A DNA stretch of 64,000 nt from Niabella aurantiaca DSM 17617. GTDB lineage: Bacteria > Bacteroidota > Bacteroidia > Chitinophagales > Chitinophagaceae. Both the position numbers and the translations under genes were made by a program. Shown here piece after piece: positions 1 through 64,000 of the stretch (within the stretch, counting starts at the first letter, position 1; each line of letters starts with the position of its first letter). Location: NCBI RefSeq assembly GCF_000374125.1, contig NZ_KB893625.1:592945-656944 (forward strand). The letters run 5' to 3'. The notes under the pieces were generated by a model. It was given only the letters and a program-made list of their open reading frames with translations. It did not search any database and had not been told where the DNA came from.

Positions 1-443
1 AGCGCTGCCAGAACAAAAGGAGTGGTGCCGCTTGCCGAAATACCGATCACAATATCTTTTTTGCTGATGCCTTTTTCGCGCAATTTCTCCCAGGCCTCGT
101 TTTTGTCGTCCTCCATTTCTTCACGGGCCTCCACCAGGCGGTCTACGCCCCCTGCCAGGATCACCTGGAACAGGTCCGGACTAACGCCATAGGTAGTGGG
201 TAGCTCGATCACATCCAAAACCGATAAGCGGCCACTGCTGCCGGCGCCAACATAAAACAGCCTTCCCCCGTTTTTTATTTTTTCCACGATCACTTCGATC
301 AGGGCGTTTATCCGGGGAAGCTCTTTCTCTATGGCCGGCGCTACACTCTTGTCTTCACTGTTAATAAATCCTGTTAGCTCTTCAATGGACCTTGTTTCAA
401 GATCCCGGTAGTTGGATGGCTGTTCGGTAATTCTATTCTGCAT
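1..443 (-). CDS. murQ: N-acetylmuramic acid 6-phosphate etherase MurQ (3' part outside window)
   Basis: MurQ is a cytoplasmic lyase that removes D-lactate from MurNAc-6-phosphate to give GlcNAc-6-phosphate during muropeptide recycling or use. The visible 147 N-terminal residues hold the SIS-domain signature: YVGAGSSGRLSVLD is followed by IELPTTYG, which corresponds to the family's ECPPTFG segment with its Glu. An EEMEDD stretch matches the second acidic motif. The start is the ATG at complement 443, reading MQNRITEQPSN. The gene runs off the left edge, so the C-terminal half is not visible. It lies directly downstream of the GH20 hexosaminidase on the same strand, about 95 bp away. That spacer contains a copy of the promoter array shared by this cluster. 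The pairing fits processing of peptidoglycan-type or GlcNAc-containing sugars. Confidence 0.93.
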   Translation of the reverse strand, partial: MQNRITEQPSNYRDLETRSIEELTGFINSEDKSVAPAIEKELPRINALIEVIVEKIKNGGRLFYVGAGSSGRLSVLDVIELPTTYGVSPDLFQVILAGGVDRLVEAREEMEDDKNEAWEKLREKGISKKDIVIGISASGTTPFVLAA

Positions 444-467
444 GAAAATCGTTTTGTCGGTTGAGTC

Positions 468-507
468 TGCGGTTTTTGTGCGTTCTTTTATTGCGAATAT
501 ACGCAAA
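468..507 (-). promoter_or_regulatory. Cluster-wide CGCA array, copy 1 (murQ)
   Basis: Read on the minus strand, TTTGCGTA (GCG at 504-502) is followed by CGCA starting at 482 and again at 471. The spacings are 22 and 11 bp. An additional CGCA starts at 495, and CCGCA followed by an A-run lies upstream near 529-533. The array sits 25-64 bp before the murQ start. The same arrangement occurs upstream of GH20, SusC-1 and SusC-2. A TATATTCG sequence (minus strand, 501-494), close to the TAnnTTTG -7 box, is embedded in it. Binding by a specific regulator is inference. Confidence 0.55.
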
Positions 508-537
508 TTATAATTTGGAACTTTTTTTTGCGGTTTT

Positions 538-2433
538 TTATTCCGATAGATGCCTTTGCGGGATCAGGGGCGACGGCCGGGTACTTATGTACGTGGTCCT
601 GCTGATGGCGCTGCGCCTGCCGGATGCGGTGATCACGATGGTTTTTAATATTCTTTTTTCTCCGTCCGGAACTTTTAAAATAAGGGGTTTTTCATACAGA
701 TAGTCCGTTTCCCGCGGATCCGTGTCATCCAGCGTATAAAATATCCGGGCATCTTTTACCGTGGGTTTTAAAGTTACCGTAAAGCTTTTTCCCTGAAACA
801 CGCGGTTATCCGCTGCGCCAATGGCCATCGGAACAAAGAAATGTGTATCGTTTTTTTTGTCGATCGCCCATAGATGCAGGGGAAGCCGGTCTTCGAGGAA
901 CGGTTCGTATTGCTTTTGGGCCACGGGGGTCCAGCAGCCTTCTGCAAATGCCAGCATCCGGGGCAGGATCATGTATTCCACTTTAGCCGGAGTGGCCATG
1001 TATTCGGTCCATACACAGGCTTCGGCCCCCAGTACATATTTTTTTTGCTCCGCCGTCAGGGCGTCGGAGGCTGGATTGTACTGGTATACTTTATTTAAAT
1101 CGTTGAGACCCGGGAACCCGAGCGGCTCCTGTTCCGGTTTTGCCTGGTAATGGTCAAAATAGATATAGTCATTGGGAGCCATAATGACCTGGTGATGTTG
1201 TTGTGCAGCGGCAATGCCGCCTTTTTCGCCCCGCCAGCTCATGACAATGGCATTGGGCGCCAGGCCGCCTTCCAGGATCTCATCCCAGCCGATAATGGTG
1301 CGGCCCCTGCTGTTCACGAATTTTTCAATACGTTGTATAAAATAGCTTTGCAGTTCATGCTCGTCTTTCAGATGCTGGTCTTTTATGCGCTGTTGGCAGT
1401 ATTTGCAGGTTTTCCACCGGGTCTTTGGCACTTCATCCCCGCCAATGTGAATGTACCGGGAGGGGAACAGTTCCATCACTTCGGTCAATACATTTTCAAG
1501 GAAGGTGAAGGTGGATTCCTTTCCGGCGCAAAATACATCTTCATAGATCCCCCAGCTTTCTATTGTTTTAAACGGACCGGGATGATCGCCGCAGGCAAGT
1601 TCAGGATAGGCGACCAACGCCGATATGCAATGCCCGGGCATTTCTATTTCCGGGATAATGGTAACGTACCTGTCGGCCGCATACCGGATCAGCTCTTTTA
1701 CCTGCTCCCGGGTATAAAAACCGCCATGTGGAATGCTGTCATACCCCATGGGATTGTTCTGTGCGCTCCCCAGCAGTGTTTGAGCGCGCCAGGCACCTTC
1801 CCGGGTAAGTTTCGGATACTTTTTTATTTCCAGGCGCCAGCCCTGGTCCTCGGTCAAATGCCAGTGAAACGTATTCAGCTTGTATTGCGCCATCAGGTCG
1901 ATGAACTTCTTGAGGAACGTAACCGGGAAGAAGTGCAGCGCTACATCGAGGTGCATGCCCCGGTACCCGAATCTCGGCTGGTCCTTAACGGTACCGGCAG
2001 GGATACGGATCGCCTGGTCGCCGGTAAATTCTGAAAGTTGTATTAGGCTCTGCAGGGCATAGAATGTGCCGGCGCCATTGCCTTTGATCAGAATGTTTTC
2101 GGGCCGGATCCTCATTTCGTAGCCCTCGGATCTTTCCGTTTGGCTGTTCAGGATAATGGTGTTGCTGCTGTTAAGGGAAGGGTTCCCGCCGGTGCGCTTC
2201 TCCGCGGAAAGGCGGAAGCCTTTTGCCTGGCGGAGGAATTCAATGTAAAGCCCTGCAATGCGTTTTGTTTCCTCTGAATCATAAATAAGAATGGTTTTGC
2301 TGTTTACCGTAAATTGACCCTCGCCTGTCACTACGGAGGCAGGGTAAGGGATGATGTTTGTAAAGCGGCTTGTCTGCGATCTTGCCGTGGTTGCAATCAA
2401 TACCAGGAAAATAACAGGAAATAACTTGTTCAT
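538..2433 (-). CDS. Secreted GH20 beta-N-acetylhexosaminidase
   Basis: GH20 enzymes release terminal GlcNAc/GalNAc by substrate-assisted catalysis. The 631-aa protein has a signal peptide ending near ATTARSQ (residue 20), so it should act in the periplasm or at the cell surface. An N-terminal GH20b-type domain (about 25-150) precedes the TIM barrel. The barrel carries WHLTEDQGWR (about 191-200), PEIEMPGH (about 261-268) and the catalytic pair in HIGGDEVPK (Asp333/Glu334). A chitobiase C-terminal-like beta domain with FYTLDDTDPRETD lies at about 555-620. Its promoter region carries the cluster's CGCA array and is divergent from the Nramp-like gene. It probably supplies amino sugars to MurQ and the amino-sugar enzymes nearby. 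The exact glycan cannot be told from sequence. Confidence 0.93.
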   Translation of the reverse strand: MNKLFPVIFLVLIATTARSQTSRFTNIIPYPASVVTGEGQFTVNSKTILIYDSEETKRIAGLYIEFLRQAKGFRLSAEKRTGGNPSLNSSNTIILNSQTERSEGYEMRIRPENILIKGNGAGTFYALQSLIQLSEFTGDQAIRIPAGTVKDQPRFGYRGMHLDVALHFFPVTFLKKFIDLMAQYKLNTFHWHLTEDQGWRLEIKKYPKLTREGAWRAQTLLGSAQNNPMGYDSIPHGGFYTREQVKELIRYAADRYVTIIPEIEMPGHCISALVAYPELACGDHPGPFKTIESWGIYEDVFCAGKESTFTFLENVLTEVMELFPSRYIHIGGDEVPKTRWKTCKYCQQRIKDQHLKDEHELQSYFIQRIEKFVNSRGRTIIGWDEILEGGLAPNAIVMSWRGEKGGIAAAQQHHQVIMAPNDYIYFDHYQAKPEQEPLGFPGLNDLNKVYQYNPASDALTAEQKKYVLGAEACVWTEYMATPAKVEYMILPRMLAFAEGCWTPVAQKQYEPFLEDRLPLHLWAIDKKNDTHFFVPMAIGAADNRVFQGKSFTVTLKPTVKDARIFYTLDDTDPRETDYLYEKPLILKVPDGEKRILKTIVITASGRRSAISRTTYISTRPSPLIPQRHLSE

Positions 2434-2460
2434 ACCGGTTTGGGGTTAATATTTTCCGGA

Positions 2461-2527
2461 TAAATATACGGATGAATGTCGATTTGCGTTTTGTGTGCGG
2501 TTTTGTGAAATAAAAATACGCAAAAAC
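2461..2527 (-). promoter_or_regulatory. Cluster-wide CGCA array, copy 2 (GH20 / Nramp divergent promoter)
   Basis: On the minus strand, TTTTGCGTA (GCG at 2521-2519) is followed by CCGCA (CGCA from 2499) and CGCAAA (from 2488). The spacings are 22 and 11 bp. A candidate -7 box TATATTTA lies at complement 2468-2461, one mismatch from TAnnTTTG, directly downstream of the array towards GH20. In the other direction TATATTCG at 2552-2559 could serve the Nramp-like gene. One array could therefore control both divergent transcripts. Confidence 0.6.
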
Positions 2528-2621
2528 TACTCATAATGTGAAATTATTTTCTATATTCGTTTTCTGAAAGGCCGTAAAATGATTGCAAACGTTACAACAC
2601 AGCTGAAATCTATTTTTTATT

Positions 2622-3848
2622 ATGGGAATTATTGACAAAGGGAATCCTGGAAGGTTTGCCCGGTTATTACAGGTATTGGGACCGGGGATCATTACTGCCG
2701 CATTGGTCTTTGGCCCCAGCAAAATGACGATCACGTCCAAACTGGGCGCCTCGTATGGTTATGACCTGCTGTGGGCGGTAGTGACGGCTATTTTTTTTAT
2801 GGCGGTATTTACCAGTATGTCGTCCAGGATCGCACTGGCTACGGACCAGTCTTTTTTATCCCTGATAAAAAAGCGCTGGGGAAAACCGGTGGCGGTGCTG
2901 CTGGGGATCGGTGTTTTTCTGGTAACGGCCTCGTTCCAGGCCGGAAATTCCACCGGGGTGGGAATATCGCTGGCGGAAGCCACCGGCGTCAATGCTAAAG
3001 TGTGGATCCTCCTTGCAAATGCCGGCGGCATTGCATTGCTGTTTTTTAAAGGATTTTATAAGATCCTGGAAAAGATAATGATCCTGCTGATCGTCATCAT
3101 GCTGGGATCGTTTATCGTTACCTTCTTTTTGGCAAAACCCTCTGTGAGCAGCATTGCGGGGGGACTGTCCCCGGTTTTACCGGAAGGTTCCCTGGGATTG
3201 GTGATCGCGCTGTTTGCGTCGGCATTTTCCATAGTGGGGGCTTTATACCAGTCGTACATGGTGCAGGAACGGCGGCGGTTGTCGCCCGGTCTGCAACAAC
3301 GGCCATCGGATAGCCTGCCGGGTATTTTGATCCTGGGCGTCATGGCCAGTATTGTATTGATCTGCGCGGCATCGGTTTTGCATCCCACCGGGGTGGTGGT
3401 AACCAATGCCACGGATATGTCGAAAACACTGGCGCCGCTGTTTGGCGAATATGCGGCCCACCTTTTCCTGATCGGTCTGTTCGGCGCCTCTTTTTCTTCG
3501 CTTATTGGCAATGCATCGGTGGGTGGAACACTTTTGGGGGATGCATTGGGTTATAAAGGGCAGCTGAGCTCGAATATGGTGCGTGTGCTGATCGCCCTGG
3601 TAATGACGATCGGCGCTTTTGTGGCATTGCGGTTTAATAAAGCGCCGCTGGAGCTCATCGTGCTCGCGCAAAGTGTTACCATACTCGTTGTGCCGTTTAT
3701 TGGCATTGCCATGTACGGCATATCCAATGACCCCAAGATCATGGGTCGCTACGTGAATAAGCCCGTTACAAAAGTGGTTGCAGGCATCGGCCTCCTGCTG
3801 TTGCTGTTACTGGCCGTTATAAATGTTAAAGAATTATTTTTCAAATAA
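2622..3848 (+). CDS. Nramp-like membrane transporter lacking the metal-site motifs
   Basis: This 408-aa protein is hydrophobic throughout, with about 11 predicted transmembrane segments, and opens with the Nramp-type GPGIITAALVF in the first helix. In true Nramp metal transporters this helix carries DPGN and helix 6 carries MPH. Here the first reads GPSK (31-34), and the helix-6 region reads VGALYQSYMVQE (about 205-216) with no MPH. The protein is therefore unlikely to carry Mn/Fe in the usual way. It is followed by an SDR, a DapA-type aldolase and an enolase-superfamily enzyme, so import of a small sugar acid or amino-sugar derivative is a reasonable guess. The start ATG at 2622 follows the divergent regulatory region. 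Confidence 0.8.
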   Translation: MGIIDKGNPGRFARLLQVLGPGIITAALVFGPSKMTITSKLGASYGYDLLWAVVTAIFFMAVFTSMSSRIALATDQSFLSLIKKRWGKPVAVLLGIGVFLVTASFQAGNSTGVGISLAEATGVNAKVWILLANAGGIALLFFKGFYKILEKIMILLIVIMLGSFIVTFFLAKPSVSSIAGGLSPVLPEGSLGLVIALFASAFSIVGALYQSYMVQERRRLSPGLQQRPSDSLPGILILGVMASIVLICAASVLHPTGVVVTNATDMSKTLAPLFGEYAAHLFLIGLFGASFSSLIGNASVGGTLLGDALGYKGQLSSNMVRVLIALVMTIGAFVALRFNKAPLELIVLAQSVTILVVPFIGIAMYGISNDPKIMGRYVNKPVTKVVAGIGLLLLLLLAVINVKELFFK

Positions 3849-4038
3849 GCATATGAAATGCAGCATAAGGAAATATTCAGCATCATGGCCAAAAGAAAGG
3901 AATATGCGCTTATGCGGGGCTGCTAAAAAACCGGTTTATAAAGGATCGCCGCTTTGAACTTCCGGCTCTCTGCCTGAAGCACGAAGAATGGGATTTTTTG
4001 GTCGGCCCCATGTGATCCGAATCAATAAAAAGAAACAC

Positions 4039-5055
4039 ATGAATGAATTGCAATTGATCGAAGACGAATTGTATCAGCCATCAATAGCGCTGCTGGATGA
4101 TCTGCGGGCATTGGACGGGGATATTATTTTTTTGGGAGCGGGTGGCAAGATGGGGCCCGGCATGATCAAGCTGGCCAGCATTGCGCTGCATCAGGCAAAT
4201 ATCTCCAAAAGACTAATCGCCGTTTCCCGGTTTAGTGATGCTGCTGCAAAAAAAGAGTTACAGGACCTGGGTGTGGAAGTGATTGCGGCCGACCTGCTCG
4301 ATGATGCCCATTTACAGGAACTTCCGGATGTGAAAAATGTCATGTACCTGGCAGGAACCAAGTTTGGCACCAAGGGCAACGAGCCTTTTACGTGGGCCAT
4401 GAATGCGTATTTGCCGGGCCGTGTTGCGGAAAAATACAGGAACTCGCGGATCGTTGCTTTTTCCACAGGAAATGTATATCCCTTTTCAAAGCTGGATCAG
4501 GGTGGCTTTTCAGAAGAAACGAAGCCCAACCCGGTAGGGGAGTATGGACAGTCCTGTTTAGGGCGGGAGCGCATCTTTCAATATTTTTCAGATGTGAACC
4601 AGACCCCGGTATTGATCTACCGGCTGAATTATGCCATTGACCTGCGTTACGGGGTTTTGCTGGAAGTGGGCAAATCCGTTTACAAAGGAGCGCCGATCGA
4701 TATTTCGACGGGCGCTGTAAATGTGATCTGGCAGGGAGATGCCAATGAGATCGCGTTGCGGAGCTTTTTGCATTGCAGCACGCCGGCAAAAATCCTGAAC
4801 GTTACCGGTCCTGAAACCATCAGCCTTACCTGGCTGGCAACGCAGTTTGGCGCCATCTTTGGCAAGCAGCCGGTCTTTACCGGGCAGGTACAGGAAACCG
4901 CCCTGCTGAGCAATGCCTCGGAGGCGCACCGGCTTTTTGGTTATCCGCGTGTCAGCCTCAAAAAAATGATCCGGCTGGTAGCTGACTGGATCAGCCTGGA
5001 GGGCAGGCAAATTGATAAACCCACCCATTTCCAGGAAAGACAAGGTCAATTTTAA
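4039..5055 (+). CDS. Extended-SDR NAD(P)-binding epimerase/dehydratase-like protein
   Basis: The protein is a 338-aa nucleotide-sugar-epimerase-type Rossmann protein. The dinucleotide motif is GAGGKMG (33-39), and STGNVYP (142-148) sits at the usual Ser position. The catalytic YxxxK motif reads YGQSC (169-173): Tyr is kept but Lys is replaced by Cys. Chemistry may therefore differ from classical UDP-sugar epimerases, or the enzyme may be weakened. I chose ATG 4039 (MNELQLIEDE) over the upstream in-frame ATG 3988, because the 17 extra residues look non-coding and an A/G-rich stretch precedes 4039. The next gene starts 12 bp after its stop, so the genes are almost certainly co-transcribed. Substrate unknown; a sugar or sugar acid is likely from context. 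Confidence 0.8.
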   Translation: MNELQLIEDELYQPSIALLDDLRALDGDIIFLGAGGKMGPGMIKLASIALHQANISKRLIAVSRFSDAAAKKELQDLGVEVIAADLLDDAHLQELPDVKNVMYLAGTKFGTKGNEPFTWAMNAYLPGRVAEKYRNSRIVAFSTGNVYPFSKLDQGGFSEETKPNPVGEYGQSCLGRERIFQYFSDVNQTPVLIYRLNYAIDLRYGVLLEVGKSVYKGAPIDISTGAVNVIWQGDANEIALRSFLHCSTPAKILNVTGPETISLTWLATQFGAIFGKQPVFTGQVQETALLSNASEAHRLFGYPRVSLKKMIRLVADWISLEGRQIDKPTHFQERQGQF

Positions 5056-5067
5056 TGAATATCTGTT

Positions 5068-6147
5068 ATGAGCTTATCAGGAACAATAAAAAAAAATTTG
5101 CAGGATGGTATTGCCATACCCGCGCATCCGCTGGCGCTTACGGCTGAACGGGCTTTTGATGAGGCTGCGCAACGCCGGCTGACCCGCTATTATCTGGCCA
5201 GTGGTGCCGGTGGGATCGCCATCGCGGTACATTCTACCCAGTTTGAGATCAGGGACCCCCAGATCAACTTGCTGGAAAAAGTGCTGCAGACGGCCGCCGA
5301 TGAAATTGCCCGGAGCGGCAGGGAGGATTTTGTAAAGATCGCCGGTATATGCGGGCCAACAGACCAGGCGGTTCAGGAAGCCCGGCTGGCAAAAAAATAC
5401 GGGTATCATCTCGGGCTGCTGAGCATGGGTGGATTGAATGCCCTGACCGAAGATGAGCTGATCGAGCGTACAAAAGCCGTTGCTGCCGTAATCCCGGTAT
5501 TTGGGTTCTATTTACAGCCTGCGGTGGGCGGCCGGATCCTGAGCTTCGGGTTCTGGAAAAAGTTTGCCGATATCCCGAATGTGCATGCAATCAAAATCGC
5601 CGCATTTAACCGCTATCAGACCCTGGATGCCGTGCGGGCCGTCTGTCATTCTGAAAGAATGGATGAGATCGCGCTGTACACCGGTAATGACGATAATATC
5701 ATTGCGGACCTGCTGACCACGTATCGGTTTAACATAAACGGCAGGGAGGTACAAAAGGATTTCAGGGGTGGCTTACTGGGACATTGGGCTGTGTGGACGC
5801 ACCAGGCAGCTGCATTGCTGAACGCTATTAAGGAGTATAAGGCCGGTAATAAAGGGAATGCCGATGCATGGCTTTCAAAAAACATATCGGTAACCGATAT
5901 GAATGCTGCGATCTTTGATCCGGCCCATCATTTTCACGGTTGCATCCCCGGTATTCATGAAGTGCTGCGGAGACAGGGCTTATTAAAAGGTACCTGGTGC
6001 CTGAATCCCGGTGAGGTATTGTCGCCGGGGCAGTCAGATGAAATCACCCGGGTGACCCAGGCCTACCCGGAGCTCGTTGACGACGATTTTGTGCGCACCT
6101 TTTTGCAAAATGACCAGCGTCCGGCGCATTCTAAAGAATCGCTATGA
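5068..6147 (+). CDS. DapA/NanA-family aldolase (dihydrodipicolinate synthase family)
   Basis: The 359-aa cytoplasmic protein belongs to the class I pyruvate-aldolase superfamily, which includes DapA, N-acetylneuraminate lyase and KDG aldolase. The Schiff-base lysine is probably Lys176 in HAIKIAAFN. The conserved tyrosine is probably Tyr148 in GFYLQP. The usual GTTGE substrate loop is changed to GAGGIAIAVHS (46-56). The protein is also longer than the usual ~300 aa because of a C-terminal extension. These points argue against a housekeeping lysine enzyme and for cleavage of a sugar-acid-like substrate. The stop codon overlaps the next start (ATGA at 6144-6147), indicating translational coupling. 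A sialidase-like protein lies in the same region, but neuraminate as substrate is not proven. Confidence 0.85.
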   Translation: MSLSGTIKKNLQDGIAIPAHPLALTAERAFDEAAQRRLTRYYLASGAGGIAIAVHSTQFEIRDPQINLLEKVLQTAADEIARSGREDFVKIAGICGPTDQAVQEARLAKKYGYHLGLLSMGGLNALTEDELIERTKAVAAVIPVFGFYLQPAVGGRILSFGFWKKFADIPNVHAIKIAAFNRYQTLDAVRAVCHSERMDEIALYTGNDDNIIADLLTTYRFNINGREVQKDFRGGLLGHWAVWTHQAAALLNAIKEYKAGNKGNADAWLSKNISVTDMNAAIFDPAHHFHGCIPGIHEVLRRQGLLKGTWCLNPGEVLSPGQSDEITRVTQAYPELVDDDFVRTFLQNDQRPAHSKESL

Positions 6148-7529
6148 AAAGAAGGGCGTTTATTAAAGGCACGGCTTCCTTATCATTATTGCCCGTGGTC
6201 AAACCGTTGGCAGGCCTGGCAACGCAATCCCGGAACATGAAAATTAAAATTGATCATATTGCTTCTGATTTTGAACGGCAGCCGCTGGTGCGGCCTTTCG
6301 GATTTAAGGGCGGTTACCTGACGGAACTGTGGCAGGCGGTCTCTTTGATACAAACTGCTGCAAGCGGACCAAAGATCGGGCTTGCCACGCAAAGCGTTTT
6401 ATATGGTGATCCGGCTATTTTTTCGGATCATTCGGAAAGTGCAGGAAACGCGTTGATGTATGCGTTGTCGGAAAGAGCCTTGCGGCTGGCAAAAGAAACA
6501 CCTTTTCATACGCCGGTTGATCTTTTGTCCGATATTTTACCCGAAGTTACCCGGTATGCAGCGTCTGTTACGGGCAGGGGCAGCGCCAACCTTAATTTTA
6601 TTTATAATGCCCTGGTAAGCGTAGACAATGCGGCATGGCTGGTATATGCATCAGAGAACAAGTGCCCGCATTTTGATGCCATGATCCCTGATGCTTACAA
6701 AAAACCATTGGGCCTCCGCAATCCGAGGATCGCGGTTATGTACCAGATCCCATATGGTATGCCCATGACGGACCTGGTAAACGCGGCGGAAGAGGGATAT
6801 TTTGTTTTTAAAATTAAAACGGGTATGCCCGGAGACCAGGAGCAAATGCTGCGGTCGGATATGGAGCGGCTCGATTTGATCCATCGTACCCTGAAGGATT
6901 TAAGGACCCCTCAGACAAAAGACGGCAGGCTCATTTATACGCTGGATGCAAACGGGCGGTATGGGAAAAAGGAAAGCTTACTGAAGTTTCTCGATCATGC
7001 AAAAAAAATAGGGGCTTTTGAGCAAATAAAATTGATAGAGGAGCCGTTTTGGGAATCCAATAATGAAACGGTTGGGGATGTTGGGGTGATCATAGGCGCC
7101 GATGAAAGCGTACACACAGAGGCCGATGCGATAAAAAGAATTCAGCAGGGGTATAAAGCGATCGTGCTAAAAGGGATTGCCAAAACCCTGAGTGTGAGTT
7201 TTAAAATAGCAAAGGTTGCGTATGAACATCATGTGGCCTGTATGTGCGCGGATCTGACCGTGAACCCCCTGTTGCTGGACTGGCATAAGAACCTGGCAGC
7301 GCGGCTGCAGCCGTTTCCGGGCATCGGAATGCCCATGATCGAAACCAATGGCGATATGAATTATAAGAATTGGGATCTCATGAAAACGTTCCACCCGGTA
7401 CAAAATGCATCGTGGCAGCAGGTAAAGCAGGGGGTATTTGAGTTGGACGACGACTTTTACGAGCGGAGTGGGGGCATATTCATGGGTACGGCGCATTACG
7501 AGCAGCTGTTTCACAGGAAGCAGGAATAG
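6144..7529 (+). CDS. Enolase-superfamily (mandelate racemase/muconate lactonizing type) enzyme with Tat-type leader
   Basis: This is a 461-aa enolase-superfamily member. The residues expected for proton abstraction and metal binding are visible: KIK (223-225), DAN (268-270), EE in LIEEPF (299-300), ADES (319-322) and Lys343 in VLKGIAKT. Members usually dehydrate or epimerise acid sugars, so this gene fits beside the aldolase. The N-terminus MKRRAFIKGTASLSLLP is a twin-arginine leader (RRxFIK then a hydrophobic stretch), suggesting folded export to the periplasm. That is unusual for a catabolic sugar-acid dehydratase. Its start overlaps the previous stop by 4 bp. The substrate cannot be assigned. 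Confidence 0.87.
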   Translation: MKRRAFIKGTASLSLLPVVKPLAGLATQSRNMKIKIDHIASDFERQPLVRPFGFKGGYLTELWQAVSLIQTAASGPKIGLATQSVLYGDPAIFSDHSESAGNALMYALSERALRLAKETPFHTPVDLLSDILPEVTRYAASVTGRGSANLNFIYNALVSVDNAAWLVYASENKCPHFDAMIPDAYKKPLGLRNPRIAVMYQIPYGMPMTDLVNAAEEGYFVFKIKTGMPGDQEQMLRSDMERLDLIHRTLKDLRTPQTKDGRLIYTLDANGRYGKKESLLKFLDHAKKIGAFEQIKLIEEPFWESNNETVGDVGVIIGADESVHTEADAIKRIQQGYKAIVLKGIAKTLSVSFKIAKVAYEHHVACMCADLTVNPLLLDWHKNLAARLQPFPGIGMPMIETNGDMNYKNWDLMKTFHPVQNASWQQVKQGVFELDDDFYERSGGIFMGTAHYEQLFHRKQE

Positions 7530-7592
7530 ATGCTGGCGCGGAAATGGAAGCCGGTGCAGCACGGAAGATACATAATATTAAATCTGAAGAAT

Positions 7593-8939
7593 ATGAGTAA
7601 TCACAAGGGCCGCAGGAACTTTATAAGGAATTCTGCCGTTATCGGGTTGGGGGCAACACTGAACTTTGAAAAAGTATTGCCTACCGTTTTAAAAGCTGAG
7701 GGCAAACCTGCCTTATTGGGCGGCGCTCCCCTTGTCAGCACACCCTGGCCCAAATGGCCGATGTGGAACAGGGAAACCGATGAGCCGCTTGTCCTGGAAG
7801 CCTTGCGCAGCGGGGTTTGGTCCCGTGCAAAAAAAGTGGCCTTGTTCGAAGAGAAATGGGCAGCACTGATCGGGGCCAAAAGGGCGCTGACTACCGTTAA
7901 CGGAACAAATGCGCTGATTACAGCGGTGGCACAATCGGATATCGGGGGCGGGGATGAAGTGATTTTACCACCCTATACGTTCATTGCAACGCTTACAGCC
8001 ATTCTTAATGCTGGTGCGATGCCGGTATTTGCTGACGTAGATCCGGACACATTCCTGATTGATCCGGAGGCCATAAAGAAAAAGATCACCCCCCGTACCC
8101 GGGCCATATTGCCGGTGCACATTTGCGGGTTACCTGCGGATATGGGCCCTATTATGCAGATTGCGAAACAGCATGACCTGGTAGTTATTGAAGATGCCTG
8201 CCAGGCATGGCTGGCTGAAATAAACCATAAGAAAGTGGGCACTTTCGGTCATGCCGGCTGCTTTAGTTTCCAGAACTCCAAGAACCTGCCCATCGGTGAG
8301 GGCGGGGCTATCGTAAGCGATGATGAGGTTTTTATGGACCGGTGCGTTTCCTATCATAATCTTGGGCTGCCGTATGGAACGGCCTCTGCACGCCCGGGCA
8401 GCAAGCTCCGGTTAACGGAGTACCAGGCCGCCATCGGGATGGTGCAAATGGAACGGCTTGTGCCGCAAACGGTCACAAGAAACGAAAATGCCCGTTATTT
8501 AAGACAACAGATGAACAATATAAAGGGGATCGTGCCACATATATTAAACGCCGGTGTTACACAGGCGGCCTATCATTTGTTCCCGTTCAGGTATGATCAG
8601 CGCCATTTTGCAGATCTTCCGAGAGCGCAGTTCATAAAAGCGTTACAGGCCGAGGGTATTCCGTGTTCCGGCGGATATACGCCTTTAAATGACATTAAAA
8701 ACCTGGGCAATACCTTTGAAACAAAGAATTATAAAAAGATGTACCCTTCGTCCGAATTGAGTTACGAGCGGTTTAGGGAAAATAACCAGTGCCCTAAAAA
8801 TGAAAGGCTTTGCCAGGAAGCGGTATGGTTGCCGCAAAATGTGCTGTTGGCCAATAAATCCAGCATGGATGTCATTGTTTCGGCCATTCAGAAAATTCAG
8901 AAGAATGCCGCAGCGATCCATAAAAATACATCAAAGTAA
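7593..8939 (+). CDS. DegT/DnrJ/EryC1/StrS-type PLP aminotransferase with Tat-type leader (copy 1)
   Basis: The 448-aa protein has the fold and motifs of sugar aminotransferases. They are PYTFIAT (about 127-133), EDACQAW with the PLP-ring Asp201, and SFQNSKNL with the Schiff-base Lys230. The N-terminus MSNHKGRRNFIRNSAVIGLG is a twin-arginine leader. I chose ATG 7593 over the upstream in-frame ATG 7530 because the Tat motif begins right after it. A paralogue at 28534 has the same Lys and Asp numbering and also a Tat-type leader. In nucleotide-sugar biosynthesis these enzymes are cytoplasmic. A Tat leader implies either a periplasmic PLP enzyme or a leader-like N-terminus kept from an ancestor. 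The C-terminus overlaps the convergent DeoR gene by 9 bp. Confidence 0.88.
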   Translation: MSNHKGRRNFIRNSAVIGLGATLNFEKVLPTVLKAEGKPALLGGAPLVSTPWPKWPMWNRETDEPLVLEALRSGVWSRAKKVALFEEKWAALIGAKRALTTVNGTNALITAVAQSDIGGGDEVILPPYTFIATLTAILNAGAMPVFADVDPDTFLIDPEAIKKKITPRTRAILPVHICGLPADMGPIMQIAKQHDLVVIEDACQAWLAEINHKKVGTFGHAGCFSFQNSKNLPIGEGGAIVSDDEVFMDRCVSYHNLGLPYGTASARPGSKLRLTEYQAAIGMVQMERLVPQTVTRNENARYLRQQMNNIKGIVPHILNAGVTQAAYHLFPFRYDQRHFADLPRAQFIKALQAEGIPCSGGYTPLNDIKNLGNTFETKNYKKMYPSSELSYERFRENNQCPKNERLCQEAVWLPQNVLLANKSSMDVIVSAIQKIQKNAAAIHKNTSK

Positions 8940-9680
8940 CGTGAGGTTGGTGTCCTGGTATTTTATCAGGCTGGGATCATTGGGGTCCAGCTCCGTAATC
9001 AGGTAGTTTACCTGGTTTACATCGCAGATCTTGATCGTTTGAATGGTGTTTAATTTTTCAGAAATGGTTACCACGACCGCTTTTTTGGCGGAACGTATCA
9101 GCGCCTTTTTGGCTTGCACTACTTCCCAGTCAAGGTCGGTCAGGCCTTCTTCAACCGAAAAGGCATTTGCCCCCAACAAACACAGGTCTGCTTTTATTTC
9201 TGAAAGCTGGTTGATCATTCCGGATCCTACATGCAGGTTGGCATTTTTCAGCAATCTGCCGCCAATAGTGATCACTTCTATGTTGTCAAACTCAGAGAGC
9301 GTGATGGCAATTTGCGGGCTGATGGTAAAAAAAGTAGCTTTCATGTTTTTGGGGATCATTTTGGCCAGCTCGAGTATGGTAGTGCCCCCTTCGGTCAATA
9401 CTGTTGAATTGTTCTTGATCAGCCTTAACGCTTTTTCTGCAATGATTTTCTTCGATTCCAGGGCATAGACCTCATTTTGACCGCTAAAAGGCGATACGAA
9501 TGAAGGACCAACCGCCCCGCCATGTACTTTTACCACTTTTCCCATTTCCGCTAACTCAATAATATCCCGCCGGATGGTATCATCCGATACTTTCAGCTGT
9601 ATGCTCAGGTCGGCACACAAAACCTTATTGTGCAGGTTGATCTCTTTTAATATGAATTTCTGTCGTTCGTCCTTGCGCAT
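8931..9680 (-). CDS. DeoR/GlpR-family transcriptional regulator (copy 1)
   Basis: The 249-aa protein has an N-terminal DeoR helix-turn-helix (about 1-57), with VSDDTIRRDIIELAEMG as recognition region followed by VHGGAV. The DeoR_C sugar-phosphate sensor domain follows, with LTEGGTTILELAKMIP and LTDLDWEVVQAKKALIR. Such proteins usually repress sugar catabolic operons until a phosphorylated intermediate binds. It is the only regulator inside region 1, so it is the best candidate to read the four CGCA arrays; this is inference from position. The 3' end overlaps the DegT gene by 9 bp. A possible -7 box TATATTTA lies at complement 9759-9752. No CGCA array lies upstream of it, so it may not regulate itself through that motif. 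Confidence 0.92.
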   Translation of the reverse strand: MRKDERQKFILKEINLHNKVLCADLSIQLKVSDDTIRRDIIELAEMGKVVKVHGGAVGPSFVSPFSGQNEVYALESKKIIAEKALRLIKNNSTVLTEGGTTILELAKMIPKNMKATFFTISPQIAITLSEFDNIEVITIGGRLLKNANLHVGSGMINQLSEIKADLCLLGANAFSVEEGLTDLDWEVVQAKKALIRSAKKAVVVTISEKLNTIQTIKICDVNQVNYLITELDPNDPSLIKYQDTNLTLL

Positions 9681-9935
9681 GGGTAATGATTTTAGTTAAG
9701 CATTCTTCATGTTAACAATCTATTTCTGAAACTGTTCAGTCTGATTTATTGTAAATATAGATTATATATTGGAAAACGGAAAAGCCCTGCGGTGATGCGG
9801 GCGGGCGCCATTTTCTGACCCGGGCTCCGTCCCGTCGGGCGCCCATCCGGGAGGGCTGCTCCGCCGGAACGGATCGTTCGCACCCGTCGTAATCTTTGTC
9901 GCAGGCGCTACTGCGGTAATAAAGTATACGCCCGG
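9681..9935. other. Intergenic region with GC-rich hairpin block (9784-9888)
   Basis: This holds the DeoR promoter side (AT-rich, 9681-9780) and then a GC-rich block unlike its surroundings. The block has nested short inverted repeats, for example CCCGTCGGG at 9831-9839 and ATCCGG (9845-9850) against CCGGAACGGAT (9864-9874). It lies just downstream of the minus-strand Gfo gene, so it may act as a 3' structure. Alternatively it may be a dispersed intergenic repeat; only one copy is in the window. Confidence 0.35.
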
Positions 9936-10940
9936 TTATAACGCCGGCTTTTGTAAGGGTATAATTTGTCCATTGCTCTTTTTGCTTTTGGCCGCTGCAT
10001 CCATAAACGCATAGATCTCCAGCGTTTCCGCCGCGCTGACCGGTGCGGTGCCCGTATCAAAAAATTTGATGATCTCTTTTAGCAAAGGTTCGTAGCCATC
10101 ATACCGGTCAACGTATACTGTAGCATTTTCGGCATGTACGATCCCTCCATAATCGTGCCTGCCCGCGCGCGTACCCCGGAAAACCCCGATCCGGCCGTCA
10201 TTCCAGGTGCCTACCACCACATCAGCATCTGCCGTTGAGGTTTGGCTAACATGAACACACCCGATACCCATTAAGGTGTACAGCAGCTCCACGCCGTGTA
10301 TGCCATACCAAAACAGGTCTGTGTGCGAGGCTTCAATGGTTGCCGGGCTGAAAGCGGTGGCGCCCAAAACCTTTCCATAGGTATGGGCACGCACTTTCTG
10401 TGCTTTTTCGATATACCGAAGTGAAGATGCTGAAAACATCGGGGTATTGTATTTTTTTGCCAGCTTATAGATGCTGACCACATCGTTCATTTTAGCGGCG
10501 ACCGGTTTATCAATAAACACTCTTTTTCTGCTTTTAAAGATCGCTGTGGCCTGCTCCAGGTGCAGGCTGCCGTCGTTGGTCTCCAGCATTACGACATCGC
10601 AATTCTTCAGCAGCTCATCAACGGAGCCGGCAATGGTTACTCCGTTTTCTTTTGCCTCTTTGGTGTACTGGTCGATGCGGCTATAGCTGCTTGCTATTTT
10701 TTTGCTGCCATAGGGATAGGCCGTTGTTACATAATAACCATTGTATGCAGCCGTATGCTTTGCTTTGTTTAATGCTTTAATAAATTCTGAGGCATGAGAA
10801 GTGTCTAAACCGATGATGCCTACTCTGCGCAGATCCGTTTGGTGATTCAACATCGTTGTAAAGCCAGATCCGAATGCTGCATACAAACCTGCAAGACCTG
10901 TGGTTTTGATAAAATTTCTCCGGGTTGGGTTTTTGATCAT
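9936..10940 (-). CDS. Gfo/Idh/MocA-family oxidoreductase with Tat-type leader
   Basis: The 334-aa protein is an NAD(P)-dependent sugar oxidoreductase-type protein. The Rossmann segment VGIIGLDTSHA (40-50) is followed by the family's DKP (144-146, usually EKP). A C-terminal alpha/beta substrate domain follows, with the HGVELLY-type segment. The N-terminus MIKNPTRRNFIKTTGLAGLY is a twin-arginine leader, so it may be exported with its cofactor bound, as described for other periplasmic Gfo/Idh/MocA enzymes. It is divergent from SusC-1, and the shared intergenic region contains CGCA array copy 3. It may act with the DegT and enolase-type enzymes on an oxidised amino sugar. Substrate unknown. Confidence 0.86.
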   Translation of the reverse strand: MIKNPTRRNFIKTTGLAGLYAAFGSGFTTMLNHQTDLRRVGIIGLDTSHASEFIKALNKAKHTAAYNGYYVTTAYPYGSKKIASSYSRIDQYTKEAKENGVTIAGSVDELLKNCDVVMLETNDGSLHLEQATAIFKSRKRVFIDKPVAAKMNDVVSIYKLAKKYNTPMFSASSLRYIEKAQKVRAHTYGKVLGATAFSPATIEASHTDLFWYGIHGVELLYTLMGIGCVHVSQTSTADADVVVGTWNDGRIGVFRGTRAGRHDYGGIVHAENATVYVDRYDGYEPLLKEIIKFFDTGTAPVSAAETLEIYAFMDAAAKSKKSNGQIIPLQKPAL

Positions 10941-11427
10941 ATAAAAACAGTTTATGTATAATAAATTGATTTTTACAAAAAATGGCGGGCCGTCGTGCTC
11001 ACCGGGATTTATTGGCTACAAGATAGTAGGTTTTTTTGCGTAAAAAAAATAAAAATACCGCAAATAAAACGCATAAAAACATTGTTTTTATAAATTTTGC
11101 CGCTATATTGCGTATAATATGCATTTTGAAACCGCTAAAAAGGTGCAGAAATGGATATTTGCTGAGTAAATGCGGATTTTTTTCAAGAGACACCCTTCAT
11201 TACCGCAACCGGGCCCCGAACGCCAGTCGCAGATTAAATTCAGAGATCGATGAAACCCTGCTTGAAGCAGAGACGCAGCCATGGCTGTGACCTGCAGGGG
11301 CGGGCATATGAAAACACGCGGACCCGAGCTGTACCTGAACGGTATTTGCCGGCGCATGGTTGATCGTGGCCGGTGGGGTTTCTTTTCTCCCGGAGATGTA
11401 TGTTTTACCTCTAAATAATTTCTATTT
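10941..11427. other. Divergent Gfo / SusC-1 intergenic region
   Basis: No credible gene is seen in these 487 bp. The region contains CGCA array copy 3, the SusC-1 core promoter and a leader of about 310 nt before the SusC-1 ATG. The part from about 11027 to 11165 is clearly similar to the region upstream of SusC-2 (17810-17950). The rest (11166-11427) shows nothing recognisable. Confidence 0.6.
11035..11119 (+). promoter_or_regulatory. SusC-1 promoter with CGCA array, copy 3
   Basis: TTTGCGTA (GCG at 11038) is followed by CGCA at 11059 and 11070, i.e. +21 and +11 bp. A -33-like TTG is at 11082-11084. After 19 bp comes TATATTGC (11104-11111), a near match to the Bacteroidota TAnnTTTG box. The array lies immediately upstream of the -33 element, a position compatible with activation as well as repression. 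The core GCTATATTGCGTATAATAT is identical in the SusC-2 promoter. Confidence 0.65.
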
Positions 11428-14400
11428 ATGCGTATGCTGTTTATTCGATCGCTTTTCTGCGCCGGCGTATGGATGCTGGGGATTTCCGTACAAGGACAGG
11501 AGATCAGCGGCGTGGTGCGCGCTAAAACGGACAACCGGCCATTGGAAGGGGTTACCGTTCAGATCGCCGGAAAGCCGGGAACCGTAACCACCACAAATGC
11601 GGATGGCCGCTATCAGCTGAGCGGTGGCGGTCCTGCTGATTCGGTGGCGTTTTCGCACGTGGGTTTTGAACGGGCTGCCATTGTAATAGCCGGGAAACCC
11701 AATATTGATGTGCTGCTGACGCCCGTTAATGCATCCCTGGACCAGGTGGTGGTCATCGGTTACGGATCGGTGCGCAAACTGGATCTCACGGGCTCGGTAG
11801 GAACCGTAAATGTGGAAGATATGAAGAAAGCACCTGTACCTTCTTTTGCGCAGGCGCTGGCGGGAAGGGTGGCGGGCGTGCAGGTGAACAGCACCGATGG
11901 GCAGCCCGGCGGAGGAATGAATATCATGATCCGCGGGGCAGGCTCATTAACGCAGAGTACAACACCGTTGTATGTAGTGGACGGTTTTCCTATTGAAGAC
12001 CTGGACCCCAATACACTGAATATGGATGATATTGCCTCCGTTTCCATCCTGAAGGACGCATCATCGACTTCCATTTATGGTTCAAGAGGCGCAAACGGGG
12101 TAGTGCTGATCCAAACGCGAAGGGGGAGGCCGGGAAAGCCCGAGGTTGCCATTGGCGGAACAATGGGGTTCCAGCTGAAACCACCGTTGATCCCTGTAAT
12201 GAGTCCCTATGAATTTGTAAAATACCAAATGGAGCTGAATCCCAATTCCTTTAATACACCGGCCTATACCGCACTTGGAAAAACGCTGGACGATTATAAG
12301 AACGTGCCGGGCATCAACTGGCAGGACCAGGTGCTAAAGACCGGCAGCTACCGGAACTACAACCTGAGTGTGCGTGGCGGTTCGGAACAAACGAGATATT
12401 CGGTGTCCGGATCCGTATTTAACCAGGAGGGGGTCATCATCAATACCGGAATGGACCGGTACACCGGAAGACTTTCATTGGATCAGACCCTTTCGGATAA
12501 GTTTAAGATGGGCGCAAATGCGGCCATCACGCAAACTGATGTTTACGGTCAGCAGATCCGCTCTATTTATGGCGGCGGCAATGCCACTTCGCCCGCGCTG
12601 ATCCGGGCATGGATGTACCGGCCGGTATCAGCCATCGAAGGAGAGGATCTGCTGACGGAGGACGCCGATCAGCAAGCGGTCAATGCCAGCGATTTCCGGA
12701 TCAACCCGGTTACGGATCTGGAAAACCAGTACCAGCATACGATCCGTAACCAACTGCAATCGGATGCCTATGTCAGCTTTGCAATTACCCCCAACCTGGT
12801 TTTGAAATCCACTGCAGGCCTTATGCAGTCAAATGTGCGCCGGGAGCAGTTCTATAATTCCAAAACGGCACAGGGAAGCCCGCTGAATCCTTCAAACAAA
12901 AATGGTGTTTGGGGAAGCATGAATGATAACAATTCCAATAGCTTTTTTAATGAGAATACGCTGAACTACAAGACCACCATCGGACAGGATCATTCAATAA
13001 ACGGCATGCTGCTGTTTGGCGTAAACCGGTACAAGACGATGTACTCTTCCTTTACCGGCATACAGCTGCCCAACGAGGCAAAGCGCATGGACGGACTGGA
13101 TGAATCCTCAGGGGGCACGTTTACATCGCCCAGCATTTATAACACGGTCAATACAATGGTGTCGTACGCAGCACGGGTGGATTATAATTTCAGGTCAAAG
13201 TACCTGCTCACGGTCAATTTCAGGGCGGATGGCTCTTCCAAATTTTTGCAGCCCTGGGGCTATTTTCCCGGGGGCGCCATCGCCTGGAACATGGGCCAGG
13301 AAGGTTTTTTCCGTGAAGCGCTGCCATTCATCACCAACTCCAAGCTGCGGGCAAGCTATGGTCAGAACGGGAATAACCGTGTCGGCGATTTTGATGCATA
13401 TGCAAAATTGTCGCTGAACAATACCGGGCAGGGATATTCTTTTAGTAACCAGGCGCCCACGCCGGCCGCTTATTTATCCACTCTGGGAAACCCCCAGCTG
13501 CAATGGGAAAAAACAGAGCAGATCGATATCGGTTATGAGATCGGGGTACTGGACAACCGCATCGGGCTGGAGGTGGACTGGTACCGGCGCACGGCTTCCA
13601 ACCTGCTGCTGAATACGGATCTGCCGCAGAGCTCCGGGTTCGGATCGGCGCAGGTCAACATCGGCAGCCTCCGCAATACCGGATGGGAGTTCACGCTGCA
13701 TACCACCAATATAAAAACAGAGGATCTTGACTGGACCAGCAGCTTTAATATCAGCTTCAATAAAAACAAGATCCTGTCGCTTGCCTATGGCCAATCGGCG
13801 CTGAGCAGGGTGCCGGCGTATCTTTCCCAGTTTGGACAGCCCCTGTTCCTTTCAGAACTGGGCAAACCGGTGGGAATGATGATCGGGTATATCTGGGAGG
13901 GAAATTACCAGTATGCTGATTTTGACAATCCGGCTCCGGGAGTTTACGTTCTGAAAAAGGAACTGTCTACCAACGGCACGGCACGCAATGTGGTGCAGCC
14001 GGGCGATATTAAACTGCGGGATCTGAACGGCGATGGCACCGTCAATACTTCGGATATGACCATCATCGGGCGGGGACAGCCGGTGCACATCGGCGGGTTT
14101 TCCAATAATTTAAATTATAAGGGTTTTTCCCTGAATATCTTTTTTCAATGGTCGTATGGCAACGATGTTTACAATGCCAACCGCCTATTGCTGGAAGGGA
14201 ACAGTAATGGTTTTGCCAATATTAACCAATATGCCAGTTATGTTAACCGCTGGTCTCCGGACAATCCGACCAACGAAAATTACAGGACCAGAGGGCAGGG
14301 ATTCATCGGTTATTTTTCGTCGAAGAATGTTGAGGACGGATCTTACCTGAGGCTGAAAACCGTATCGCTCTCCTACGCCCTTCCTTCCGCCCTCGTGCGG

Positions 14401-14580
14401 AAAGCATACCTGAAAGATCTTTCGGTGAACCTTTCTGCACAGAACCTGGTTACCTGGACCCGGTATTCCGGGCTTGATCCGGAAGTGTCTACTGCAGACA
14501 ATGTGTTGATGCCCGGTTATGATTTTTCGGCATATCCAAATGTACGCACCATTGTGTTTGGTTTGAAAGCGACTTTTTAA
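11428..14580 (+). CDS. SusC-type TonB-dependent outer-membrane receptor (SusC-1)
   Basis: The 1050-aa protein is an outer-membrane transporter that works with SusD-1 to import oligosaccharides using TonB energy. A signal peptide ends near SVQGQ. A carboxypeptidase-regulatory-like domain follows (EISGVVRAKTDNRPLEGVTV, about 24-100). The plug comes next, with VVVIGYGSVRKLDLTGSV, the IRGAGSL segment, PLYVVDGFP and SILKDASSTSIYGSRGANGV. A long beta-barrel ends in aromatic-rich strands and a terminal Phe. There is no N-terminal STN domain, so no anti-sigma signalling role is expected. The SusD gene starts 20 bp downstream. Expression probably depends on the CGCA-array promoter upstream. Confidence 0.96.
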   Translation: MRMLFIRSLFCAGVWMLGISVQGQEISGVVRAKTDNRPLEGVTVQIAGKPGTVTTTNADGRYQLSGGGPADSVAFSHVGFERAAIVIAGKPNIDVLLTPVNASLDQVVVIGYGSVRKLDLTGSVGTVNVEDMKKAPVPSFAQALAGRVAGVQVNSTDGQPGGGMNIMIRGAGSLTQSTTPLYVVDGFPIEDLDPNTLNMDDIASVSILKDASSTSIYGSRGANGVVLIQTRRGRPGKPEVAIGGTMGFQLKPPLIPVMSPYEFVKYQMELNPNSFNTPAYTALGKTLDDYKNVPGINWQDQVLKTGSYRNYNLSVRGGSEQTRYSVSGSVFNQEGVIINTGMDRYTGRLSLDQTLSDKFKMGANAAITQTDVYGQQIRSIYGGGNATSPALIRAWMYRPVSAIEGEDLLTEDADQQAVNASDFRINPVTDLENQYQHTIRNQLQSDAYVSFAITPNLVLKSTAGLMQSNVRREQFYNSKTAQGSPLNPSNKNGVWGSMNDNNSNSFFNENTLNYKTTIGQDHSINGMLLFGVNRYKTMYSSFTGIQLPNEAKRMDGLDESSGGTFTSPSIYNTVNTMVSYAARVDYNFRSKYLLTVNFRADGSSKFLQPWGYFPGGAIAWNMGQEGFFREALPFITNSKLRASYGQNGNNRVGDFDAYAKLSLNNTGQGYSFSNQAPTPAAYLSTLGNPQLQWEKTEQIDIGYEIGVLDNRIGLEVDWYRRTASNLLLNTDLPQSSGFGSAQVNIGSLRNTGWEFTLHTTNIKTEDLDWTSSFNISFNKNKILSLAYGQSALSRVPAYLSQFGQPLFLSELGKPVGMMIGYIWEGNYQYADFDNPAPGVYVLKKELSTNGTARNVVQPGDIKLRDLNGDGTVNTSDMTIIGRGQPVHIGGFSNNLNYKGFSLNIFFQWSYGNDVYNANRLLLEGNSNGFANINQYASYVNRWSPDNPTNENYRTRGQGFIGYFSSKNVEDGSYLRLKTVSLSYALPSALVRKAYLKDLSVNLSAQNLVTWTRYSGLDPEVSTADNVLMPGYDFSAYPNVRTIVFGLKATF

Positions 14581-14599
14581 TCAACTTAAAAATATAGGG

Positions 14600-16450
14600 A
14601 TGAAATACAAATATTTTTTACCCGTATTGTTGTTTACGGTTACCGGCCTGGGTTCCTGCAAAAAATTCCTGCAGCCCCGCCCTTCGGATTTCCTGAGCAC
14701 CGACACCTATTACCAAACGGAGGAGCAGCTTGGTTTTGCGCTGGCAGGGGTGTACAATACGGTGGGCAATGGCGGCTTTTGGGGAAGTGCTGCGAATTAT
14801 CTTCTGGACTGGGAAGCGGATATAGCCTATATGAACCGGCTTACGCTCAACGGTCCTTTTAATTTTAATTATTCTGCATCTGACCCCTTCATGACCTCCC
14901 TGTGGACCACACTGTGGGACGGCATTAACCGGGCAAATGTATTGCTGGAGCATGTGGACAAAAACCCGGACATCCCGCAGGCCACGAGAGAGCGGATAAG
15001 AGGGGAGGCGCTGTTCCTGAGAGGCTATTACTATTTTACGCTGGTGCAATATTGGGGTGGGGTACCGCTTAAGTTAGCGGCAACCACGTCGCCTTCCGAA
15101 GTGTCGGTGGCCAGGGCTACGGTAGCGGAGGTATATGCACAGGTGCTGGCGGATATGACAGCGGCGGAGCCGTTGGTCCGGACCATCCACGAGCTTGGTT
15201 TTTCCGGGGCGGTAAATCGATCCGCCGTGCGGGGGATGCTTGCAAAAGTGTGCCTTACCATGGCCGGTGAGCCGCTGAAGGATGTGGCAAAATACGAGGA
15301 CGCAAAGATGTGGGCCAAAAAGGTGATGGATGATACCGAGGCCGGGCACAGCCTCAACCCCGGTTATGCCAACATCTTTATTACGCTCGCCCAGGATAAA
15401 TATGACATTAAGGAAAATTTGTGGGAGGCGGCATTTTATGGGAATAATGCGGATCCTGCTACAATGGCCTTTGCCGAGTGGACCAACATCGGGTATATCA
15501 ATGGACCGCCTTCCGCTGCGGGCTCTGCCACCGGTACTGCCGCGGCCTACATGAATATCACTGCTAAATTTTATAATGCCTTCGAGGACGGCGACCTCAG
15601 GAAATGGTGGAGCACGGCGCATTTCAGTTATGTAAAATCAGCGGTGAGCGGGGAAAAATTGCTGAACCCGTTGCCGGCCACAGAACGGGACAAGTGGTAT
15701 TTGTATCCTGCAAAGTGGCGGCGCGAATACGAGGCCATTCCAAGAGGAACATCGGTGGTATCCGCCACAAATATGCCGATCATGCGCTATGCCGATATCC
15801 TGCTGATGTTTGCAGAAGCGGATAATGAAATCAATGGCGCGCCTACGGCAGCAGCTATTGCGGCGGTGAACCTGGTGCGCAGGCGTGCCTGGTCTACCGG
15901 TGTCCGGTCAATTGCTGTTACCAATGGCGGCAGCGGCTATACCAGCGCTCCCGCTGTAAGCATTGCGGCAGGTGATGGAGGCACGGCGGAAGCAACGGCA
16001 GTGGTGCAGGGCGGAACGGTAGTGGCGATCCATCTGAACCGCGATCCTTCGGGTGCCCGGTTCTTCAAAGAGGGCAGTTATACCAGTGCTCCTTCGGTAA
16101 CCATTTCCGGGGGCGGCGGTTCTGGAGCTGCTGCAGTGGCAACGATCTACAAGGCCGGAGATGGAGACGTTCCTGCTGCCGCCCGCGCCTCCAAGGCCGC
16201 CTTCCGTTCCTTTATACAGGATGAGCGCATGCGGGAGTTCAATATGGAGGGATGCCGGAAGGCCGACCTGCTTCGCTGGGGGATCTTTCTGAAGGTGAAC
16301 CAGGATATGGGGAACCAGGCACAGCAGGATGTACCGGGTGCAGGTTTTGTCCTTTCCTTTACACGGGCATCTGCCCGGGATGTGCTGATGCCGATCCCGG
16401 AGAAGGAGATGATCAACAATTTAAAGATGACGCAAAACCCAGGCTGGTAA
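14600..16450 (+). CDS. SusD/RagB-type surface lipoprotein (SusD-1) with inserted repeat domain
   Basis: This glycan-binding lipoprotein caps SusC-1. The lipobox GLGSC lies in MKYKYFLPVLLFTVTGLGSC. SusD hallmarks are TDTYYQTEEQLGFALAGVYN, the TPR-like FLRGYYYFTLVQYWGG segment, RYADILLMFAEADNEI and the C-terminal QDERMREFNMEGCRKADLLRWG. Between NLVRRRAW and DERMREF, at about residues 435-520, there is an extra Gly/Ser-rich segment. It contains two copies of a GSGYTSAPAVSI / GSYTSAPSVTI repeat, known from tail-fibre-like and adhesin-like proteins but not part of the standard SusD fold. The protein is 616 aa long; removing the insert gives a more ordinary SusD length. The insert could alter ligand contact at the surface. 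Confidence 0.95.
   Translation: MKYKYFLPVLLFTVTGLGSCKKFLQPRPSDFLSTDTYYQTEEQLGFALAGVYNTVGNGGFWGSAANYLLDWEADIAYMNRLTLNGPFNFNYSASDPFMTSLWTTLWDGINRANVLLEHVDKNPDIPQATRERIRGEALFLRGYYYFTLVQYWGGVPLKLAATTSPSEVSVARATVAEVYAQVLADMTAAEPLVRTIHELGFSGAVNRSAVRGMLAKVCLTMAGEPLKDVAKYEDAKMWAKKVMDDTEAGHSLNPGYANIFITLAQDKYDIKENLWEAAFYGNNADPATMAFAEWTNIGYINGPPSAAGSATGTAAAYMNITAKFYNAFEDGDLRKWWSTAHFSYVKSAVSGEKLLNPLPATERDKWYLYPAKWRREYEAIPRGTSVVSATNMPIMRYADILLMFAEADNEINGAPTAAAIAAVNLVRRRAWSTGVRSIAVTNGGSGYTSAPAVSIAAGDGGTAEATAVVQGGTVVAIHLNRDPSGARFFKEGSYTSAPSVTISGGGGSGAAAVATIYKAGDGDVPAAARASKAAFRSFIQDERMREFNMEGCRKADLLRWGIFLKVNQDMGNQAQQDVPGAGFVLSFTRASARDVLMPIPEKEMINNLKMTQNPGW
15902..16165 (+). repeat. Two-copy GSGYTSAP-type repeat inserted in SusD-1
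   Basis: Codons for residues about 435-520 of SusD-1 encode NGGSGYTSAPAVSI followed by a Gly/Ala/Thr-rich strand. A second, slightly degenerate copy, EGSYTSAPSVTISGGGG, follows. The DNA of the copies (around 15940 and 16080) is similar but has diverged. The insert is in frame and flanked by ordinary SusD sequence on both sides. Confidence 0.7.
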
Positions 16451-16477
16451 CTCTTCCTGGTTTCAAATACAGCAGTT

Positions 16478-17560
16478 ATGAAAATTAAAAATCTGATAGC
16501 AGCAGCAGGCGTATTGCTTGTATCCTGTCAAAAAAAGCTTGCGGAAGTGGTAACGCCCGATTTTGATGTGACCGTTACCGCGTTAACCGTTAAGGCCGGT
16601 ACGCCCGCCGTTTTTGGGTTCTCCGGCAGGGCGGCCACTGTTGCGTTTTATCCGGGCGAAATCTACCGGGACTATAATTACCGGAGCGGGCGGCGTGTGG
16701 ATGTGGCAGGCAAGGGACTGGCGCTCAGTTTTTCGAACGGGGTGGCAGCAGGCAATCCCGCGGGAACGCAGGCCAACCAGTTCTCTATTCTGCTTTCTAC
16801 AGACTTTGACGGAAACTATGCGGACCTGGCCGGCGTAAAAGCCGCTACCTGGGTGAACATAACGGATAGCTTTGCCCTGGCCACTTCAGCAACGATGGTG
16901 GCCACGCAGGCGGCCGATCTTTCGAAGTATGTTGTTGCGGGTAAGCCGGTTTATTTCGCGTTGCGGTATATCAACCGGCCCCAGGTTGCCAATGGCTATG
17001 CCCGGCAATGGATCATTGAAAACTTTCTGTTGGAGAGTATGGAAGCCCGGGTGAACGATGCGGCCGTTACGATAGCCGATCAGGCGCTTGCCGGTTTCAG
17101 GATCGTGGACGAGAACCCCTTGAACGCAAAGGCCCGTTCTACGGTTACCAACACAAGGGTAACGCTGTATGGGCCGGTGTACAAGGATCCTGCGGACCCC
17201 ATTTATGACCCCGATAACCCGGTGTTTGACCCCCATAACCCGATCTATGATCCGAAGAGCCCGCAGTACAACCCGGGTGCGGTGCTGCCGGTATATATAC
17301 CGTACGACCCCGCCAGTCCTTACAATGATCCGTATAGCGAGAACTGGGCGGTTTCGGCGCCCATCACTTTGGGCACGGTTGAGCTGGGAAAGGATTGGTC
17401 CATTCCTGTCCGGTCATCCGTTTACGGCGCCATGCCGGCTGCATACAGCTACACCTACAATATACCCGGCCAGTATGAAGCCGTTTTTGTAGCAGCAAAT
17501 AACACGATCGAAGAGGAGGCTGTTGTGGTAAAAAAGGTGATCGTGGAAGTAACGCCATAG
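16478..17560 (+). CDS. SusE-position surface lipoprotein with DPxNPxY heptad repeats
   Basis: The 360-aa protein has a lipoprotein signal (MKIKNLIAAAGVLLVSC). It follows SusD-1 by 27 bp, the position of accessory glycan-binding lipoproteins (SusE/F-like, DUF5017-like N-terminal part). Visible features are an N-terminal beta-rich domain with FGFSGRAATVAFYPGEIYRDY and a predicted carbohydrate-binding-like middle. From about residue 237 there is a run of 7-residue repeats: DPADPIY, DPDNPVF, DPHNPIY, DPKSPQY, then degenerate NPGA and YDPASPY units. The C-terminal ~65 residues form another beta domain. The repeats probably make an extended, perhaps calcium-binding, linker. The glycan target is unknown. 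Confidence 0.8.
   Translation: MKIKNLIAAAGVLLVSCQKKLAEVVTPDFDVTVTALTVKAGTPAVFGFSGRAATVAFYPGEIYRDYNYRSGRRVDVAGKGLALSFSNGVAAGNPAGTQANQFSILLSTDFDGNYADLAGVKAATWVNITDSFALATSATMVATQAADLSKYVVAGKPVYFALRYINRPQVANGYARQWIIENFLLESMEARVNDAAVTIADQALAGFRIVDENPLNAKARSTVTNTRVTLYGPVYKDPADPIYDPDNPVFDPHNPIYDPKSPQYNPGAVLPVYIPYDPASPYNDPYSENWAVSAPITLGTVELGKDWSIPVRSSVYGAMPAAYSYTYNIPGQYEAVFVAANNTIEEEAVVVKKVIVEVTP
17186..17340 (+). repeat. 21-bp (7-residue) tandem repeats in the SusD-1-linked lipoprotein
   Basis: Four near-perfect units with consensus D-P-x-N/D-P-I/V-Y/F are read in frame between 17186 and about 17270. Weaker units continue to about 17340 (YDPASPY, NDPYSENW). Each unit keeps Asp-Pro at positions 1-2 and an aromatic at position 7. 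This points to a regular extended structure, not random low complexity. Confidence 0.75.
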
Positions 17561-17619
17561 GAGGAGGAAAAGACCCGGTAATCTAAGTGATTCCGCAGCC
17601 CCTGAAAGGCCCTGGGAAA

Positions 17620-17645
17620 GGCGGGATATATCCTGCCATTTTTGG
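17620..17645 (+). terminator. Candidate Rho-independent terminator after the SusC-1 operon
   Basis: GGCGGGA pairs with TCCTGCC across a TATA loop (7 bp with one G-T pair, 17620-17637). An ATTTTT run follows. It is 60 nt past the stop of the last gene in the first SusCD operon. Confidence 0.5.
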
Positions 17646-17814
17646 GGTATGAAGTCTTTCGTACCGGTAACGTACACGTAATTTTTTAAAAAAATATTTT
17701 TAGTGCCGAAACCCTGCGCAGCGTATTGATCCACAAGGCTTGCCGTTATAACCCAATGATTTTAAACAGAATAACGGGGCTACTGTGTCTACCGGATTAG
17801 TAGGGTAGTCGGTT

Positions 17815-17900
17815 TGTTTGCGTATAAAAAAAATAAAATCCGCAAAAAATCCGCAAAAAAGTTGTTTTTGATACTATTTGCTGCTATATTGCGTATAATA
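17815..17900 (+). promoter_or_regulatory. SusC-2 promoter with CGCA array, copy 4
   Basis: TTTGCGTA (GCG at 17820) is followed by CGCA at 17841 and 17852 (+21, +11 bp). A TTG at 17862-17864 is followed after 20 bp by TATATTGC (17885-17892). Order, spacing and the GCTATATTGCGTATAATAT core all match the SusC-1 promoter, so both SusCD operons should respond to the same signal. Confidence 0.65.
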
Positions 17901-18162
17901 TCGGTTATAAAACCGCTAAAAAACTGCAAAGATGACGATTGCCAATTGCTCGCTGAAATTTTCGGGGATTTTAACGTGTTCCCTAAAAATGATCCTTTTC
18001 ATTCTATTGATCACCGGTTTTTACGAGGAGCATGTGCACCGAACCTGAATGTTTCTTTTACGCAAGTAATTTTTTCTAAAAAACGGGCCTTTATGTGTTT
18101 GATGATTCAGAAAAACACCGGGCATCATAAAACGGATAAAGGACAAAATAATTAAAAGTAAA

Positions 18163-21100
18163 ATGAAAGAGCATAAAAATTACGCCAACTACCAAAACAA
18201 TTGTCTGGCTTTTTTAAGGGCTTTATTGGGTTCCTTGTTTTTCTTATTGTTATTGAACCCGGGATACGGATTTGCCGCAAGCACCGTGATGGGGTATTAC
18301 CAGAATGACAGGTCCATCACGGGACGGGTTGTTGATGAAACGGGAGTGGGCATTATCGGGGCCAGCGTGGTGATAAAGGGCACCTCAACAGGCACCAATA
18401 CCGACATGGCGGGTAAGTTCACGCTTACTCTTCCCAAAGACAGTGCGGTGCTCGTGGTTACCTATGTAGGCTATGAGGACCGGGAGGTGCCGGTATCAGT
18501 GACAACACTGGAAAATTTCGAGATCACTTTAAAAGCGGTTACCAAAAGTGAGGACGATGTGGTGGTGGTGGCCTTTGGAAAGCAAAAAAAGGAAAGCGTT
18601 GTAAGCGCCATTACTACCATAGAACCTTCCAGTTTAAAAGTACCGTCGAGCAACCTTACCACGGCGTTTGCCGGAAGACTGGCGGGGGTGATCGCTTACC
18701 AGCGATCGGGTGAGCCGGGCCTGGATAATGCAGAATTCTTTATCCGGGGTATTACCTCTTTTAGTTCGTCCGGAAAAAAAGACCCCCTGATCCTTATTGA
18801 CGGTATTGAAATGGAGACCAACGACCTGGCCCGGTTGAACGTGGATGATATTGCATCTTTCTCCATTATGAAAGATGCCAATGCTGCCGCCTTGTATGGC
18901 GCACGCGGGGCGAATGGCGTGATCCTGGTAACTACCAAAGAAGGTAAAGTGGATAAGCTGTCGTTCAGTTTGCGGGCGGAGCAGTCCAATTCCTATAACT
19001 CGCAATTGGTAAAGCTGGCTGACCCCATTACGTATATGAAATTGCATAACGAAGCGGTGAGGACCCGCGATGCAATGATAGACGTGCCTTATAGCCAGTC
19101 GAAGATCCGGGAAACAGAAGAAGGCATCAACCCGCTTTTTAATCCTTCTGTGGATTGGTATGACTATCTGATCAAGAACAAAGCCGTGAACCGGCGGGTG
19201 AATATGAATATGACGGGTGGCGGCCAAACAGTGCTGTATTACCTGGCGGCCAATTACCAGAATGACCAGGGCATCATCAAAGAAAGCCCGGAGAACCTCA
19301 TCAAAAACAATATCAATATTGACAGGTTTCAATTACGCTCGAATGTTACCATTAAGTTTACGCCCACTACCACAGCCTGGGTAAGAGCTTATGGCTCGTT
19401 TGATGACCTGAGCGGCCCAACAAATGGCGGTGCGGCAGTATTTCATGCATCCCGGAATGCCTCGCCCGTGAGCTTCCTGCCTTACTATCCGGCAGATTCG
19501 GCCAATGAATTTACCAAGCACGTGCTGTTTGGAAACAATGTGGAAATGAATTTAGTGAATCCTGCAGCGCTCCTTGCCAGTAATTTCCTGGAGCAAAAGC
19601 AATCCATGATGCTGCTGCAGCTGGAAATGGAGCACAAGTTCCAGGGTGCTTTAAAAGGGCTGACAGCCAAGGGGATTTATAATGTAACGCGGAAGGCGCT
19701 TTACAGGCAGTCCCGGGGCTATGTTCCGTTCTATTATCTGCCGGCCACCACCCTCGACGGATCGTACCAGCTGATGGCGCTGAACCCCGATGCCGGCACG
19801 GAATACCTGAACTACAGTCCCGGTGCCCGGACAGTGGGGGCTGTCCAGTACGGGGAAATGCGCCTGGGATATAATAAAACCCTTAACGATGTGCACGATC
19901 TGAACGTAACCCTTGTAGAAACCATCCGGTCGGCCAGCCAGGTGGTTCCCATCTATCTTACCGATTATCTGCAGCTTCAGGCTTCGCTGCCGCAACGTAA
20001 TTTATCCTCTGCCGGCCGTCTGGCTTATGGCTATGATTCGCGGTATTTCCTGGAGTTCAACTTCGGCTATAACGGGAGTGAGCGGTTTGCCAGGAAGAAC
20101 CGGTGGGGCTTTTTTCCTTCTGTAGGCGCGGGATGGCTGATCAGTAACGAAGCATTTATGCAAAATGCAAAAGAAGTGATCAATACCCTGAAGATCAGCG
20201 CTACTTATGGTAAAGTAGGCAACGACCAGATCGGAGGCACCGCGACTCCTGCAGATGACCTGATCGACAACGTGGTGGACCGCTTCTTCTACCTGCCGCA
20301 GGTGGACATGAACGGAGAGGGGTATTGGTTTGGATACGACCGGGGCTATCGTTCCGGTATCACGATCGGCAGGTATGGTAATGACCTGATCACCTGGGAA
20401 GTTGCTAAAAAAACGAATATAAGGCTGGAGCTGGGATTGTTCAGGGATTTCACCCTGATCACCGATTTTTTTGGAGAAACCCGGGAAAATATCCTGCAAC
20501 GGCGGGCGGATATACCTACCACCATGGGCCTGCGTGTGATACCCTGGGCCAATGTAGGGATATCGCAGGGAAAAGGATTTGAGACCGAGCTAAAATATGA
20601 TAAAACTTTTGGGCCGGACTTCTCCCTGCAGGTAAACGGCACATTTACCTATACATCCAGCAGGTTCAAAAAATATGAAGAGCCCGACTTCAGCGATGTG
20701 CCCTGGAGGTCACGTGTAGGCTTAAAGATTGCCCAGCCCATAGGATTGATAGCAGAAAGGCTGTTCATTGACGATGAAGATGTAAGAAATTCGCCCCGCC
20801 AATTGTTTGGTGAGTACACCGCCGGCGATATCAAGTACAAGGATATCAACCGGGATGGCCAGATCGATAATAACGATATGGTTCCTATCGGCTATCCGAC
20901 CGTTCCCGAAATTATATATGGCGGCGGATTCACAGCAATATATAAATCTTTCGATCTGTCACTGTTCTTCCAGGGTTCGGGCCGCTCCTCCTTCTTTATC
21001 AGCCCGGCCGATATCACCCCGTTTTTGAACAGGGGCCAAAGAGCTTTGCTGCAATATATTGCCGATGATCACTGGTCTGAAAATAACCGGAACCTCGACG

Positions 21101-21387
21101 CATTCTGGCCCCGCCTGTCGGAATATACCATTGATAACAATAACCAAATCAGCACGCACTGGCTTCGCAACGGGTCGTTCGTAAGGCTAAAATCGGGAGA
21201 GTTTGGATACACATTGCCTCAACGGTTAGCTCAAAGAGCACGCATGAAAAAGTTCCGCATATATGTGAATGGTACGAACCTCTTGTTATGGTCTAAATTC
21301 AAAATGTGGGATCCGGAAATGGCAGGAAAGGGATTGGGGTACCCGGTTCAGCGGGTGATCAACTTTGGTCTGGATATTAATTTTTAA
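18163..21387 (+). CDS. SusC-type TonB-dependent outer-membrane receptor (SusC-2)
   Basis: The 1074-aa SusC-family transporter is quite diverged from SusC-1. A long N-terminal signal region has its hydrophobic core at about 17-40 (FLRALLGSLFFLLLLNPGYGFA). A carboxypeptidase-regulatory-like domain follows (ITGRVVDETGVGIIGASVVI). The plug contains VVVVAFGKQKKESVVSAI, FFIRGITSF, PLILIDGIEME and SIMKDANAAALYGARGANGVILVTT, and the C-terminal barrel ends in INF. The variant VVAFGKQKKESVV replaces the common VVVGYGTQKKxxLTGA. The SusD gene follows with no gap. The substrate is probably a different or larger fragment of the glycan handled by SusC-1. Confidence 0.96.
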   Translation: MKEHKNYANYQNNCLAFLRALLGSLFFLLLLNPGYGFAASTVMGYYQNDRSITGRVVDETGVGIIGASVVIKGTSTGTNTDMAGKFTLTLPKDSAVLVVTYVGYEDREVPVSVTTLENFEITLKAVTKSEDDVVVVAFGKQKKESVVSAITTIEPSSLKVPSSNLTTAFAGRLAGVIAYQRSGEPGLDNAEFFIRGITSFSSSGKKDPLILIDGIEMETNDLARLNVDDIASFSIMKDANAAALYGARGANGVILVTTKEGKVDKLSFSLRAEQSNSYNSQLVKLADPITYMKLHNEAVRTRDAMIDVPYSQSKIRETEEGINPLFNPSVDWYDYLIKNKAVNRRVNMNMTGGGQTVLYYLAANYQNDQGIIKESPENLIKNNINIDRFQLRSNVTIKFTPTTTAWVRAYGSFDDLSGPTNGGAAVFHASRNASPVSFLPYYPADSANEFTKHVLFGNNVEMNLVNPAALLASNFLEQKQSMMLLQLEMEHKFQGALKGLTAKGIYNVTRKALYRQSRGYVPFYYLPATTLDGSYQLMALNPDAGTEYLNYSPGARTVGAVQYGEMRLGYNKTLNDVHDLNVTLVETIRSASQVVPIYLTDYLQLQASLPQRNLSSAGRLAYGYDSRYFLEFNFGYNGSERFARKNRWGFFPSVGAGWLISNEAFMQNAKEVINTLKISATYGKVGNDQIGGTATPADDLIDNVVDRFFYLPQVDMNGEGYWFGYDRGYRSGITIGRYGNDLITWEVAKKTNIRLELGLFRDFTLITDFFGETRENILQRRADIPTTMGLRVIPWANVGISQGKGFETELKYDKTFGPDFSLQVNGTFTYTSSRFKKYEEPDFSDVPWRSRVGLKIAQPIGLIAERLFIDDEDVRNSPRQLFGEYTAGDIKYKDINRDGQIDNNDMVPIGYPTVPEIIYGGGFTAIYKSFDLSLFFQGSGRSSFFISPADITPFLNRGQRALLQYIADDHWSENNRNLDAFWPRLSEYTIDNNNQISTHWLRNGSFVRLKSGEFGYTLPQRLAQRARMKKFRIYVNGTNLLLWSKFKMWDPEMAGKGLGYPVQRVINFGLDINF

Positions 21388-23487
21388 ATGAACGCTAAAT
21401 TAAAATCACTTAAAATGAAGTCTGCTATTTATAAATTGTTATCGACCTTCAGCCATACTGCCGGAGCGGAGAAAGAGCAACTGGCTTTGTGTAAAAAATC
21501 GCGCCCTTATAGAAAGACGCTGCCCGCTATCCTGGGATTGTTTTTTATGCTGTTTGGAACCGCAGGTTGTAACAAGTTCCTGGATGTGGTGCCCAACGAT
21601 ACGCCTACGCTGGAGCATGCTTTTTCCAACCGCTCGGTAATGGAAAAATTTTTAAGGACCTGCTATTCCTGGCTGCCGGATCCTACTGACCCGTTCTATT
21701 ATCCTACGTATTTTACCAGCAAGGACGAGTTTGATAACAAAGGTGAAAGCCGGGCGGGGAACTCGCTGGCCGGCCAGATCGCCCGTGGGCTGCAGAACAG
21801 CAATGTCCCGCTCCAGGATTATTGGTCGGGCTATGCCGACAGCAGGGAAAGCGCCGTACCCAGCTTGTATAAAGCCATTCGCGATTGCAATATCTTCCTG
21901 GAAAATGCTCATATACCAAGAGATATTACTGAAGAAGAGCGTACCCGGTGGATATCGGAAGTAAAGTTTTTAAAAGCCTATTATCATTTCTTCTTACTGC
22001 AGTTATACGGTCCCATTGTATTGGTGAAGGAGAACATTCCTGTTTCTGCCACACCGGAAGAAACCTGGGTGTACCGCGAGCCGGTGGATGAATGCGTGGA
22101 TTACATTGCAGGATTGATCGATGAAGCGATGCCCGGGCTGCCGCCCGTATTGCCCGACCCCGCTACTGAACAGGGCAGGATCTCACAGGTAATAGCGCTG
22201 GGTGTAAAGGCAAAATTGCTGGCCACCGCCGCCAGCCCGTTATTCAACGGCAATACGGATTATACCGGCTGGACCGATAACCGGGGAAAACAGCTGGTGT
22301 CCACCACCTACGACCCCAGTAAATGGGAAAGAGCTGCCGCCGCTATTAAAGAGGCGATCGATGCCGCTGAAAGCAACGGGTTCCGGCTGTACGAATTCAA
22401 TAAGCTTACGGGTGGCGCCAAAACCTTTGCCATGAACGACAGTATGGTGCAGCTGATGACCATCCGGAAGGCGATCACCGAAGACCTGGAGCGGAACCCC
22501 GGCACTATCTGGGCCACCCAGGAGCAGTTTGCTGATCTGAAAGGAAACTCGTCAAGATTGGGCCTGAACTCTCTCGGCAATATGCTAAAGCTGCTTTTTC
22601 CTCAAATGTATTCACAGGACCAGTCCTACCAGGCGCAGTATTTCGCGGCTTCCTGGCACATGGCAGAATTATTTTACTCCAATAACGGGGTGCCTATCGA
22701 TCAGGACAAGTTTTTTGATTATGCCAACCGGTATAAGCCACGCCGGGCCATTGCCAGTGATCATCACACCAGCTATATACCCACCGGTGAGATTACAGCC
22801 TCGATGCACTTTTTCCGCGAGCCCCGGTTTTATGCTGACCTGGGTTTCGACAGGGGGTATTTTGAAATAGAATCCACGACAGATAATGGCGGCGCTTCGT
22901 TTGGGGTGTACCTTCGCCAACGATCGGGCGAGACAGGCCTTAACGGCTATGTGCCCAAAAAGATCATTGCTTTTGAAACTGTTAGCAGCAAGGGTGCAAC
23001 CGGTAATCCATATAGGCCGTATAACTACCAGTTTCCCCTGCTTCGCCTGTCTGATCTGTACCTGCTGTACGCCGAAGCGCTGAATGAAGTAAAAGGAGCG
23101 CCGGATGGCGAAGTGTATGCATGGATCGATAAGGTACGGATCAATGCGGGGTTAAACGGCGTTGTGCAATCCTGGCAAACCGCAGCCCTGAACCCCACTG
23201 CACCGTCTAACAAGAACGAGATGCGTAAGATCATACAGCGGGAACGCCTGATAGAGCTGGCATTTGAAGGACAGCGTTTTTGGGACCTTCGCCGCTGGAA
23301 AACCGCACTTCCGTACTGGAGCCTGCCGCCCACGTTGTGGACCACTACCGGTAAGACCCCCGATGAGTATTATATACCGATGATAACCGGTCCGGCCCGT
23401 ACCGTTTCTTTCAGGGATTATTTATATCCGATCGCACAGGCTGATATCCGGGCTAATGTCAATTTAGTGCAGACCTACGGATGGTGA
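21388..23487 (+). CDS. SusD/RagB-type surface lipoprotein (SusD-2)
   Basis: The 699-aa SusD-family protein begins immediately after the SusC-2 stop. The N-terminal stretch before the lipobox is unusually long: LFGTAGC lies at about residues 53-59. An internal ATG at 21415 (MKSAIYKLL) shortens it only slightly. Family marks are CNKFLDVVPNDTPTLEHAF, WISEVKFLKAYYHFFLLQLYGPIVL, LRLSDLYLLYAEALNEV and RERLIELAFEGQRFWDLRRWK. It is larger than most SusD proteins, with a long central region (about 330-500). It should bind glycan at the cell surface together with SusC-2. Confidence 0.95.
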   Translation: MNAKLKSLKMKSAIYKLLSTFSHTAGAEKEQLALCKKSRPYRKTLPAILGLFFMLFGTAGCNKFLDVVPNDTPTLEHAFSNRSVMEKFLRTCYSWLPDPTDPFYYPTYFTSKDEFDNKGESRAGNSLAGQIARGLQNSNVPLQDYWSGYADSRESAVPSLYKAIRDCNIFLENAHIPRDITEEERTRWISEVKFLKAYYHFFLLQLYGPIVLVKENIPVSATPEETWVYREPVDECVDYIAGLIDEAMPGLPPVLPDPATEQGRISQVIALGVKAKLLATAASPLFNGNTDYTGWTDNRGKQLVSTTYDPSKWERAAAAIKEAIDAAESNGFRLYEFNKLTGGAKTFAMNDSMVQLMTIRKAITEDLERNPGTIWATQEQFADLKGNSSRLGLNSLGNMLKLLFPQMYSQDQSYQAQYFAASWHMAELFYSNNGVPIDQDKFFDYANRYKPRRAIASDHHTSYIPTGEITASMHFFREPRFYADLGFDRGYFEIESTTDNGGASFGVYLRQRSGETGLNGYVPKKIIAFETVSSKGATGNPYRPYNYQFPLLRLSDLYLLYAEALNEVKGAPDGEVYAWIDKVRINAGLNGVVQSWQTAALNPTAPSNKNEMRKIIQRERLIELAFEGQRFWDLRRWKTALPYWSLPPTLWTTTGKTPDEYYIPMITGPARTVSFRDYLYPIAQADIRANVNLVQTYGW

Positions 23488-23528
23488 CCGGACTGAAGGA
23501 TTTTATTAAAAATGATAACAGATTTCTT

Positions 23529-24833
23529 ATGAAGAAGATAAATTTTATAATCGCGATAATGGTTTCGGGGCTGCTATTCTCCTGTCAAAGAGATGAAGAA
23601 AAAGTGCCCGGTGTATGGAATTCGGATCCTGTTGAAGTAGGTGCCATAACCCCTATAAACGGAGGCGCCACCATCGCGTACAGCGTGCCAAAGGACGACA
23701 ACCTGTTGTATGTAATGGCTGAGTATGAGCGGAATGGAAAAGTATATACCGAAAAAGCTTCGGTATATAACAACGCCCTTACCATTGAAGGGTTTAATTT
23801 ACCCGTAGGAGCAAAAGTAAAAGCTACTTTATACAAAGTGAATAAACAGGGCGAACGCTCCGCGCCTTCGGAGGTGGAATTTGAACCATTGGAAGGCCTG
23901 GTGAGCCTCGCGGAAAAATCGATGAAGCTGCAACCCGGCTTCGGGGGTATTGTTGCCAACTGGGATAACAAGGTGAGCACACCGCTGGGCATCCGGCTGC
24001 TGGTTCCGGATGAGATCAAAGGCGGGCTGAAGACCAAGGAAGTGTATTATTCCACGATCGGCAGCGACAAGCGTTCGTTCAGGGGGTTTGAGCCCGTGCC
24101 CACAGACGTTGCCGTAACTTTTGAAGACAAATGGGGCAACACATCGGATACCGTTTTTTATTCCACCACGCCTTTCTTCGAAACCCTGGTGCCCAAGCCC
24201 TACGCAGACTTCCGGTCCAATATTCCTTATGACAATATCACCAACCTTTCTGGCCGTACAACCAATACGCTGTGGGATAACATTGTGAACACCTCCGGTC
24301 ATGGATGGCTGACCGCCAATGGCAGCAGCGGCTTATCCATTACTTTTGATCTGAAACAGGTGGTAAAGCTGAGCCGTATTATTATACACGGTTACCATAT
24401 AAACTCAGTTTACGGACAGGTAAACATTCAGCAGTTTGAATTATGGGGCACCGATAAAATTGATTTTGCTAAATTATCGGACCGTCCCTACTGGCTGGAT
24501 TCGTTAAGTGTACGCTGGGGGTCGCTCAGCACATCACCCTGGAACGTGGATCCCACTACCGAACTTCCGGCGAAAACCTTTAAAGACGACTGGCAGTACC
24601 TGGGCTGGCACGCCATACCCCGTTACGACCTGATGGTGCCACCGGATAACCAGGCCGCGCTCAATCTTGCCGCCAATGGAACGGAATATGAAATGCCGAT
24701 CGACGCGAAGCCCGTCCGTTATGTGCGGCTCTTTGTACGCCAGGTGTCGAACCTGATGCCTCCGGGAGTGAACAATTATTTTTCGATGGGTGAAATTACC
24801 TTTTATGGAGACAATACGGTTCCTCAAAATTAA
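23529..24833 (+). CDS. Surface lipoprotein, DUF4959/DUF5126/DUF5000-like
   Basis: The 434-aa lipoprotein has its lipobox in GLLFSC. ATG 23529 (MKKINFIIAIMV) was chosen because the longer reading frame from 23481 overlaps SusD-2 and adds no signal sequence. The N-terminal Ig-like domain (PGVWNSDPVEVGAITPINGGATIAYSVP, then LPVGAKVKATLYKVN) matches DUF4959. The middle looks like DUF5126. The C-terminal ~200 residues resemble the F5/8-type discoidin fold of DUF5000, with LSRIIIHGYHINSVYG, FELWGTDKIDF and VRYVRLFVRQ. These lipoproteins typically follow SusD in PULs and probably bind sugar at the surface. Confidence 0.83.
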   Translation: MKKINFIIAIMVSGLLFSCQRDEEKVPGVWNSDPVEVGAITPINGGATIAYSVPKDDNLLYVMAEYERNGKVYTEKASVYNNALTIEGFNLPVGAKVKATLYKVNKQGERSAPSEVEFEPLEGLVSLAEKSMKLQPGFGGIVANWDNKVSTPLGIRLLVPDEIKGGLKTKEVYYSTIGSDKRSFRGFEPVPTDVAVTFEDKWGNTSDTVFYSTTPFFETLVPKPYADFRSNIPYDNITNLSGRTTNTLWDNIVNTSGHGWLTANGSSGLSITFDLKQVVKLSRIIIHGYHINSVYGQVNIQQFELWGTDKIDFAKLSDRPYWLDSLSVRWGSLSTSPWNVDPTTELPAKTFKDDWQYLGWHAIPRYDLMVPPDNQAALNLAANGTEYEMPIDAKPVRYVRLFVRQVSNLMPPGVNNYFSMGEITFYGDNTVPQN

Positions 24834-24925
24834 ACGTACGCTCCTGGCACAATCTGCGTTTCCTTGCTGCTGGCAGCAGGCTAAAATAATCGCCCGCCGT
24901 GGTGGGCAAACTAAAAAATATACGG

Positions 24926-26341
24926 ATGAAAAGGACAACTAAATTATTTTTTGCAGCATTCAACCTGGCGCTTTTGTTTGTTTTTCTTTTATCATCGTGC
25001 GATAAAATGGATGATATACAAAAAAAGTTTTCGGACAGGGAAGAGATCGTATATCTCGGCAAGGTGGATTCGGTAAAAGCTTACCCCGGCTTTGGAAAGG
25101 TGAAATTGGTATGGCAGATGACTGCGGACCCGAAGGTTGAGCAAACGATCATCTACTGGAACCTGCGCAGGGACTCTGTTGTAAAACCATTTAACCGCAC
25201 GGCTGCGGGGCAGCAAATAGATTCCATCGTGCTTGAAAATATGCCCGAGGGGCCTTTGATCGTTGAGTTCCGGAATGTGAACTCCAATGGAGAGACCTCG
25301 CTGATCTCTTTGGCCAACGCAACAGTATGGGGCGAGGCATTTGCCGATGGATTGCGGGCCAGGACCTTGTCGACATTGGATTTCGACTACACCCAGTCTA
25401 AGTACAATTTAGTGCTGTCCCCCGCAACGTTGGGAGACAGTGTTGTTTATTCAGAGATAAAGTATACCACGAAATCCAATGAAGAAAAAAGGGTAAGGGT
25501 AGAAAGAACAGAGGATAGCGTTGCATTGCTTGATTTTCCGGATGGCGGCGCCCTGAGCTTCCGCTCCGTATTTTTCCCTCCCCAGGGCATTGATACCGTT
25601 TATGGTGCAGATAAAGTATTCAGGGCACCGAAAGCCATGTTTGACCAGGGAACAAAAATTGCCCTGGCCGGCAAGGCGGATAGCAGGTACTTTAATTTCA
25701 ACGGAGATTTCTGCGAATGGAATTCGAACGGCGACCTGATCATATATACGGTAGCTGCTGACGGAACTTTGACAGAAAAAGAACAGCACCCGGCCATAGC
25801 TCCCCGGGCAACCTTCCGTGAGCTCTTTTTTTATGATGCAGACCGGTTCATCGCTGTTAAAACAGACAATAAAGTGTATATGTACCAGTTCGCAGGGGGT
25901 GCATTGAATCTCATAAAAACGCCCGCTGGTGCCGATGCGCTGGGGACGGGATTCACCATGCCTGCTTTTATTCCTGCAAGAGGATTCTTCTTTTCTCATG
26001 TTCCCGCCAGCGGCGAACTGAAAACATGGCTTGCATTTAACGATGCCACCTGGGGTGCTCCAAACGGCGGTACAGTAACCGCAACTATCAAGTTTCCTTA
26101 CACGGTGAATACACTGCTTAACTATGAAACGCTGCTGGGCGTGGACACAGAAGGCTATTTACGAAGTATTCCCGTGCTGGCTTCCGGCTCCCTGGGATCG
26201 GTAAGCAGGTCGGGTATGGGATGGAGCAGGTTTACAAAACTGGTGAGCATTGGCACAAAATTGTACGGTTTGGAAGCCAGCGGCGATTTCTATGTGTTTA
26301 ACAATTTTAATGCCGCCGACGATTTCCTGATCGTAAATTAA
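24926..26341 (+). CDS. Surface lipoprotein, DUF4998-like N-domain plus beta-propeller-like C-domain
   Basis: The 471-aa lipoprotein has its lipobox in LLSSC near residue 23. ATG 24926 (MKRTTKLFF) is preferred because the hydrophobic signal follows it directly. Residues about 45-240 match the DUF4998 layout, with VYLGKVDSVKAYPGFGKVKLVW and a repeated Ig-like unit. The remaining ~220 residues hold repeated Phe/Tyr-rich strands (FNGDFCEWNSNGDLIIYT, FIAVKTDNKVYMYQ, LLGVDTEGYLRSIP, LYGLEASGDFYVFN) that suggest a tachylectin-like propeller. It completes the SusC-2 operon as a probable glycan-binding surface protein. I know of no assigned ligand. Confidence 0.8.
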   Translation: MKRTTKLFFAAFNLALLFVFLLSSCDKMDDIQKKFSDREEIVYLGKVDSVKAYPGFGKVKLVWQMTADPKVEQTIIYWNLRRDSVVKPFNRTAAGQQIDSIVLENMPEGPLIVEFRNVNSNGETSLISLANATVWGEAFADGLRARTLSTLDFDYTQSKYNLVLSPATLGDSVVYSEIKYTTKSNEEKRVRVERTEDSVALLDFPDGGALSFRSVFFPPQGIDTVYGADKVFRAPKAMFDQGTKIALAGKADSRYFNFNGDFCEWNSNGDLIIYTVAADGTLTEKEQHPAIAPRATFRELFFYDADRFIAVKTDNKVYMYQFAGGALNLIKTPAGADALGTGFTMPAFIPARGFFFSHVPASGELKTWLAFNDATWGAPNGGTVTATIKFPYTVNTLLNYETLLGVDTEGYLRSIPVLASGSLGSVSRSGMGWSRFTKLVSIGTKLYGLEASGDFYVFNNFNAADDFLIVN

Positions 26342-26420
26342 GATCCCGAATAAGTTGATCACCCAGTACAGCAGGTCGCTATCCTTTTTTATTTTTTACG
26401 ATTCCTAATCTGAAACCGGA

Positions 26421-28349
26421 ATGGCCATTACAAAATTCTTTCTGATTACAGCAGCCTTTTTAGCACCCGTTTTTTTGTCCGCGCAGCCGCACCAAAAAGA
26501 GAAGGAGCCGGCGAGTGCCGTTTCCTTGTTCCGGGATCATGGCGTTGCTTCCGCCTACAGTACCACCCGGGGAACCGTGGCCACCGTTGACGGAAACGGC
26601 CGGAACATTGTGCTATCCTGGCTTTTTGATGTAAGAGGCGGGTATGCGTTGTTGATGCTGGATGCAGCAACCGGCAAGAGCGAAGTTTTTCCCATGCCCT
26701 TCTCCCCGGGCGGCGATTGCCCCTACGCTTCGATCCTGTCTTCCCGGGGAAGATTCTATACACTTTTTAACGGGAATTTTGCTGAGTTCGATCCCGGGAA
26801 ACGGGCCTTTACCTTCCACCATAAAACGACCCGGCAGATGGCCATGGGAATGACTGAAGATGACAAGGGGAGAATATGGGCGGTTACCTATCCCAACAGT
26901 GGCGTGGTATCTTTTGATCCCGCAACAGGAGTATTTACGGATTATGGGTACCTGAATAAGGAGAACTGGCAGCAGTACCAGCGCTACATGGCTGCCGATG
27001 ACCAGGGCTGGATCTATTTTGCACTGGGCAATACCAATAGTCAGCTGATCGCTTTTAACCCCGGTACCCGGCAAGTCAATAAGCTCTTAAAACCCGATGA
27101 GAGAAAAAGAGGCTCCGCATACCTGTACCGGAACAAGGATGGAAAAGTATATGGGCAGGCCCTTGCTGATAAGAACGGTACCTGGTACCAGCTGTATAAC
27201 GGCGTTATAAAAACGATCGGCACAGGGCATCAGTCAAACCCCAAGCCCATCATTACCGGCTCGCAGGCTTTACGGCATCTGTCATTTCCTGATGGCAGCA
27301 AGATCATCGGGTTGGATCTGATCGATAAGATACTGACGACAGAAGACGCTCATAATGGGAAGAAAAATGCCGTACATTTCGACTATCCATCGGAGGGATC
27401 CTGGGTAATGGGGGTGGGGGCCTCCCCAGACCACCGTTCGATCATCGGGGGCGGGTCTTTCCCCATGCGGCAGTTTAACTATGCCGTTGCTGATGATCAA
27501 TGGAGCACAAGGGCGGCATTGGGACAATACAATGCGCTGACAACAAGCGGTCAGTATGTTTTTTTTGGATCCTATCCCAGCGGGAATCTTGTTATGTGGG
27601 ATACTAAAAAAGAGTTCAAGGCAAATGGCGCGAAGGCAAAAGACAGCAATCCACGCGTATTGTATGAATGCACCCCTGTGATACATCGTCCGCACCGGGT
27701 ATTGGTGCATACCGACGGTAAAACGGTTATTTTAGGCGGAACACCGGAGTATGGCTATACGGGCGGGGGATTATTGTTTTATGATATTTCTACCAATAAG
27801 CAGGTGCTGCTGACCGACGAGGATATCGAGAAGGACCAGTCAACCATGAGCCTCACCAATATTGCCAAAGGAAAAGTGCTGGGCGGAACCACCGTGGCTC
27901 CGGGAACCGGCGGGGAGCGGAAAGCGAACCTGGCACTCCTGTATATCATTGACCCTGTTTCAAAAAAAGTAGAATGGAAAGAGCCCGTAATCCCCGGTGT
28001 TCAATCATATACAGACCTGACAACCCGGAAAGACGGAAAGGTTTACGGGATTGCTGACCGGAAAATATTCTTCCTGTTTGACCCTGTGACAAAAAAGATC
28101 GTTTACCAAAAAGACCTCTTTAAAGAGTATGGCTACGCCGTTGGGGAACAATCGCCCCGCGTTTTTATAAACGGAAAGCAGGATGACCTTTATATCCTTT
28201 TTGAACATGCGATCGCGAAAGTAGATCATAAATCCGCAGGCATCCGGTTACTGGCAAAAACACCTCAGGCGATAAGAGCCGGCGGATGCTTCCTAAATGA
28301 CCGGCTTTATTTTGTTTGTGGTTCTCATTTGTTTAGTTACGGATTGTAG
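26421..28349 (+). CDS. Secreted beta-propeller protein of unknown function
   Basis: The 642-aa protein has a signal peptide ending in FLSAQ. The mature part consists of repeated blade-like units with D-x-x-G-x-I/V-Y motifs: DDKGRIWAVTYPNSGVVSFDPATG, DDQGWIYFALGNTNSQLIAFNPGT, NKDGKVYGQALADKNGTWY and RKDGKVYGIADRKIFFLFDPVT. The pattern resembles lactonase/SMP-30 or NHL-type propellers. It lies between the SusC-2 operon and a DegT-type gene on the same strand. A cleavage or binding role in the periplasm is possible, but no catalytic site can be recognised. A second propeller protein, without signal peptide, is at 30729. Confidence 0.75.
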   Translation: MAITKFFLITAAFLAPVFLSAQPHQKEKEPASAVSLFRDHGVASAYSTTRGTVATVDGNGRNIVLSWLFDVRGGYALLMLDAATGKSEVFPMPFSPGGDCPYASILSSRGRFYTLFNGNFAEFDPGKRAFTFHHKTTRQMAMGMTEDDKGRIWAVTYPNSGVVSFDPATGVFTDYGYLNKENWQQYQRYMAADDQGWIYFALGNTNSQLIAFNPGTRQVNKLLKPDERKRGSAYLYRNKDGKVYGQALADKNGTWYQLYNGVIKTIGTGHQSNPKPIITGSQALRHLSFPDGSKIIGLDLIDKILTTEDAHNGKKNAVHFDYPSEGSWVMGVGASPDHRSIIGGGSFPMRQFNYAVADDQWSTRAALGQYNALTTSGQYVFFGSYPSGNLVMWDTKKEFKANGAKAKDSNPRVLYECTPVIHRPHRVLVHTDGKTVILGGTPEYGYTGGGLLFYDISTNKQVLLTDEDIEKDQSTMSLTNIAKGKVLGGTTVAPGTGGERKANLALLYIIDPVSKKVEWKEPVIPGVQSYTDLTTRKDGKVYGIADRKIFFLFDPVTKKIVYQKDLFKEYGYAVGEQSPRVFINGKQDDLYILFEHAIAKVDHKSAGIRLLAKTPQAIRAGGCFLNDRLYFVCGSHLFSYGL

Positions 28350-28442
28350 CCGTGCCGCAGCTGGCGACGCCGGCAAAATAAAAAAGAAGATGATCCGGCA
28401 GTCTGGAACAAGGAAAAGGGTGTTAGAGCCACGCGGGGTTCA

Positions 28443-28450
28443 TATATTTG
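28443..28450 (+). promoter_or_regulatory. Candidate -7 box (TATATTTG) for the second DegT gene
   Basis: TATATTTG matches the Bacteroidota TAnnTTTG consensus exactly and lies 84 bp before ATG 28534. No clear TTG is seen at the expected upstream distance, so the promoter call is moderate. Confidence 0.4.
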
Positions 28451-28533
28451 TATTCTGAATAATGATGTTGAACGGGGATCCGTTGCAGCCGCTTGTCTTT
28501 AATCTTTTCTATCGAATCTAAAAAATAACTATC

Positions 28534-29883
28534 ATGAGCAGTGCTTTCAACCGCAGGAAATTTATCAGCAATGTAGCAATCGTTGGCACAGGGTTGGCTA
28601 TAGGCGCGCCCCATATCGTATCCGCCGGTACCGCAAAGACCCGGCCCGCCATCCTGGGCGGCCCCAAGGCGCACTCGGGCGCATTCCCGTCATGGCCGGT
28701 GGAGAATACCATCGAAGAAAAAGGATTGACCGAGGTCCTACAGAGTAAGAAATGGGGCCGGCTGGATGGCAGCAGGATGGCCAGGTTTGAAGCGGAATAC
28801 AGTAAGCTGTTTGGAGTGAAGCACAGCCTGGGCGTTTCCAGCGGAACCAGCGCCCTTACCACTATCTTAGGGGCATTGGACATCGGCCCGGGCGATGAAG
28901 TGGTCCTGCCTGTGTACACCTTTGTGGCTACCTATAATGTAGTGGTGCTCAATTATGCCTTACCGGTACTTGTAGATACCGATATTGAAACCTTTCAGAT
29001 AGATGCCGCTAAAGCAAAGGCTGCGATTACCGCGCAAACCAAAGTGATCATGCCGGTGCATATTGGCGGGTCGCCGGTAGATCTTGACGCGTTTGTGGCA
29101 ATGGGCAAAGAGCACAATATACCGGTGGTTGAAGATGCCTGCCAGGCCCACCTGGCGGAGTGGAAGGGCATAAAAGTCGGGAATTATGGACTGGCCGGCG
29201 CTTTTAGCTTCCAGTCGTCCAAGAACCTGAATTGCGCAGAAGGCGGAGCCGTTACTACCAACGATGATGATTTTATCACCCGCTGTTATACCTTTCATAA
29301 CCAGGGGCAGGGAGGAAGGTCTACCTCTTTTTCTACAGGCGTTGGTACCCGCGGCACCAACCTCCGGCTGACCGAGTTCCAGGGAAGCCTGCTATTATCC
29401 CAGATGACACGGGTAGCGGAGCAAAGTAACCGCCGCTGGGAGAACGCACAATATCTTTCACGGTTACTGAAAGAAATACCGGGCATTACCCCTGCAAAAT
29501 TATATCCCGGCACCACAAGGAGTGCCTATCATTTATATATGTTCCGGTATGATAAGCATCACTTTGCCGGCTTAAGTCGTGAGAAATTCCTGCATGCCCT
29601 GGGCGCAGAAGGGGTGCCTAATTCGGCAGGGTATGGTCAAATGAACAAAAGCGATTATGTAACAGCTCTGGCAACCAATAAGCACTACCTGAAGATATAT
29701 GGTGAAAAGGAAATGAAGAACTGGCTGGAGCGGAACCAATGTCCTCAGAACGACATGCTCACTTCCGGGCAGTCGGTATGGCTGTTTCAGAATATGTTGC
29801 TGGGAACAAAAAGTGAGATGGAACAGATCGCCGAAGCGATCCGTAAAATACAGCAATATGCAGTAGAGATCGCAAAGAAATAG
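28534..29883 (+). CDS. DegT/DnrJ/EryC1/StrS-type PLP aminotransferase with Tat-type leader (copy 2)
   Basis: The 449-aa paralogue of the enzyme at 7593 has PVYTFVATYN, EDACQAHLAEW (Asp201) and SFQSSKNL (Schiff-base Lys230) at the same residue numbers. The N-terminus MSSAFNRRKFISNVAIVGTGLAIG is a twin-arginine leader, and a possible cleavage site is near PHIVSAG. The two proteins are clearly homologous but diverged, so they may act on different substrates or positions. Transaminases of this family add or remove an amino group on keto sugars using glutamate-type donors; how a donor would be supplied in the periplasm is unclear. It stands between a secreted propeller and an oppositely oriented SGNH esterase. 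Confidence 0.88.
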   Translation: MSSAFNRRKFISNVAIVGTGLAIGAPHIVSAGTAKTRPAILGGPKAHSGAFPSWPVENTIEEKGLTEVLQSKKWGRLDGSRMARFEAEYSKLFGVKHSLGVSSGTSALTTILGALDIGPGDEVVLPVYTFVATYNVVVLNYALPVLVDTDIETFQIDAAKAKAAITAQTKVIMPVHIGGSPVDLDAFVAMGKEHNIPVVEDACQAHLAEWKGIKVGNYGLAGAFSFQSSKNLNCAEGGAVTTNDDDFITRCYTFHNQGQGGRSTSFSTGVGTRGTNLRLTEFQGSLLLSQMTRVAEQSNRRWENAQYLSRLLKEIPGITPAKLYPGTTRSAYHLYMFRYDKHHFAGLSREKFLHALGAEGVPNSAGYGQMNKSDYVTALATNKHYLKIYGEKEMKNWLERNQCPQNDMLTSGQSVWLFQNMLLGTKSEMEQIAEAIRKIQQYAVEIAKK

Positions 29884-29886
29884 CGG

Positions 29887-30588
29887 TTAATCCTGCTGCC
29901 CGCTGATGATCCGCGATAAAGCGGCTGCTATGAGCCGGTGGCCTTCATCATTGGGATGGATGCCGTCAGTGAACAGCAGATCAAGCGGTTGCCCCAGGGC
30001 ATTGGTATAATCGTAAAACAGTTGCCAGGAATCTACCAGGTGCAGGTGTTTCCTTCTGGCAATTTTCCGGATCGCATCGGCGTAGGATTTTACACGGTCG
30101 TACCGGTACCGCTCAAACCTGCTGCCCAGCGGATTGGGGGTCAGCAGTACGATCTGTCCGCCCTGCTTCCGGATCCGGCGTATGAAATAGTTGATATTTT
30201 TCTTGAATTGTTTTAGCGGAATGCGGGAGGGGGTGCCGGGGCCTTTATCCTGGTAAGCATCGTTAAGCCCGAAGTTGATCGTTACCCAGTCCGGATGATG
30301 CTGTAAGACGGCCGTATCGAAACGGTCTCTTGCATGGATCACTTTCGCGAAACTGTTATCTTTGATGGACCCGCTGTGGCTGCTGGGTACTCCCGAGTTA
30401 ATGACGGTATTGGCAATGCCGAGGCTGTCCAGTTTTTCATGCAGCCGCCGGGCATACACTTTTTGTACACCGGTTCTCGGAGCGGTGGTTGAATTTCCGA
30501 AAGCGACAATAGTTACAGGCCGTTGGTCTTGGGCGTAGCCCGGGGCTGCTGTAAATGCCAGCAGGAAGAGCAGGAACAATTTTTTCAT
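29887..30588 (-). CDS. Secreted SGNH/GDSL-family esterase
   Basis: The 233-aa protein starts at complement 30588 (MKKLFLLFLLAFTAAPGYAQ), a signal peptide that ends near residue 20. A longer reading frame to 30852 exists, but its first 88 residues look non-coding. SGNH blocks are visible: GNST (31-34, nucleophile Ser33), FGLNDAYQ (block III Asn) and DGIHPNDEGH with Asp208/His211. Such enzymes remove acetyl or other acyl groups from sugars, which fits a glycan-use cluster. The stop is 3 bp from the DegT stop (convergent). It faces the propeller gene at 30729 across a 140-bp region containing a 20-bp palindrome. Confidence 0.88.
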   Translation of the reverse strand: MKKLFLLFLLAFTAAPGYAQDQRPVTIVAFGNSTTAPRTGVQKVYARRLHEKLDSLGIANTVINSGVPSSHSGSIKDNSFAKVIHARDRFDTAVLQHHPDWVTINFGLNDAYQDKGPGTPSRIPLKQFKKNINYFIRRIRKQGGQIVLLTPNPLGSRFERYRYDRVKSYADAIRKIARRKHLHLVDSWQLFYDYTNALGQPLDLLFTDGIHPNDEGHRLIAAALSRIISGQQD

Positions 30589-30597
30589 AATGACAAT

Positions 30598-30617
30598 TTT
30601 CGTGTACGTAAACGAAA
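30598..30617. promoter_or_regulatory. 20-bp palindromic operator candidate between divergent genes
   Basis: TTTCGTGTACGTAAACGAAA is an inverted repeat over its full length, with only one mismatched pair. It has TTTCGT/ACGAAA ends and a TACGTA centre. It lies 10 bp upstream of the SGNH esterase start and 111 bp upstream of the propeller gene. It differs from the CGCA arrays, so another regulator, not visible in the window, would be needed. Confidence 0.5.
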
Positions 30618-30728
30618 GTATTCTAAAAAATGCAATTTTATGGTAGCCGGGGCACCGAAATTTTTTAACCTGGAAAAAAGAGTGCGGATAAACGGAAAAC
30701 CCGGCACCGCGTTTAAGATCCCTAAATA

Positions 30729-32081
30729 ATGAAAAACCTACAGCGAATGAAGCCGGTAAGAACGATGAAATATGAGGCTGCGGAAAAAGAGTCCCGGTCT
30801 GCAGCAAACAATATGATAGCTGAAGTATTTGACTCAGGTTTTGCTGAAGCACATGATACCTATAACGCAGTTACGGTTGCCAGCGACGGCAAGGTCTATT
30901 ACGTGCTTTCATCTGAAAAGCATAACGTGGCCGGGCGTTTTTTTGTCTTTGACCCCGTTACGGAAGCCATCCGGCCGATTGGAGATCTTACGGATCTGTG
31001 CGGCGAAAGCGGGGCACGGGTCATTGCACAGGGAAAAAGCCATGTTGCATTTTATGAATATGCAGGAAAATTATTCTTTGCAACGCATACGGGCTATTAC
31101 GAGCTGATCGACGGAATGGACCGCCTGGTGCGCAATCCGCCTGCCGGATATGGATTGTATCGGGGCGGGCATATCCTGTCTTATGATCCGGTGAGCGGCC
31201 GTGCAGATACGCTGGTCCTGATCCCGGATGGGGAAGGAGCCGTATCCATGGAAATGGATACCGCCCGGGGTCATATTTTTTGCGTCAGCTGGCCTACAGG
31301 CAGTTTTATTTTTTATGATGTGAAGAGTGGGGTGCTGAAAAATAAAGGAAGACTCTGTGGCGCAGGGGAAAATGGTATACCCGGACAGGATTTTCGCTCG
31401 TTGTGCCGATCATTGGTGGTGGATCCGCGGAACGGCAATGTGTACGCGTCAACCGCAGAAGGGGCTGTTGTATGTTATGATCCTTCGGCCGACCAGTTGT
31501 CGTACCTGGAGGAGATTGACTTGAGGAAGGATTATTTTGGAACCTATGATTTTACCCAACCCGGCAGTATGGCCTATAACTGGAGGAAGGTTTTCTGGCA
31601 TCCGGGATCACAGGCAGTGTATGGGGTCCACGGCAATTCAGGATACCTGTTCGTTCTTGACCCGGAAGCAAAGGAGCTGCGGCTGGGACCACGACTGACA
31701 TCCGGGCCATCGCAGCGCAGTGGTATGTATGATCAGTTTAGTTATGGCTACCTGGGCTTTGCCCTGGGACCCGATCAGGAAACCATTTACTATCTTACGG
31801 GTGGGCCGGTTTATGAGAACGGAACATTGCTGAAGGGGGTGCGTTCCATCGCCAAAGGCGCGGCGCGGGGACCCGAGAACCTGCATCTGGTTACCTACCA
31901 TATTCCTTCGGAATATTACCAGGATCATGGGCCAGTATTTTATGCGGATGGAGGAAGACCTGCCTACGTCAACGCGATAGCGGTCAGTGCAGACGGGTAT
32001 ATTTACACGATCGCGCGCGTGGAACGAGAAGGCAAGATTGTTTCGGACCTGATCCGGTTCAAAAGACCAGGGAACACATAA
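30729..32081 (+). CDS. Beta-propeller-like protein without signal peptide
   Basis: This is a 450-aa protein. Repeated units include DGKVYYVLSSEKHNVAGRFF, YAGKLFFATHTGYYELIDG, RGHIFCVSWPTGSFIFYDV, NGNVYASTAEGAVVCYDP and DQETIYYLTGG, which indicate a 6- or 7-bladed propeller. No signal peptide or lipobox is visible at MKNLQRMKPVRTMKYE, so it is probably cytoplasmic. Other possible starts are the ATGs at codons 7 and 13. The hydrolase at 32097 follows after 15 bp, so the two are likely co-transcribed. I do not recognise a specific family. A sugar-lactone or lyase role is possible given the fold but not shown by residues. Confidence 0.7.
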   Translation: MKNLQRMKPVRTMKYEAAEKESRSAANNMIAEVFDSGFAEAHDTYNAVTVASDGKVYYVLSSEKHNVAGRFFVFDPVTEAIRPIGDLTDLCGESGARVIAQGKSHVAFYEYAGKLFFATHTGYYELIDGMDRLVRNPPAGYGLYRGGHILSYDPVSGRADTLVLIPDGEGAVSMEMDTARGHIFCVSWPTGSFIFYDVKSGVLKNKGRLCGAGENGIPGQDFRSLCRSLVVDPRNGNVYASTAEGAVVCYDPSADQLSYLEEIDLRKDYFGTYDFTQPGSMAYNWRKVFWHPGSQAVYGVHGNSGYLFVLDPEAKELRLGPRLTSGPSQRSGMYDQFSYGYLGFALGPDQETIYYLTGGPVYENGTLLKGVRSIAKGAARGPENLHLVTYHIPSEYYQDHGPVFYADGGRPAYVNAIAVSADGYIYTIARVEREGKIVSDLIRFKRPGNT

Positions 32082-32096
32082 ACAAATTAAAAGATC

Positions 32097-33215
32097 ATGA
32101 TCAGAAAGGTATTGCTAATGGTAGCTGGTTTTTCTATCAGGGCGCGGCTTATTGCCGGGATACTGATACTGTTGCTGGCGGGTGCCTGCATCGCCGGTAA
32201 AAAGAGTAGCGGACATGAGGACCTGCTGATGTATCGCGGAAAAAAAATAACAACGGTTGACCAGTGGGATAAGAAGAGAAAGACGGTGCTGGCGCATATG
32301 CAGGAGGCAATGGGGCCATTGCCCCGGTTAAAAGGGCACCCGCCGTTCAATGCCCGTTTTTTAGACAGTGTTGTCAGCGGGTCCTATACAAGATATACGA
32401 TAGCCTTCACGGTTGAGGCCGGGGAGGAGCTGCCTGCTTTATTGTATGTGCCCGCCGGGCATACGAACGGGAAAAGGATCCCGGCGGTGATCGCTTTGCA
32501 TGGCACAGACCGGCTGGGAAAATTGTCGGTAGCAGGACAGAGCGCATTGGCCAACAGGGATTATGCAAAAAAGCTGGCGGCGCGGGGCTACGTGGTGCTG
32601 GCCCCGGACTATCCGGATTTTGGGGGTCTGGAACATTATGATTTTGATGGCGACCGGTATCAGTCGGGCACCATGAAGGGGATCTTCGACCATATCCGGT
32701 GCGTGGATTATTTGCAGTCGCTGTCCTTTGTAGATCCGGACAGGATTGCGGTGATCGGACATTCGCTGGGTGGTCACAATGCCATTTTCCTGGGTGCGTT
32801 TGACCAGCGGGTAAAAGTGGTGATCGCCAGCTGCGGGTGGACGTTGTTCCCTTATTATGATCTGGGGCCTGAAATGGAAAAACGATACGGTGGAAAATTA
32901 GGCCCCTGGGCACAAAAGCGATATATGCCCCTGCTAAAGGAGAAGTATGGGTTAAGGCCGGAGCGCATCCCGTTCGATTTTGATGGGATCATTGCCACCA
33001 TTGCACCGCGGATCTTCTTCACCAATTCACCATTACAGGATGCAAATTTCAGTATTACCGGGGTAAAAGCGGGGTTGCAGGATATCCGTAAAATATATGA
33101 CCTGTATCAGGCGTCTCATGCCCTGTATGCCGTCTTCCCGGATGCAGGGCACGATTTTCCTCAAGAGGCTACCAGGGCCGCATTTCATGTGCTGGACAGC
33201 GCTTTTGGCAGGTAG
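32097..33215 (+). CDS. Alpha/beta-hydrolase (dienelactone hydrolase / acetyl-esterase type) lipoprotein
   Basis: The 372-aa protein has an N-terminal hydrophobic signal and a lipobox-like LLAGAC (about 27-32). The serine-hydrolase elbow GHSLGGH is near residue 222. An oxyanion-side HGTD segment is at about 138, and the catalytic His lies in DAGHDFPQEA near residue 351. The arrangement resembles periplasmic acetyl-xylan-esterase-like hydrolases found in PULs. Co-transcription with the propeller gene 15 bp upstream and nearness to the SGNH esterase suggest removal of ester groups from the glycan. The acyl group cannot be told. Confidence 0.85.
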   Translation: MIRKVLLMVAGFSIRARLIAGILILLLAGACIAGKKSSGHEDLLMYRGKKITTVDQWDKKRKTVLAHMQEAMGPLPRLKGHPPFNARFLDSVVSGSYTRYTIAFTVEAGEELPALLYVPAGHTNGKRIPAVIALHGTDRLGKLSVAGQSALANRDYAKKLAARGYVVLAPDYPDFGGLEHYDFDGDRYQSGTMKGIFDHIRCVDYLQSLSFVDPDRIAVIGHSLGGHNAIFLGAFDQRVKVVIASCGWTLFPYYDLGPEMEKRYGGKLGPWAQKRYMPLLKEKYGLRPERIPFDFDGIIATIAPRIFFTNSPLQDANFSITGVKAGLQDIRKIYDLYQASHALYAVFPDAGHDFPQEATRAAFHVLDSAFGR

Positions 33216-33350
33216 GATCTGCGATCTTTAGTTATTGCCTCTTCTTAAAAAGCCGGGAGTTTATTTTAGGGGTATATAAAACAGGGATGCCCTATATTGC
33301 GCAGGGATACTGTGCATTGTTGCAGTCCCGGCCGTTAAATTTATTGCTAT

Positions 33351-34502
33351 ATGCATCACTTATTTCCGAATCGCTCCCATACTGCAAAGCAGCTCCTCAT
33401 GATGGCCGGCTGCGCTTTTCTTTTATGTGCCTGTGCTGCAAATAAGAAAACGGCGGCACCGCTCCGGAAAGTGGTAATGGAACTGGCTCCGGGACCAGAC
33501 AATCCGCGGAACAGCGAAGGGGCTTTTATTACGCTGAAGGACGGCCGGCTCCTGTTTGTATATTCCCGCTATACCGGCACCCGCAGCGGCGACCATGATC
33601 CGGCTTACCTGGCGGGAAGGTATTCTCGGGACGGCGGAAAAACATGGACAACGGACGATGTAACGATCGTGCCAAGGGAAGGCGATATGAATGTGATGTC
33701 GGTATCCCTGCTCCGGCTTAAGAACGGGACGATTGCGCTGTTCTATCTGAAAAAGAATTCCACTACCGATTGCATTCCGCTGGTCCGCTTTTCAAAGGAC
33801 GAAGCAAAGACCTGGACGGAACCGGTAGCCTGCATTACGGACCGCCGGGGATACTTTGTGCTGAATAACGACCGTGTCATCCAGCTCGGTAATGGAAGGC
33901 TGATGATGGCTGTGGCGCTACACGCTACTCCGGGCAAGCAGGGATGGTCGCAAAGAGCAGCGCTTTTTGCCTATTATTCAGATGACAATGGTCATAGCTG
34001 GAAGAGCGGGGCACAGGTGCCGGTTGCGGATGATGTCATTACGCAGGAACCCGGGCTGGTGGCGCTGAAAGACGGGCGGATCATGATGTTTATACGCACG
34101 AATGGCGGAGCCCAGTATGTGGCCTACTCGGCAAACGAGGGTGCTACCTGGAGCAATGCAGTACCGTATCATTTAAAATCACCTCTGTCGCCGGCCAGCA
34201 TCAAGCGCATTCCTTCAACCGGGGATCTGCTGGCGGTTTGGAATAACAATGACGGCACCAACCCGCAGCTCCGGGGAAAGCGGACCCCGTTGACCATTGC
34301 CGTTTCAAAGGATGAGGGAAGAACCTGGAAGCATGTTGCTGATCTGGAAACCGATCCGGATGGCTGGTATTGTTACAGTGCCATTCACTTTTACGGGAGA
34401 AGCGTGCTCCTGGCCTATTGTGCCGGTAGCCAGCAGGCACGTACTCACCTGTCCATAACCCGGGTGGCAAAGATCCATTTAAGATCCCTGTATAAAAAAT
34501 GA
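33351..34502 (+). CDS. BNR/Asp-box sialidase-like lipoprotein
   Basis: The 383-aa protein has a lipoprotein signal (MMAGCAFLLCAC). At least five Asp-box-type units (S-x-D-x-G-x-x-W) mark a six-bladed sialidase-type propeller: SRDGGKTWT, SKDEAKTWT, SDDNGHSWK, SANEGATWS and SKDEGRTWK. The FRIP motif that provides an arginine in true exo-sialidases is not visible near the N-terminus, where GAFITLKDGRLLFVYSRY stands. The substrate may therefore be another sugar or acid. With the DapA/NanA-type aldolase, MurQ and GH20 in the same locus, a link to amino-sugar acids is attractive but unproven. The last codons overlap a very short ORF through ATGA. Confidence 0.82.
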   Translation: MHHLFPNRSHTAKQLLMMAGCAFLLCACAANKKTAAPLRKVVMELAPGPDNPRNSEGAFITLKDGRLLFVYSRYTGTRSGDHDPAYLAGRYSRDGGKTWTTDDVTIVPREGDMNVMSVSLLRLKNGTIALFYLKKNSTTDCIPLVRFSKDEAKTWTEPVACITDRRGYFVLNNDRVIQLGNGRLMMAVALHATPGKQGWSQRAALFAYYSDDNGHSWKSGAQVPVADDVITQEPGLVALKDGRIMMFIRTNGGAQYVAYSANEGATWSNAVPYHLKSPLSPASIKRIPSTGDLLAVWNNNDGTNPQLRGKRTPLTIAVSKDEGRTWKHVADLETDPDGWYCYSAIHFYGRSVLLAYCAGSQQARTHLSITRVAKIHLRSLYKK

Positions 34503-34597
34503 GGGAAGTGTTGCTGTCAGCTTGCTTTTCGCTTACGTTAACGGCTATAGTGGCGCTACAGGCCATGACCGGCGCCGGCCCCAGCGCTACAAACTAA
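34499..34597 (+). pseudogene. Truncated 5' end of a secreted-protein gene (32 codons)
   Basis: An ORF starts in ATGA overlap with the sialidase-like gene and reads MREVLLSACFSLTLTAIVALQA, then stops after 32 codons. The sequence looks like a complete signal peptide with the mature protein missing, as expected if the rest was deleted. No continuation is recognisable in the other two frames to 34720. It could instead be a chance ORF. Confidence 0.3.
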
Positions 34598-34946
34598 AGA
34601 CAGGCCGGGAATCCGGAAGACAGAAAGGCAGGGCCTGTCAATCTATAAGACTTGCGGCCTCATCACCTTGCCGGCCGGAAAATACTTTTAGTCAGCCCGC
34701 AATAAATCGATAAAGATCATTTTGATACCGGTTCATTAGTAGATCCGGGATCATATCGGAATGTTCATCCGTCCAGGAAATCAACTATCCGTTCAGCATC
34801 CTGAGGGGATCCCAGGTATTGATTTTTCGCGCGTGCGCGGGAGGAACGTATTGAATGGCATTGCACTACCCATCGCCCTGGAGATCAGATACAGCCGCTT
34901 TTGAAGCCCGGTTGATAGGAATAAGGCTTTCAAACAGGAGACGGGG
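34598..34946. other. Intergenic region between the amino-sugar locus and the second sugar operon
   Basis: No gene, promoter or strong terminator can be recognised in this stretch. It separates plus-strand region 1 from the minus-strand DeoR gene and may be remnant coding sequence left after loss of the gene starting at 34499. Confidence 0.4.
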
Positions 34947-35738
34947 TCAAAGAGACACCACGGGGCTGGTTTCCGAAGCAATAATTAATTCAATTTCATT
35001 TGCTTTAAAAATTTGCCGGTGCTTCTCTTCTATATCGGGATCTGTGATAATATAATCAATGAGCGATAATGCTCCGAGACTTGCCAGGGCCGTTTTGCCC
35101 ATTTTAGTCGAATCTGCAACGAGATAAGTGGTCTCAGCCGCATCAATCATGGCCTTTTTCACAACGAGATCACTGATACTTGGATAAGTCAGACCAAATT
35201 TTAGAGAGATTCCGGCTGTGGCTAAAAAGAGCTTTTGAGCATTCAACCCTTTGAACGAGTCGGCCGCTTTTTGACCGGTCAGCGAGAGGGTCGGGGGCTT
35301 GAATTCACCCCCGGTTACAATGACTTCAATACCCGGCTGGGGCCCAAGGAGCAGCGCAATGTTTAAAGCATTCGTGATCACTGTTAAGCGCTGCTTCTTT
35401 CCCCTCAGTTTCTTGGCGATTTCTGAGGTAGTGGAACCCGAATCCAATATGATGGTGTCGCCGCTTTCAATCAGCTCAACACATTTTTGAGCAATGAGCT
35501 CTTTTTTGTCCAGGTTCTCCTGGTGGGAGAGCGTCAGGTCGCTGACCTGGGAGGGGACGTTTTTCAGGAAGGCGCCGCCATGTTCTTTGACAATCAGTCC
35601 CTCTTTCTCTAATTTTTCAAGATCCTGTCTGATGGTGACCTCCGTAACCTTGAAAAGTTTTGCAAGATCTAAAACCTTTGCAGATCCATCCTCCTGCAGG
35701 AGTTCTAAAATTTTGTCCCGGCGATGATAAGCGAGCAT
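34947..35738 (-). CDS. DeoR/GlpR-family transcriptional regulator (copy 2)
   Basis: The 263-aa DeoR-family protein has an N-terminal helix-turn-helix (about 1-57; KVTEVTIRQDLEKLEKEGLIVKEHGGAF). Its sensor domain has LDSGSTTSEIAKKL and VITNALNIALLL, typical of binding a sugar phosphate. It is divergent from the isomerase/transketolase/ABC operon and is its likely regulator. The 489-bp intergenic region has long A/T inverted repeats that could be its operator. It is not closely similar to the DeoR protein at 8931, so the two probably respond to different sugars. Confidence 0.92.
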   Translation of the reverse strand: MLAYHRRDKILELLQEDGSAKVLDLAKLFKVTEVTIRQDLEKLEKEGLIVKEHGGAFLKNVPSQVSDLTLSHQENLDKKELIAQKCVELIESGDTIILDSGSTTSEIAKKLRGKKQRLTVITNALNIALLLGPQPGIEVIVTGGEFKPPTLSLTGQKAADSFKGLNAQKLFLATAGISLKFGLTYPSISDLVVKKAMIDAAETTYLVADSTKMGKTALASLGALSLIDYIITDPDIEEKHRQIFKANEIELIIASETSPVVSL

Positions 35739-36061
35739 AATTTGTTTTTTCGAAAAAAAAAGAAAATAAACGTAATGGAATTATTAAGATTAATAAAAAT
35801 TATCTGTCAAAGATAAACCTTAACGATTCAATTCGCCGTTTCTTTTTATTCAATTCAGCAAATTCATAGAAGGATCAGCTGACCGGCCAATTGAAACGGC
35901 CGGGCCGGGGGCAATTGTTTTTTTAAATTTTAGAGGCCGGGGTAACTAAATCCTGGTTGTTTATCAATGGTTTGTATGCATATTAAAGCAAATAACGGCA
36001 AGCCGTTGCCCGGGAGTCCTATAATTGACAATACACTGGTTTTGAGTGGTATATTCATTCG

Positions 36062-36112
36062 ATAGTAAAAAAAGAAAAAAATAATTATTATTTATTTTCT
36101 ATTTTTTACTAT
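36062..36112. promoter_or_regulatory. 51-bp AT-rich inverted repeat, candidate DeoR operator
   Basis: ATAGTAAAAAA (36062-36072) is exactly complementary to TTTTTTACTAT (36102-36112). Further inward pairing of AGAAAA/TTTTCT is possible with a one-base shift. It lies 27 bp upstream of the candidate -7 box of the isomerase operon, so a bound repressor could block the promoter. Confidence 0.45.
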
Positions 36113-36138
36113 TTTCTTCCTTTGTTTTCTTTTTAATG

Positions 36139-36146
36139 TATATTTG
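36139..36146 (+). promoter_or_regulatory. Candidate -7 box (TATATTTG) of the isomerase/ABC operon
   Basis: TATATTTG matches TAnnTTTG exactly, 82 bp before the isomerase ATG. The nearest upstream TTTG (36121-36124) leaves only 14 bp, shorter than the usual ~19 bp. The -33 element is therefore uncertain. Confidence 0.5.
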
Positions 36147-36227
36147 TATGATTGGTTTTAGTTGCACCGATTGCCTTATTGGGTTCAATTTTTAAGTTGT
36201 TTTTGCTGATTTTTATTCTGATTTAAT

Positions 36228-37640
36228 ATGATTAAAGTTACGGCCACGTTTGGTGTTATTATTGGAAACCGGGATTTTTTCCCGGATAAGCTGGTTGCTG
36301 AAGCAAGAGTCGAAGTGCTTGATCTTCTGAAGGGGCTGAACATTACATCCATTCTGCTAAATGATGCGGACTCGAAGCTGGGCGGTGTGGAAACTTTTGC
36401 GGAGGCGCAAAAATGTGCGGCCTTGTTCCGGGAACACCGGGACGCGATCGATGGCGTTCTGGTGGTGCTGCCCAATTTTGGGGATGAAAAAGGCGTTGCC
36501 GAAACATTAAAGCTTGCCGGACTGAATGTGCCGGTTTTGATCCAGGCATATCCGGACGACCTGAATAAGATGGACGTGGTGAACAGAAGGGATGCCTGGT
36601 GCGGAAAAATATCCGTTTGCAATAATCTGTATCAGTACGGTATTCAATATACTCTTACCACGAAGCATGTGACCCGTTTGCAGGACGAGACCTTTAAAAG
36701 AGATCTTCTTGATTTTGCAGCGGTATGCCGCGTGGTAAAAGGGCTGAAAAAAGTACGTATCGGTGCGGTAGGTGCGAGGCCCACCGCATTTAATACCGTC
36801 CGTTATAGTGAAAAGATCTTGCAGCGCAACGGCATTTCGGTAACCACGGCAGATCTTTCGGAGATCCTGGGTGATGCCAACAAGCTAACCGCCGGTGACC
36901 GTTCGGTAAAGGATAAACTTGAAAAGATCCACGCCTATACTTCCGTAGGCAAAACACCAAATGAAAAGCTGGTTCAGATAGCGAAGCTCGACGTGGTGTT
37001 AGAAGCGTTCATGCAAGCCAATGCGCTGGATTGTACAGCCATACAATGCTGGACCTCTCTTCAGCAGAACTACGGGTGCAATGTGTGTACCAGCATGAGC
37101 ATGATGAGCGAAAATATGTTACCAAGCGCCTGCGAGGTAGATGTGACCGGTACATTAAGTATGTATGCGATGCAGCTGGCAAGCGGCTCGCCAAGTGCGC
37201 TTGTAGACTGGAACAACAATTATGCAGACGATGATACGAAATGTGTGCTGTTCCATTGCGGTAACTGGGCGAAATCGTTCCTGCCGGATATCAGCATCAG
37301 CACCGCGCCCATACTGGGAACTACCGTGGGCACGGAAAATACATATGGTGCGCTGGATGGCCGCACGCCGGCCATGCCGCTTACCTATGGCCGCATCAGC
37401 ACGGATGACTGTAAGGGCATCATTAAAGCCTATGTAGGAGAAGGCGATCTGACCAACGACGAGCTAAAGACCTTCGGCAACCGGGCTGTGGCGCAAATAG
37501 CCGACCTGCAGGGTTTAATGAAACATGTATGCCGCAACGGATTTGAGCATCATGTGGTAATGAATGCCAGTAAAACGGCCGGAATTTTGAAAGAAGCTTT
37601 TGATAATTACCTTGGCTGGGAAATTTATTTACATTCCTGA
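36228..37640 (+). CDS. L-fucose/L-arabinose isomerase-family ketol-isomerase
   Basis: This 470-aa cytoplasmic protein of the FucI/AraA-like superfamily converts an aldose to a ketose using a divalent metal. Visible features are the N-terminal Rossmann-like domains (GVIIGNRDFFPDKLV, VLVVLPNFGDEKGVAETL, VLIQAYPDD) and the conserved C-terminal part. The latter has SACEVDVTGTLSMYAM, with a probable metal-ligand Glu, LFHCGNWAKSF, with a probable ligand His, and TYGRIS. It is the first gene of an operon with a split transketolase, an ABC importer and an FGGY kinase, so it should act on the imported sugar. The family is broad, so the substrate (pentose, deoxyhexose or branched sugar) is open. Confidence 0.85.
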   Translation: MIKVTATFGVIIGNRDFFPDKLVAEARVEVLDLLKGLNITSILLNDADSKLGGVETFAEAQKCAALFREHRDAIDGVLVVLPNFGDEKGVAETLKLAGLNVPVLIQAYPDDLNKMDVVNRRDAWCGKISVCNNLYQYGIQYTLTTKHVTRLQDETFKRDLLDFAAVCRVVKGLKKVRIGAVGARPTAFNTVRYSEKILQRNGISVTTADLSEILGDANKLTAGDRSVKDKLEKIHAYTSVGKTPNEKLVQIAKLDVVLEAFMQANALDCTAIQCWTSLQQNYGCNVCTSMSMMSENMLPSACEVDVTGTLSMYAMQLASGSPSALVDWNNNYADDDTKCVLFHCGNWAKSFLPDISISTAPILGTTVGTENTYGALDGRTPAMPLTYGRISTDDCKGIIKAYVGEGDLTNDELKTFGNRAVAQIADLQGLMKHVCRNGFEHHVVMNASKTAGILKEAFDNYLGWEIYLHS

Positions 37641-37732
37641 TCGATAAATAATAACCGGGGTCTGCTCATTAAGAGCCACAGGTATTTCCGGTGAAAGATG
37701 TGAATACTTCATTTAAAAACAGAACAGCGGTT

Positions 37733-38557
37733 ATGACCAGTAAAGAATTAAAACAGAAGTCCGTACTGTATCGCAAGAACATACTTAAATACATAGTTAA
37801 AGCAAAGGCCGGTCATACGGGCGGAAGCCTTTCCTGTACAGACATTTTAAATGTTTTGTACAATGAAATCATGAATGTGTCTCCCGGTAATTTTTCATCT
37901 CCGGATCGGGACCGGTATATTCAAAGTAAGGGACATACGGTAGAAGCATTGTTTGTGGTTTTGGCAGATAAGGGGTTCTTTCCTGAAGAGGATCTTGAAA
38001 CACTTTGCCGGTATCAGTCACATTATATTGGGCATCCCACAAAAAAAGTTAACGGTGTTGAACAAAATACAGGCGCCCTGGGGCATGGACTGCCTATAGC
38101 AGTAGGTACCGCTATTGCCGGTAAGCTGGATGAAAAGAATTACAGGGTCTTTACATTAATGGGTGATGGAGAAATGCCGGAGGGCAGTAATTGGGAAGCG
38201 GCATTGAGTGCGGCGCATTACAAGCTGGATAATCTATGCGCTATTGTTGATAAAAATTCGTTACAGATCACTGCACCAACAGCAGAAGTATGCAATACAG
38301 ATCCGTTGGATGAGAAATGGAAAAGTTTTGGATGGGCGGTAAGGGAAGTAGATGGTAATGATGTGGATGCGTTGAAAAATATATTAAAAGCATTGCCATT
38401 TGAGGCCGGTAAACCCAGTTTTCTTATTGCGGGTACAACAAAAGGTAAAGGGGTGAGCTATATGGAGAACGTTTTGAAATGGCATCACGGCGTTCCTTCG
38501 GCGGAAGAGTACGATCTGGCGGTAAGTGAATTAAATCAGACATTAATAGAGCTTTAG
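37733..38557 (+). CDS. Transketolase, N-terminal (thiamine-diphosphate) subunit
   Basis: The 274-aa protein forms the first half of a split transketolase. It carries AKAGHTGGSLS, GHGLPIAVG and the ThDP motif starting GDGEMPEGSNWEAAL and ending with IVDKN. I prefer ATG 37733 (MTSKELKQKS); a GTG at 37691 would add 14 residues of weak similarity. The second half starts 2 bp downstream, so the pair should form one heteromeric enzyme. Transketolases transfer a two-carbon unit between ketose and aldose phosphates; split forms are common in dedicated sugar pathways. The kinase downstream should supply its phosphorylated ketose. Confidence 0.92.
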   Translation: MTSKELKQKSVLYRKNILKYIVKAKAGHTGGSLSCTDILNVLYNEIMNVSPGNFSSPDRDRYIQSKGHTVEALFVVLADKGFFPEEDLETLCRYQSHYIGHPTKKVNGVEQNTGALGHGLPIAVGTAIAGKLDEKNYRVFTLMGDGEMPEGSNWEAALSAAHYKLDNLCAIVDKNSLQITAPTAEVCNTDPLDEKWKSFGWAVREVDGNDVDALKNILKALPFEAGKPSFLIAGTTKGKGVSYMENVLKWHHGVPSAEEYDLAVSELNQTLIEL

Positions 38558-38559
38558 GG

Positions 38560-39570
38560 ATGGAAAATATGGAAATGGGATCTTCGGCAGGGGCATTGAA
38601 TAAAATGGAAAATAACCGGTTGGAAGGTTTGCAAAAACCGAAAGCAAACCTGGAAGTTTTTTCAGAAACCTTGCAAAGGCTTGCTCAAAGCGATAAAAAT
38701 ATTATGGCGGTCACCAGTGACAGCCGTGGGTCAGGTAAGTTGGTGCCGTTTGGAAAAAACTTTCCTCATCAGATCGTGGAAGTTGGGATAGCAGAACAGA
38801 ATCTGGTAGGTGTTGCTGCCGGTCTTGCTTCTTGCGGGAAGAAGGTCTTTGCCACGTCACCGGCGTGTTTTCTTACAGCCAGGGCCCTGGAGCAAATAAA
38901 GAATGATGTCGCTTACAGTAATAACCCGGTGAACGTAATTGGAATCAGCGCCGGTGTGAGCTATGGTGCCCTTGGCAGCACCCATCACAGCTTGCATGAT
39001 TATGCTGCATTACGTGCCATTAATAATATTATGGTGGTGGCGCCCGCTGATAATTGGGAAACTGCACAGGCGATCGAATGCGCCGCCAACACCGGGGAGC
39101 CGGTGTACTTAAGGTTCGGAAAAAAGGCCATGCCTGCTTCTCTGAAGCCGGTTAATGACGAAAAATTCGAGTTTGGAAAGGGGCGCGTGATCACAGAAGG
39201 GAACGATGTGCTGATAATAGGCTGTGGGGAAACCGTGTTGCCTGCCCTGGAAGCTGCCGGCCTGTTAAAAGATCTGGGAATTACCTGTTGTGTCATCAGC
39301 ATGCATACCATCAAACCCCTGGATACGGATCTCCTTGCCAGGATGGCCCGGCAATGCAGCGCGATTATAACCGTGGAAGAGCACAGCATTTACGGAGGTT
39401 TGGGAGAAGCCTGTGCCGCTTATTTGATGCAAAACGGAATTTGTAAGCCATTTCAGATTATAGGCATACCTGATGAATACACCGTTACGGGGTCGCAAAC
39501 AGAAATATTTAATCATTATGGAATTAATAAGGACGGAATTGCGGACGTTGCCCGATCGCTTTTAAAGTAA
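38560..39570 (+). CDS. Transketolase, C-terminal (pyrimidine-binding) subunit
   Basis: The 336-aa partner of the preceding gene contains the Pyr domain, with the catalytic Glu in HQIVEVGIAEQNLVGVAAGLA and THHSLHDYAALRAI. The transketolase C-terminal domain follows, with DVLIIGCGETVLPALEAAGLL and ITVEEHSIYGGLGEA. The first ~30 residues (MENMEMGSSAGALNKMENN) look like an extension, and internal ATGs there could be the true start. Together with the N-terminal subunit it makes a complete transketolase. Substrate specificity cannot be read from motifs. Confidence 0.92.
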   Translation: MENMEMGSSAGALNKMENNRLEGLQKPKANLEVFSETLQRLAQSDKNIMAVTSDSRGSGKLVPFGKNFPHQIVEVGIAEQNLVGVAAGLASCGKKVFATSPACFLTARALEQIKNDVAYSNNPVNVIGISAGVSYGALGSTHHSLHDYAALRAINNIMVVAPADNWETAQAIECAANTGEPVYLRFGKKAMPASLKPVNDEKFEFGKGRVITEGNDVLIIGCGETVLPALEAAGLLKDLGITCCVISMHTIKPLDTDLLARMARQCSAIITVEEHSIYGGLGEACAAYLMQNGICKPFQIIGIPDEYTVTGSQTEIFNHYGINKDGIADVARSLLK

Positions 39571-39678
39571 GGATGGGTTTATAACCGGAGCGATGAAGCG
39601 TGCGTACTTCGGGGAAGTCCTTCGGGCAATATCGCTGGTTGTTGTGCTGAAGTTGGTTTAATAAACAATACAACGAAT

Positions 39679-40629
39679 ATGAAAAAAATAGCGGATCATA
39701 TATGCATTGCCCTGCTGGCGGTATTTCTTTTTGCGCATTGCGGGCAAAAAAGATCCTCGTCCAAAAACAGGAAAAAGATCGCGGTAGTGATTTCTACCCT
39801 TAATAATCCCTGGTTTGTTTTTCTGGGAGAAAAAGCTGCAGAGAAAGCCAGATCGCTGGGTTACGAAACGAAGCTGTTCGATTCGCAAAACAATTCGGCA
39901 TTGGAAAGCGATCATTTCGATAATATTATTGTGGAGGGGTTTAGCGCTATTCTTTTCAACCCTACCGACGCCGATGGTTCGGTGGCGAATGTTCAAAAAG
40001 CCAAGGCCGCCGGTATTCCGGTATTTTGCATGGACCGCGAGATCAATTCGCTCGATGCAGCTACCTCTCAGATCCTGTCCGATAGTTATTCGGGCGCAGT
40101 GGCCATTGGCAAGTATTTTGTCCGGCAGTTGAATAAAAAGGGGAATTATGTAGAGCTGTTGGGCCTGGTGGGGGATAACAACACCTGGGCGCGGTCAAAA
40201 GGTTTTCACAGCGTGGCGGACAACTATAAAGACTTAAAAATGGTGGCCCAGCAAAGCGCCGACTTTGATCGCAACAAAGCCATGGAAGTAATGGAATCGA
40301 TCTTACAGGCGCATCCGGATATTGACGGGGTCTTTTGCGGAAACGATGCCATGGCGATGGGCGCTTACCAGGCATTGCTTTCGTCGGGCAAGGCCGGCAA
40401 AGTAAAGGTATTTGGATTTGACGGAGCCGATGATGTTATTAGCGCTATCAACGCCGGAAAAGTAGCGGCGACCGGAATGCAGTTCCCGCTGGTAATGGCG
40501 CAAACAGCCGCCGGGTTTGCCGATGAATATATAAAAGGCCGAAAAACATTCCCTCAGAAGATACCGGTAGCCGTAGAGCTGGTTACAAAAATGAATGTGA
40601 GCGATTATGTGGCCTATGGTAAAAAGTAG
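39679..40629 (+). CDS. Ribose-type (CUT2) ABC sugar-binding lipoprotein
   Basis: The 316-aa periplasmic-binding-protein type 1 (Peripla_BP_4) has a lipobox-like FAHC after the signal core (MKKIADHICIALLAVFLFAHC). The sugar-binding fold is shown by IAVVISTLNNPWFVFLGEKAAEKARSLGY, GIPVFCMDREIN, GVFCGNDAMAMGAYQAL and VFGFDGADDVISAINAGK. It should capture a monosaccharide and pass it to the ATPase and permease downstream. ABC sugar importers of this class are uncommon in Bacteroidota, where SusCD plus MFS or similar permeases are usual. A gap of about 100 bp precedes it. Confidence 0.92.
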   Translation: MKKIADHICIALLAVFLFAHCGQKRSSSKNRKKIAVVISTLNNPWFVFLGEKAAEKARSLGYETKLFDSQNNSALESDHFDNIIVEGFSAILFNPTDADGSVANVQKAKAAGIPVFCMDREINSLDAATSQILSDSYSGAVAIGKYFVRQLNKKGNYVELLGLVGDNNTWARSKGFHSVADNYKDLKMVAQQSADFDRNKAMEVMESILQAHPDIDGVFCGNDAMAMGAYQALLSSGKAGKVKVFGFDGADDVISAINAGKVAATGMQFPLVMAQTAAGFADEYIKGRKTFPQKIPVAVELVTKMNVSDYVAYGKK

Positions 40630-40649
40630 ATATATACGATCAACACGGG

Positions 40650-41282
40650 ATGCCAATGAAGAAGATAATTAAATACGGCCTGCTTTTAACAGCAATGGTG
40701 TTGCTGGGGTACAATGCTGTTTATATAAGAAAGCTTAGCGATGTTGTGAACAGCCGGCCCGGTAAGTTCGACGCGAAAAGCTATGTGCAGAAACTATGGG
40801 CCGGCCGGTTGCAGGAAAAATTAGACAGCGCCATTGATGTAAATACTTTAAAAGAATCGTTACAGACGGACCCGGCGGATGGATTTGGCAAATACACGCA
40901 CGCACTGGCAATTGGCAACTATCGTTATGCAATGGTAAAGGGTATTGCCATGGTGGATGTAGTAAAAGAAGACGAAGTGCTTGTTACCATACAATCGGCG
41001 CAGCCATTTAAGGCTGTTGTGTTAACTGAATTTGTGTACGGTAACACCCTGCGCGACGCATCGGGCCTGATCGACCTGCAGGCGTTTCCCAATACCGGCG
41101 ACCTGAACGGTGTATCCGGGGAGCTGAATAAAAAAGTGCGGCAGGAGGTCATACCCGCTTTAAAGTCAATGCTAAAGCCTGGCAACAAAATTGAATTTAC
41201 CGGTGCTGTAGAACTGAACAAAGCGCATCTTCGGTTTGATGATATAGAAATTGTTCCTGTAAGGATAAAACGTATTTCCTGA
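40650..41282 (+). CDS. DUF2291-family membrane-anchored/periplasmic protein
   Basis: The 210-aa protein has one N-terminal hydrophobic segment (KIIKYGLLLTAMVLLGYNAVYI) and a periplasmic domain. The DUF2291 layout is visible: FDAKSYVQKLWAGRLQEKLDSA, YRYAMVKGIAMV, YGNTLRDASGLIDLQAFPNTGDLN and a C-terminal IVPVRI. Genes of this family are regularly placed between the binding protein and ATPase of ribose-type ABC importers; their role is not known to me. The start could be ATG 40650 or 40656. Confidence 0.8.
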   Translation: MPMKKIIKYGLLLTAMVLLGYNAVYIRKLSDVVNSRPGKFDAKSYVQKLWAGRLQEKLDSAIDVNTLKESLQTDPADGFGKYTHALAIGNYRYAMVKGIAMVDVVKEDEVLVTIQSAQPFKAVVLTEFVYGNTLRDASGLIDLQAFPNTGDLNGVSGELNKKVRQEVIPALKSMLKPGNKIEFTGAVELNKAHLRFDDIEIVPVRIKRIS

Positions 41283-41284
41283 TT

Positions 41285-42790
41285 ATGCTGGTAGCGAAAA
41301 ATATAACAAAAAAGTTTTCGGGAGTCATTGCGCTTCATAATGTCAGCCTCGAATTATACCCCGGTGAAGTAAACGCAATCGTAGGGGAGAATGGTGCCGG
41401 CAAATCCACACTTATGAAAGTATTGTCCGGCGTGCATACACAATACGACGGCGATATTTTTTTTTATGGTGAAAAAGTGCGGTTCGGCTCTGCCAAAGAT
41501 GCGGAACGGGCCGGCATTGCCATCATCCACCAGGAGCTTAACCTGGTGCCGCAGCTAACGATTGCCGAGAATATTTTCCTGGGCCGGGAGTTGGTAAGCA
41601 CCTGGGGTACGCTCGATAAAACACAGATGCGCCATCAAACAAAAAAATTACTGCAGCGGGTGAATTTGGAAATGAGCCCCGATACGGTTATTGCTGCTTT
41701 AAAAGTAGGGCAGCAGCAGCTTGTGGAAATTGCGAAAGCGCTTTACACCAATGCCGAAGTAATTATTATGGATGAACCTACTTCGGCCATTACAGATAAA
41801 GAGGTGGACAATCTTTTTACGATCATTGATGAGCTTAAAGCCGAAGGAAAAATCGTCGTATATATTTCTCATAAGCTCAAAGAGCTGTTTCTAAAGGCCG
41901 ACCGGTACACGGTTTTGCGCGACGGTGCCACCATTGCATCAGGCAAAATGAAGGATATCGGGCAGGAGGAACTGATCGAAAAAATGGCCGGACGTAAAGT
42001 GGTGATTGAAAAGAATGTATCGGATGTTATTTATAATGACCCTTTGCTGGAAGTCAAAAATGTTTATTTAAAGAATAAGGAGAACGCGGGTAGTCACCTG
42101 GTAAATAATGCCTCGTTCACTTTACATAAAGGAGAGATTTTGGGGCTGTACGGGTTGATGGGGGCTGGTCGTACCGAACTTATCGAAACGATATTTGGAT
42201 TGCACCCAAAGCGCAGTTCGGGCAGTATTGCTGTGGAAGGCGAACAGAAAAAAATACGGACACCCGCGCGTGCCATTGCATCGGGCATCATGCTGGTGCC
42301 GGAAGACAGAAAGTTACAGGGTTTGTGCCTGGATTTGGGGGTGCGGCCCAATATCAGTATTACGGTGTTGAAACAGTTAGAAGATGGCGGGCTTTTTCTA
42401 AACAGGAAGAGGGAGAGCGATTTGACAACGGGGTACATTAAGCAGCTGAATATAAAAACGGCTTCGCAGGAAACGCTTTCTAAGAAACTGAGCGGCGGTA
42501 ATCAGCAAAAAATTGTAATTGCCAAATGGCTGGCAAAAAATCCCAAAGTATTGTTGCTCGATGAACCTACCCGTGGCATTGATGTGGGTGCCAAATCGGA
42601 GATCTACAAGCTGATCAAAGAGCTTGCCGCAACGGGAGTTGGGATAGTCGTTGTGTCGTCGGAAATTCCCGAAATACTGGCGCTGGCCAACAGGGTGCTG
42701 GTCATGTGCGAAGGGGAGATTGCCGCCAGCATGCCCATTGCCGAAGCCAGCGAAGCGGCTATGTTAACACATGCGATTCATAAAAACTAA
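41285..42790 (+). CDS. Ribose-type ABC importer ATPase (two nucleotide-binding domains, RbsA-like)
   Basis: The 501-aa tandem ABC ATPase has a first Walker A, GENGAGKST (34-42), and Walker B IIMDEPTSAI. In the second half, Walker A is replaced by GLMGAGRTELIE, as in RbsA/MglA. The second signature LSGGNQQKIVIAKWL is followed by Walker B LLLDEPTRGIDVG. It begins 2 bp after the DUF2291 gene and is followed after 8 bp by the permease. It should energise import of the sugar bound by the lipoprotein at 39679. Confidence 0.95.
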   Translation: MLVAKNITKKFSGVIALHNVSLELYPGEVNAIVGENGAGKSTLMKVLSGVHTQYDGDIFFYGEKVRFGSAKDAERAGIAIIHQELNLVPQLTIAENIFLGRELVSTWGTLDKTQMRHQTKKLLQRVNLEMSPDTVIAALKVGQQQLVEIAKALYTNAEVIIMDEPTSAITDKEVDNLFTIIDELKAEGKIVVYISHKLKELFLKADRYTVLRDGATIASGKMKDIGQEELIEKMAGRKVVIEKNVSDVIYNDPLLEVKNVYLKNKENAGSHLVNNASFTLHKGEILGLYGLMGAGRTELIETIFGLHPKRSSGSIAVEGEQKKIRTPARAIASGIMLVPEDRKLQGLCLDLGVRPNISITVLKQLEDGGLFLNRKRESDLTTGYIKQLNIKTASQETLSKKLSGGNQQKIVIAKWLAKNPKVLLLDEPTRGIDVGAKSEIYKLIKELAATGVGIVVVSSEIPEILALANRVLVMCEGEIAASMPIAEASEAAMLTHAIHKN

Positions 42791-42798
42791 AAAGCGGT

Positions 42799-43779
42799 AT
42801 GATTGCCATTAATAATTCCTATAAACAACGCATTAAAAGTTTACAGTCTTTAATTGCATTGGTTTTGCTATGCTTGGTATTGACTGTACTTACTGATAAG
42901 TTCTTTACTGCCGATAATGGGCTTAATGTATTAAGACAAACGGCCGTCAATATCTGCATCGCTACCGGCATGACGCTGGTGGTGCTAACCGCAGGTATCG
43001 ATTTATCCGTAGGATCTATACTGGCGCTGTGCGGTGCAGTGGCTGCAGGGTTACTAAAAAACGGGATCGCTATTCCGGCGGTTGATACCTATATTGGATT
43101 TACAGTTTTGGGGGTGGTGCTTGCTGCGATGATTGTTGGAGCGTTGTTGGGCTGGTTCAACGGGCTGGTGATTACAAGGTTTAATGTGCCCCCGTTTGTA
43201 GCCACGCTTGCCATGCTTACCATTGCAAGAGGATTTACCATGTTGTACACAAAGGGTCAACCCATCAGTAATCTTGGCCCGCAGTTTGCCTTTATCGGAG
43301 CCGGATCCTTTTTGGGCGTCCCCGTACCGGTGTGGATCGCTGCTGTGGTGGTGCTGATCGCCGTATGCATCACCCGGCAAACGCGTCTCGGAAGATATAT
43401 TTATGCTATCGGCGGCAATGAAACGGCTGCGAGATTTTCAGGTATCCGGATCTCGAATATAAAAATGATTGTTTATGCGCTGGCCGGGGCAATGGCTGCA
43501 ATAGGGGGTATCATTGTAACCTCGCGTTTGGATTCGGCACAGCCCAACGCGGGCACCAGTTACGAGCTGGATGCGATTGCGGCCGTGGTAATTGGCGGCA
43601 CCTCGTTAAGCGGGGGGCGCGGTAGTATTTGGGGCACGGTAATGGGTGCTATTATTATCGGTGTATTGAACAACGGGCTGGTTTTACTGAATGTGTCTCC
43701 CTTCTGGCAGCAGGTAGTGAAAGGGTGTGTGATCCTGCTTGCTGTGATCATTGATAAAGCGAACGCAAAACAAGACTGA
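42799..43779 (+). CDS. Ribose-type ABC importer permease (RbsC-like)
   Basis: The 326-aa integral membrane protein has about 8-10 predicted helices. It carries the BPD_transp_2 landmarks GMTLVVLTAGIDLSVGSILAL, FVATLAMLTIARG, YAIGGNETAARFSGI, AVVIGGTSLSGGRGSIWGT and GVLNNGLVLL. It probably forms a homodimer working with the tandem ATPase upstream. The kinase ATG overlaps the end of this gene by one base (TGATG junction), so the genes are translationally coupled. Confidence 0.95.
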   Translation: MIAINNSYKQRIKSLQSLIALVLLCLVLTVLTDKFFTADNGLNVLRQTAVNICIATGMTLVVLTAGIDLSVGSILALCGAVAAGLLKNGIAIPAVDTYIGFTVLGVVLAAMIVGALLGWFNGLVITRFNVPPFVATLAMLTIARGFTMLYTKGQPISNLGPQFAFIGAGSFLGVPVPVWIAAVVVLIAVCITRQTRLGRYIYAIGGNETAARFSGIRISNIKMIVYALAGAMAAIGGIIVTSRLDSAQPNAGTSYELDAIAAVVIGGTSLSGGRGSIWGTVMGAIIIGVLNNGLVLLNVSPFWQQVVKGCVILLAVIIDKANAKQD

Positions 43780-45260
43780 TGAATACGTATATTTTATCCA
43801 TAGACCAGGGAACCAGCGGTACCAAATGCATTCTTTTTAATAAAGAGGGGGCGGCCACCTGTACGGCTTTTGAACCCTTGAGGACCCATTACCTCGAATC
43901 CGGTTTTGTAGAGCAGCAACCCGAAGAGATATACCGGAATGTTTTGGCCGCAGTTCGCAATTGTATGCAGCTTTTTACAGCAGGCGGCGGCGATATCCAC
44001 GAAATTAAAACCTGCGGTATATCCAATCAGCGTGAGACCTTTGTACTATGGGATGCCGGAGGGAACCCGCTGCACGATGCCGTCGTATGGCAATGCAAAC
44101 GGTCGGTTGATATTTGTACCCGGTTGCAGGCGGCTGACCTCCGGGAAATGATAAAAGGGAAAACCGGACTCTTGCCGGATCCTTATTTTTCGGGTACTAA
44201 AGTGGCCTGGCTGTACGAGGAAGATCCTTTAATCAAAATGAAGATCGATGCCGGCGCAGCTTATTTTGGAACAATAGATACCTGGTTGTTGTATAAGCTG
44301 ACCAAAGGAGAAAAATATTATACCGACTATACCAATGCTTCGCGCACGCTTTTCTTTAACCTGCACACGCTTGAGTGGGATGCAGATTTGCTGCAGTTAT
44401 TTGGATTGTCAAAGCTGCATCTGCCCCGGATCAAAGCCTCTTCCGGCGATTTTGGGATGACCGATTTTGACGGGATTCTTTCTGACCCCATCCCTGTTAA
44501 CAGTCTTATTGGTGACTCTCATTCTGCGGCGTTTGGAGAAGGCTGTTTTGACAAAGGGACTGCGAAGGCTACCTTAGGTACGGGCTGTTCAATTCTCGTA
44601 AATACGGGGAACGCCGTGTCGGTTAACGACGATGGGATCATTGATACCATTTGCTGGAGTACCGAAAAAGAAATATGTTTTGCCAAGGAGGGCATTATTG
44701 TTTCCTGCGGCTCGATGGTTGAATGGCTGAAGCATCTTGGGTTGTTTGCCAATAGCGCGGAAACCGATTTGATGGCCCGGTCCGTTCCGGATAATAACGG
44801 TGTGTTTTTAGTTCCGGCTTTTAGCGGGATGGGCGCCCCTTACTGGGATATGAAACGCAAAGCCGAGTTTACAGGGCTGACTTTTAGTTGTACCAAAGAA
44901 CATCTTGTCCGGGCCACGCTTGAAACCATTTGTTTCCAGATAAAAGAAGTGATTGATTTTATAGAGCAAACAGGACAAATCAGGATCCGTTCATTATCGG
45001 TGAACGGCGGTATTACCGGTAACGGATTCGTGATGGACTTTTTGGCTACGTTATTGGCCCGGCCGCTTTTATCTGGCCGCAATAATGCTTCGGGGTTGGG
45101 TACCGCCCTGCTTGCAGGTTTAAAGGTTGGTCTTTATACAGATATGGATGATATCGGGGATTGCCTCCATACAAAGGAAATGAAGCAAGCTTCTTCAGCA
45201 GCCACCTATCATAATGATGCGTATTGTTTCTGGAGATCAATAATGGCGTTGAAGCGTTAA
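43779..45260 (+). CDS. FGGY-family kinase, glycerol-kinase-like
   Basis: The 493-aa cytoplasmic kinase has strong GlpK-type motifs: IDQGTSGTKC, GISNQRETFVLWD, AVVWQCKRS, DPYFSGTKVAWL, GTIDTWLLYKL, TDYTNASRTLFFN, GTGCSILVNTG and VPAFSGMGAPYWD. GlpK-like members also include ketose kinases, and the operon (aldose isomerase upstream, transketolase) argues for phosphorylation of a ketose, not glycerol. No glycerol facilitator or glycerol-3-phosphate dehydrogenase is nearby. This makes a complete route: import, isomerise, phosphorylate, split by transketolase. Confidence 0.9.
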   Translation: MNTYILSIDQGTSGTKCILFNKEGAATCTAFEPLRTHYLESGFVEQQPEEIYRNVLAAVRNCMQLFTAGGGDIHEIKTCGISNQRETFVLWDAGGNPLHDAVVWQCKRSVDICTRLQAADLREMIKGKTGLLPDPYFSGTKVAWLYEEDPLIKMKIDAGAAYFGTIDTWLLYKLTKGEKYYTDYTNASRTLFFNLHTLEWDADLLQLFGLSKLHLPRIKASSGDFGMTDFDGILSDPIPVNSLIGDSHSAAFGEGCFDKGTAKATLGTGCSILVNTGNAVSVNDDGIIDTICWSTEKEICFAKEGIIVSCGSMVEWLKHLGLFANSAETDLMARSVPDNNGVFLVPAFSGMGAPYWDMKRKAEFTGLTFSCTKEHLVRATLETICFQIKEVIDFIEQTGQIRIRSLSVNGGITGNGFVMDFLATLLARPLLSGRNNASGLGTALLAGLKVGLYTDMDDIGDCLHTKEMKQASSAATYHNDAYCFWRSIMALKR

Positions 45261-45297
45261 AAAAAACTTTCCAATAGCATCCGGTAATTGAAATGGA

Positions 45298-46755
45298 ATG
45301 TTGTCAGGAATGAATAGTAGAATAAAAAATATTTTACCCGGCTTGAGAATTGCAGTGCTTTTCATTTTGCTGGGGACCGCTTTTCCCGCCCGGGCGCAGA
45401 CAAAAAATCGTGTTGTTGTTCTTACGGACATCGGTGGAGATCCTGATGATCAGATGTCGATGGTCCGGTTAATGACATACGCGAATCAGTTGGAGATAGA
45501 GGGTTTAATAGCCACCACCAGTGACGGCCAGCACCGGGTGCAGCCGGAATATATAAAAAAGATTGTTGAGGCGTATGGCGCTGTGCGGGACAACCTGAGC
45601 ATCCACGAGCCGGGTTATCCAACGCAGCAATATTTGGAGGAACATATAAGCGTTGGTTTCGCCCTGGACGGGATGAAGGGAGTGGGAAAAGGGATGGACT
45701 CCCCCGGCTCGGAACTATTAATTAAAGCAGTTGATAAAAAAGATGACAGGCCCTTATGGGTTTCGATATGGGGAGGGCCGAATGTTTTAGCCCAGGCGCT
45801 TTGGAAAGTAAGATCCACAAGAGGAAAAGAAGCGTTAACCCGTTTTGTAAGCAGGCTTCGTGTTTATGCGATCTCTGACCAGGACGATAGCGGGCCCTGG
45901 ATACGAAAAGAATTTCCGGAACTGTTCTACATTGTTACACCGGGCATTAATGCGGGAGGAGGGTTTCATCATGCAACCTGGATCGGTATTGGAGGCGATA
46001 AGTTCCACGGGCGTTTTGGCGGTGCCGATTTTTCGGTAGTTACCAATGAGTGGCTGGATAAAAATATTCGGATAAAAGGCCCGTTGGGAGCGGTTTACCC
46101 GCATTGGAAATTTATGATGGAGGGCGACACACCTTCTTTTCTTAATTTACTGCAAAATGGGTTGAGTGATGCCGGGCATCCTGATTGGGGTGGATGGGGC
46201 GGAAGGTATGAACTATATATGCCGAAAAGGGAAAAATGGTTTTTAGGGTCCGAAACACGGCCAATATGGACAAATGCGCAGGACGAAGTATTCGGCATGG
46301 ATGGTCAATGGCATACAACAGATCAGGCTTCAATATGGAGATGGAGAGATGCCTTTCAAAATGATTTTGCGGCCAGGATGGATTGGACGGTCAAATCTTA
46401 TAAGGAAGCCAACCATCCTCCCGTACCTGAATTTGTGCATGGAGATAGAATGACCGCAAAGCAGGGCGACACTGTGCGGCTGGATGCTTCAGGATCTGCG
46501 GATCTGGATGGAGATGCTCTTTCTTATGAATGGTTCTGTTATGCTGAGGCTGGAACCAGGGGTATTTCGAATGCCGCGACCGGTATTAAGCAGGGGATTA
46601 AAAATTTTGATCAACCCAAAGCTTTTTTTGTGATCAGCAGAAATCGTGTGATGCCCCCGGGTACAGGTACGTTACATATTATACTGGCTGTAACGGATCA
46701 CGGAGTGCCCAGGCTGACAAGGTATAAACGCCTGATCGTAGATGTTGTAGAGTAG
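45298..46755 (+). CDS. Secreted Sde182-type nucleoside-hydrolase-like protein (DUF1593)
   Basis: The 485-aa protein has a signal peptide ending at FPARAQ; starts at ATG 45298 or 45310 are both possible. The nucleoside-hydrolase-like domain shows the calcium-binding Asp cluster VVVLTDIGGDPDDQMSMVRLM. WVSIWGGPNVLAQAL and the NAGGGFHHATW segment follow. The C-terminal ~110 residues form an Ig/PKD-like domain, with VRLDASGSADLDGDALSYEW. Relatives are known as cellulose-binding Sde182-type proteins in plant-polysaccharide degraders. It probably acts outside the cytoplasm on a glycoside of the sugar imported by the preceding operon. A truncated relative lies at 48051. Confidence 0.87.
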   Translation: MLSGMNSRIKNILPGLRIAVLFILLGTAFPARAQTKNRVVVLTDIGGDPDDQMSMVRLMTYANQLEIEGLIATTSDGQHRVQPEYIKKIVEAYGAVRDNLSIHEPGYPTQQYLEEHISVGFALDGMKGVGKGMDSPGSELLIKAVDKKDDRPLWVSIWGGPNVLAQALWKVRSTRGKEALTRFVSRLRVYAISDQDDSGPWIRKEFPELFYIVTPGINAGGGFHHATWIGIGGDKFHGRFGGADFSVVTNEWLDKNIRIKGPLGAVYPHWKFMMEGDTPSFLNLLQNGLSDAGHPDWGGWGGRYELYMPKREKWFLGSETRPIWTNAQDEVFGMDGQWHTTDQASIWRWRDAFQNDFAARMDWTVKSYKEANHPPVPEFVHGDRMTAKQGDTVRLDASGSADLDGDALSYEWFCYAEAGTRGISNAATGIKQGIKNFDQPKAFFVISRNRVMPPGTGTLHIILAVTDHGVPRLTRYKRLIVDVVE

Positions 46756-46886
46756 CTTATGGTACGTTTTATTTCGATCTTCCAATATGCTCCGATGCAA
46801 TGTTCCCGGTGAGTACGCGAAATATATCTGTGATCCGGGATTTATGGAGCAGTACCTAATTTTTTAATGTCTAAAATATAAAATGG

Positions 46887-47993
46887 ATGCCTGTAAAGAA
46901 TATTGTTATTTTATGTGTAACGGCGCTTATTGTTTGTCGGGGCCTGAACGCCCAAAATTCCAGGTATGAACCGGAAAAGAACTATTTGCGTAGTAATTGG
47001 AAACAATTGGCTTCGGGTGCGCCGGCTGAATGGTTTGCTTCAGAAGATGCCAGATCGGTTGCAGAAAAACTAATCCGTACACAAAAAACGATTGGGGGTT
47101 GGGGAAAAAACATCAATTATAACCGGTTAAATGCGTCTGAAGTTCAGGATCTTGAGGATAGGAGGGACGCGATCGGCGCAACATTTGATAATGGTGCTAC
47201 CATCACTGAACTTAAATTCCTGGCGAGAGTTTATGAACGGTGTAAAGATGACCGGTACAAAAAGGCCATGGAGAACGGGATCCGGTATATTTTGACTGCT
47301 CAGTATAAATCAGGAGGCTGGCCCCAGTTTTTTCCTGCACGAAAAGGCGTTTCCTATTCGAGTCATGTGACCTACAACGACAACGCGATGGTCAATATCC
47401 TTGGGTTCTTAAAAAGTATCGATAACAATGAAAGGCCTTATTCCGCACTGGATTTGCCGCAGGATACAAGGCTGAAGATCAGGAATGCCATCGATAAAGG
47501 GATTGAATGTATTCTTAAATCTCAAATTATTGTAGCAGGGAAACCAACAGTTTGGTGTGCACAGCATGATGAAGTAACACTGTTGCCGGCTAATGCGCGT
47601 GCATACGAATTGGCATCCTTCAGCGGTTCCGAATCGGCCGGAATTACATTGTTCCTGATGAGCATTGCCGATCCTTCAAAGGGTGTTTCTAAAGCGGTTG
47701 AGGGAGCGGTTCGTTGGTTCTGCGATCATGAGATCCGGAATAGGAGGCTCAAAAATATGGTTACGGATGCCGGGGAAAAAGATATAATTGTAATAAGGGA
47801 TTCAACTGCAGCGCCGTTGTGGGCCCGTTTTTATGATCTTGAAACCGGCAGGCCATTTTTTTGTGGCCGGGATGGTGTCAAAAAAGGAAGTATTGCCGAA
47901 ATCGAATATGAGCGGCGGGTTGGGTACAGCTGGTATTCCGGTGCCCCGTCAAAGGTCCTTGAAAAATACGCAGCCTGGAAAGCCCGGAGGTAG
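46887..47993 (+). CDS. pelA: Secreted PL10 pectate lyase (PelA-type)
   Basis: The 368-aa protein has a signal peptide (IVILCVTALIVCRGLNAQ). PL10 landmarks are all present: IGGWGKNI, ATFDNGATITELKFLARV, GGWPQFFP, HVTYNDNAMVNIL, WCAQHDEVTLLPANARAYELASFSGSESAG, PLWARFYDLETGRPFFCGRDG and GYSWYSGAP. PL10 enzymes cleave de-esterified pectin by beta-elimination. It places the neighbouring sugar operon in a plant cell-wall context. No SusC/SusD pair stands next to it. The start is ATG 46887. Confidence 0.93.
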   Translation: MPVKNIVILCVTALIVCRGLNAQNSRYEPEKNYLRSNWKQLASGAPAEWFASEDARSVAEKLIRTQKTIGGWGKNINYNRLNASEVQDLEDRRDAIGATFDNGATITELKFLARVYERCKDDRYKKAMENGIRYILTAQYKSGGWPQFFPARKGVSYSSHVTYNDNAMVNILGFLKSIDNNERPYSALDLPQDTRLKIRNAIDKGIECILKSQIIVAGKPTVWCAQHDEVTLLPANARAYELASFSGSESAGITLFLMSIADPSKGVSKAVEGAVRWFCDHEIRNRRLKNMVTDAGEKDIIVIRDSTAAPLWARFYDLETGRPFFCGRDGVKKGSIAEIEYERRVGYSWYSGAPSKVLEKYAAWKARR

Positions 47994-48050
47994 ACGCTCA
48001 ACCAATGGATACGGTCGTTTTACCGGTTGTTATTTACAAAAGCAAATGAA

Positions 48051-48389
48051 ATGATATTGTTATTTCTAAATTATTTTAATTCCGGAGGGGTGAAGGTATT
48101 CCTGTCTCTTATCGTTATAATGCTTTCGTTGAATGTATATGGTCAGCAACCGGTTCCGTATAAACCAAGGGTTCTTATCAGTAGCGATATTGGTGGCACA
48201 GACCCGGATGATAATCAGTCGATGGCGCACCTTTTTATGTATAGCGACAGGTTTGACCTCGAAGGTCTTGTTTCTTCTCCTTCCTTTGGGGAAGGATCGA
48301 AGGAAGAAATTTATTTAGCGAAATTGACTGACCCCTCTGAATCGGGTGTGGAGACAAATCTTGTGGCAAAGAAATGTAAAAACAGCTAA
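48051..48389 (+). pseudogene. Truncated Sde182-type (DUF1593) gene
   Basis: The reading frame encodes a signal-like segment (VFLSLIVIMLSLNVYGQ). The start of an Sde182-type domain follows, LISSDIGGTDPDDNQSMAHLFMYSDRFDLEGLVSSP, with the Asp cluster typical of the family. After about residue 92 the sequence (KLTDPSESGVETNLVAKKCKNS) no longer fits and stops at 112 aa, against ~480 aa for the complete relative at 45298. The break at about 48322-48330 looks like a deletion or insertion junction between the sugar locus and the unrelated genes that follow on the opposite strand. Confidence 0.75.
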
Positions 48390-48537
48390 CTCATAATGCT
48401 ATGGATCACCAGTTATTTGAAAAATTTGAAGTTTGTGCAGGTATGATACAGCGGGTTTCTTCTATTGAGGCAAACAAAAATGATAAGAGAATTGTCTGCC
48501 AAGGCTTTTCCCGTTTTTTTGTTCTTCGGAGATTAAA

Positions 48538-48885
48538 TCAGGCTTGAACAATGCAAAAAGGATTTCCGTCCGGGTCAAGTAAAACGACATAATCCGCATC
48601 TTCCTCGTATTGCCAATTCTCAATTTTTGTTGCGCCCAACTTAATCAATCGTTCTACTTCTGTTTTTTGGTTTTCGGCTATTAGGTCAATATGATGTCTT
48701 TTAGGTTTATCGGAAACCGTTAATTTTAACGACAATTGAAGCCCCTGGCCATTTTTGGGCACCAATATTGCGAAGTCTACATCGGGTTCCCGTTTCAATT
48801 CATAGTTTAGCGCTTCACACCAAAAAATAATCGCAGCATCCAAGTTTTTAACACCCCATACAATGGAAAGAATTTTTAGGTCCAT
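48538..48885 (-). CDS. VOC-superfamily (glyoxalase/bleomycin-resistance-like) protein
   Basis: This 115-aa single-domain VOC protein has two beta-alpha-beta-beta-beta halves. Recognisable segments are ILSIVWGVKNLDAAIIFWCEALNYEL at the start, HHIDLIAENQKTEVERLIKLGATKIENW in the middle and VVLLDPDGNPFCIVQ at the end (typical D-P-D-G-N-x-F-C). Possible metal ligands are His in RHHIDL and residues in the C-terminal strand. Members include isomerases, dioxygenases and resistance proteins; the function is not assigned. It stands alone on the minus strand. Confidence 0.85.
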   Translation of the reverse strand: MDLKILSIVWGVKNLDAAIIFWCEALNYELKREPDVDFAILVPKNGQGLQLSLKLTVSDKPKRHHIDLIAENQKTEVERLIKLGATKIENWQYEEDADYVVLLDPDGNPFCIVQA

Positions 48886-49024
48886 ATGCTAATTTAATCA
48901 CATTCCCGTAATTCGGTATTGTCTAAATTTTTCATTCTGGGTCTATCTTTAGTTACAGGGGGCGGAAAAATAAGTTGCTTGTTCATTATATTGGGAGTGT
49001 CAACAATAATCGGGTTAAAGAGGT

Positions 49025-50140
49025 TTAATTAAAACTAACGGTTACGCCGGTTGAAAGACGTAAAAAATCATAATCTTTGAAATAGCCGCCATTGTTTGCA
49101 TTTTCGTTGACGAAGGCATGAAAGTAGCGTGCATCAAAACGTAAGCCGACACGGGGCGTAAACATATGAATGATGCCGAGGCCCCCGGTTAGCGTCGGGT
49201 CTGTCTGTTTCCTGAAGAATGCTGACACACCGGGTTGGTGTGGGATTCCTTTGAACTGATCATGAATAACACCGGCTCCGGCGGTCGCGTACAGGCACCA
49301 GGCACCGTACGTTGGATTGCCCAGGTAATAGCGTTGCACCATGCTTATGGAGTACAACGTGGCGCTTGTATTAAGATCCACCTGGGTTGGTACGAGGTCG
49401 GCAACGTCTTTATCGCGGAAAAAGTGCCGATGCTGCTCAATGTCGAATTCGCAACCCAGATGCTGCCATGGGAAGAAAGCGAGCGACATGCCCCATCCAA
49501 CGCGCCCGGGCTGAACGCTTCCAGCAACATTATTTGCCATGTATGGAGTGACAATGAAGCGTTTCATTTGAGGTAGCGAGATGGATTCGCTGCGCTGACG
49601 TAACTTTAGTTCGATCCCGCCACCGAGAAAAGTGCCGTCGAACTCCCCCAGGTTTTTCTTAACCTGCAAGTATGGAGACACCCATGGAAAATTAAATCGG
49701 ATGCCGGCGATCAGGTTCATACCAAGACGACTTCCCTGATCATCAATATTCAAATTCGTAGGGGGAGCTTTCAACTTGAAGGAACTCAAATTCACACCAG
49801 TTCCAAGATAGGGCTTGATGCGGGATGTAAATGGAAATTCATACAGCAGGTTAATCCCTAAGTGATAGAGGGTCTGGTTCTCCGCAAAGACGTATTGGAA
49901 GGTTGGCTGGATTGTTAGTGGACTACCTGACGATGTCAGCCGCAGGCTGAGGCCAACATATGCATTATTGTTTTTGCTGAGTGAGACGCCTGCTTGCGGG
50001 CCAACCTGTACGCCAATATCTGCAGCCTTAGCGTCTTCGATCTCTTGGTCTTCTGATCCTTGATTAAGCGCCTGCGTTTTTTGAGCATGGGCCAAATGGA
50101 TGACAAAGATGACCGGTAATAGTGTAAGTAGAAGTTTCAT
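49025..50140 (-). CDS. Outer-membrane beta-barrel protein
   Basis: The 371-aa protein has a signal peptide (MKLLLTLLPVIFVIHLAHAQ). Alternating hydrophobic strands and turns follow, ending in a strand that closes with TGVTVSFN, as in outer-membrane barrels. Segments such as VGPQAGVSLSKNNNAYVGLSLRL, ITPYLGTGVNLSSF-like strands and GLRFDARYFHAFV are typical of the OprF/PorT-like eight-to-ten-strand group. A central region (about 190-300) begins a second barrel-like block, so the protein may carry two related halves. There is no functional clue from neighbours. Confidence 0.75.
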   Translation of the reverse strand: MKLLLTLLPVIFVIHLAHAQKTQALNQGSEDQEIEDAKAADIGVQVGPQAGVSLSKNNNAYVGLSLRLTSSGSPLTIQPTFQYVFAENQTLYHLGINLLYEFPFTSRIKPYLGTGVNLSSFKLKAPPTNLNIDDQGSRLGMNLIAGIRFNFPWVSPYLQVKKNLGEFDGTFLGGGIELKLRQRSESISLPQMKRFIVTPYMANNVAGSVQPGRVGWGMSLAFFPWQHLGCEFDIEQHRHFFRDKDVADLVPTQVDLNTSATLYSISMVQRYYLGNPTYGAWCLYATAGAGVIHDQFKGIPHQPGVSAFFRKQTDPTLTGGLGIIHMFTPRVGLRFDARYFHAFVNENANNGGYFKDYDFLRLSTGVTVSFN

Positions 50141-50291
50141 ACTTGAAACATTTTTGTTTTAATCTACTTTGGAAAGGTGGTTACGATATTGTATCCGCCA
50201 TTTTAGTGCTTTGTAGTCTGTCAGATAGCAACTGACCGTTAAACCTCATTACGGGCTGGGATTCTTCATTTTTTTTTGTTAAGCCTGAAAA

Positions 50292-50702
50292 TTATTGTGC
50301 ACTACTGTTTTGTTTATTGGGATTGTTTGAATATCTATGTAATCCAAAATAATACAGCAGAGAGACTATTAAAATTCTTAAAACAATGTTGGCAATTATT
50401 TTTGGACTGATCCCCTGGGTTGCTCCAAATGCTTCCAATAAGCCTGTGGCAGTGTGGAAAATGATGAATGAAATAACAATGATCCGCAATGCCTTTGCAT
50501 CGGTAATCTTGCGGCTCTGAAACGATAGATAGGCGATTGCTAACTCTGCTGCCCCCAGGAAATAGCACAACAAAAATTGATCCTGCCCCATCTTAATGTC
50601 AACCGCACCTGGAATGGCAGCAGGGGCTGCGATAAGCACTACGGCAGCTGCAAAAGTTACAAGAGCATGGACAATGAATAATATTCTAAGGGTACTGTTC
50701 AT
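50292..50702 (-). CDS. Small four-helix membrane protein, function unknown
   Basis: The 136-aa hydrophobic protein has four predicted transmembrane helices (about 5-27, 44-62, 71-92 and 104-124). No catalytic motif is recognised. Its start overlaps the stop of the HXXEE gene at 50699 by 4 bp (upstream on this strand). It is therefore translated with that gene and is probably part of the same small membrane-protein operon. Confidence 0.7.
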   Translation of the reverse strand: MNSTLRILFIVHALVTFAAAVVLIAAPAAIPGAVDIKMGQDQFLLCYFLGAAELAIAYLSFQSRKITDAKALRIIVISFIIFHTATGLLEAFGATQGISPKIIANIVLRILIVSLLYYFGLHRYSNNPNKQNSSAQ

Positions 50703-51352
50703 TGAGCAATTAGGTTTTGATTAATTTTATGTTCTCTCTGTATTATATAGACGCAATAAATCGCCGGAACAAGTGTCAATAGCCAGGTGTACATTCCTGG
50801 AAAATAATAATGCCCTGTAGTAGGGAAATAGTAATTGGGCATATTCTTAACTAAAGTGCCACCAATATTTTGAGAAATGGCATTGGCATTTTCTGCCTGG
50901 ATTTGCGGTTGGATGAATGGAAAAATAAAAAGTAACATTTCTGCAAATCGTGTCATCACAAACAGGATAGCGATGAACCCGGCAATGGGGTGTTTATACA
51001 ACAGTCCCATAGTTACCAAAAATAATGCCCCTGATAAAATAACGATAACAATAAAGAAGGTAGATTCTGTCCATGCAAAATTGAAAATACGACTAATCGC
51101 CTGAGAATAGTTTCCTAAATATTCCTCAATCAAATGAAACTCAAATCCTGCTACAGTAGCTAAGAACGGAGGTAGGATCATTGAAGGCTCAATGGCGTTT
51201 TTTAGGTAAGTTGCATGCCAAAACCAATAAGCGAATATTCCGGGAATGCCAATAATTAATAATGGGGCAATGCCTATTGAAATATAGGAATAGGTAATTC
51301 CCGAGATCAAAATCACAAAAACCAGTATGGCAATTTTGGGTTTACTTTTCAT
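50699..51352 (-). CDS. HXXEE-domain membrane protein (copy 1)
   Basis: The 217-aa protein has about six transmembrane segments. The HXXEE motif is His73-Leu-Ile-Glu76-Glu77 in EFHLIEEYLG. The C-terminal HYYFPGMYTWLLTLVPAIY is shared with its neighbour (YYSPGMYTAILPVASSWY). The function of HXXEE proteins is unknown; the His/Glu cluster inside the membrane may bind a metal. It is part of a minus-strand run with a second HXXEE protein upstream and a small membrane protein downstream. Confidence 0.82.
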   Translation of the reverse strand: MKSKPKIAILVFVILISGITYSYISIGIAPLLIIGIPGIFAYWFWHATYLKNAIEPSMILPPFLATVAGFEFHLIEEYLGNYSQAISRIFNFAWTESTFFIVIVILSGALFLVTMGLLYKHPIAGFIAILFVMTRFAEMLLFIFPFIQPQIQAENANAISQNIGGTLVKNMPNYYFPTTGHYYFPGMYTWLLTLVPAIYCVYIIQREHKINQNLIAQ

Positions 51353-51415
51353 AAATAATATTAGGGAGTTGGTTTTATTTTACCGAAAATTGTAAAAGGC
51401 ATTATTAAAGAATGG

Positions 51416-51988
51416 TTAGTTGTTTATTGACGGATCTTGTTGCATCACTTTTATTTCTTTGCGAATGATATAGAACGTGTACCAGCTGGAAGCAACAGGA
51501 AGAATGGCAGTGTACATTCCCGGTGAATAGTAAGGGCCGGTTTCCATCAACGGAGAAATGAAATGTGAAAGTTCGGCTATCATCATGCCGAATAAAAAAG
51601 TGCTGCAAAGAAAATAACCAAAAGCGAATCGTTTCAGAACCAGTGCTGCACCCAATAACCAAACAATTGGCGCTGTAAATGCAGCAATAATTAAGAAATT
51701 ATTTTGGGAAACTTCTAGGCCTGACATTTTAGAGAGCGTTGTCTCCACATGTATAGCATACTCTTCATATGCATGTATGATGAAAAAGATGATCGTAACG
51801 AGATAGGGAAGAATAAATTTATACGGATTGACAGGATTTTTGAAAGTAGTAAGCAGCCAGAAAATAAGCCCACCTATAAAACAAACAGAAAATAATATTC
51901 CTGCAAATCCAACAAAGTAATAACCTGTGCAAGCTATTAAAAGTATAAAAACCAATACATACCCGAAAGAAGTCCATCTGCTTTGCAT
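51416..51988 (-). CDS. HXXEE-domain membrane protein (copy 2)
   Basis: The 190-aa paralogue of the preceding protein has the motif His72-Ala-Tyr-Glu75-Glu76 in IIHAYEEYAIH and the same PGMYT C-terminal feature. About five or six membrane segments are predicted. The two copies lie head-to-tail with 63 bp between them and are clearly related but not closely identical, so the duplication is old or they came in together. A Crp/Fnr-type regulator lies directly upstream on the same strand. Confidence 0.8.
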   Translation of the reverse strand: MQSRWTSFGYVLVFILLIACTGYYFVGFAGILFSVCFIGGLIFWLLTTFKNPVNPYKFILPYLVTIIFFIIHAYEEYAIHVETTLSKMSGLEVSQNNFLIIAAFTAPIVWLLGAALVLKRFAFGYFLCSTFLFGMMIAELSHFISPLMETGPYYSPGMYTAILPVASSWYTFYIIRKEIKVMQQDPSINN

Positions 51989-52053
51989 ACTGCAATATTA
52001 TTGGACAAAGAAAAATCAAATAAACAGCAATTCTTTTGACATTTGGTAAAAAA

Positions 52054-52626
52054 TCATTTTCGGGCCCTGATTCGGCTTAATGATTCTTGTGTGATACCCA
52101 GGTAGCTCGCCAGGTCGCCCAGACTGATGCGTTGAAGTAAAGCACTATTGTTTTTCAGAAAATTTTCATACCGTTCAGCCGCATCGCAGGACATCAGTTC
52201 GCTAAACCTTTTTATCATATTAGTATTGACCGTTGCAAACATACTTTTGTAAACTCCCGCTACAGCTGGATGAGAGGCAATCAATCTGTCCAACTCGGTT
52301 TTATTTAAAAAGAATACCTCCGTATTTTCGATAGCCTTGGCAAACTGGGCCGCATTTTTGTGATTCAGGAAACTCTCTAATGAAGTAAAATAAGTGTTTT
52401 CCGCAAAAAACCGAAAAATGACTTCCTTCCCATTTTCATTGATGAAATAAAATTTCACCAGTCCTTTTTTAATGAAGTAAAGGTTTTTACAAACGCTTCG
52501 ATCATTAAAGATCAAATCGCCTTTGTTAAATTGTTGAGGTTTCAAAAGGCATGCAAACGCTTCAATTGAGGCATGAGCAAGGTCAAGGTCAAAATATTTC
52601 TTGACAAAAGATTTAATTTCTTCCAT
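52054..52626 (-). CDS. Crp/Fnr-family transcriptional regulator
   Basis: The 190-aa protein has an N-terminal cyclic-nucleotide-binding-type jelly roll, with FNKGDLIFNDRSVCKNLYFIKKGLVKFYFINENGKEVIFRFF. The C-terminal winged helix has ISLGDLASYLGITQESLSRIRAR as recognition region. No FNR-type cysteine cluster is present and the cAMP-contact residues are not conserved; such short Bacteroidota members usually sense something else. It stands 66 bp upstream of the HXXEE genes in the same direction and may control them. Confidence 0.92.
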   Translation of the reverse strand: MEEIKSFVKKYFDLDLAHASIEAFACLLKPQQFNKGDLIFNDRSVCKNLYFIKKGLVKFYFINENGKEVIFRFFAENTYFTSLESFLNHKNAAQFAKAIENTEVFFLNKTELDRLIASHPAVAGVYKSMFATVNTNMIKRFSELMSCDAAERYENFLKNNSALLQRISLGDLASYLGITQESLSRIRARK

Positions 52627-52813
52627 AGAACGATAACAGTTTTAAATTACCACTTTCTCTCAACTTTCAAAACGGAAAGACAATTCAAATCAATACCGGT
52701 TCAAATGATTCTCGTAACAGCCTGATCTTTTATGATTTTGAAAGTCACTGGCCCGAAGAGTTATTAAATTCAGATTTTGTCGAATTGTTCTGTCGTTTGT
52801 TAGTGTTTTCAGC

Positions 52814-52838
52814 CCTGCCAATACGATGTTATGGCAGG
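52814..52838. repeat. Hairpin at the 3' end of the alkylation-repair-like gene
   Basis: CCTGCC (52814-52819) pairs with GGCAGG (52833-52838) around a 13-nt loop, 5 bp beyond the stop of the minus-strand gene. It lacks a T-run, so it is not a classical terminator. A similar element lies at the gene's other end. Confidence 0.4.
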
Positions 52839-52842
52839 CATT

Positions 52843-53442
52843 TCATTTTCCTTTAGCTAATTTATATACAAATTCTGTTTCTTCATTTGTCAAGTCCCAC
52901 GTTGAAAGTTCAGCGAGCACTTTGTCTGTGTCCTTTTTGCTTATGTCCCGCAGTGCATTGCCAATTGCCTTTCGCAAGTATTCACTGTCGTCCGATTTAT
53001 GTTCGCTAATGAGTTGTATTGCAATTGTTGGATTGTCTTTAAAGTAAGGACGGTTTGTCCAAATGCGAAGCCCTTCAATAACTGCTCTTTTAACTTTGGG
53101 ATTTTCATCCGCCAGCCACTTTTTAATTGTTGGCAAAACTTTTTTATAGCCGATTGTCTTGCAATAATGGTCAAATGCTTTTGCCAACATTTCTTGCACT
53201 CGCCAATCTTTGTCCTTTGCAATTTTTGTTTCAAGAAGTTCGAGAGCCTCGGAATTGTCAGTTGAAAGTTGTCCCAAAAGATAAGTTGCCAACATTCTGA
53301 CTTGGTAAGTGTCGTCAGATAAAAATTTTGTTGCGAGGTCAAAATGTTTCTGTGTCTTGTCAGCCAAAATAATGTTACCCGCTTCAACAATATGCTTAAA
53401 GCCGTGTTCGATTTTCTTTATGTCGTCAATGAGTTTTTTCAT
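52843..53442 (-). CDS. HEAT-repeat protein, DNA-alkylation-repair-like
   Basis: The 199-aa all-helical protein has HEAT-like repeats: YQVRMLATYLLGQL, DWRVQEMLAKAFDHYC, NPKVKRAVIEGLRIWTNRPYF and SEYLRKAIGNALRDISKK. These match proteins annotated as DNA-alkylation-repair (AlkD-like) enzymes, which scan DNA for alkylated bases. It is somewhat shorter than AlkD, and an aspartate equivalent to the AlkD catalytic residue cannot be fixed by eye. It is a single gene on the minus strand between hairpin elements. Confidence 0.75.
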   Translation of the reverse strand: MKKLIDDIKKIEHGFKHIVEAGNIILADKTQKHFDLATKFLSDDTYQVRMLATYLLGQLSTDNSEALELLETKIAKDKDWRVQEMLAKAFDHYCKTIGYKKVLPTIKKWLADENPKVKRAVIEGLRIWTNRPYFKDNPTIAIQLISEHKSDDSEYLRKAIGNALRDISKKDTDKVLAELSTWDLTNEETEFVYKLAKGK

Positions 53443-53455
53443 TGTCGGAGAGTTT

Positions 53456-53507
53456 CGTTATACTTGCCACTAACATCTGGTGGCTTTGCGCAGGAGGGGG
53501 CTAACGA
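53456..53507. repeat. Imperfect inverted repeat resembling a cassette recombination site
   Basis: Outer CGTTA / TAACG and inner GCCAC / GTGGC pairs (in GCCACTAACATCTGGTGGC) nest around a central spacer, just upstream of the alkylation-repair-like gene. The layout recalls short attC-like sites of gene cassettes, but core-site sequence matches are poor. No integrase is in the window. Confidence 0.3.
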
Positions 53508-53540
53508 AGACGGAACTTTCAGTTTACCGTAAACCGAGCA

Positions 53541-53598
53541 AAAACCGCTTGAATTTTGCTAATTTAATTCTTTTCAGCAAAATTCAAGCGGTTTTTTT
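53541..53598. terminator. Strong bidirectional hairpin terminator
   Basis: AAAACCGCTTGAATTTTGCT (53541-53560) pairs with 53576-53596, which carries one bulged A. The loop is 15 nt and the hairpin ends in seven T. The A-run before the stem gives a T-run on the other strand, so it can stop transcription from both sides. It should terminate the minus-strand remnant at 53676. Confidence 0.85.
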
Positions 53599-53675
53599 GC
53601 GGCAATCGAAGCCGTAAACGTCATTTTATCTCTTTATTTCCTCTTGCGCAAAACCGTTTGTTGCCTGCTGTTTTT

Positions 53676-54199
53676 TCATCTACTCACATTATTTTGAGCA
53701 TTTACTTTATTCAGACAGCTATTTGCTATTTCATCAGGTTTGGGCGGATTTGCAACCAATTTTTGTATGGGTTTAATCGCCATTTCAACGCTCGCAAAAT
53801 ACATCGATAAATCGCGTAGATAAGTCGATAATTTACTTTGTCGAAACATCATATTGGCTAAACTACGAGAAGAGCCTCGTGCGGCCTCAACTCTTGGTTT
53901 TTGAGATTCTTCATAAGCCTTTAGTAAGGCTGCAAGATTGTTTTTGTCCGCATAACGCAACATTCGTGTCAACACCCAAGCCGATTCCATTGCCATTCCT
54001 GCGCCAATTCCTGCAGTTAGCGAAAAACCTGCCGCGGCATCTCCAAGCAAAACAGCTTTTTCAAAAGCCCATTGTGGACAACGGTAATCGTTTAATGGCC
54101 AAAAAATGGGTCTTCTGCATTTTCTACCGTATTTAAACAATTTTCAGTAAAGACAGACTGGTTCATTTGGGTTTCGATAGCGCTTCTGCGCGCAGTACG
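53676..54199 (-). pseudogene. C-terminal remnant of an FAD-dependent monooxygenase
   Basis: The frame ending at 53676 carries VLLGDAAAGFSLTAGIGAGMAMESAWVL, the FAD/ribityl-binding GDAA motif of class A flavin monooxygenases (PF01494-like). The C-terminal helix region follows. Upstream, the matching sequence SAIETQMNQSVFTENCLNTVENAEDPFFGH continues in another frame and stops near 54100, and that frame is itself closed by a stop at 54200-54202. The N-terminal ~250 residues, with the GxGxxG dinucleotide fold, are absent. This is a frameshifted, truncated gene next to the divergent SDR gene. Confidence 0.75.
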
Positions 54200-54295
54200 C
54201 TATGAATATGCTACAGGGGTATAAGTTTTTTAAAATTTCGACCGTTTTATCGAGCTCAAACGTCAAAGTACTATTAATCAAAAAATAATAGGGAA

Positions 54296-55099
54296 ATGAC
54301 AAATTTAAAGGACAAAGTAGCCGTTGTTTTTGCGGCATCAGGAGACATTGCAGGAGCAGTTGCGCAATCGCTTTGCGAACATGGAGCAAAGGTATATGTA
54401 ACCGGTAGAAGCCATAAAAGCATAAAAGCGTTGGCTCAAAAAATCGGAACTAATGGCGGTGATGTTGAAGCGGTACAAGTTGATGCATTGAACGAGACTG
54501 AAATAAGCAGTCTTCTAAAGAAAGTTATATTGGAACATGGCAGGTTGGATGTAATATTCAATGGCATTGGAGCTACCTATGAGGAAATGGGAGGACGACC
54601 ACCTACAACCGTTGCTACATTTGAACAATTTATGGCGCCGATTGAAAAGATTTGCGGTTCGCAATTTCTTACGTCAAGAATTGCGGCAAAGTATATGATA
54701 GAATCCAAGTCAGAGGGAACTATTTTATTGCTTTCGGCTCAACTATCGAAATCGAAATTCCCCAATGTAGCAGGTATTACTGCGGCCAGTGCCGCTATTG
54801 AGGGGCTAACTCGTGTAATGGCGGCGGAGTGGGGTTCGAACAACATCAAAGTTATTTGTATTTGCGCAGGAGCATTGATGGAAACGAAAAGGATATCCGG
54901 CTTTATTTCAGATACTGCCCGGAAGTATAACATACCGGAGGCCCAGATTATTGCGCAATACAAATCTTTCGATATAATAAAAGGAAATTTGACGTTGAAG
55001 CAAGTGGGTGAGACAGCCGCTTTTCTTGCCTCGGATACGGGTGTGGCTTTCAACAGTCATATTGTGGATGTGGATTGTGGCAAGATGAATGTGCTGTAG
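54296..55099 (+). CDS. SDR-fold protein lacking the catalytic Tyr/Lys
   Basis: The 267-aa short-chain dehydrogenase-fold protein has the cofactor loop AASGDIAGA (14-22) in place of TGxxxGIG. FNGIGA stands for NNAG, and the beta-5 Ser is kept in LLLSAQLS. At the active site, where SDRs read YxASK, this protein reads ITAASAAIEGL, so both Tyr and Lys are missing. The C-terminus is typical (ETAAFLASDTGVAFNSHIVDVDCG). It may therefore bind nucleotide without ordinary oxidoreductase activity, or use other residues. A divergent flavin-monooxygenase remnant suggests it belonged to a two-gene unit. Confidence 0.85.
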   Translation: MTNLKDKVAVVFAASGDIAGAVAQSLCEHGAKVYVTGRSHKSIKALAQKIGTNGGDVEAVQVDALNETEISSLLKKVILEHGRLDVIFNGIGATYEEMGGRPPTTVATFEQFMAPIEKICGSQFLTSRIAAKYMIESKSEGTILLLSAQLSKSKFPNVAGITAASAAIEGLTRVMAAEWGSNNIKVICICAGALMETKRISGFISDTARKYNIPEAQIIAQYKSFDIIKGNLTLKQVGETAAFLASDTGVAFNSHIVDVDCGKMNVL

Positions 55100-55259
55100 T
55101 AAACTATTTCGCTAATTTAGTAGTTGAGGATGTGCCGAAAGTATTGGTGTGGGAGCGAGAATCGGATAAACAAAAAAAATCCCCCTCCAAGTAGCCTGAC
55201 AAAAAGAAGGCATGCCGGATTTTGACGCGTCCTCAACTCATTTATTTATTGTCCGATTT

Positions 55260-56114
55260 ATGGAAAAAAATGACATTTTACAAGCCGCAGTATCTGGAGA
55301 CATCAATGCATTTCAAACATTGTTTGCCGAATTTCAAACCCAGCTGAAATCTTACTTATACCGCCTGCTTACGGATAGAAATGATGTCGATGATTTAACG
55401 CATGACACTTTTATCAAAGCATTTACTAAAATATCAACTTTCAAGGAAGAATCTTCCTTGAAAACCTGGGTATTCAAAATCGCTACAAATCTCGCTTACG
55501 ATCATTTACGCAGGCAAAAGCGGTGGTTGCCCGATGCTCAGGATAGGGCGGCGGATTTGGCAATAAGTTCAGAGGGAATGCGACAAGTTTTTTGGATGGT
55601 CCATGACAACTCACCTGCGGGCGCTTACGAAATGAGGGAACATATTGATTATTGTTTTACCTGTATTTCAAAAACGCTTCCTATAGAAAACCAGGTAGCA
55701 TTGATTCTAAAAAATATGTATGATTTTCAGGTAAAAGAAATCTGCCTTATCCTCGAAAAAACAGAGGGGGTGGTAAAACACCTGTTAAACGATGCCCGAA
55801 ATACCATGACCAATATTTTTGAACATCGGTGTGCATTAATTAATCAACAGGGTGTTTGCCACCAGTGCAGCCATATCAACGAAATATTTAATCCCAGGCA
55901 AAATCAGCAGGAGGAGTTAATGAAATTGGAGCTGGTAAAGGCATCAAAAAAGTATAACAGAGAACAACTTTTTGAGCTTCGGACACAGCTGGCCAAAGCA
56001 ATTGATCCGCTCCACGCTGCCGGATCTGACTTTCATGAGGAAATAATGCGATGCCTTAGAACCGCAATCGGCGAAATCGATTTTTTTGACAGAATGGGCG
56101 ACAGGATGAAGTAA
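55260..56114 (+). CDS. ECF-type RNA polymerase sigma factor with C-terminal extension
   Basis: The 284-aa protein starts at ATG 55260 (MEKNDILQAAVSGD). The ORF extension to 55212 is not sigma-like. Region 2 is clear: FQTLFAEFQTQLKSYLYRLLTDRNDVDDLTHDTFIKAF, then LKTWVFKIATNLAYDHLRRQK. Region 4 is LPIENQVALILKNMYDFQVKEICLILEKTEGVVKHLLNDAR. After it comes an extra ~100 residues with CHQC and a helical end (ELVKASKKYNREQLFELRTQLAKAI). The CxxC could bind zinc. No anti-sigma gene is adjacent, so control may lie in the extension. Confidence 0.9.
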   Translation: MEKNDILQAAVSGDINAFQTLFAEFQTQLKSYLYRLLTDRNDVDDLTHDTFIKAFTKISTFKEESSLKTWVFKIATNLAYDHLRRQKRWLPDAQDRAADLAISSEGMRQVFWMVHDNSPAGAYEMREHIDYCFTCISKTLPIENQVALILKNMYDFQVKEICLILEKTEGVVKHLLNDARNTMTNIFEHRCALINQQGVCHQCSHINEIFNPRQNQQEELMKLELVKASKKYNREQLFELRTQLAKAIDPLHAAGSDFHEEIMRCLRTAIGEIDFFDRMGDRMK

Positions 56115-56850
56115 AGACTTATTGTACTCCTTGCGTCAAATATTACAGGCGACAAGTTATCTCAAAAAAAGGGACAGTCCACTGTCAATGTTCGACATTT
56201 TTGCGACAGTTTGTCTGGCCAGAAAAAGCCATATCAAAAAAGAGGAAGCGGCTGTAGCCACTTTTAAAAAAACTTTATCCAAAAAATAAGCGATATCGTA
56301 TGGCGCATCCCACGACAGTATCATGCAGTAAACCTGTACTTTGAAGACGAAAGCCGCTTCGGGTTGCATACCAAAAACGGGAAAGGGCTTACAATAAAAG
56401 GGGTGCAGCCCATTTGTCCTTTTCAACAGGTATTTAAGTCCACGTACCTGTTTGGAGCTTTTTCTCCCATCACGGGAGATAAAATGTCTGCTGGAATTAC
56501 CCTGTTGTAATGCCCAAACATTCCGACTCTTTGTTAATGAGCCCTCTTTGGTCAATCCGGGCGAATATAAAATAATGATCCTGGATAATGGAGCCTTTCA
56601 CAAAGCCAAATCATTAATCATTCCCGATAATATCGCTTTACTATTCCTGCCCCCATATAGTCCAGAGCTTAACCCGGCAGAAAAAATATGGCGTCATATT
56701 AAAAGAAAATTTACCAACCGGATATTCAAATCATTAGACGAGCTCAGCGCTTTTATTACGGAAGCCATCACCAGGCTCTCTGCCAATACCGTTAAATCAA
56801 CCTGTGCCTTTGACTATATTTTTCAACACCATTTTTGGTCTAATTAAATA
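56115..56850 (+). mobile_element. IS630-family transposase remnant
   Basis: Pieces of one DDE transposase are spread over different frames: ARKSHIKKEEAAVATFKKTL at about 56220-56275 and LYFEDESRFGLHTKNGKGLTIKGV at about 56335-56400. Finally ILDNGAFHKAKSLIIPDNIALLFLPPYSPELNPAEKIWRHIK runs from about 56578, with the second Asp and the Glu of the DDE triad. At least two frameshifts (near 56285 and 56510) break the gene, so it is inactive. No clear terminal inverted repeats could be located at the edges. Confidence 0.85.
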
Positions 56851-57048
56851 TTCATTTTCGTATTAGGCTGGTACTTTCCCGCATATCCAATCGGTATAAC
56901 TTGTTTTCCCGCTATCGTTCCTGCTGCGGTACAAAAATTCTGTATTTTTCTGAATTATTTTTTGATTTCAGAATTCCTGCATATATTTGAAATATGTACT
57001 ACATATGTCATTTTTATTTCCGATGGTTTGTTGATTCGGGGAAAATTA

Positions 57049-57333
57049 ATGGGGGGTAGTGGTGGGGCAAGGGCTGGTAGACAAAATTTGCTTGTTCAGG
57101 CATGGAACGAATGTTTCCTGCGGAGTTTATCAATTGGCATCGGTAAAAAGACTACAGCGATATTTTATCGTTCGATCGGATTGAGCCGGGGCGTTTATAC
57201 CAGCTATGCAGGATATGAATATCAGCATTATCTGCAGGGGGTATGGTATATAAGTGCTGCATATACTGAAAAAGATATAGACGACCTTCTATTAATTGTA
57301 AAAAGCATCGAGAAACATGGACCCGTTGCGTAG
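57049..57333 (+). pseudogene. C-terminal remnant of a class III aminotransferase (HemL-like)
   Basis: The last ~60 residues of this frame, FYRSIGLSRGVYTSYAGYEYQHYLQGVWYISAAYTEKDIDDLLLIVKSIEKHG, follow the C-terminal pattern of glutamate-1-semialdehyde-aminotransferase-like enzymes (FYRxLLxxGVY...SxAHTExDID). The PLP domain with its lysine is missing. The preceding residues (SGGARAGRQNLLVQAWNECF) are not recognised. The gene has lost most of its length. Confidence 0.5.
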
Positions 57334-57781
57334 CCAGGTTGATTTTACCAGTTGACCCGTTGACGGCCTTGCATGCATAAAAGATGTCGGTTTATATAAA
57401 TGAAAACGGATAGGGATCGGATAAAATATTATTTCTTTCTATAGGGATTGACTCAAAATTATTAACGAAATCCTGTCATGAATAACAAATTTATACTTGA
57501 ACTAAGTGAAGTAGGGATCAATGACCTTGAAATTGCGGGCATAAGAACGCATTGCCTGCTGAAATGATTCAAGATGCTACTGCAATAGGAATTAATATTC
57601 GTGACGGCTTTGTTGTTTTTGTTGCGGCTTACAGAGCCGGTTCTCAAAACAGGTTCAAACAGTTAACTCGCAAATAAGACATCCCAGAATAGCCGAATAC
57701 AAGGTTCGTAATCAGGCGGCGCAGTAAAGCAAAGTAGTAGTACAGGGTATTGCAATAAGCGATCAATAGAAGAAATAACGA
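57334..57781. other. Intergenic region with unrecognised short reading frames
   Basis: A 29-codon ORF at 57478-57567 reads MNNKFILELSEVGINDLEIAG and then changes character. Another open stretch at about 57548-57677 reads ALPAEMIQDATAIGINIRDGFVVFVAAYRAG. Neither is recognised. They may be parts of further decayed genes, since both ends of the region hold remnants. Confidence 0.35.
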
Positions 57782-57924
57782 AATGACATTGAGACCGGTT
57801 CTTGCTTTGTAGATACTTCGGTGAAGCTGGATCCGAGACTGAATTTTGACCGCATCAATCCGGGTATGGCTGCGAACTGATTTTAAAGAATATAGGCGAA
57901 TTGGTTAAAGGCAGAATCATATAA
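57782..57924 (+). pseudogene. C-terminal remnant of an aldehyde dehydrogenase
   Basis: The frame from 57782 reads NDIETGSCFVDTSVKLDPRLNFDRINPGMAAN. This follows the succinate-semialdehyde-dehydrogenase-type pattern IExGSCFxNxxVKSDPRLPFGGIKxSGYGRE. A shift to another frame then gives ELILKNIGELVKGRII, matching REL...GIREFVNIKT. The catalytic Cys/Glu region is not present. The gene is decayed by substitutions, a frameshift and truncation. Confidence 0.6.
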
Positions 57925-57959
57925 GAATTCAGGTACCTGATCTGTAAAAAACAAGTAAA

Positions 57960-58862
57960 ATGCGTGCTCAATTTCATAAGCTTCCGTTACCAATGGAATC
58001 CTCCTTCTTGTTTATGTGCTGGGAGTGTGATTATTTTGATAAGCCCTGGCATTTTCATAAAGAATATGAACTTGTACTGATAGATAAAACCGAGGGGACG
58101 AGATTTATTGGAGATCAGGTAAGTTACTTTAAGGATGGCGACCTGATATTAATAAGTCCTAATACGCCTCATTTATACAGAAATCACGAAGCGTATTATC
58201 AGAATAAGGGACTGGTTGCTAGATCCATTTTTATACACTTTACGGAGGATTTTCTAGGCAAATATTTTTTTGATTTACCCGAGATGACATTAGTCCGGAG
58301 GTTTTTGGATAAATCATCATTAGGAATTGAGATTGGCGGGGACACCAATCAATATGTCAGGAAAAAATTATATGAAATGAAAAATAATTCTCCGGCCGAA
58401 CGCCTATTAGGCCTGCTGGATATTTTGATCTACCTGTCAACCAGTAATGAGTTGAATTTCATTTTATCGAGCGGATTTACTGCAAACAAAAGTTACGATA
58501 CCGATAAAATTAACACAGCGCTACAGTTTATAATGGAAAATTACACGCAGGAGATCTATATTGAGGAAATTGCGTTCAAATTAAATATGAGCATACCATC
58601 TTTTTCTCGATATTTTAAGCATCATACGAGAAAAACATTTTCAAATTATATATCGGAAATACGTATTGCGCATGCCTGCAGGCTATTAATAGAGGATAAC
58701 TACAGTATTTCTGAAATTTGTTATTTAAGCGGATTCGATAGTTTGTCAAATTATTACAGGCATTTTAAAAAACAGATTGGTGTGATTCCGAAAGAATATA
58801 AGAACCGGTTTCTATCAATGGATCGATCTCAAATAAATAATGCCAGGCGCGTGAACGCTTAA
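57960..58862 (+). CDS. AraC-family transcriptional regulator
   Basis: The 300-aa protein has an N-terminal cupin-like sensor (WHFHKEYELVLIDKTEGTRFIGDQ, DGDLILISPNTPHLYRN). The C-terminal double helix-turn-helix has IYIEEIAFKLNMSIPSFSRYFKHHTRKTFSNYISEIRIAHACRLL and ISEICYLSGFDSLSNYYRHFKKQIGVIPKEYK. It lies upstream of and in the same direction as the third SusC/SusD pair and is its most likely activator, responding to a sugar. There is a 325-bp gap between them. Confidence 0.93.
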   Translation: MRAQFHKLPLPMESSFLFMCWECDYFDKPWHFHKEYELVLIDKTEGTRFIGDQVSYFKDGDLILISPNTPHLYRNHEAYYQNKGLVARSIFIHFTEDFLGKYFFDLPEMTLVRRFLDKSSLGIEIGGDTNQYVRKKLYEMKNNSPAERLLGLLDILIYLSTSNELNFILSSGFTANKSYDTDKINTALQFIMENYTQEIYIEEIAFKLNMSIPSFSRYFKHHTRKTFSNYISEIRIAHACRLLIEDNYSISEICYLSGFDSLSNYYRHFKKQIGVIPKEYKNRFLSMDRSQINNARRVNA

Positions 58863-59187
58863 TAAGCGGTCGTGAGCGTAAATAAATGTTCTGCATTTTA
58901 TCAATAATTAGTTCTTTCGATCTAACCTATGTTAAAAAAGTATTCATATTAGATAGTTTATCGAATATTTATAAGATTTTCAAATATTAGGTTTGTAGGG
59001 ATTTAACAGAGCCTATTACAAAGGTCGTCATATTGAACGAACCATCGTGTCGCCAGGAAATATCAACACGAGAAGATGTGTAAATAAAGCACTGTCTTCA
59101 TTTCCTTCAAAAACTTTCGGCAGACGGTCGATATGACGAGTATTAAGTTCTGAGACGAGTTCTAATCTTATTAACGAAGTGCCTGCC
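58863..59187. other. AraC to SusC-3 intergenic region
   Basis: No gene is seen. An exact TAnnTTTG match, TAGGTTTG, lies at 58988-58995. It could be the -7 box for SusC-3, leaving a leader of about 185 nt. A -33 TTG is not obvious at the expected distance. The CGCA array of region 1 is absent, so this operon is not part of that regulon. Confidence 0.45.
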
Positions 59188-62157
59188 ATGACGATTAAAT
59201 GCGTTTCAAATTTTCGGGAGAAAAAACTGCTATTAATATGTATGTTTTTTATTTTTGATACTGCCAGCTTATTTGCACAACACCGAATAACAGGTGTTGT
59301 GCGGGATAAGACAAATAATAGACCCCTGGAGGGGGCTACCGTTTTGATATGGAATGAGGGCGTCAACGCTATTACCAATGCCGAAGGTGAGTTTAGTATA
59401 GTTATTCCAGACAAAGATATTACCCTAATAACATCCTTTGTGGGTTATACTGTAGATACAACGCTGGTGGCGAATGGGCAAGCCGGTGTTTTAATAGCTT
59501 TAAATCCATCTTTGACAAGTCAGCTGAATAATGTTGTCGTTATGGGATATACCTCAAAGCAGCAATCCCATATTTCCGGCTCTGTTGCCGTTGTTTCCGG
59601 CGAACAGCTTAATGATGTGACGTCAAACAATGTTACCAATTTATTGCAGGGAAAAGTTCCGGGTGTCATTGTTTCCAATGGAGCCGGAGGCAACCCTAAC
59701 ACGCCTCCGGCGGCGATCATACGGGGCTCCGGCTCTATTTCCGCTGGTGCTGCTCCGTTGTATGTTGTAGATGGAATAATTGGTGGCATGGTGAATCCCA
59801 ATGATGTTGAATCGGTAACCATCCTTAAAGACGCTGCTGTTACAGGCCTATACGGCTCAAGAGCATCCAATGGAGTCATTATCATTACTACCAAAACCGG
59901 AAAAGGGAAGACGCGGGTTGATTTAAGTTCCAGAGTGGGGTTTAACAAGATTACCACTGGTCGCTTTGACATCATGAATGCCCAACAACTTTATGATTAT
60001 CAGAAAACCTTTCTAAACCCCGCAGATTTCGACCGGGTACGCCCTGTCAGCCTCCTTCAACAAAATACTGACTGGTTGGGTATTGCCTTTCGAACGGGTA
60101 TTACTCAAAACCATGCACTTTCTGTATCCGGCGGTTCTGAAAAAACGCAATTTTATACTTCGTTAAATTATTACCAGGAACAGGGAACCCTTGAGCACAA
60201 TGGAACTCAAAAATATAACTTACGGACAAACATTTCTTATAAAATTAATGATAAACTTAAAATGCATGTAAGGTTTAATGGAGGCTTCGGTAAATCTGAA
60301 GAAGAGGCATCTGGAGGTATGGGGGCTTTGTACGGTGCGTTTACAAATATGCCCTGGGACAATCCATTCAATGCAGATGGATCGATCAGGATGGGAACAG
60401 AGCCGGGCTGGATTGGCCGGGAAAAAAACAATTTTCTGCATGGATGGCAGTATAATTTTAATAAAATGAAGCAGGCTGATGTGACCGGTGATCTGGTTTT
60501 GGTTTATAAACTCAGTCAACATTTTACCCTTTCTACCTTTAATCGTGCTGCTTATTCAGATTCTAAGAATGTTGTATATGCAGATGTTAAATCTAAAGCG
60601 GGACTAGCCGCTAATGGTAGTTTGGTAAATGTCTTTAATACCAGTAGCGGACTCATTACTTCCAACCGGCTTGAGTATCAAAATAATTTTGGAAAACATA
60701 ATTTAGATGTGCTTGCCGTCGCGGAAATGGAAAGAAATTATTCGGACAATAACAGTATAACCGGCTGGGGTTTGCCAAGTGGCTTGGCTGTAATGGATGT
60801 GGCATCGACAATTTTGAATGCGGGCGGTAATACCGGTGAAAATGTATTCAGTAAAGAACTGGTACAGGCAGATTATAATTATGATAATCGGTACTTCGCT
60901 GTAGGATCTTTTATTAATGAGTCATCTTCCCGATTTGGTTCGAATAACCGGTCGGCCGGTTTTTATACCCTGTCAGGTGCCTGGATACTTAGTAACGAGA
61001 ATTTTATGAGGGATCAGAGAATATTTGATCTGATAAAAATCAGAATGAGTTACGGATCATCGGGGAATGCGCAAATTGGAAATTATCAATCATTAGGGTT
61101 GTATACATTTTCTGCCAGTTACTCCGGGATAACAGCGAGCGTGCCGCTCCAAATGGCGAACCATGATCTCTCCTGGGAGAAGGCAAAAACGACAAATTTC
61201 GGAATTGACATTAGCCTTTTTGAACGGGTTTCGGTTTCAGTAGACTGGTACGACAAAACAACGGATGCGCTCTTATTGAATGTTCCATTACCATATACAA
61301 GCGGATATTCTTCAATTATTCAAAATGTAGGCTCCGTAAAAAACAGGGGGATTGAGATCAATCTCAATACAAACAATTTAACTGGTGCCCTGAAGTGGAG
61401 GACGAATTTTAATATTGCCTTCAACCATAACAAAGTATTGGCACTTTATCAGCATACCGATATCGTTTCCGGAAGCCATAACATTAGCGAAGGCCGGGAT
61501 CTTAGCAGCTGGTACATGCGCAAATGGGTGGGTGTGGATCCAGAGAACGGAGACCCCTTGTGGGAAAAACTCGCCATAGATGCCGATAATCATTCAATTA
61601 TTACCCAAACAAACTCTTATAATGAAGCAACCCAGCAGTTTACGGGTAAGGCCTCGCCAGATTTTACCGGTGGGTTTATAAATACTTTTTCTTATAGAGG
61701 GTTTGCTCTCAACGCCTTTTTTAATTTCGTGAGCGGAAACAAAGTATATAATGCGTCCCGGGAATTTTTCGACTCGGATGGGTCTTATCAAACCTATAAC
61801 AGCATGAATCTTATAGAAGGCTGGACCAGGTGGCAAGAGCCTGGCGATGTTGCCACACATCCGAAGTCTGTTGAAGGAGGCAATAGGTTTTCAAACAGAC
61901 CATCTTCAAGGTATCTGGAGGATGGGAGTTATATTCGATTGCGAAACGTTTCGCTATCATACCAGCTAAGTGATCAGCTTTTGAATAAATTAAGAATTAG
62001 TAATGCGCGCCTTTTTGTCAGCGGGGATAATTTATGGACGGGGACGCGTTTTTCGGGAATGGATCCTGAAGTGTTACTGAGCTCCAGTGGCGGAATTTCG
62101 AGATTTACGTATCCCAACAGTAGAAGAATAATAGTTGGTCTAAATGTTAAGTTTTAA
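59188..62157 (+). CDS. SusC-type TonB-dependent outer-membrane receptor (SusC-3)
   Basis: The 989-aa protein starts at ATG 59188 (MTIKCVSNFREKK), with an in-frame GTG at 59179 as the alternative. A signal peptide ends at SLFAQ. A carboxypeptidase-regulatory-like domain follows (HRITGVVRDKTNNRPLEGATVLI). The plug has VVVMGYTSKQQSHISGSVAVV, IIRGSGSI, PLYVVDGIIGG and TILKDAAVTGLYGSRASNGVIIITT, and the barrel ends in LNVKF. It is followed by its SusD partner after 11 bp. It is shorter than SusC-1 and SusC-2 and probably imports a different glycan. Confidence 0.96.
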   Translation: MTIKCVSNFREKKLLLICMFFIFDTASLFAQHRITGVVRDKTNNRPLEGATVLIWNEGVNAITNAEGEFSIVIPDKDITLITSFVGYTVDTTLVANGQAGVLIALNPSLTSQLNNVVVMGYTSKQQSHISGSVAVVSGEQLNDVTSNNVTNLLQGKVPGVIVSNGAGGNPNTPPAAIIRGSGSISAGAAPLYVVDGIIGGMVNPNDVESVTILKDAAVTGLYGSRASNGVIIITTKTGKGKTRVDLSSRVGFNKITTGRFDIMNAQQLYDYQKTFLNPADFDRVRPVSLLQQNTDWLGIAFRTGITQNHALSVSGGSEKTQFYTSLNYYQEQGTLEHNGTQKYNLRTNISYKINDKLKMHVRFNGGFGKSEEEASGGMGALYGAFTNMPWDNPFNADGSIRMGTEPGWIGREKNNFLHGWQYNFNKMKQADVTGDLVLVYKLSQHFTLSTFNRAAYSDSKNVVYADVKSKAGLAANGSLVNVFNTSSGLITSNRLEYQNNFGKHNLDVLAVAEMERNYSDNNSITGWGLPSGLAVMDVASTILNAGGNTGENVFSKELVQADYNYDNRYFAVGSFINESSSRFGSNNRSAGFYTLSGAWILSNENFMRDQRIFDLIKIRMSYGSSGNAQIGNYQSLGLYTFSASYSGITASVPLQMANHDLSWEKAKTTNFGIDISLFERVSVSVDWYDKTTDALLLNVPLPYTSGYSSIIQNVGSVKNRGIEINLNTNNLTGALKWRTNFNIAFNHNKVLALYQHTDIVSGSHNISEGRDLSSWYMRKWVGVDPENGDPLWEKLAIDADNHSIITQTNSYNEATQQFTGKASPDFTGGFINTFSYRGFALNAFFNFVSGNKVYNASREFFDSDGSYQTYNSMNLIEGWTRWQEPGDVATHPKSVEGGNRFSNRPSSRYLEDGSYIRLRNVSLSYQLSDQLLNKLRISNARLFVSGDNLWTGTRFSGMDPEVLLSSSGGISRFTYPNSRRIIVGLNVKF

Positions 62158-62168
62158 ACAGCCCGTAT

Positions 62169-63626
62169 ATGAAAATTATTTCAATTAAGATAATGGCATG
62201 TCTGATTTTGATCAGTTCGTGTAATAAAGACTTGCAGCCGTACGATAGTAAATCAGATGAGATGGCCTTAGCAACGCTATCCGATTTAGAAACGGCAACG
62301 ATGGGTACATATGCCGGGATGATCGGACCGGCAAGTGAAACCTTCACATGGTATTATACTATTTTAAGCGAATATCCAAGTGATAACGTAGCTTTAGCCT
62401 CAAGCAGCACTAATCATATGCTGCAGGCATACGATTATAATCACTTTGCAGGTATGAATTGTACTACACAATTTTGGAGAATCTCATATAAAATAATTCA
62501 TTCTGCCAATCGTGTTATAGAGAAAATTGAAGATGGGGCATCCCCTGAAACGGACCAGCTTAAAGGCGAGAATCTATTTTTACGGGCTATGTGTCACTTT
62601 AATCTGGTGCGGGCCTTTGGCCGCCCCTATACACAGGATTCGGGAAATAACCCGGGGGTGGTAATTAAAGATAATACAGCCAATGATCTGCCGGCGCGAA
62701 ACTCCGTAAAAGAAGTCTATGATTTTGTTATAAATGACCTGCTAAAGGCAGCAGAGCTGATGTCGGTAAATAAAGATTCCCGGTTTGCTTCCAAAGAGGC
62801 AGCTTATGCACTTTTATCGCGTGTTTTTTTGTATATGGAGGACAATGAGAATTCAGCCTTTTATGCAACGAAGGTAATTGATTCAGAACGTTATCAGTTA
62901 GCAGGGGCGGAACTTTACAAAAAATATTTCACTGTTGTTCCGGAGCAGAATCCCGAAACAATTTTTGCCGTGCGGCATACGATTTCAGATCCTTATGGAA
63001 TAGTTGGTATCATGTTCTACAACGATCCGGTAACCCGGGCTACGGGTTATGCGCAAATGTCCGCCTCTCTCACTTATGTCAATTTGCTGGATAAATATCC
63101 CCAGGATATCAGACATAGTTTTATTGAACCATTGTTAGATGCAAATGGTAATATCGAAGTGCTTTATGGCGGATTGACGCCTTGCTATATGGTGAATAAA
63201 TACAATAAACAGGAGGGTATCGTTAATTTGAATTCGCCTGTTTATCTGCGATTAGCAGAAATGTATTTAAACCGGGCAGAAGCAAATGCTAAGATTGGGA
63301 ATGAACAGGCTGCTCTTGACGATGTAAATAAGATCCGTATGCGTGCAGGTTTATCAGGTGCAGCCCTCTATACAACAAACGACTTAAAGGGTTTGAACAG
63401 TATATTGGAGGTGGTGTTGCAGGAGCGTAGACTTGAACTGGCGTTTGAAGGACATCGTGTTTATGATTTATTCCGGAATAATCTTCCGATGATTAGAAAC
63501 TATCCTGGGTATCATGGTTTGGATCATTTGCATCAAACTGTTCAGCCTACTGATAATTCAGTAGTGTTTTTAATTCCGGAATATGAAATGAACAACAATC
63601 CGAATTTAACTCCAAACCCATTATGA
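62169..63626 (+). CDS. SusD/RagB-type surface lipoprotein (SusD-3)
   Basis: The 485-aa lipoprotein has its lipobox in LILISSC near residue 18. SusD landmarks are LSDLETATMGTYAGM, GENLFLRAMCHFNLVRAFGRPYTQDSGNNPGVVI, YLRLAEMYLNRAEANAKIGNEQAALDDVNKIRMRAG, LQERRLELAFEGHRVYDLFRN and the C-terminal VFLIPEYEMNNNPNLTPNP. It is a normal-length SusD without the insert seen in SusD-1. It works with SusC-3. Confidence 0.96.
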   Translation: MKIISIKIMACLILISSCNKDLQPYDSKSDEMALATLSDLETATMGTYAGMIGPASETFTWYYTILSEYPSDNVALASSSTNHMLQAYDYNHFAGMNCTTQFWRISYKIIHSANRVIEKIEDGASPETDQLKGENLFLRAMCHFNLVRAFGRPYTQDSGNNPGVVIKDNTANDLPARNSVKEVYDFVINDLLKAAELMSVNKDSRFASKEAAYALLSRVFLYMEDNENSAFYATKVIDSERYQLAGAELYKKYFTVVPEQNPETIFAVRHTISDPYGIVGIMFYNDPVTRATGYAQMSASLTYVNLLDKYPQDIRHSFIEPLLDANGNIEVLYGGLTPCYMVNKYNKQEGIVNLNSPVYLRLAEMYLNRAEANAKIGNEQAALDDVNKIRMRAGLSGAALYTTNDLKGLNSILEVVLQERRLELAFEGHRVYDLFRNNLPMIRNYPGYHGLDHLHQTVQPTDNSVVFLIPEYEMNNNPNLTPNPL

Positions 63627-63632
63627 CCCTCA

Positions 63633-64000
63633 ATGATTGTAAAGCTTATGAATATTCAATTTTTTTTAAGTCTGCTGCAGAAGAGTAAATTCTCTTTTCT
63701 GTCGGGGCAAATAGTGTACTGCCGAAGGATGATGTATCTTTTTGGACCTTTCTTGTTGATGGCTGTTTCAACTGCTGTATTAGGACAAGATCCCACTCCC
63801 TCAATTACAATCGAACCACATCAGATTGTTGTTACGCATCATGCGCATAAGCTTGCAGTGTCAATTGACTGCCCGTTCTTTGATGTGGGTGGGCAAATTA
63901 TTGGGGGGGATGCTCCAATAAAGAAATTTGGCGATATTCGAAAATCAATGAAAGAACCCTTTCGCATTGCATACCCCAATTTGAAACTGAAGGGGGGCGG
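63633..64000 (+). CDS. Secreted protein downstream of SusD-3 (3' end outside window)
   Basis: An open frame from ATG 63633 (or 63648, MNIQFFLSLLQ) runs to the window end without a stop. A hydrophobic stretch (MMYLFGPFLLMAVSTAVLGQ) looks like a signal peptide preceded by about 33 residues; ATG 63729 or 63732 (MMYLFG) would give a normal-length signal. The visible mature part (DPTPSITIEPHQIVVTHHAH) is beta-rich, but no family is recognised. The position 6-100 bp after SusD-3 suggests a surface or periplasmic protein of the same operon. Confidence 0.6.
   Translation, partial: MIVKLMNIQFFLSLLQKSKFSFLSGQIVYCRRMMYLFGPFLLMAVSTAVLGQDPTPSITIEPHQIVVTHHAHKLAVSIDCPFFDVGGQIIGGDAPIKKFGDIRKSMKEPFRIAYPNLKLKGG

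Follow-up and report, generated by a model that had tools for sequence, protein, structure and literature searches.

Several described systems contain enzymes of the kinds that we encountered at the locus studied here. The NtdC/NtdA pair joins a Gfo/Idh-type protein to a DegT-type aminotransferase on a non-nucleotide sugar; unlike the system described below, it is cytoplasmic and biosynthetic and acts on sugar phosphates. The aminotransferases GenS2 and KanS2 are also of the DegT type. The glucose-fructose oxidoreductase (GFOR) of Zymomonas and GH109 are Gfo/Idh-fold proteins that are exported by the Tat pathway with NAD(P) bound. GenD2/GenS2 and KanD2/KanS2 resemble the arrangement proposed for our locus in that a dehydrogenase and a PLP aminotransferase act on a glycoside and not on a nucleotide sugar, and GenD2/GenS2 has also been run backwards as a deamination (PMC4340712). 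In vitro, GenS2 and GenD2 deaminate kanamycin B and tobramycin at the 3'' position with 2-oxoglutarate; GenS2 without GenD2 does so only at a low level (PMC4340712). These pairs differ from our locus in serving antibiotic biosynthesis inside the cell and in having a dehydrogenase partner that uses NAD(P), as given in PDB titles. A second precedent comes from pseudomonads, where the PLP enzymes PtaA and PvdN are carried folded by Tat with their cofactor bound and PtaA is a periplasmic transaminase; their substrates are pyoverdine side chains (PMC6206403). The sequence-only reading of our locus, that no pathway of this composition had been described, was therefore too strong, since both Gfo/Idh-DegT pairs acting on glycosides and Tat-exported PLP transaminases are on record (PMC4340712 and PMC6206403). 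Our literature search did not find an exported DegT family described.

The window, the whole stretch of DNA that was analysed, comprises 64,000 nt from Niabella aurantiaca DSM 17617 (assembly GCF_000374125.1, contig NZ_KB893625.1, positions 592,945-656,944). Two DegT/DnrJ/EryC1/StrS aminotransferases are encoded on its forward strand: DegT1 (7593..8939; ATG at 7593, in a longer frame opening at 7530), with the Tat leader GRRNFIRN, and DegT2 (28534..29883), with NRRKFISN. They match PF01041 with 318.4 and 297.9 bits, respectively (curated cut-off 19.8). DegT1 contains Lys230, within SFQNSKN, and Asp201, the same motifs are present in DegT2, and the AlphaFold model of DegT1 has a mean pLDDT of 88.8. 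Another DegT with a Tat leader, DegT3, is encoded 1.7 kb upstream of the window, where its neighbours are a ceramidase-like protein and three Tat-amidohydrolases. The nearest sequences and folds of DegT1 and DegT2 are not nucleotide-sugar enzymes but AHBA synthase, the 2-deoxy-scyllo-inosose (cyclitol) aminotransferases BtrR/RbmB and Fic25 (29-31% identity in the DegT1 fold alignments); NtdA of the kanosamine pathway is a further sequence match. AHBA synthase, BtrR/RbmB and Fic25 act on non-nucleotide substrates in antibiotic biosynthesis and, to our knowledge, carry no Tat leader. Because of these nearest structures and the location of the enzymes, the DegT substrate is probably not nucleotide-linked. 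We lean towards a reading in which the Tat-carried, PLP-loaded DegTs interconvert amine and ketone groups of amino sugars, whether free or glycosidic, as part of glycan utilization.

Judged from the alignments, the predicted Tat leader is a family trait of these DegTs, conserved and old. Among the best 80 of 563 confirmed relatives, picked by similarity to a Tat query, a script detected the leader on 75; it is visible by eye on four of the remaining five (L038, L045, L069 and L049), and the fifth (L055) is cut by a contig end. Leader-bearing relatives span Bacteroidota, Balneolota, Planctomycetota, Verrucomicrobiota and Acidobacteriota. The twin arginines (R7, R8) occur in all 93 rows having letters at these positions, much of the remaining leader being variable, and the Schiff-base lysine (K230) and the PLP-binding aspartate (D201) are kept in 99/99 aligned rows, window copies included. 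In the tree, a branch (SH-aLRT 89) separates 92 Tat-trait rows from four non-Tat DegTs. Leaders are also present on three DegTs that fall outside the main group, so the trait may not mark a single event. The two other strong DegT matches of the Niabella genome lack a Tat leader.

The surroundings bear out the suggestion of an amino-sugar setting, as they are those of glycan and amino-sugar catabolism (GH20, GH109, MurQ-like, GluP/NagP-type MFS, SusC/D). A GH20 hexosaminidase (538..2433, reverse strand) heads a reverse gene run that extends into L002 with a MurQ-like gene (only its start, 3..506, lies in the window; complete gene L002:17560-18450), a GluP/NagP-type MFS, DegT3, amidohydrolases, a ceramidase-like gene and a heparinase-like gene. 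On the forward strand, an NRAMP-type transporter (2622..3848), of whose operon membership we are unsure, ends 139 bp ahead of a run formed by an NAD-epimerase-like protein (3988..5055; weak NCBIfam matches only), a DHDPS-family protein (5068..6147) and a divergent enolase-superfamily protein (6144..7529), the start of the last overlapping the stop of the DHDPS-family gene. No export leader was seen on the epimerase-like or DHDPS-family proteins. Convergent with DegT1 is a DeoR-type regulator (8931..9680, reverse), beyond which lies a Gfo/Idh/MocA-fold protein (9936..10940, reverse). Two TonB-receptor/SusD pairs (11428 and 14600; 18163 and 21388) follow on the forward strand within 11428..23487, with one gene between them (16478-17560), and a large protein without Pfam family (26421..28349, forward) precedes DegT2 by 184 bp. 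Downstream, the product of 30729..32081 (forward) shares 49-60% identity with a protein conserved in the neighbourhood of Tat-DegTs; it has no Pfam match, and we read it as a putative beta-propeller.

Pairing of DegT with Gfo/Idh had been put forward as a neighbourhood to look for, and Gfo/Idh is indeed a frequent operon partner (20/155 scanned partner proteins), but other partners are firmer. The firmest are a ceramidase-like protein and the propeller-like protein, neither of which figured in the sequence-only reading. Genes for the Tat-DegT, the ceramidase-like protein and the propeller all occur in the same 5/296 Bacteroidota genomes; these five also carry 16-24 matches each to the 3-keto-disaccharide hydrolase, so a shared lifestyle may explain part of the co-occurrence. 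Within the best 80 of 563, the ceramidase-like gene lies in the DegT operon at 24/80 loci and directly downstream at 18/72, neither partner is in the operon at 53/80, no operon partner at all is present at 21/80, and GH109-type genes are in the operon at 3/80. At L004 the propeller-like protein is fused to a ceramidase-like part. In several further loci, members of the DegT2 clade neighbour MurQ-like genes and genes for a 640-aa ceramidase-like protein, and a BadF-type kinase is also found among Tat-DegT neighbours. The ceramidase-like assignment is to PF04734, a family that alone does not imply action on sugars. We know of no ceramidase-like or propeller partner of GenD2/GenS2 or KanD2/KanS2.

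The four genes at 6144, 7593, 9936 and 28534 do begin with RRxFI and a hydrophobic stretch, the enolase and Gfo leaders reading MKRRAFIKG and TRRNFIKT. Over window 1-30000 together with L002 from position 8200 onward, a stretch picked after inspection, Tat leaders occur on 8/26 genes versus 6/276 in a 400 kb background when one charge is allowed (p 2e-6), and on 7/26 versus 4/276 when the hydrophobic window must be free of charge (p 4e-6); window 1-30000 alone has 4/18. The enolase leader passes only with one charged residue allowed. Such clustering might mean no more than that a Tat-using glycan degrader has four unrelated Tat substrates encoded close together by chance, a possibility to which we give appreciable weight, somewhat short of an even chance. 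The Tat-enolase is rare (3/295 class genomes, window genome included); of the two further genomes, G144 has it near a DegT, and in G107 no DegT lies within the 20 kb read around it. At the clustering threshold, no relatives of the enolase, DHDPS-like or epimerase genes turned up near other DegTs. The usual partner of the Gfo protein elsewhere is another Gfo/Idh (9/12 loci), a DegT being its partner at 2/12. Against mere proximity, the Gfo protein occurs in all five DegT genomes versus 9/296 overall, and a single run in G144 holds relatives of DegT1 and DegT3, the Tat-enolase, two Tat-amidohydrolases, a heparinase-like gene and a DeoR gene, whose product, 73% identical to that of 8931..9680, is encoded next to the DegT1 relative. 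The closed enolase, DegT and Gfo/Idh pathway first envisaged is unsupported, given the scarcity of the Tat-enolase and a Gfo protein without NAD motif.

The enolase-type protein itself has the motifs KIK (223), DANGRYG (268), EEPFW (299), ADESVH (319) and LKGIAKT (342), most of them kept in G107 and G144. It has no Pfam match at E 1, its NCBIfam matches (15-21 bits) are far under the cut-offs, and it aligns weakly to 3s5s (E 0.042). The relative fragment from G144 (63% identical) matches MR_MLE_C (PF13378) with 39.3 bits against a cut-off of 29.4; the G107 relative does not match MR_MLE_C.

Recognizable active-site residues had been claimed for all four Tat proteins, which holds for both DegTs and for the motifs of the enolase; the Gfo/Idh protein is the exception, with GLDTSH standing in place of GxGxxG. 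This protein matches PF01408 (44.8 bits, cut-off 24), and its fold matches include inositol dehydrogenases (TM about 0.7), KanD2, GenD2 and GFOR. The dinucleotide motif is absent from 19/19 sequences (the window protein and 18 relatives), replaced by G[L/C]DTSH in 17/19 and GLS[P/E]HS in 2/19; unlike Zymomonas GFOR and GH109, the window protein thus lacks the glycine motif to hold a cofactor. The catalytic lysine of the EKP motif (DKP in the window) was found by script in 17/19. With the NAD fingerprint missing throughout and Sec-type leaders on two relatives by inspection, the NAD-loaded oxidation proposed for this protein is unlikely. A pair of the GenD2/GenS2 type, with an NAD-binding Gfo in the DegT operon, was considered for the window and rejected, as the Gfo protein lacks the motif and is encoded on the strand opposite to DegT1, past the DeoR gene.

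A rival reading has the same exported enzyme working in the opposite direction: after extracytoplasmic oxidation of a glycoside by a Gfo/Idh-type dehydrogenase, DegT would aminate the resulting keto sugar, making or masking a surface glycan or a secreted amino glycoside. GenD2/GenS2 run this way in antibiotic biosynthesis (PMC4340712), the window protein matches KanD2 and GenD2 in fold, a Gfo/Idh-fold protein is in the DegT operon at 12/80 loci by cluster (best 80 of 563), and several of these operon proteins have a Tat leader and a glycine motif. Yet the neighbours are mostly hydrolases and SusC/D, typical of degradation, an amino donor would be required outside the cell, and the window Gfo and its 18 relatives lack the NAD motif, leaving amination unlikely in our judgement.

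Somewhat less probable still is that the leaders are non-exporting and leave the proteins in the cytoplasm or at the inner face of the membrane. The Tat prediction recommended earlier returned a mixed picture with TIGR01409 (cut-off 16.7): the Gfo protein (23.1) and DegT2 (18.7) score above it, DegT1 (15.2) falls below, and the enolase and DegT3 are unlisted. Inspection did not find a clear cleavage site in DegT1. The genome has one TatC gene (204.3 bits). The twin arginines are invariant over 93/93 rows while much of the leader varies, and the leaders on relatives of the Gfo protein are of the Tat type or, by inspection, of the Sec type, a pattern to be expected if it is export that counts; both observations argue for export.

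ColD/E1 dehydratases have a histidine at the Schiff-base lysine position. A PMP-dependent dehydration of this type, or a PLP reaction other than transamination, is improbable for the DegTs, in which that lysine is kept in 99/99 rows, even though ColD-type dehydratases are among their sequence matches and PvdN is an exported PLP enzyme with unusual chemistry (PMC6206403).

Under the reading that we favour, amine-ketone exchange during glycan use, DegT1, DegT2 and DegT3 would fold and bind PLP in the cytoplasm and exit via Tat, as their leaders, active site and conservation suggest. Outside, they would swap an amine for a ketone on a free or glycosidic sugar or cyclitol, nitrogen removal being the likeliest direction in glycan-use operons. 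Hexosaminidases might release an N-acyl amino sugar, the ceramidase-like amidase could free its amine, and DegT would hand this amine to a keto acid. Deamination would require a keto acceptor in the periplasm, a point that we count against it. The keto product may then pass to exported amidohydrolases, to Gfo-type proteins or, at this locus, to the Tat-enolase for processing before MFS or EamA carriers take it up. A bolder version, which we consider doubtful, is a widespread exported removal of amino-sugar nitrogen from Bacteroidota to Planctomycetota, Verrucomicrobiota and Acidobacteriota, in which the ceramidase-like protein is a true amino-sugar N-deacylase, a keto acid in the periplasm recycles the Tat-carried DegT, and the keto sugar is the substrate of amidohydrolases and of Gfo-fold proteins devoid of cofactor.

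Collectively, our analysis suggests that exported sugar aminotransferases in glycan operons constitute a putative, unstudied extracytoplasmic step that adds or removes sugar nitrogen. Such a step would give a testable role to the ceramidase-like genes (PF04734) and to the so far unnamed propeller-like genes, which together with DegT form a small, defined gene set for expression and assay. If the nitrogen-removal pathway is real, it would be a second amino-sugar route beside cytoplasmic kinase/deaminase catabolism. If the DegTs work outside the cytoplasm, sugar transamination would not be bound to nucleotide sugars or cytoplasmic amino donors, and glycan degraders of several phyla would hold an uncharted amino-sugar step.

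The four genes that the sequence-only reading had grouped as a possible periplasmic PLP/NAD sugar-modifying module lie where it placed them, and its observation that the products (starting at 6144, 7593, 9936 and 28534) all carry RRxFI followed by a hydrophobic stretch at the N-terminus is confirmed. The divergent enolase-superfamily protein with a twin-arginine (Tat) leader (Tat-enolase, 6144-7529) and the first DegT-type aminotransferase (DegT1, 7593) end a plus-strand run that begins with NRAMP (2622), epimerase-like (3988) and DHDPS-like (5068) genes; the successive gaps are 139, 12, -4 and 63 bp, and a DeoR regulator on the opposite strand overlaps the end of DegT1. The Gfo/Idh/MocA-fold gene (9936-10940) lies on the minus strand. 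Two TonB-receptor/SusD pairs separate the DegT1 region from that of DegT2 (28534), which is preceded by a large gene and followed by a reverse GDSL-type gene and a propeller-like gene (30729). The large protein (26421-28349), without a Pfam family, resembles by eye another at L001:9260-11161. A reverse GH20 hexosaminidase gene (538-2433) heads a reverse run extending upstream of the window through MurQ-like, GluP/NagP-type MFS, third Tat-DegT (DegT3), Tat-amidohydrolase and CBM6-bearing ceramidase-like genes, followed by two amidohydrolase pairs, each with a Tat-type and a leaderless member, and a heparinase II/III-like gene.

Two further gene groups were seen nearby. Beyond the reverse amidohydrolase run lie TatD-like, UbiA-like, 3-dehydroquinate-synthase-type cyclase and phosphodiesterase-like genes (L002:654-4421 and L001:15548-16891 (C1), stretches of the same genome that precede the window by about 13-21 kb); together they resemble an ebo cluster, and chance may account for a cyclase lying close to cyclitol-type aminotransferases. 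The run at 36228-45260, with a fucose-isomerase-type gene, an FGGY kinase and what we take to be transketolase-like halves and sugar ABC transporter-like genes, is a sugar operon of its own.

Tat-type leaders occur in 7 of 26 genes of the locus stretch, which was picked after the fact, versus 4 of 276 in 400 kb elsewhere in the genome (p 4e-6), with genes of at least 150 aa each counted once under the same rule on both sides; with one charged residue allowed, the counts become 8/26 and 6/276 (p 2e-6). TatC is encoded in the genome, where a TIGR01409 search at E 10 gave 50 matches, 34 of which exceed the cut-off, and the genome's other two strong DegT matches lack a Tat leader.

A GTDB genome scan with the three DegTs as queries provided the loci studied here, the best 80 of 563. 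The main DegT passed our leader script in 75 of these 80; the five failures comprise two proteins with twin arginines but no Phe (L038, L045), one leader that narrowly missed the hydrophobicity limit (L069), one behind a start called too early (L049) and one protein truncated by a contig end (L055). When 99 DegTs were aligned, the twin arginines appeared in each of the 93 rows that have residues at those positions, and all 99 keep the Schiff-base Lys and the PLP Asp. In a quick, unrooted maximum-likelihood tree, one branch (SH-aLRT 89) splits 92 rows from four non-Tat DegTs, and three distant DegTs on the non-Tat side also carry leaders. The 92 rows span Bacteroidota, Balneolota, Planctomycetota, Verrucomicrobiota, Acidobacteriota, KSB1 and one bin titled Arcobacter, and DegT1, DegT2 and DegT3 each fall in another subgroup. 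Judged from these sequences, the predicted leader is a trait of the DegT family across the best 80 of 563 loci, and DegTs with a predicted export leader form a conserved sequence family. Our literature search, limited in scope, found no description of a Tat-exported DegT. One Tat-DegT relative (G426:C6:119521-120879) contains a single in-frame TAG, and intact copies exist in other genomes.

The nearest solved enzymes by sequence and fold are AHBA synthase, 2-deoxy-scyllo-inosose aminotransferases, a so-named glutamine-scyllo-inositol transaminase and Fic25. The fold ranking of DegT1 puts these above nucleotide-sugar enzymes; in the sequence ranking of DegT2, an ArnB-type enzyme follows close behind the top matches. 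This resemblance, a likeness and not a test, fits a compartment without nucleotide sugars. A role as PMP-dehydratase is unlikely, since the Schiff-base Lys is kept throughout. PtaA and PvdN, which exit via Tat with PLP bound and are active in the periplasm, offer a precedent for such export, and PvdN with a mutated active-site Lys remains in the membrane (PMC6206403). A precedent for the proposed DegT chemistry is given by GenS2 and GenD2, which together turn kanamycin B and tobramycin into the respective 3''-hydroxy compounds (PMC4340712).

The Gfo/Idh-fold protein, clear in fold and Pfam membership, had been read as an NAD-loaded oxidoreductase. We reject this dehydrogenase role, as the NAD glycine motif is absent in 19/19 sequences, replaced by GLDTSH/GCDTSH in 17 and by GLSPHS/GLSEHS in two; the DKP Lys could be located in 17/19. 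The window protein and its counterparts at L020 and L022 carry Tat leaders, and those at L029 and L065 look Sec-like on inspection; of the relatives found in other genomes, most satisfy the Tat script. Because Sec-exported proteins leave unfolded, it is unlikely that NAD is carried along. At 12 other loci, the neighbour of this protein is another Gfo/Idh in nine and a DegT in two. On exported Gfo glycoside enzymes, our literature search, limited in scope, yielded a paper on sialic acid. A second copy in the same genome (G000:C7:90578-91555, L124), 52% identical, is flanked by two Tat Gfo/Idh genes, and at L065, L071 and L029 a second Gfo-fold family (PF16490) with PGHFH-like letters, lacking glycine motif and Tat leader, sits beside the Gfo, as though one branch of the Gfo-fold proteins had abandoned NAD.

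We reject a fixed enolase/DegT/Gfo module as a general rule and retain it for G144-type loci. In genome G144, the Tat-enolase lies in a single run with DegT1 and DegT3 relatives, two Tat-amidohydrolases, a heparinase-like gene and DeoR, so that the forward genes of the window and the reverse run preceding it are likely joined as one pathway. The Tat-enolase occurs in 3 of 295 class genomes, own included; in G107, where the 20 kb read around it contain no DegT, it is accompanied by a SusC-like gene and by two Tat proteins, one AP-endonuclease-like and one Gfo/Idh. The G290 run reads leaderless enolase (of another type)-EamA-DHDPS-SDR-GH20-361aa-GH109-Gfo-DegT-ceramidase-propeller, and L022 and L014 have comparable runs with MR_MLE genes. 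Aligned by hhalign to leaderless MR_MLE enolases, the Tat-enolase reached E 0.12, which on its own lends no support.

The interpretation offered by the sequence-only reading is thus supported in part, and the conserved partners differ from those first proposed. Among the best 80 of 563 loci, 59 have at least one close same-strand neighbour of DegT and 21 no operon partner; the operon includes a ceramidase-like gene (PF04734) in 24 and a propeller gene in 15, with at least one of the two in 27; a Gfo/Idh-fold cluster shares it in 12 and an Amidohydro_2 cluster in seven. These labels come from blastp clustering, with one representative or a few per cluster checked against Pfam, so distant members are missed, and neighbour rows are less reliable at the nine loci where the main DegT was added after longest-ORF calling. 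The gene directly downstream of DegT is ceramidase-like in 18/72, and a natural fusion (L004:18680-21340) physically joins the ceramidase-like part and the propeller. With DegT, ceramidase-like and propeller genes removed, 182 partners were selected; Pfam on 155 gave Gfo/Idh 20, Amidohydro_2 11 and 3-keto-disaccharide hydrolase 5, and the 27 left out were chiefly short proteins together with the DUF7133 genes at loci L014, L016 and L017. Muramic acid, suggested as substrate by the MurQ-like and GluP/NagP-type genes, was not adopted: by cluster count MurQ-like genes share the DegT operon in 3 of the best 80 of 563 loci. The own MurQ-like protein scores 309.6 for the subfamily (cut-off 168) and 264.9 for the TIGR00274 equivalog, under its cut-off of 302.

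DegT (E<=1e-90), ceramidase-like protein and propeller (each E<=1e-40) each occur in 5 of 296 Bacteroidota genomes, the identical five, own included; the chance of this pattern is 5e-11 assuming independent genomes, which they are not. The window Gfo (E<=1e-30) is in nine, among them all five. The DegT and Gfo profiles rest on scoring only the few top candidates of each genome, and all four profiles are taken, from the genome handles, to cover the same 296 genomes. Each of the five holds 16-24 3-keto-disaccharide hydrolase matches (the own genome's 16 all outside the window), so a common lifestyle is a possible confounder of the co-occurrence.

Leaders, an intact DegT active site and conserved partners are established here. 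In the working we propose, DegT would be exported with PLP, the ceramidase-like enzyme would N-deacylate, the freed amine would be transaminated to a keto acid, and processing and uptake would follow.
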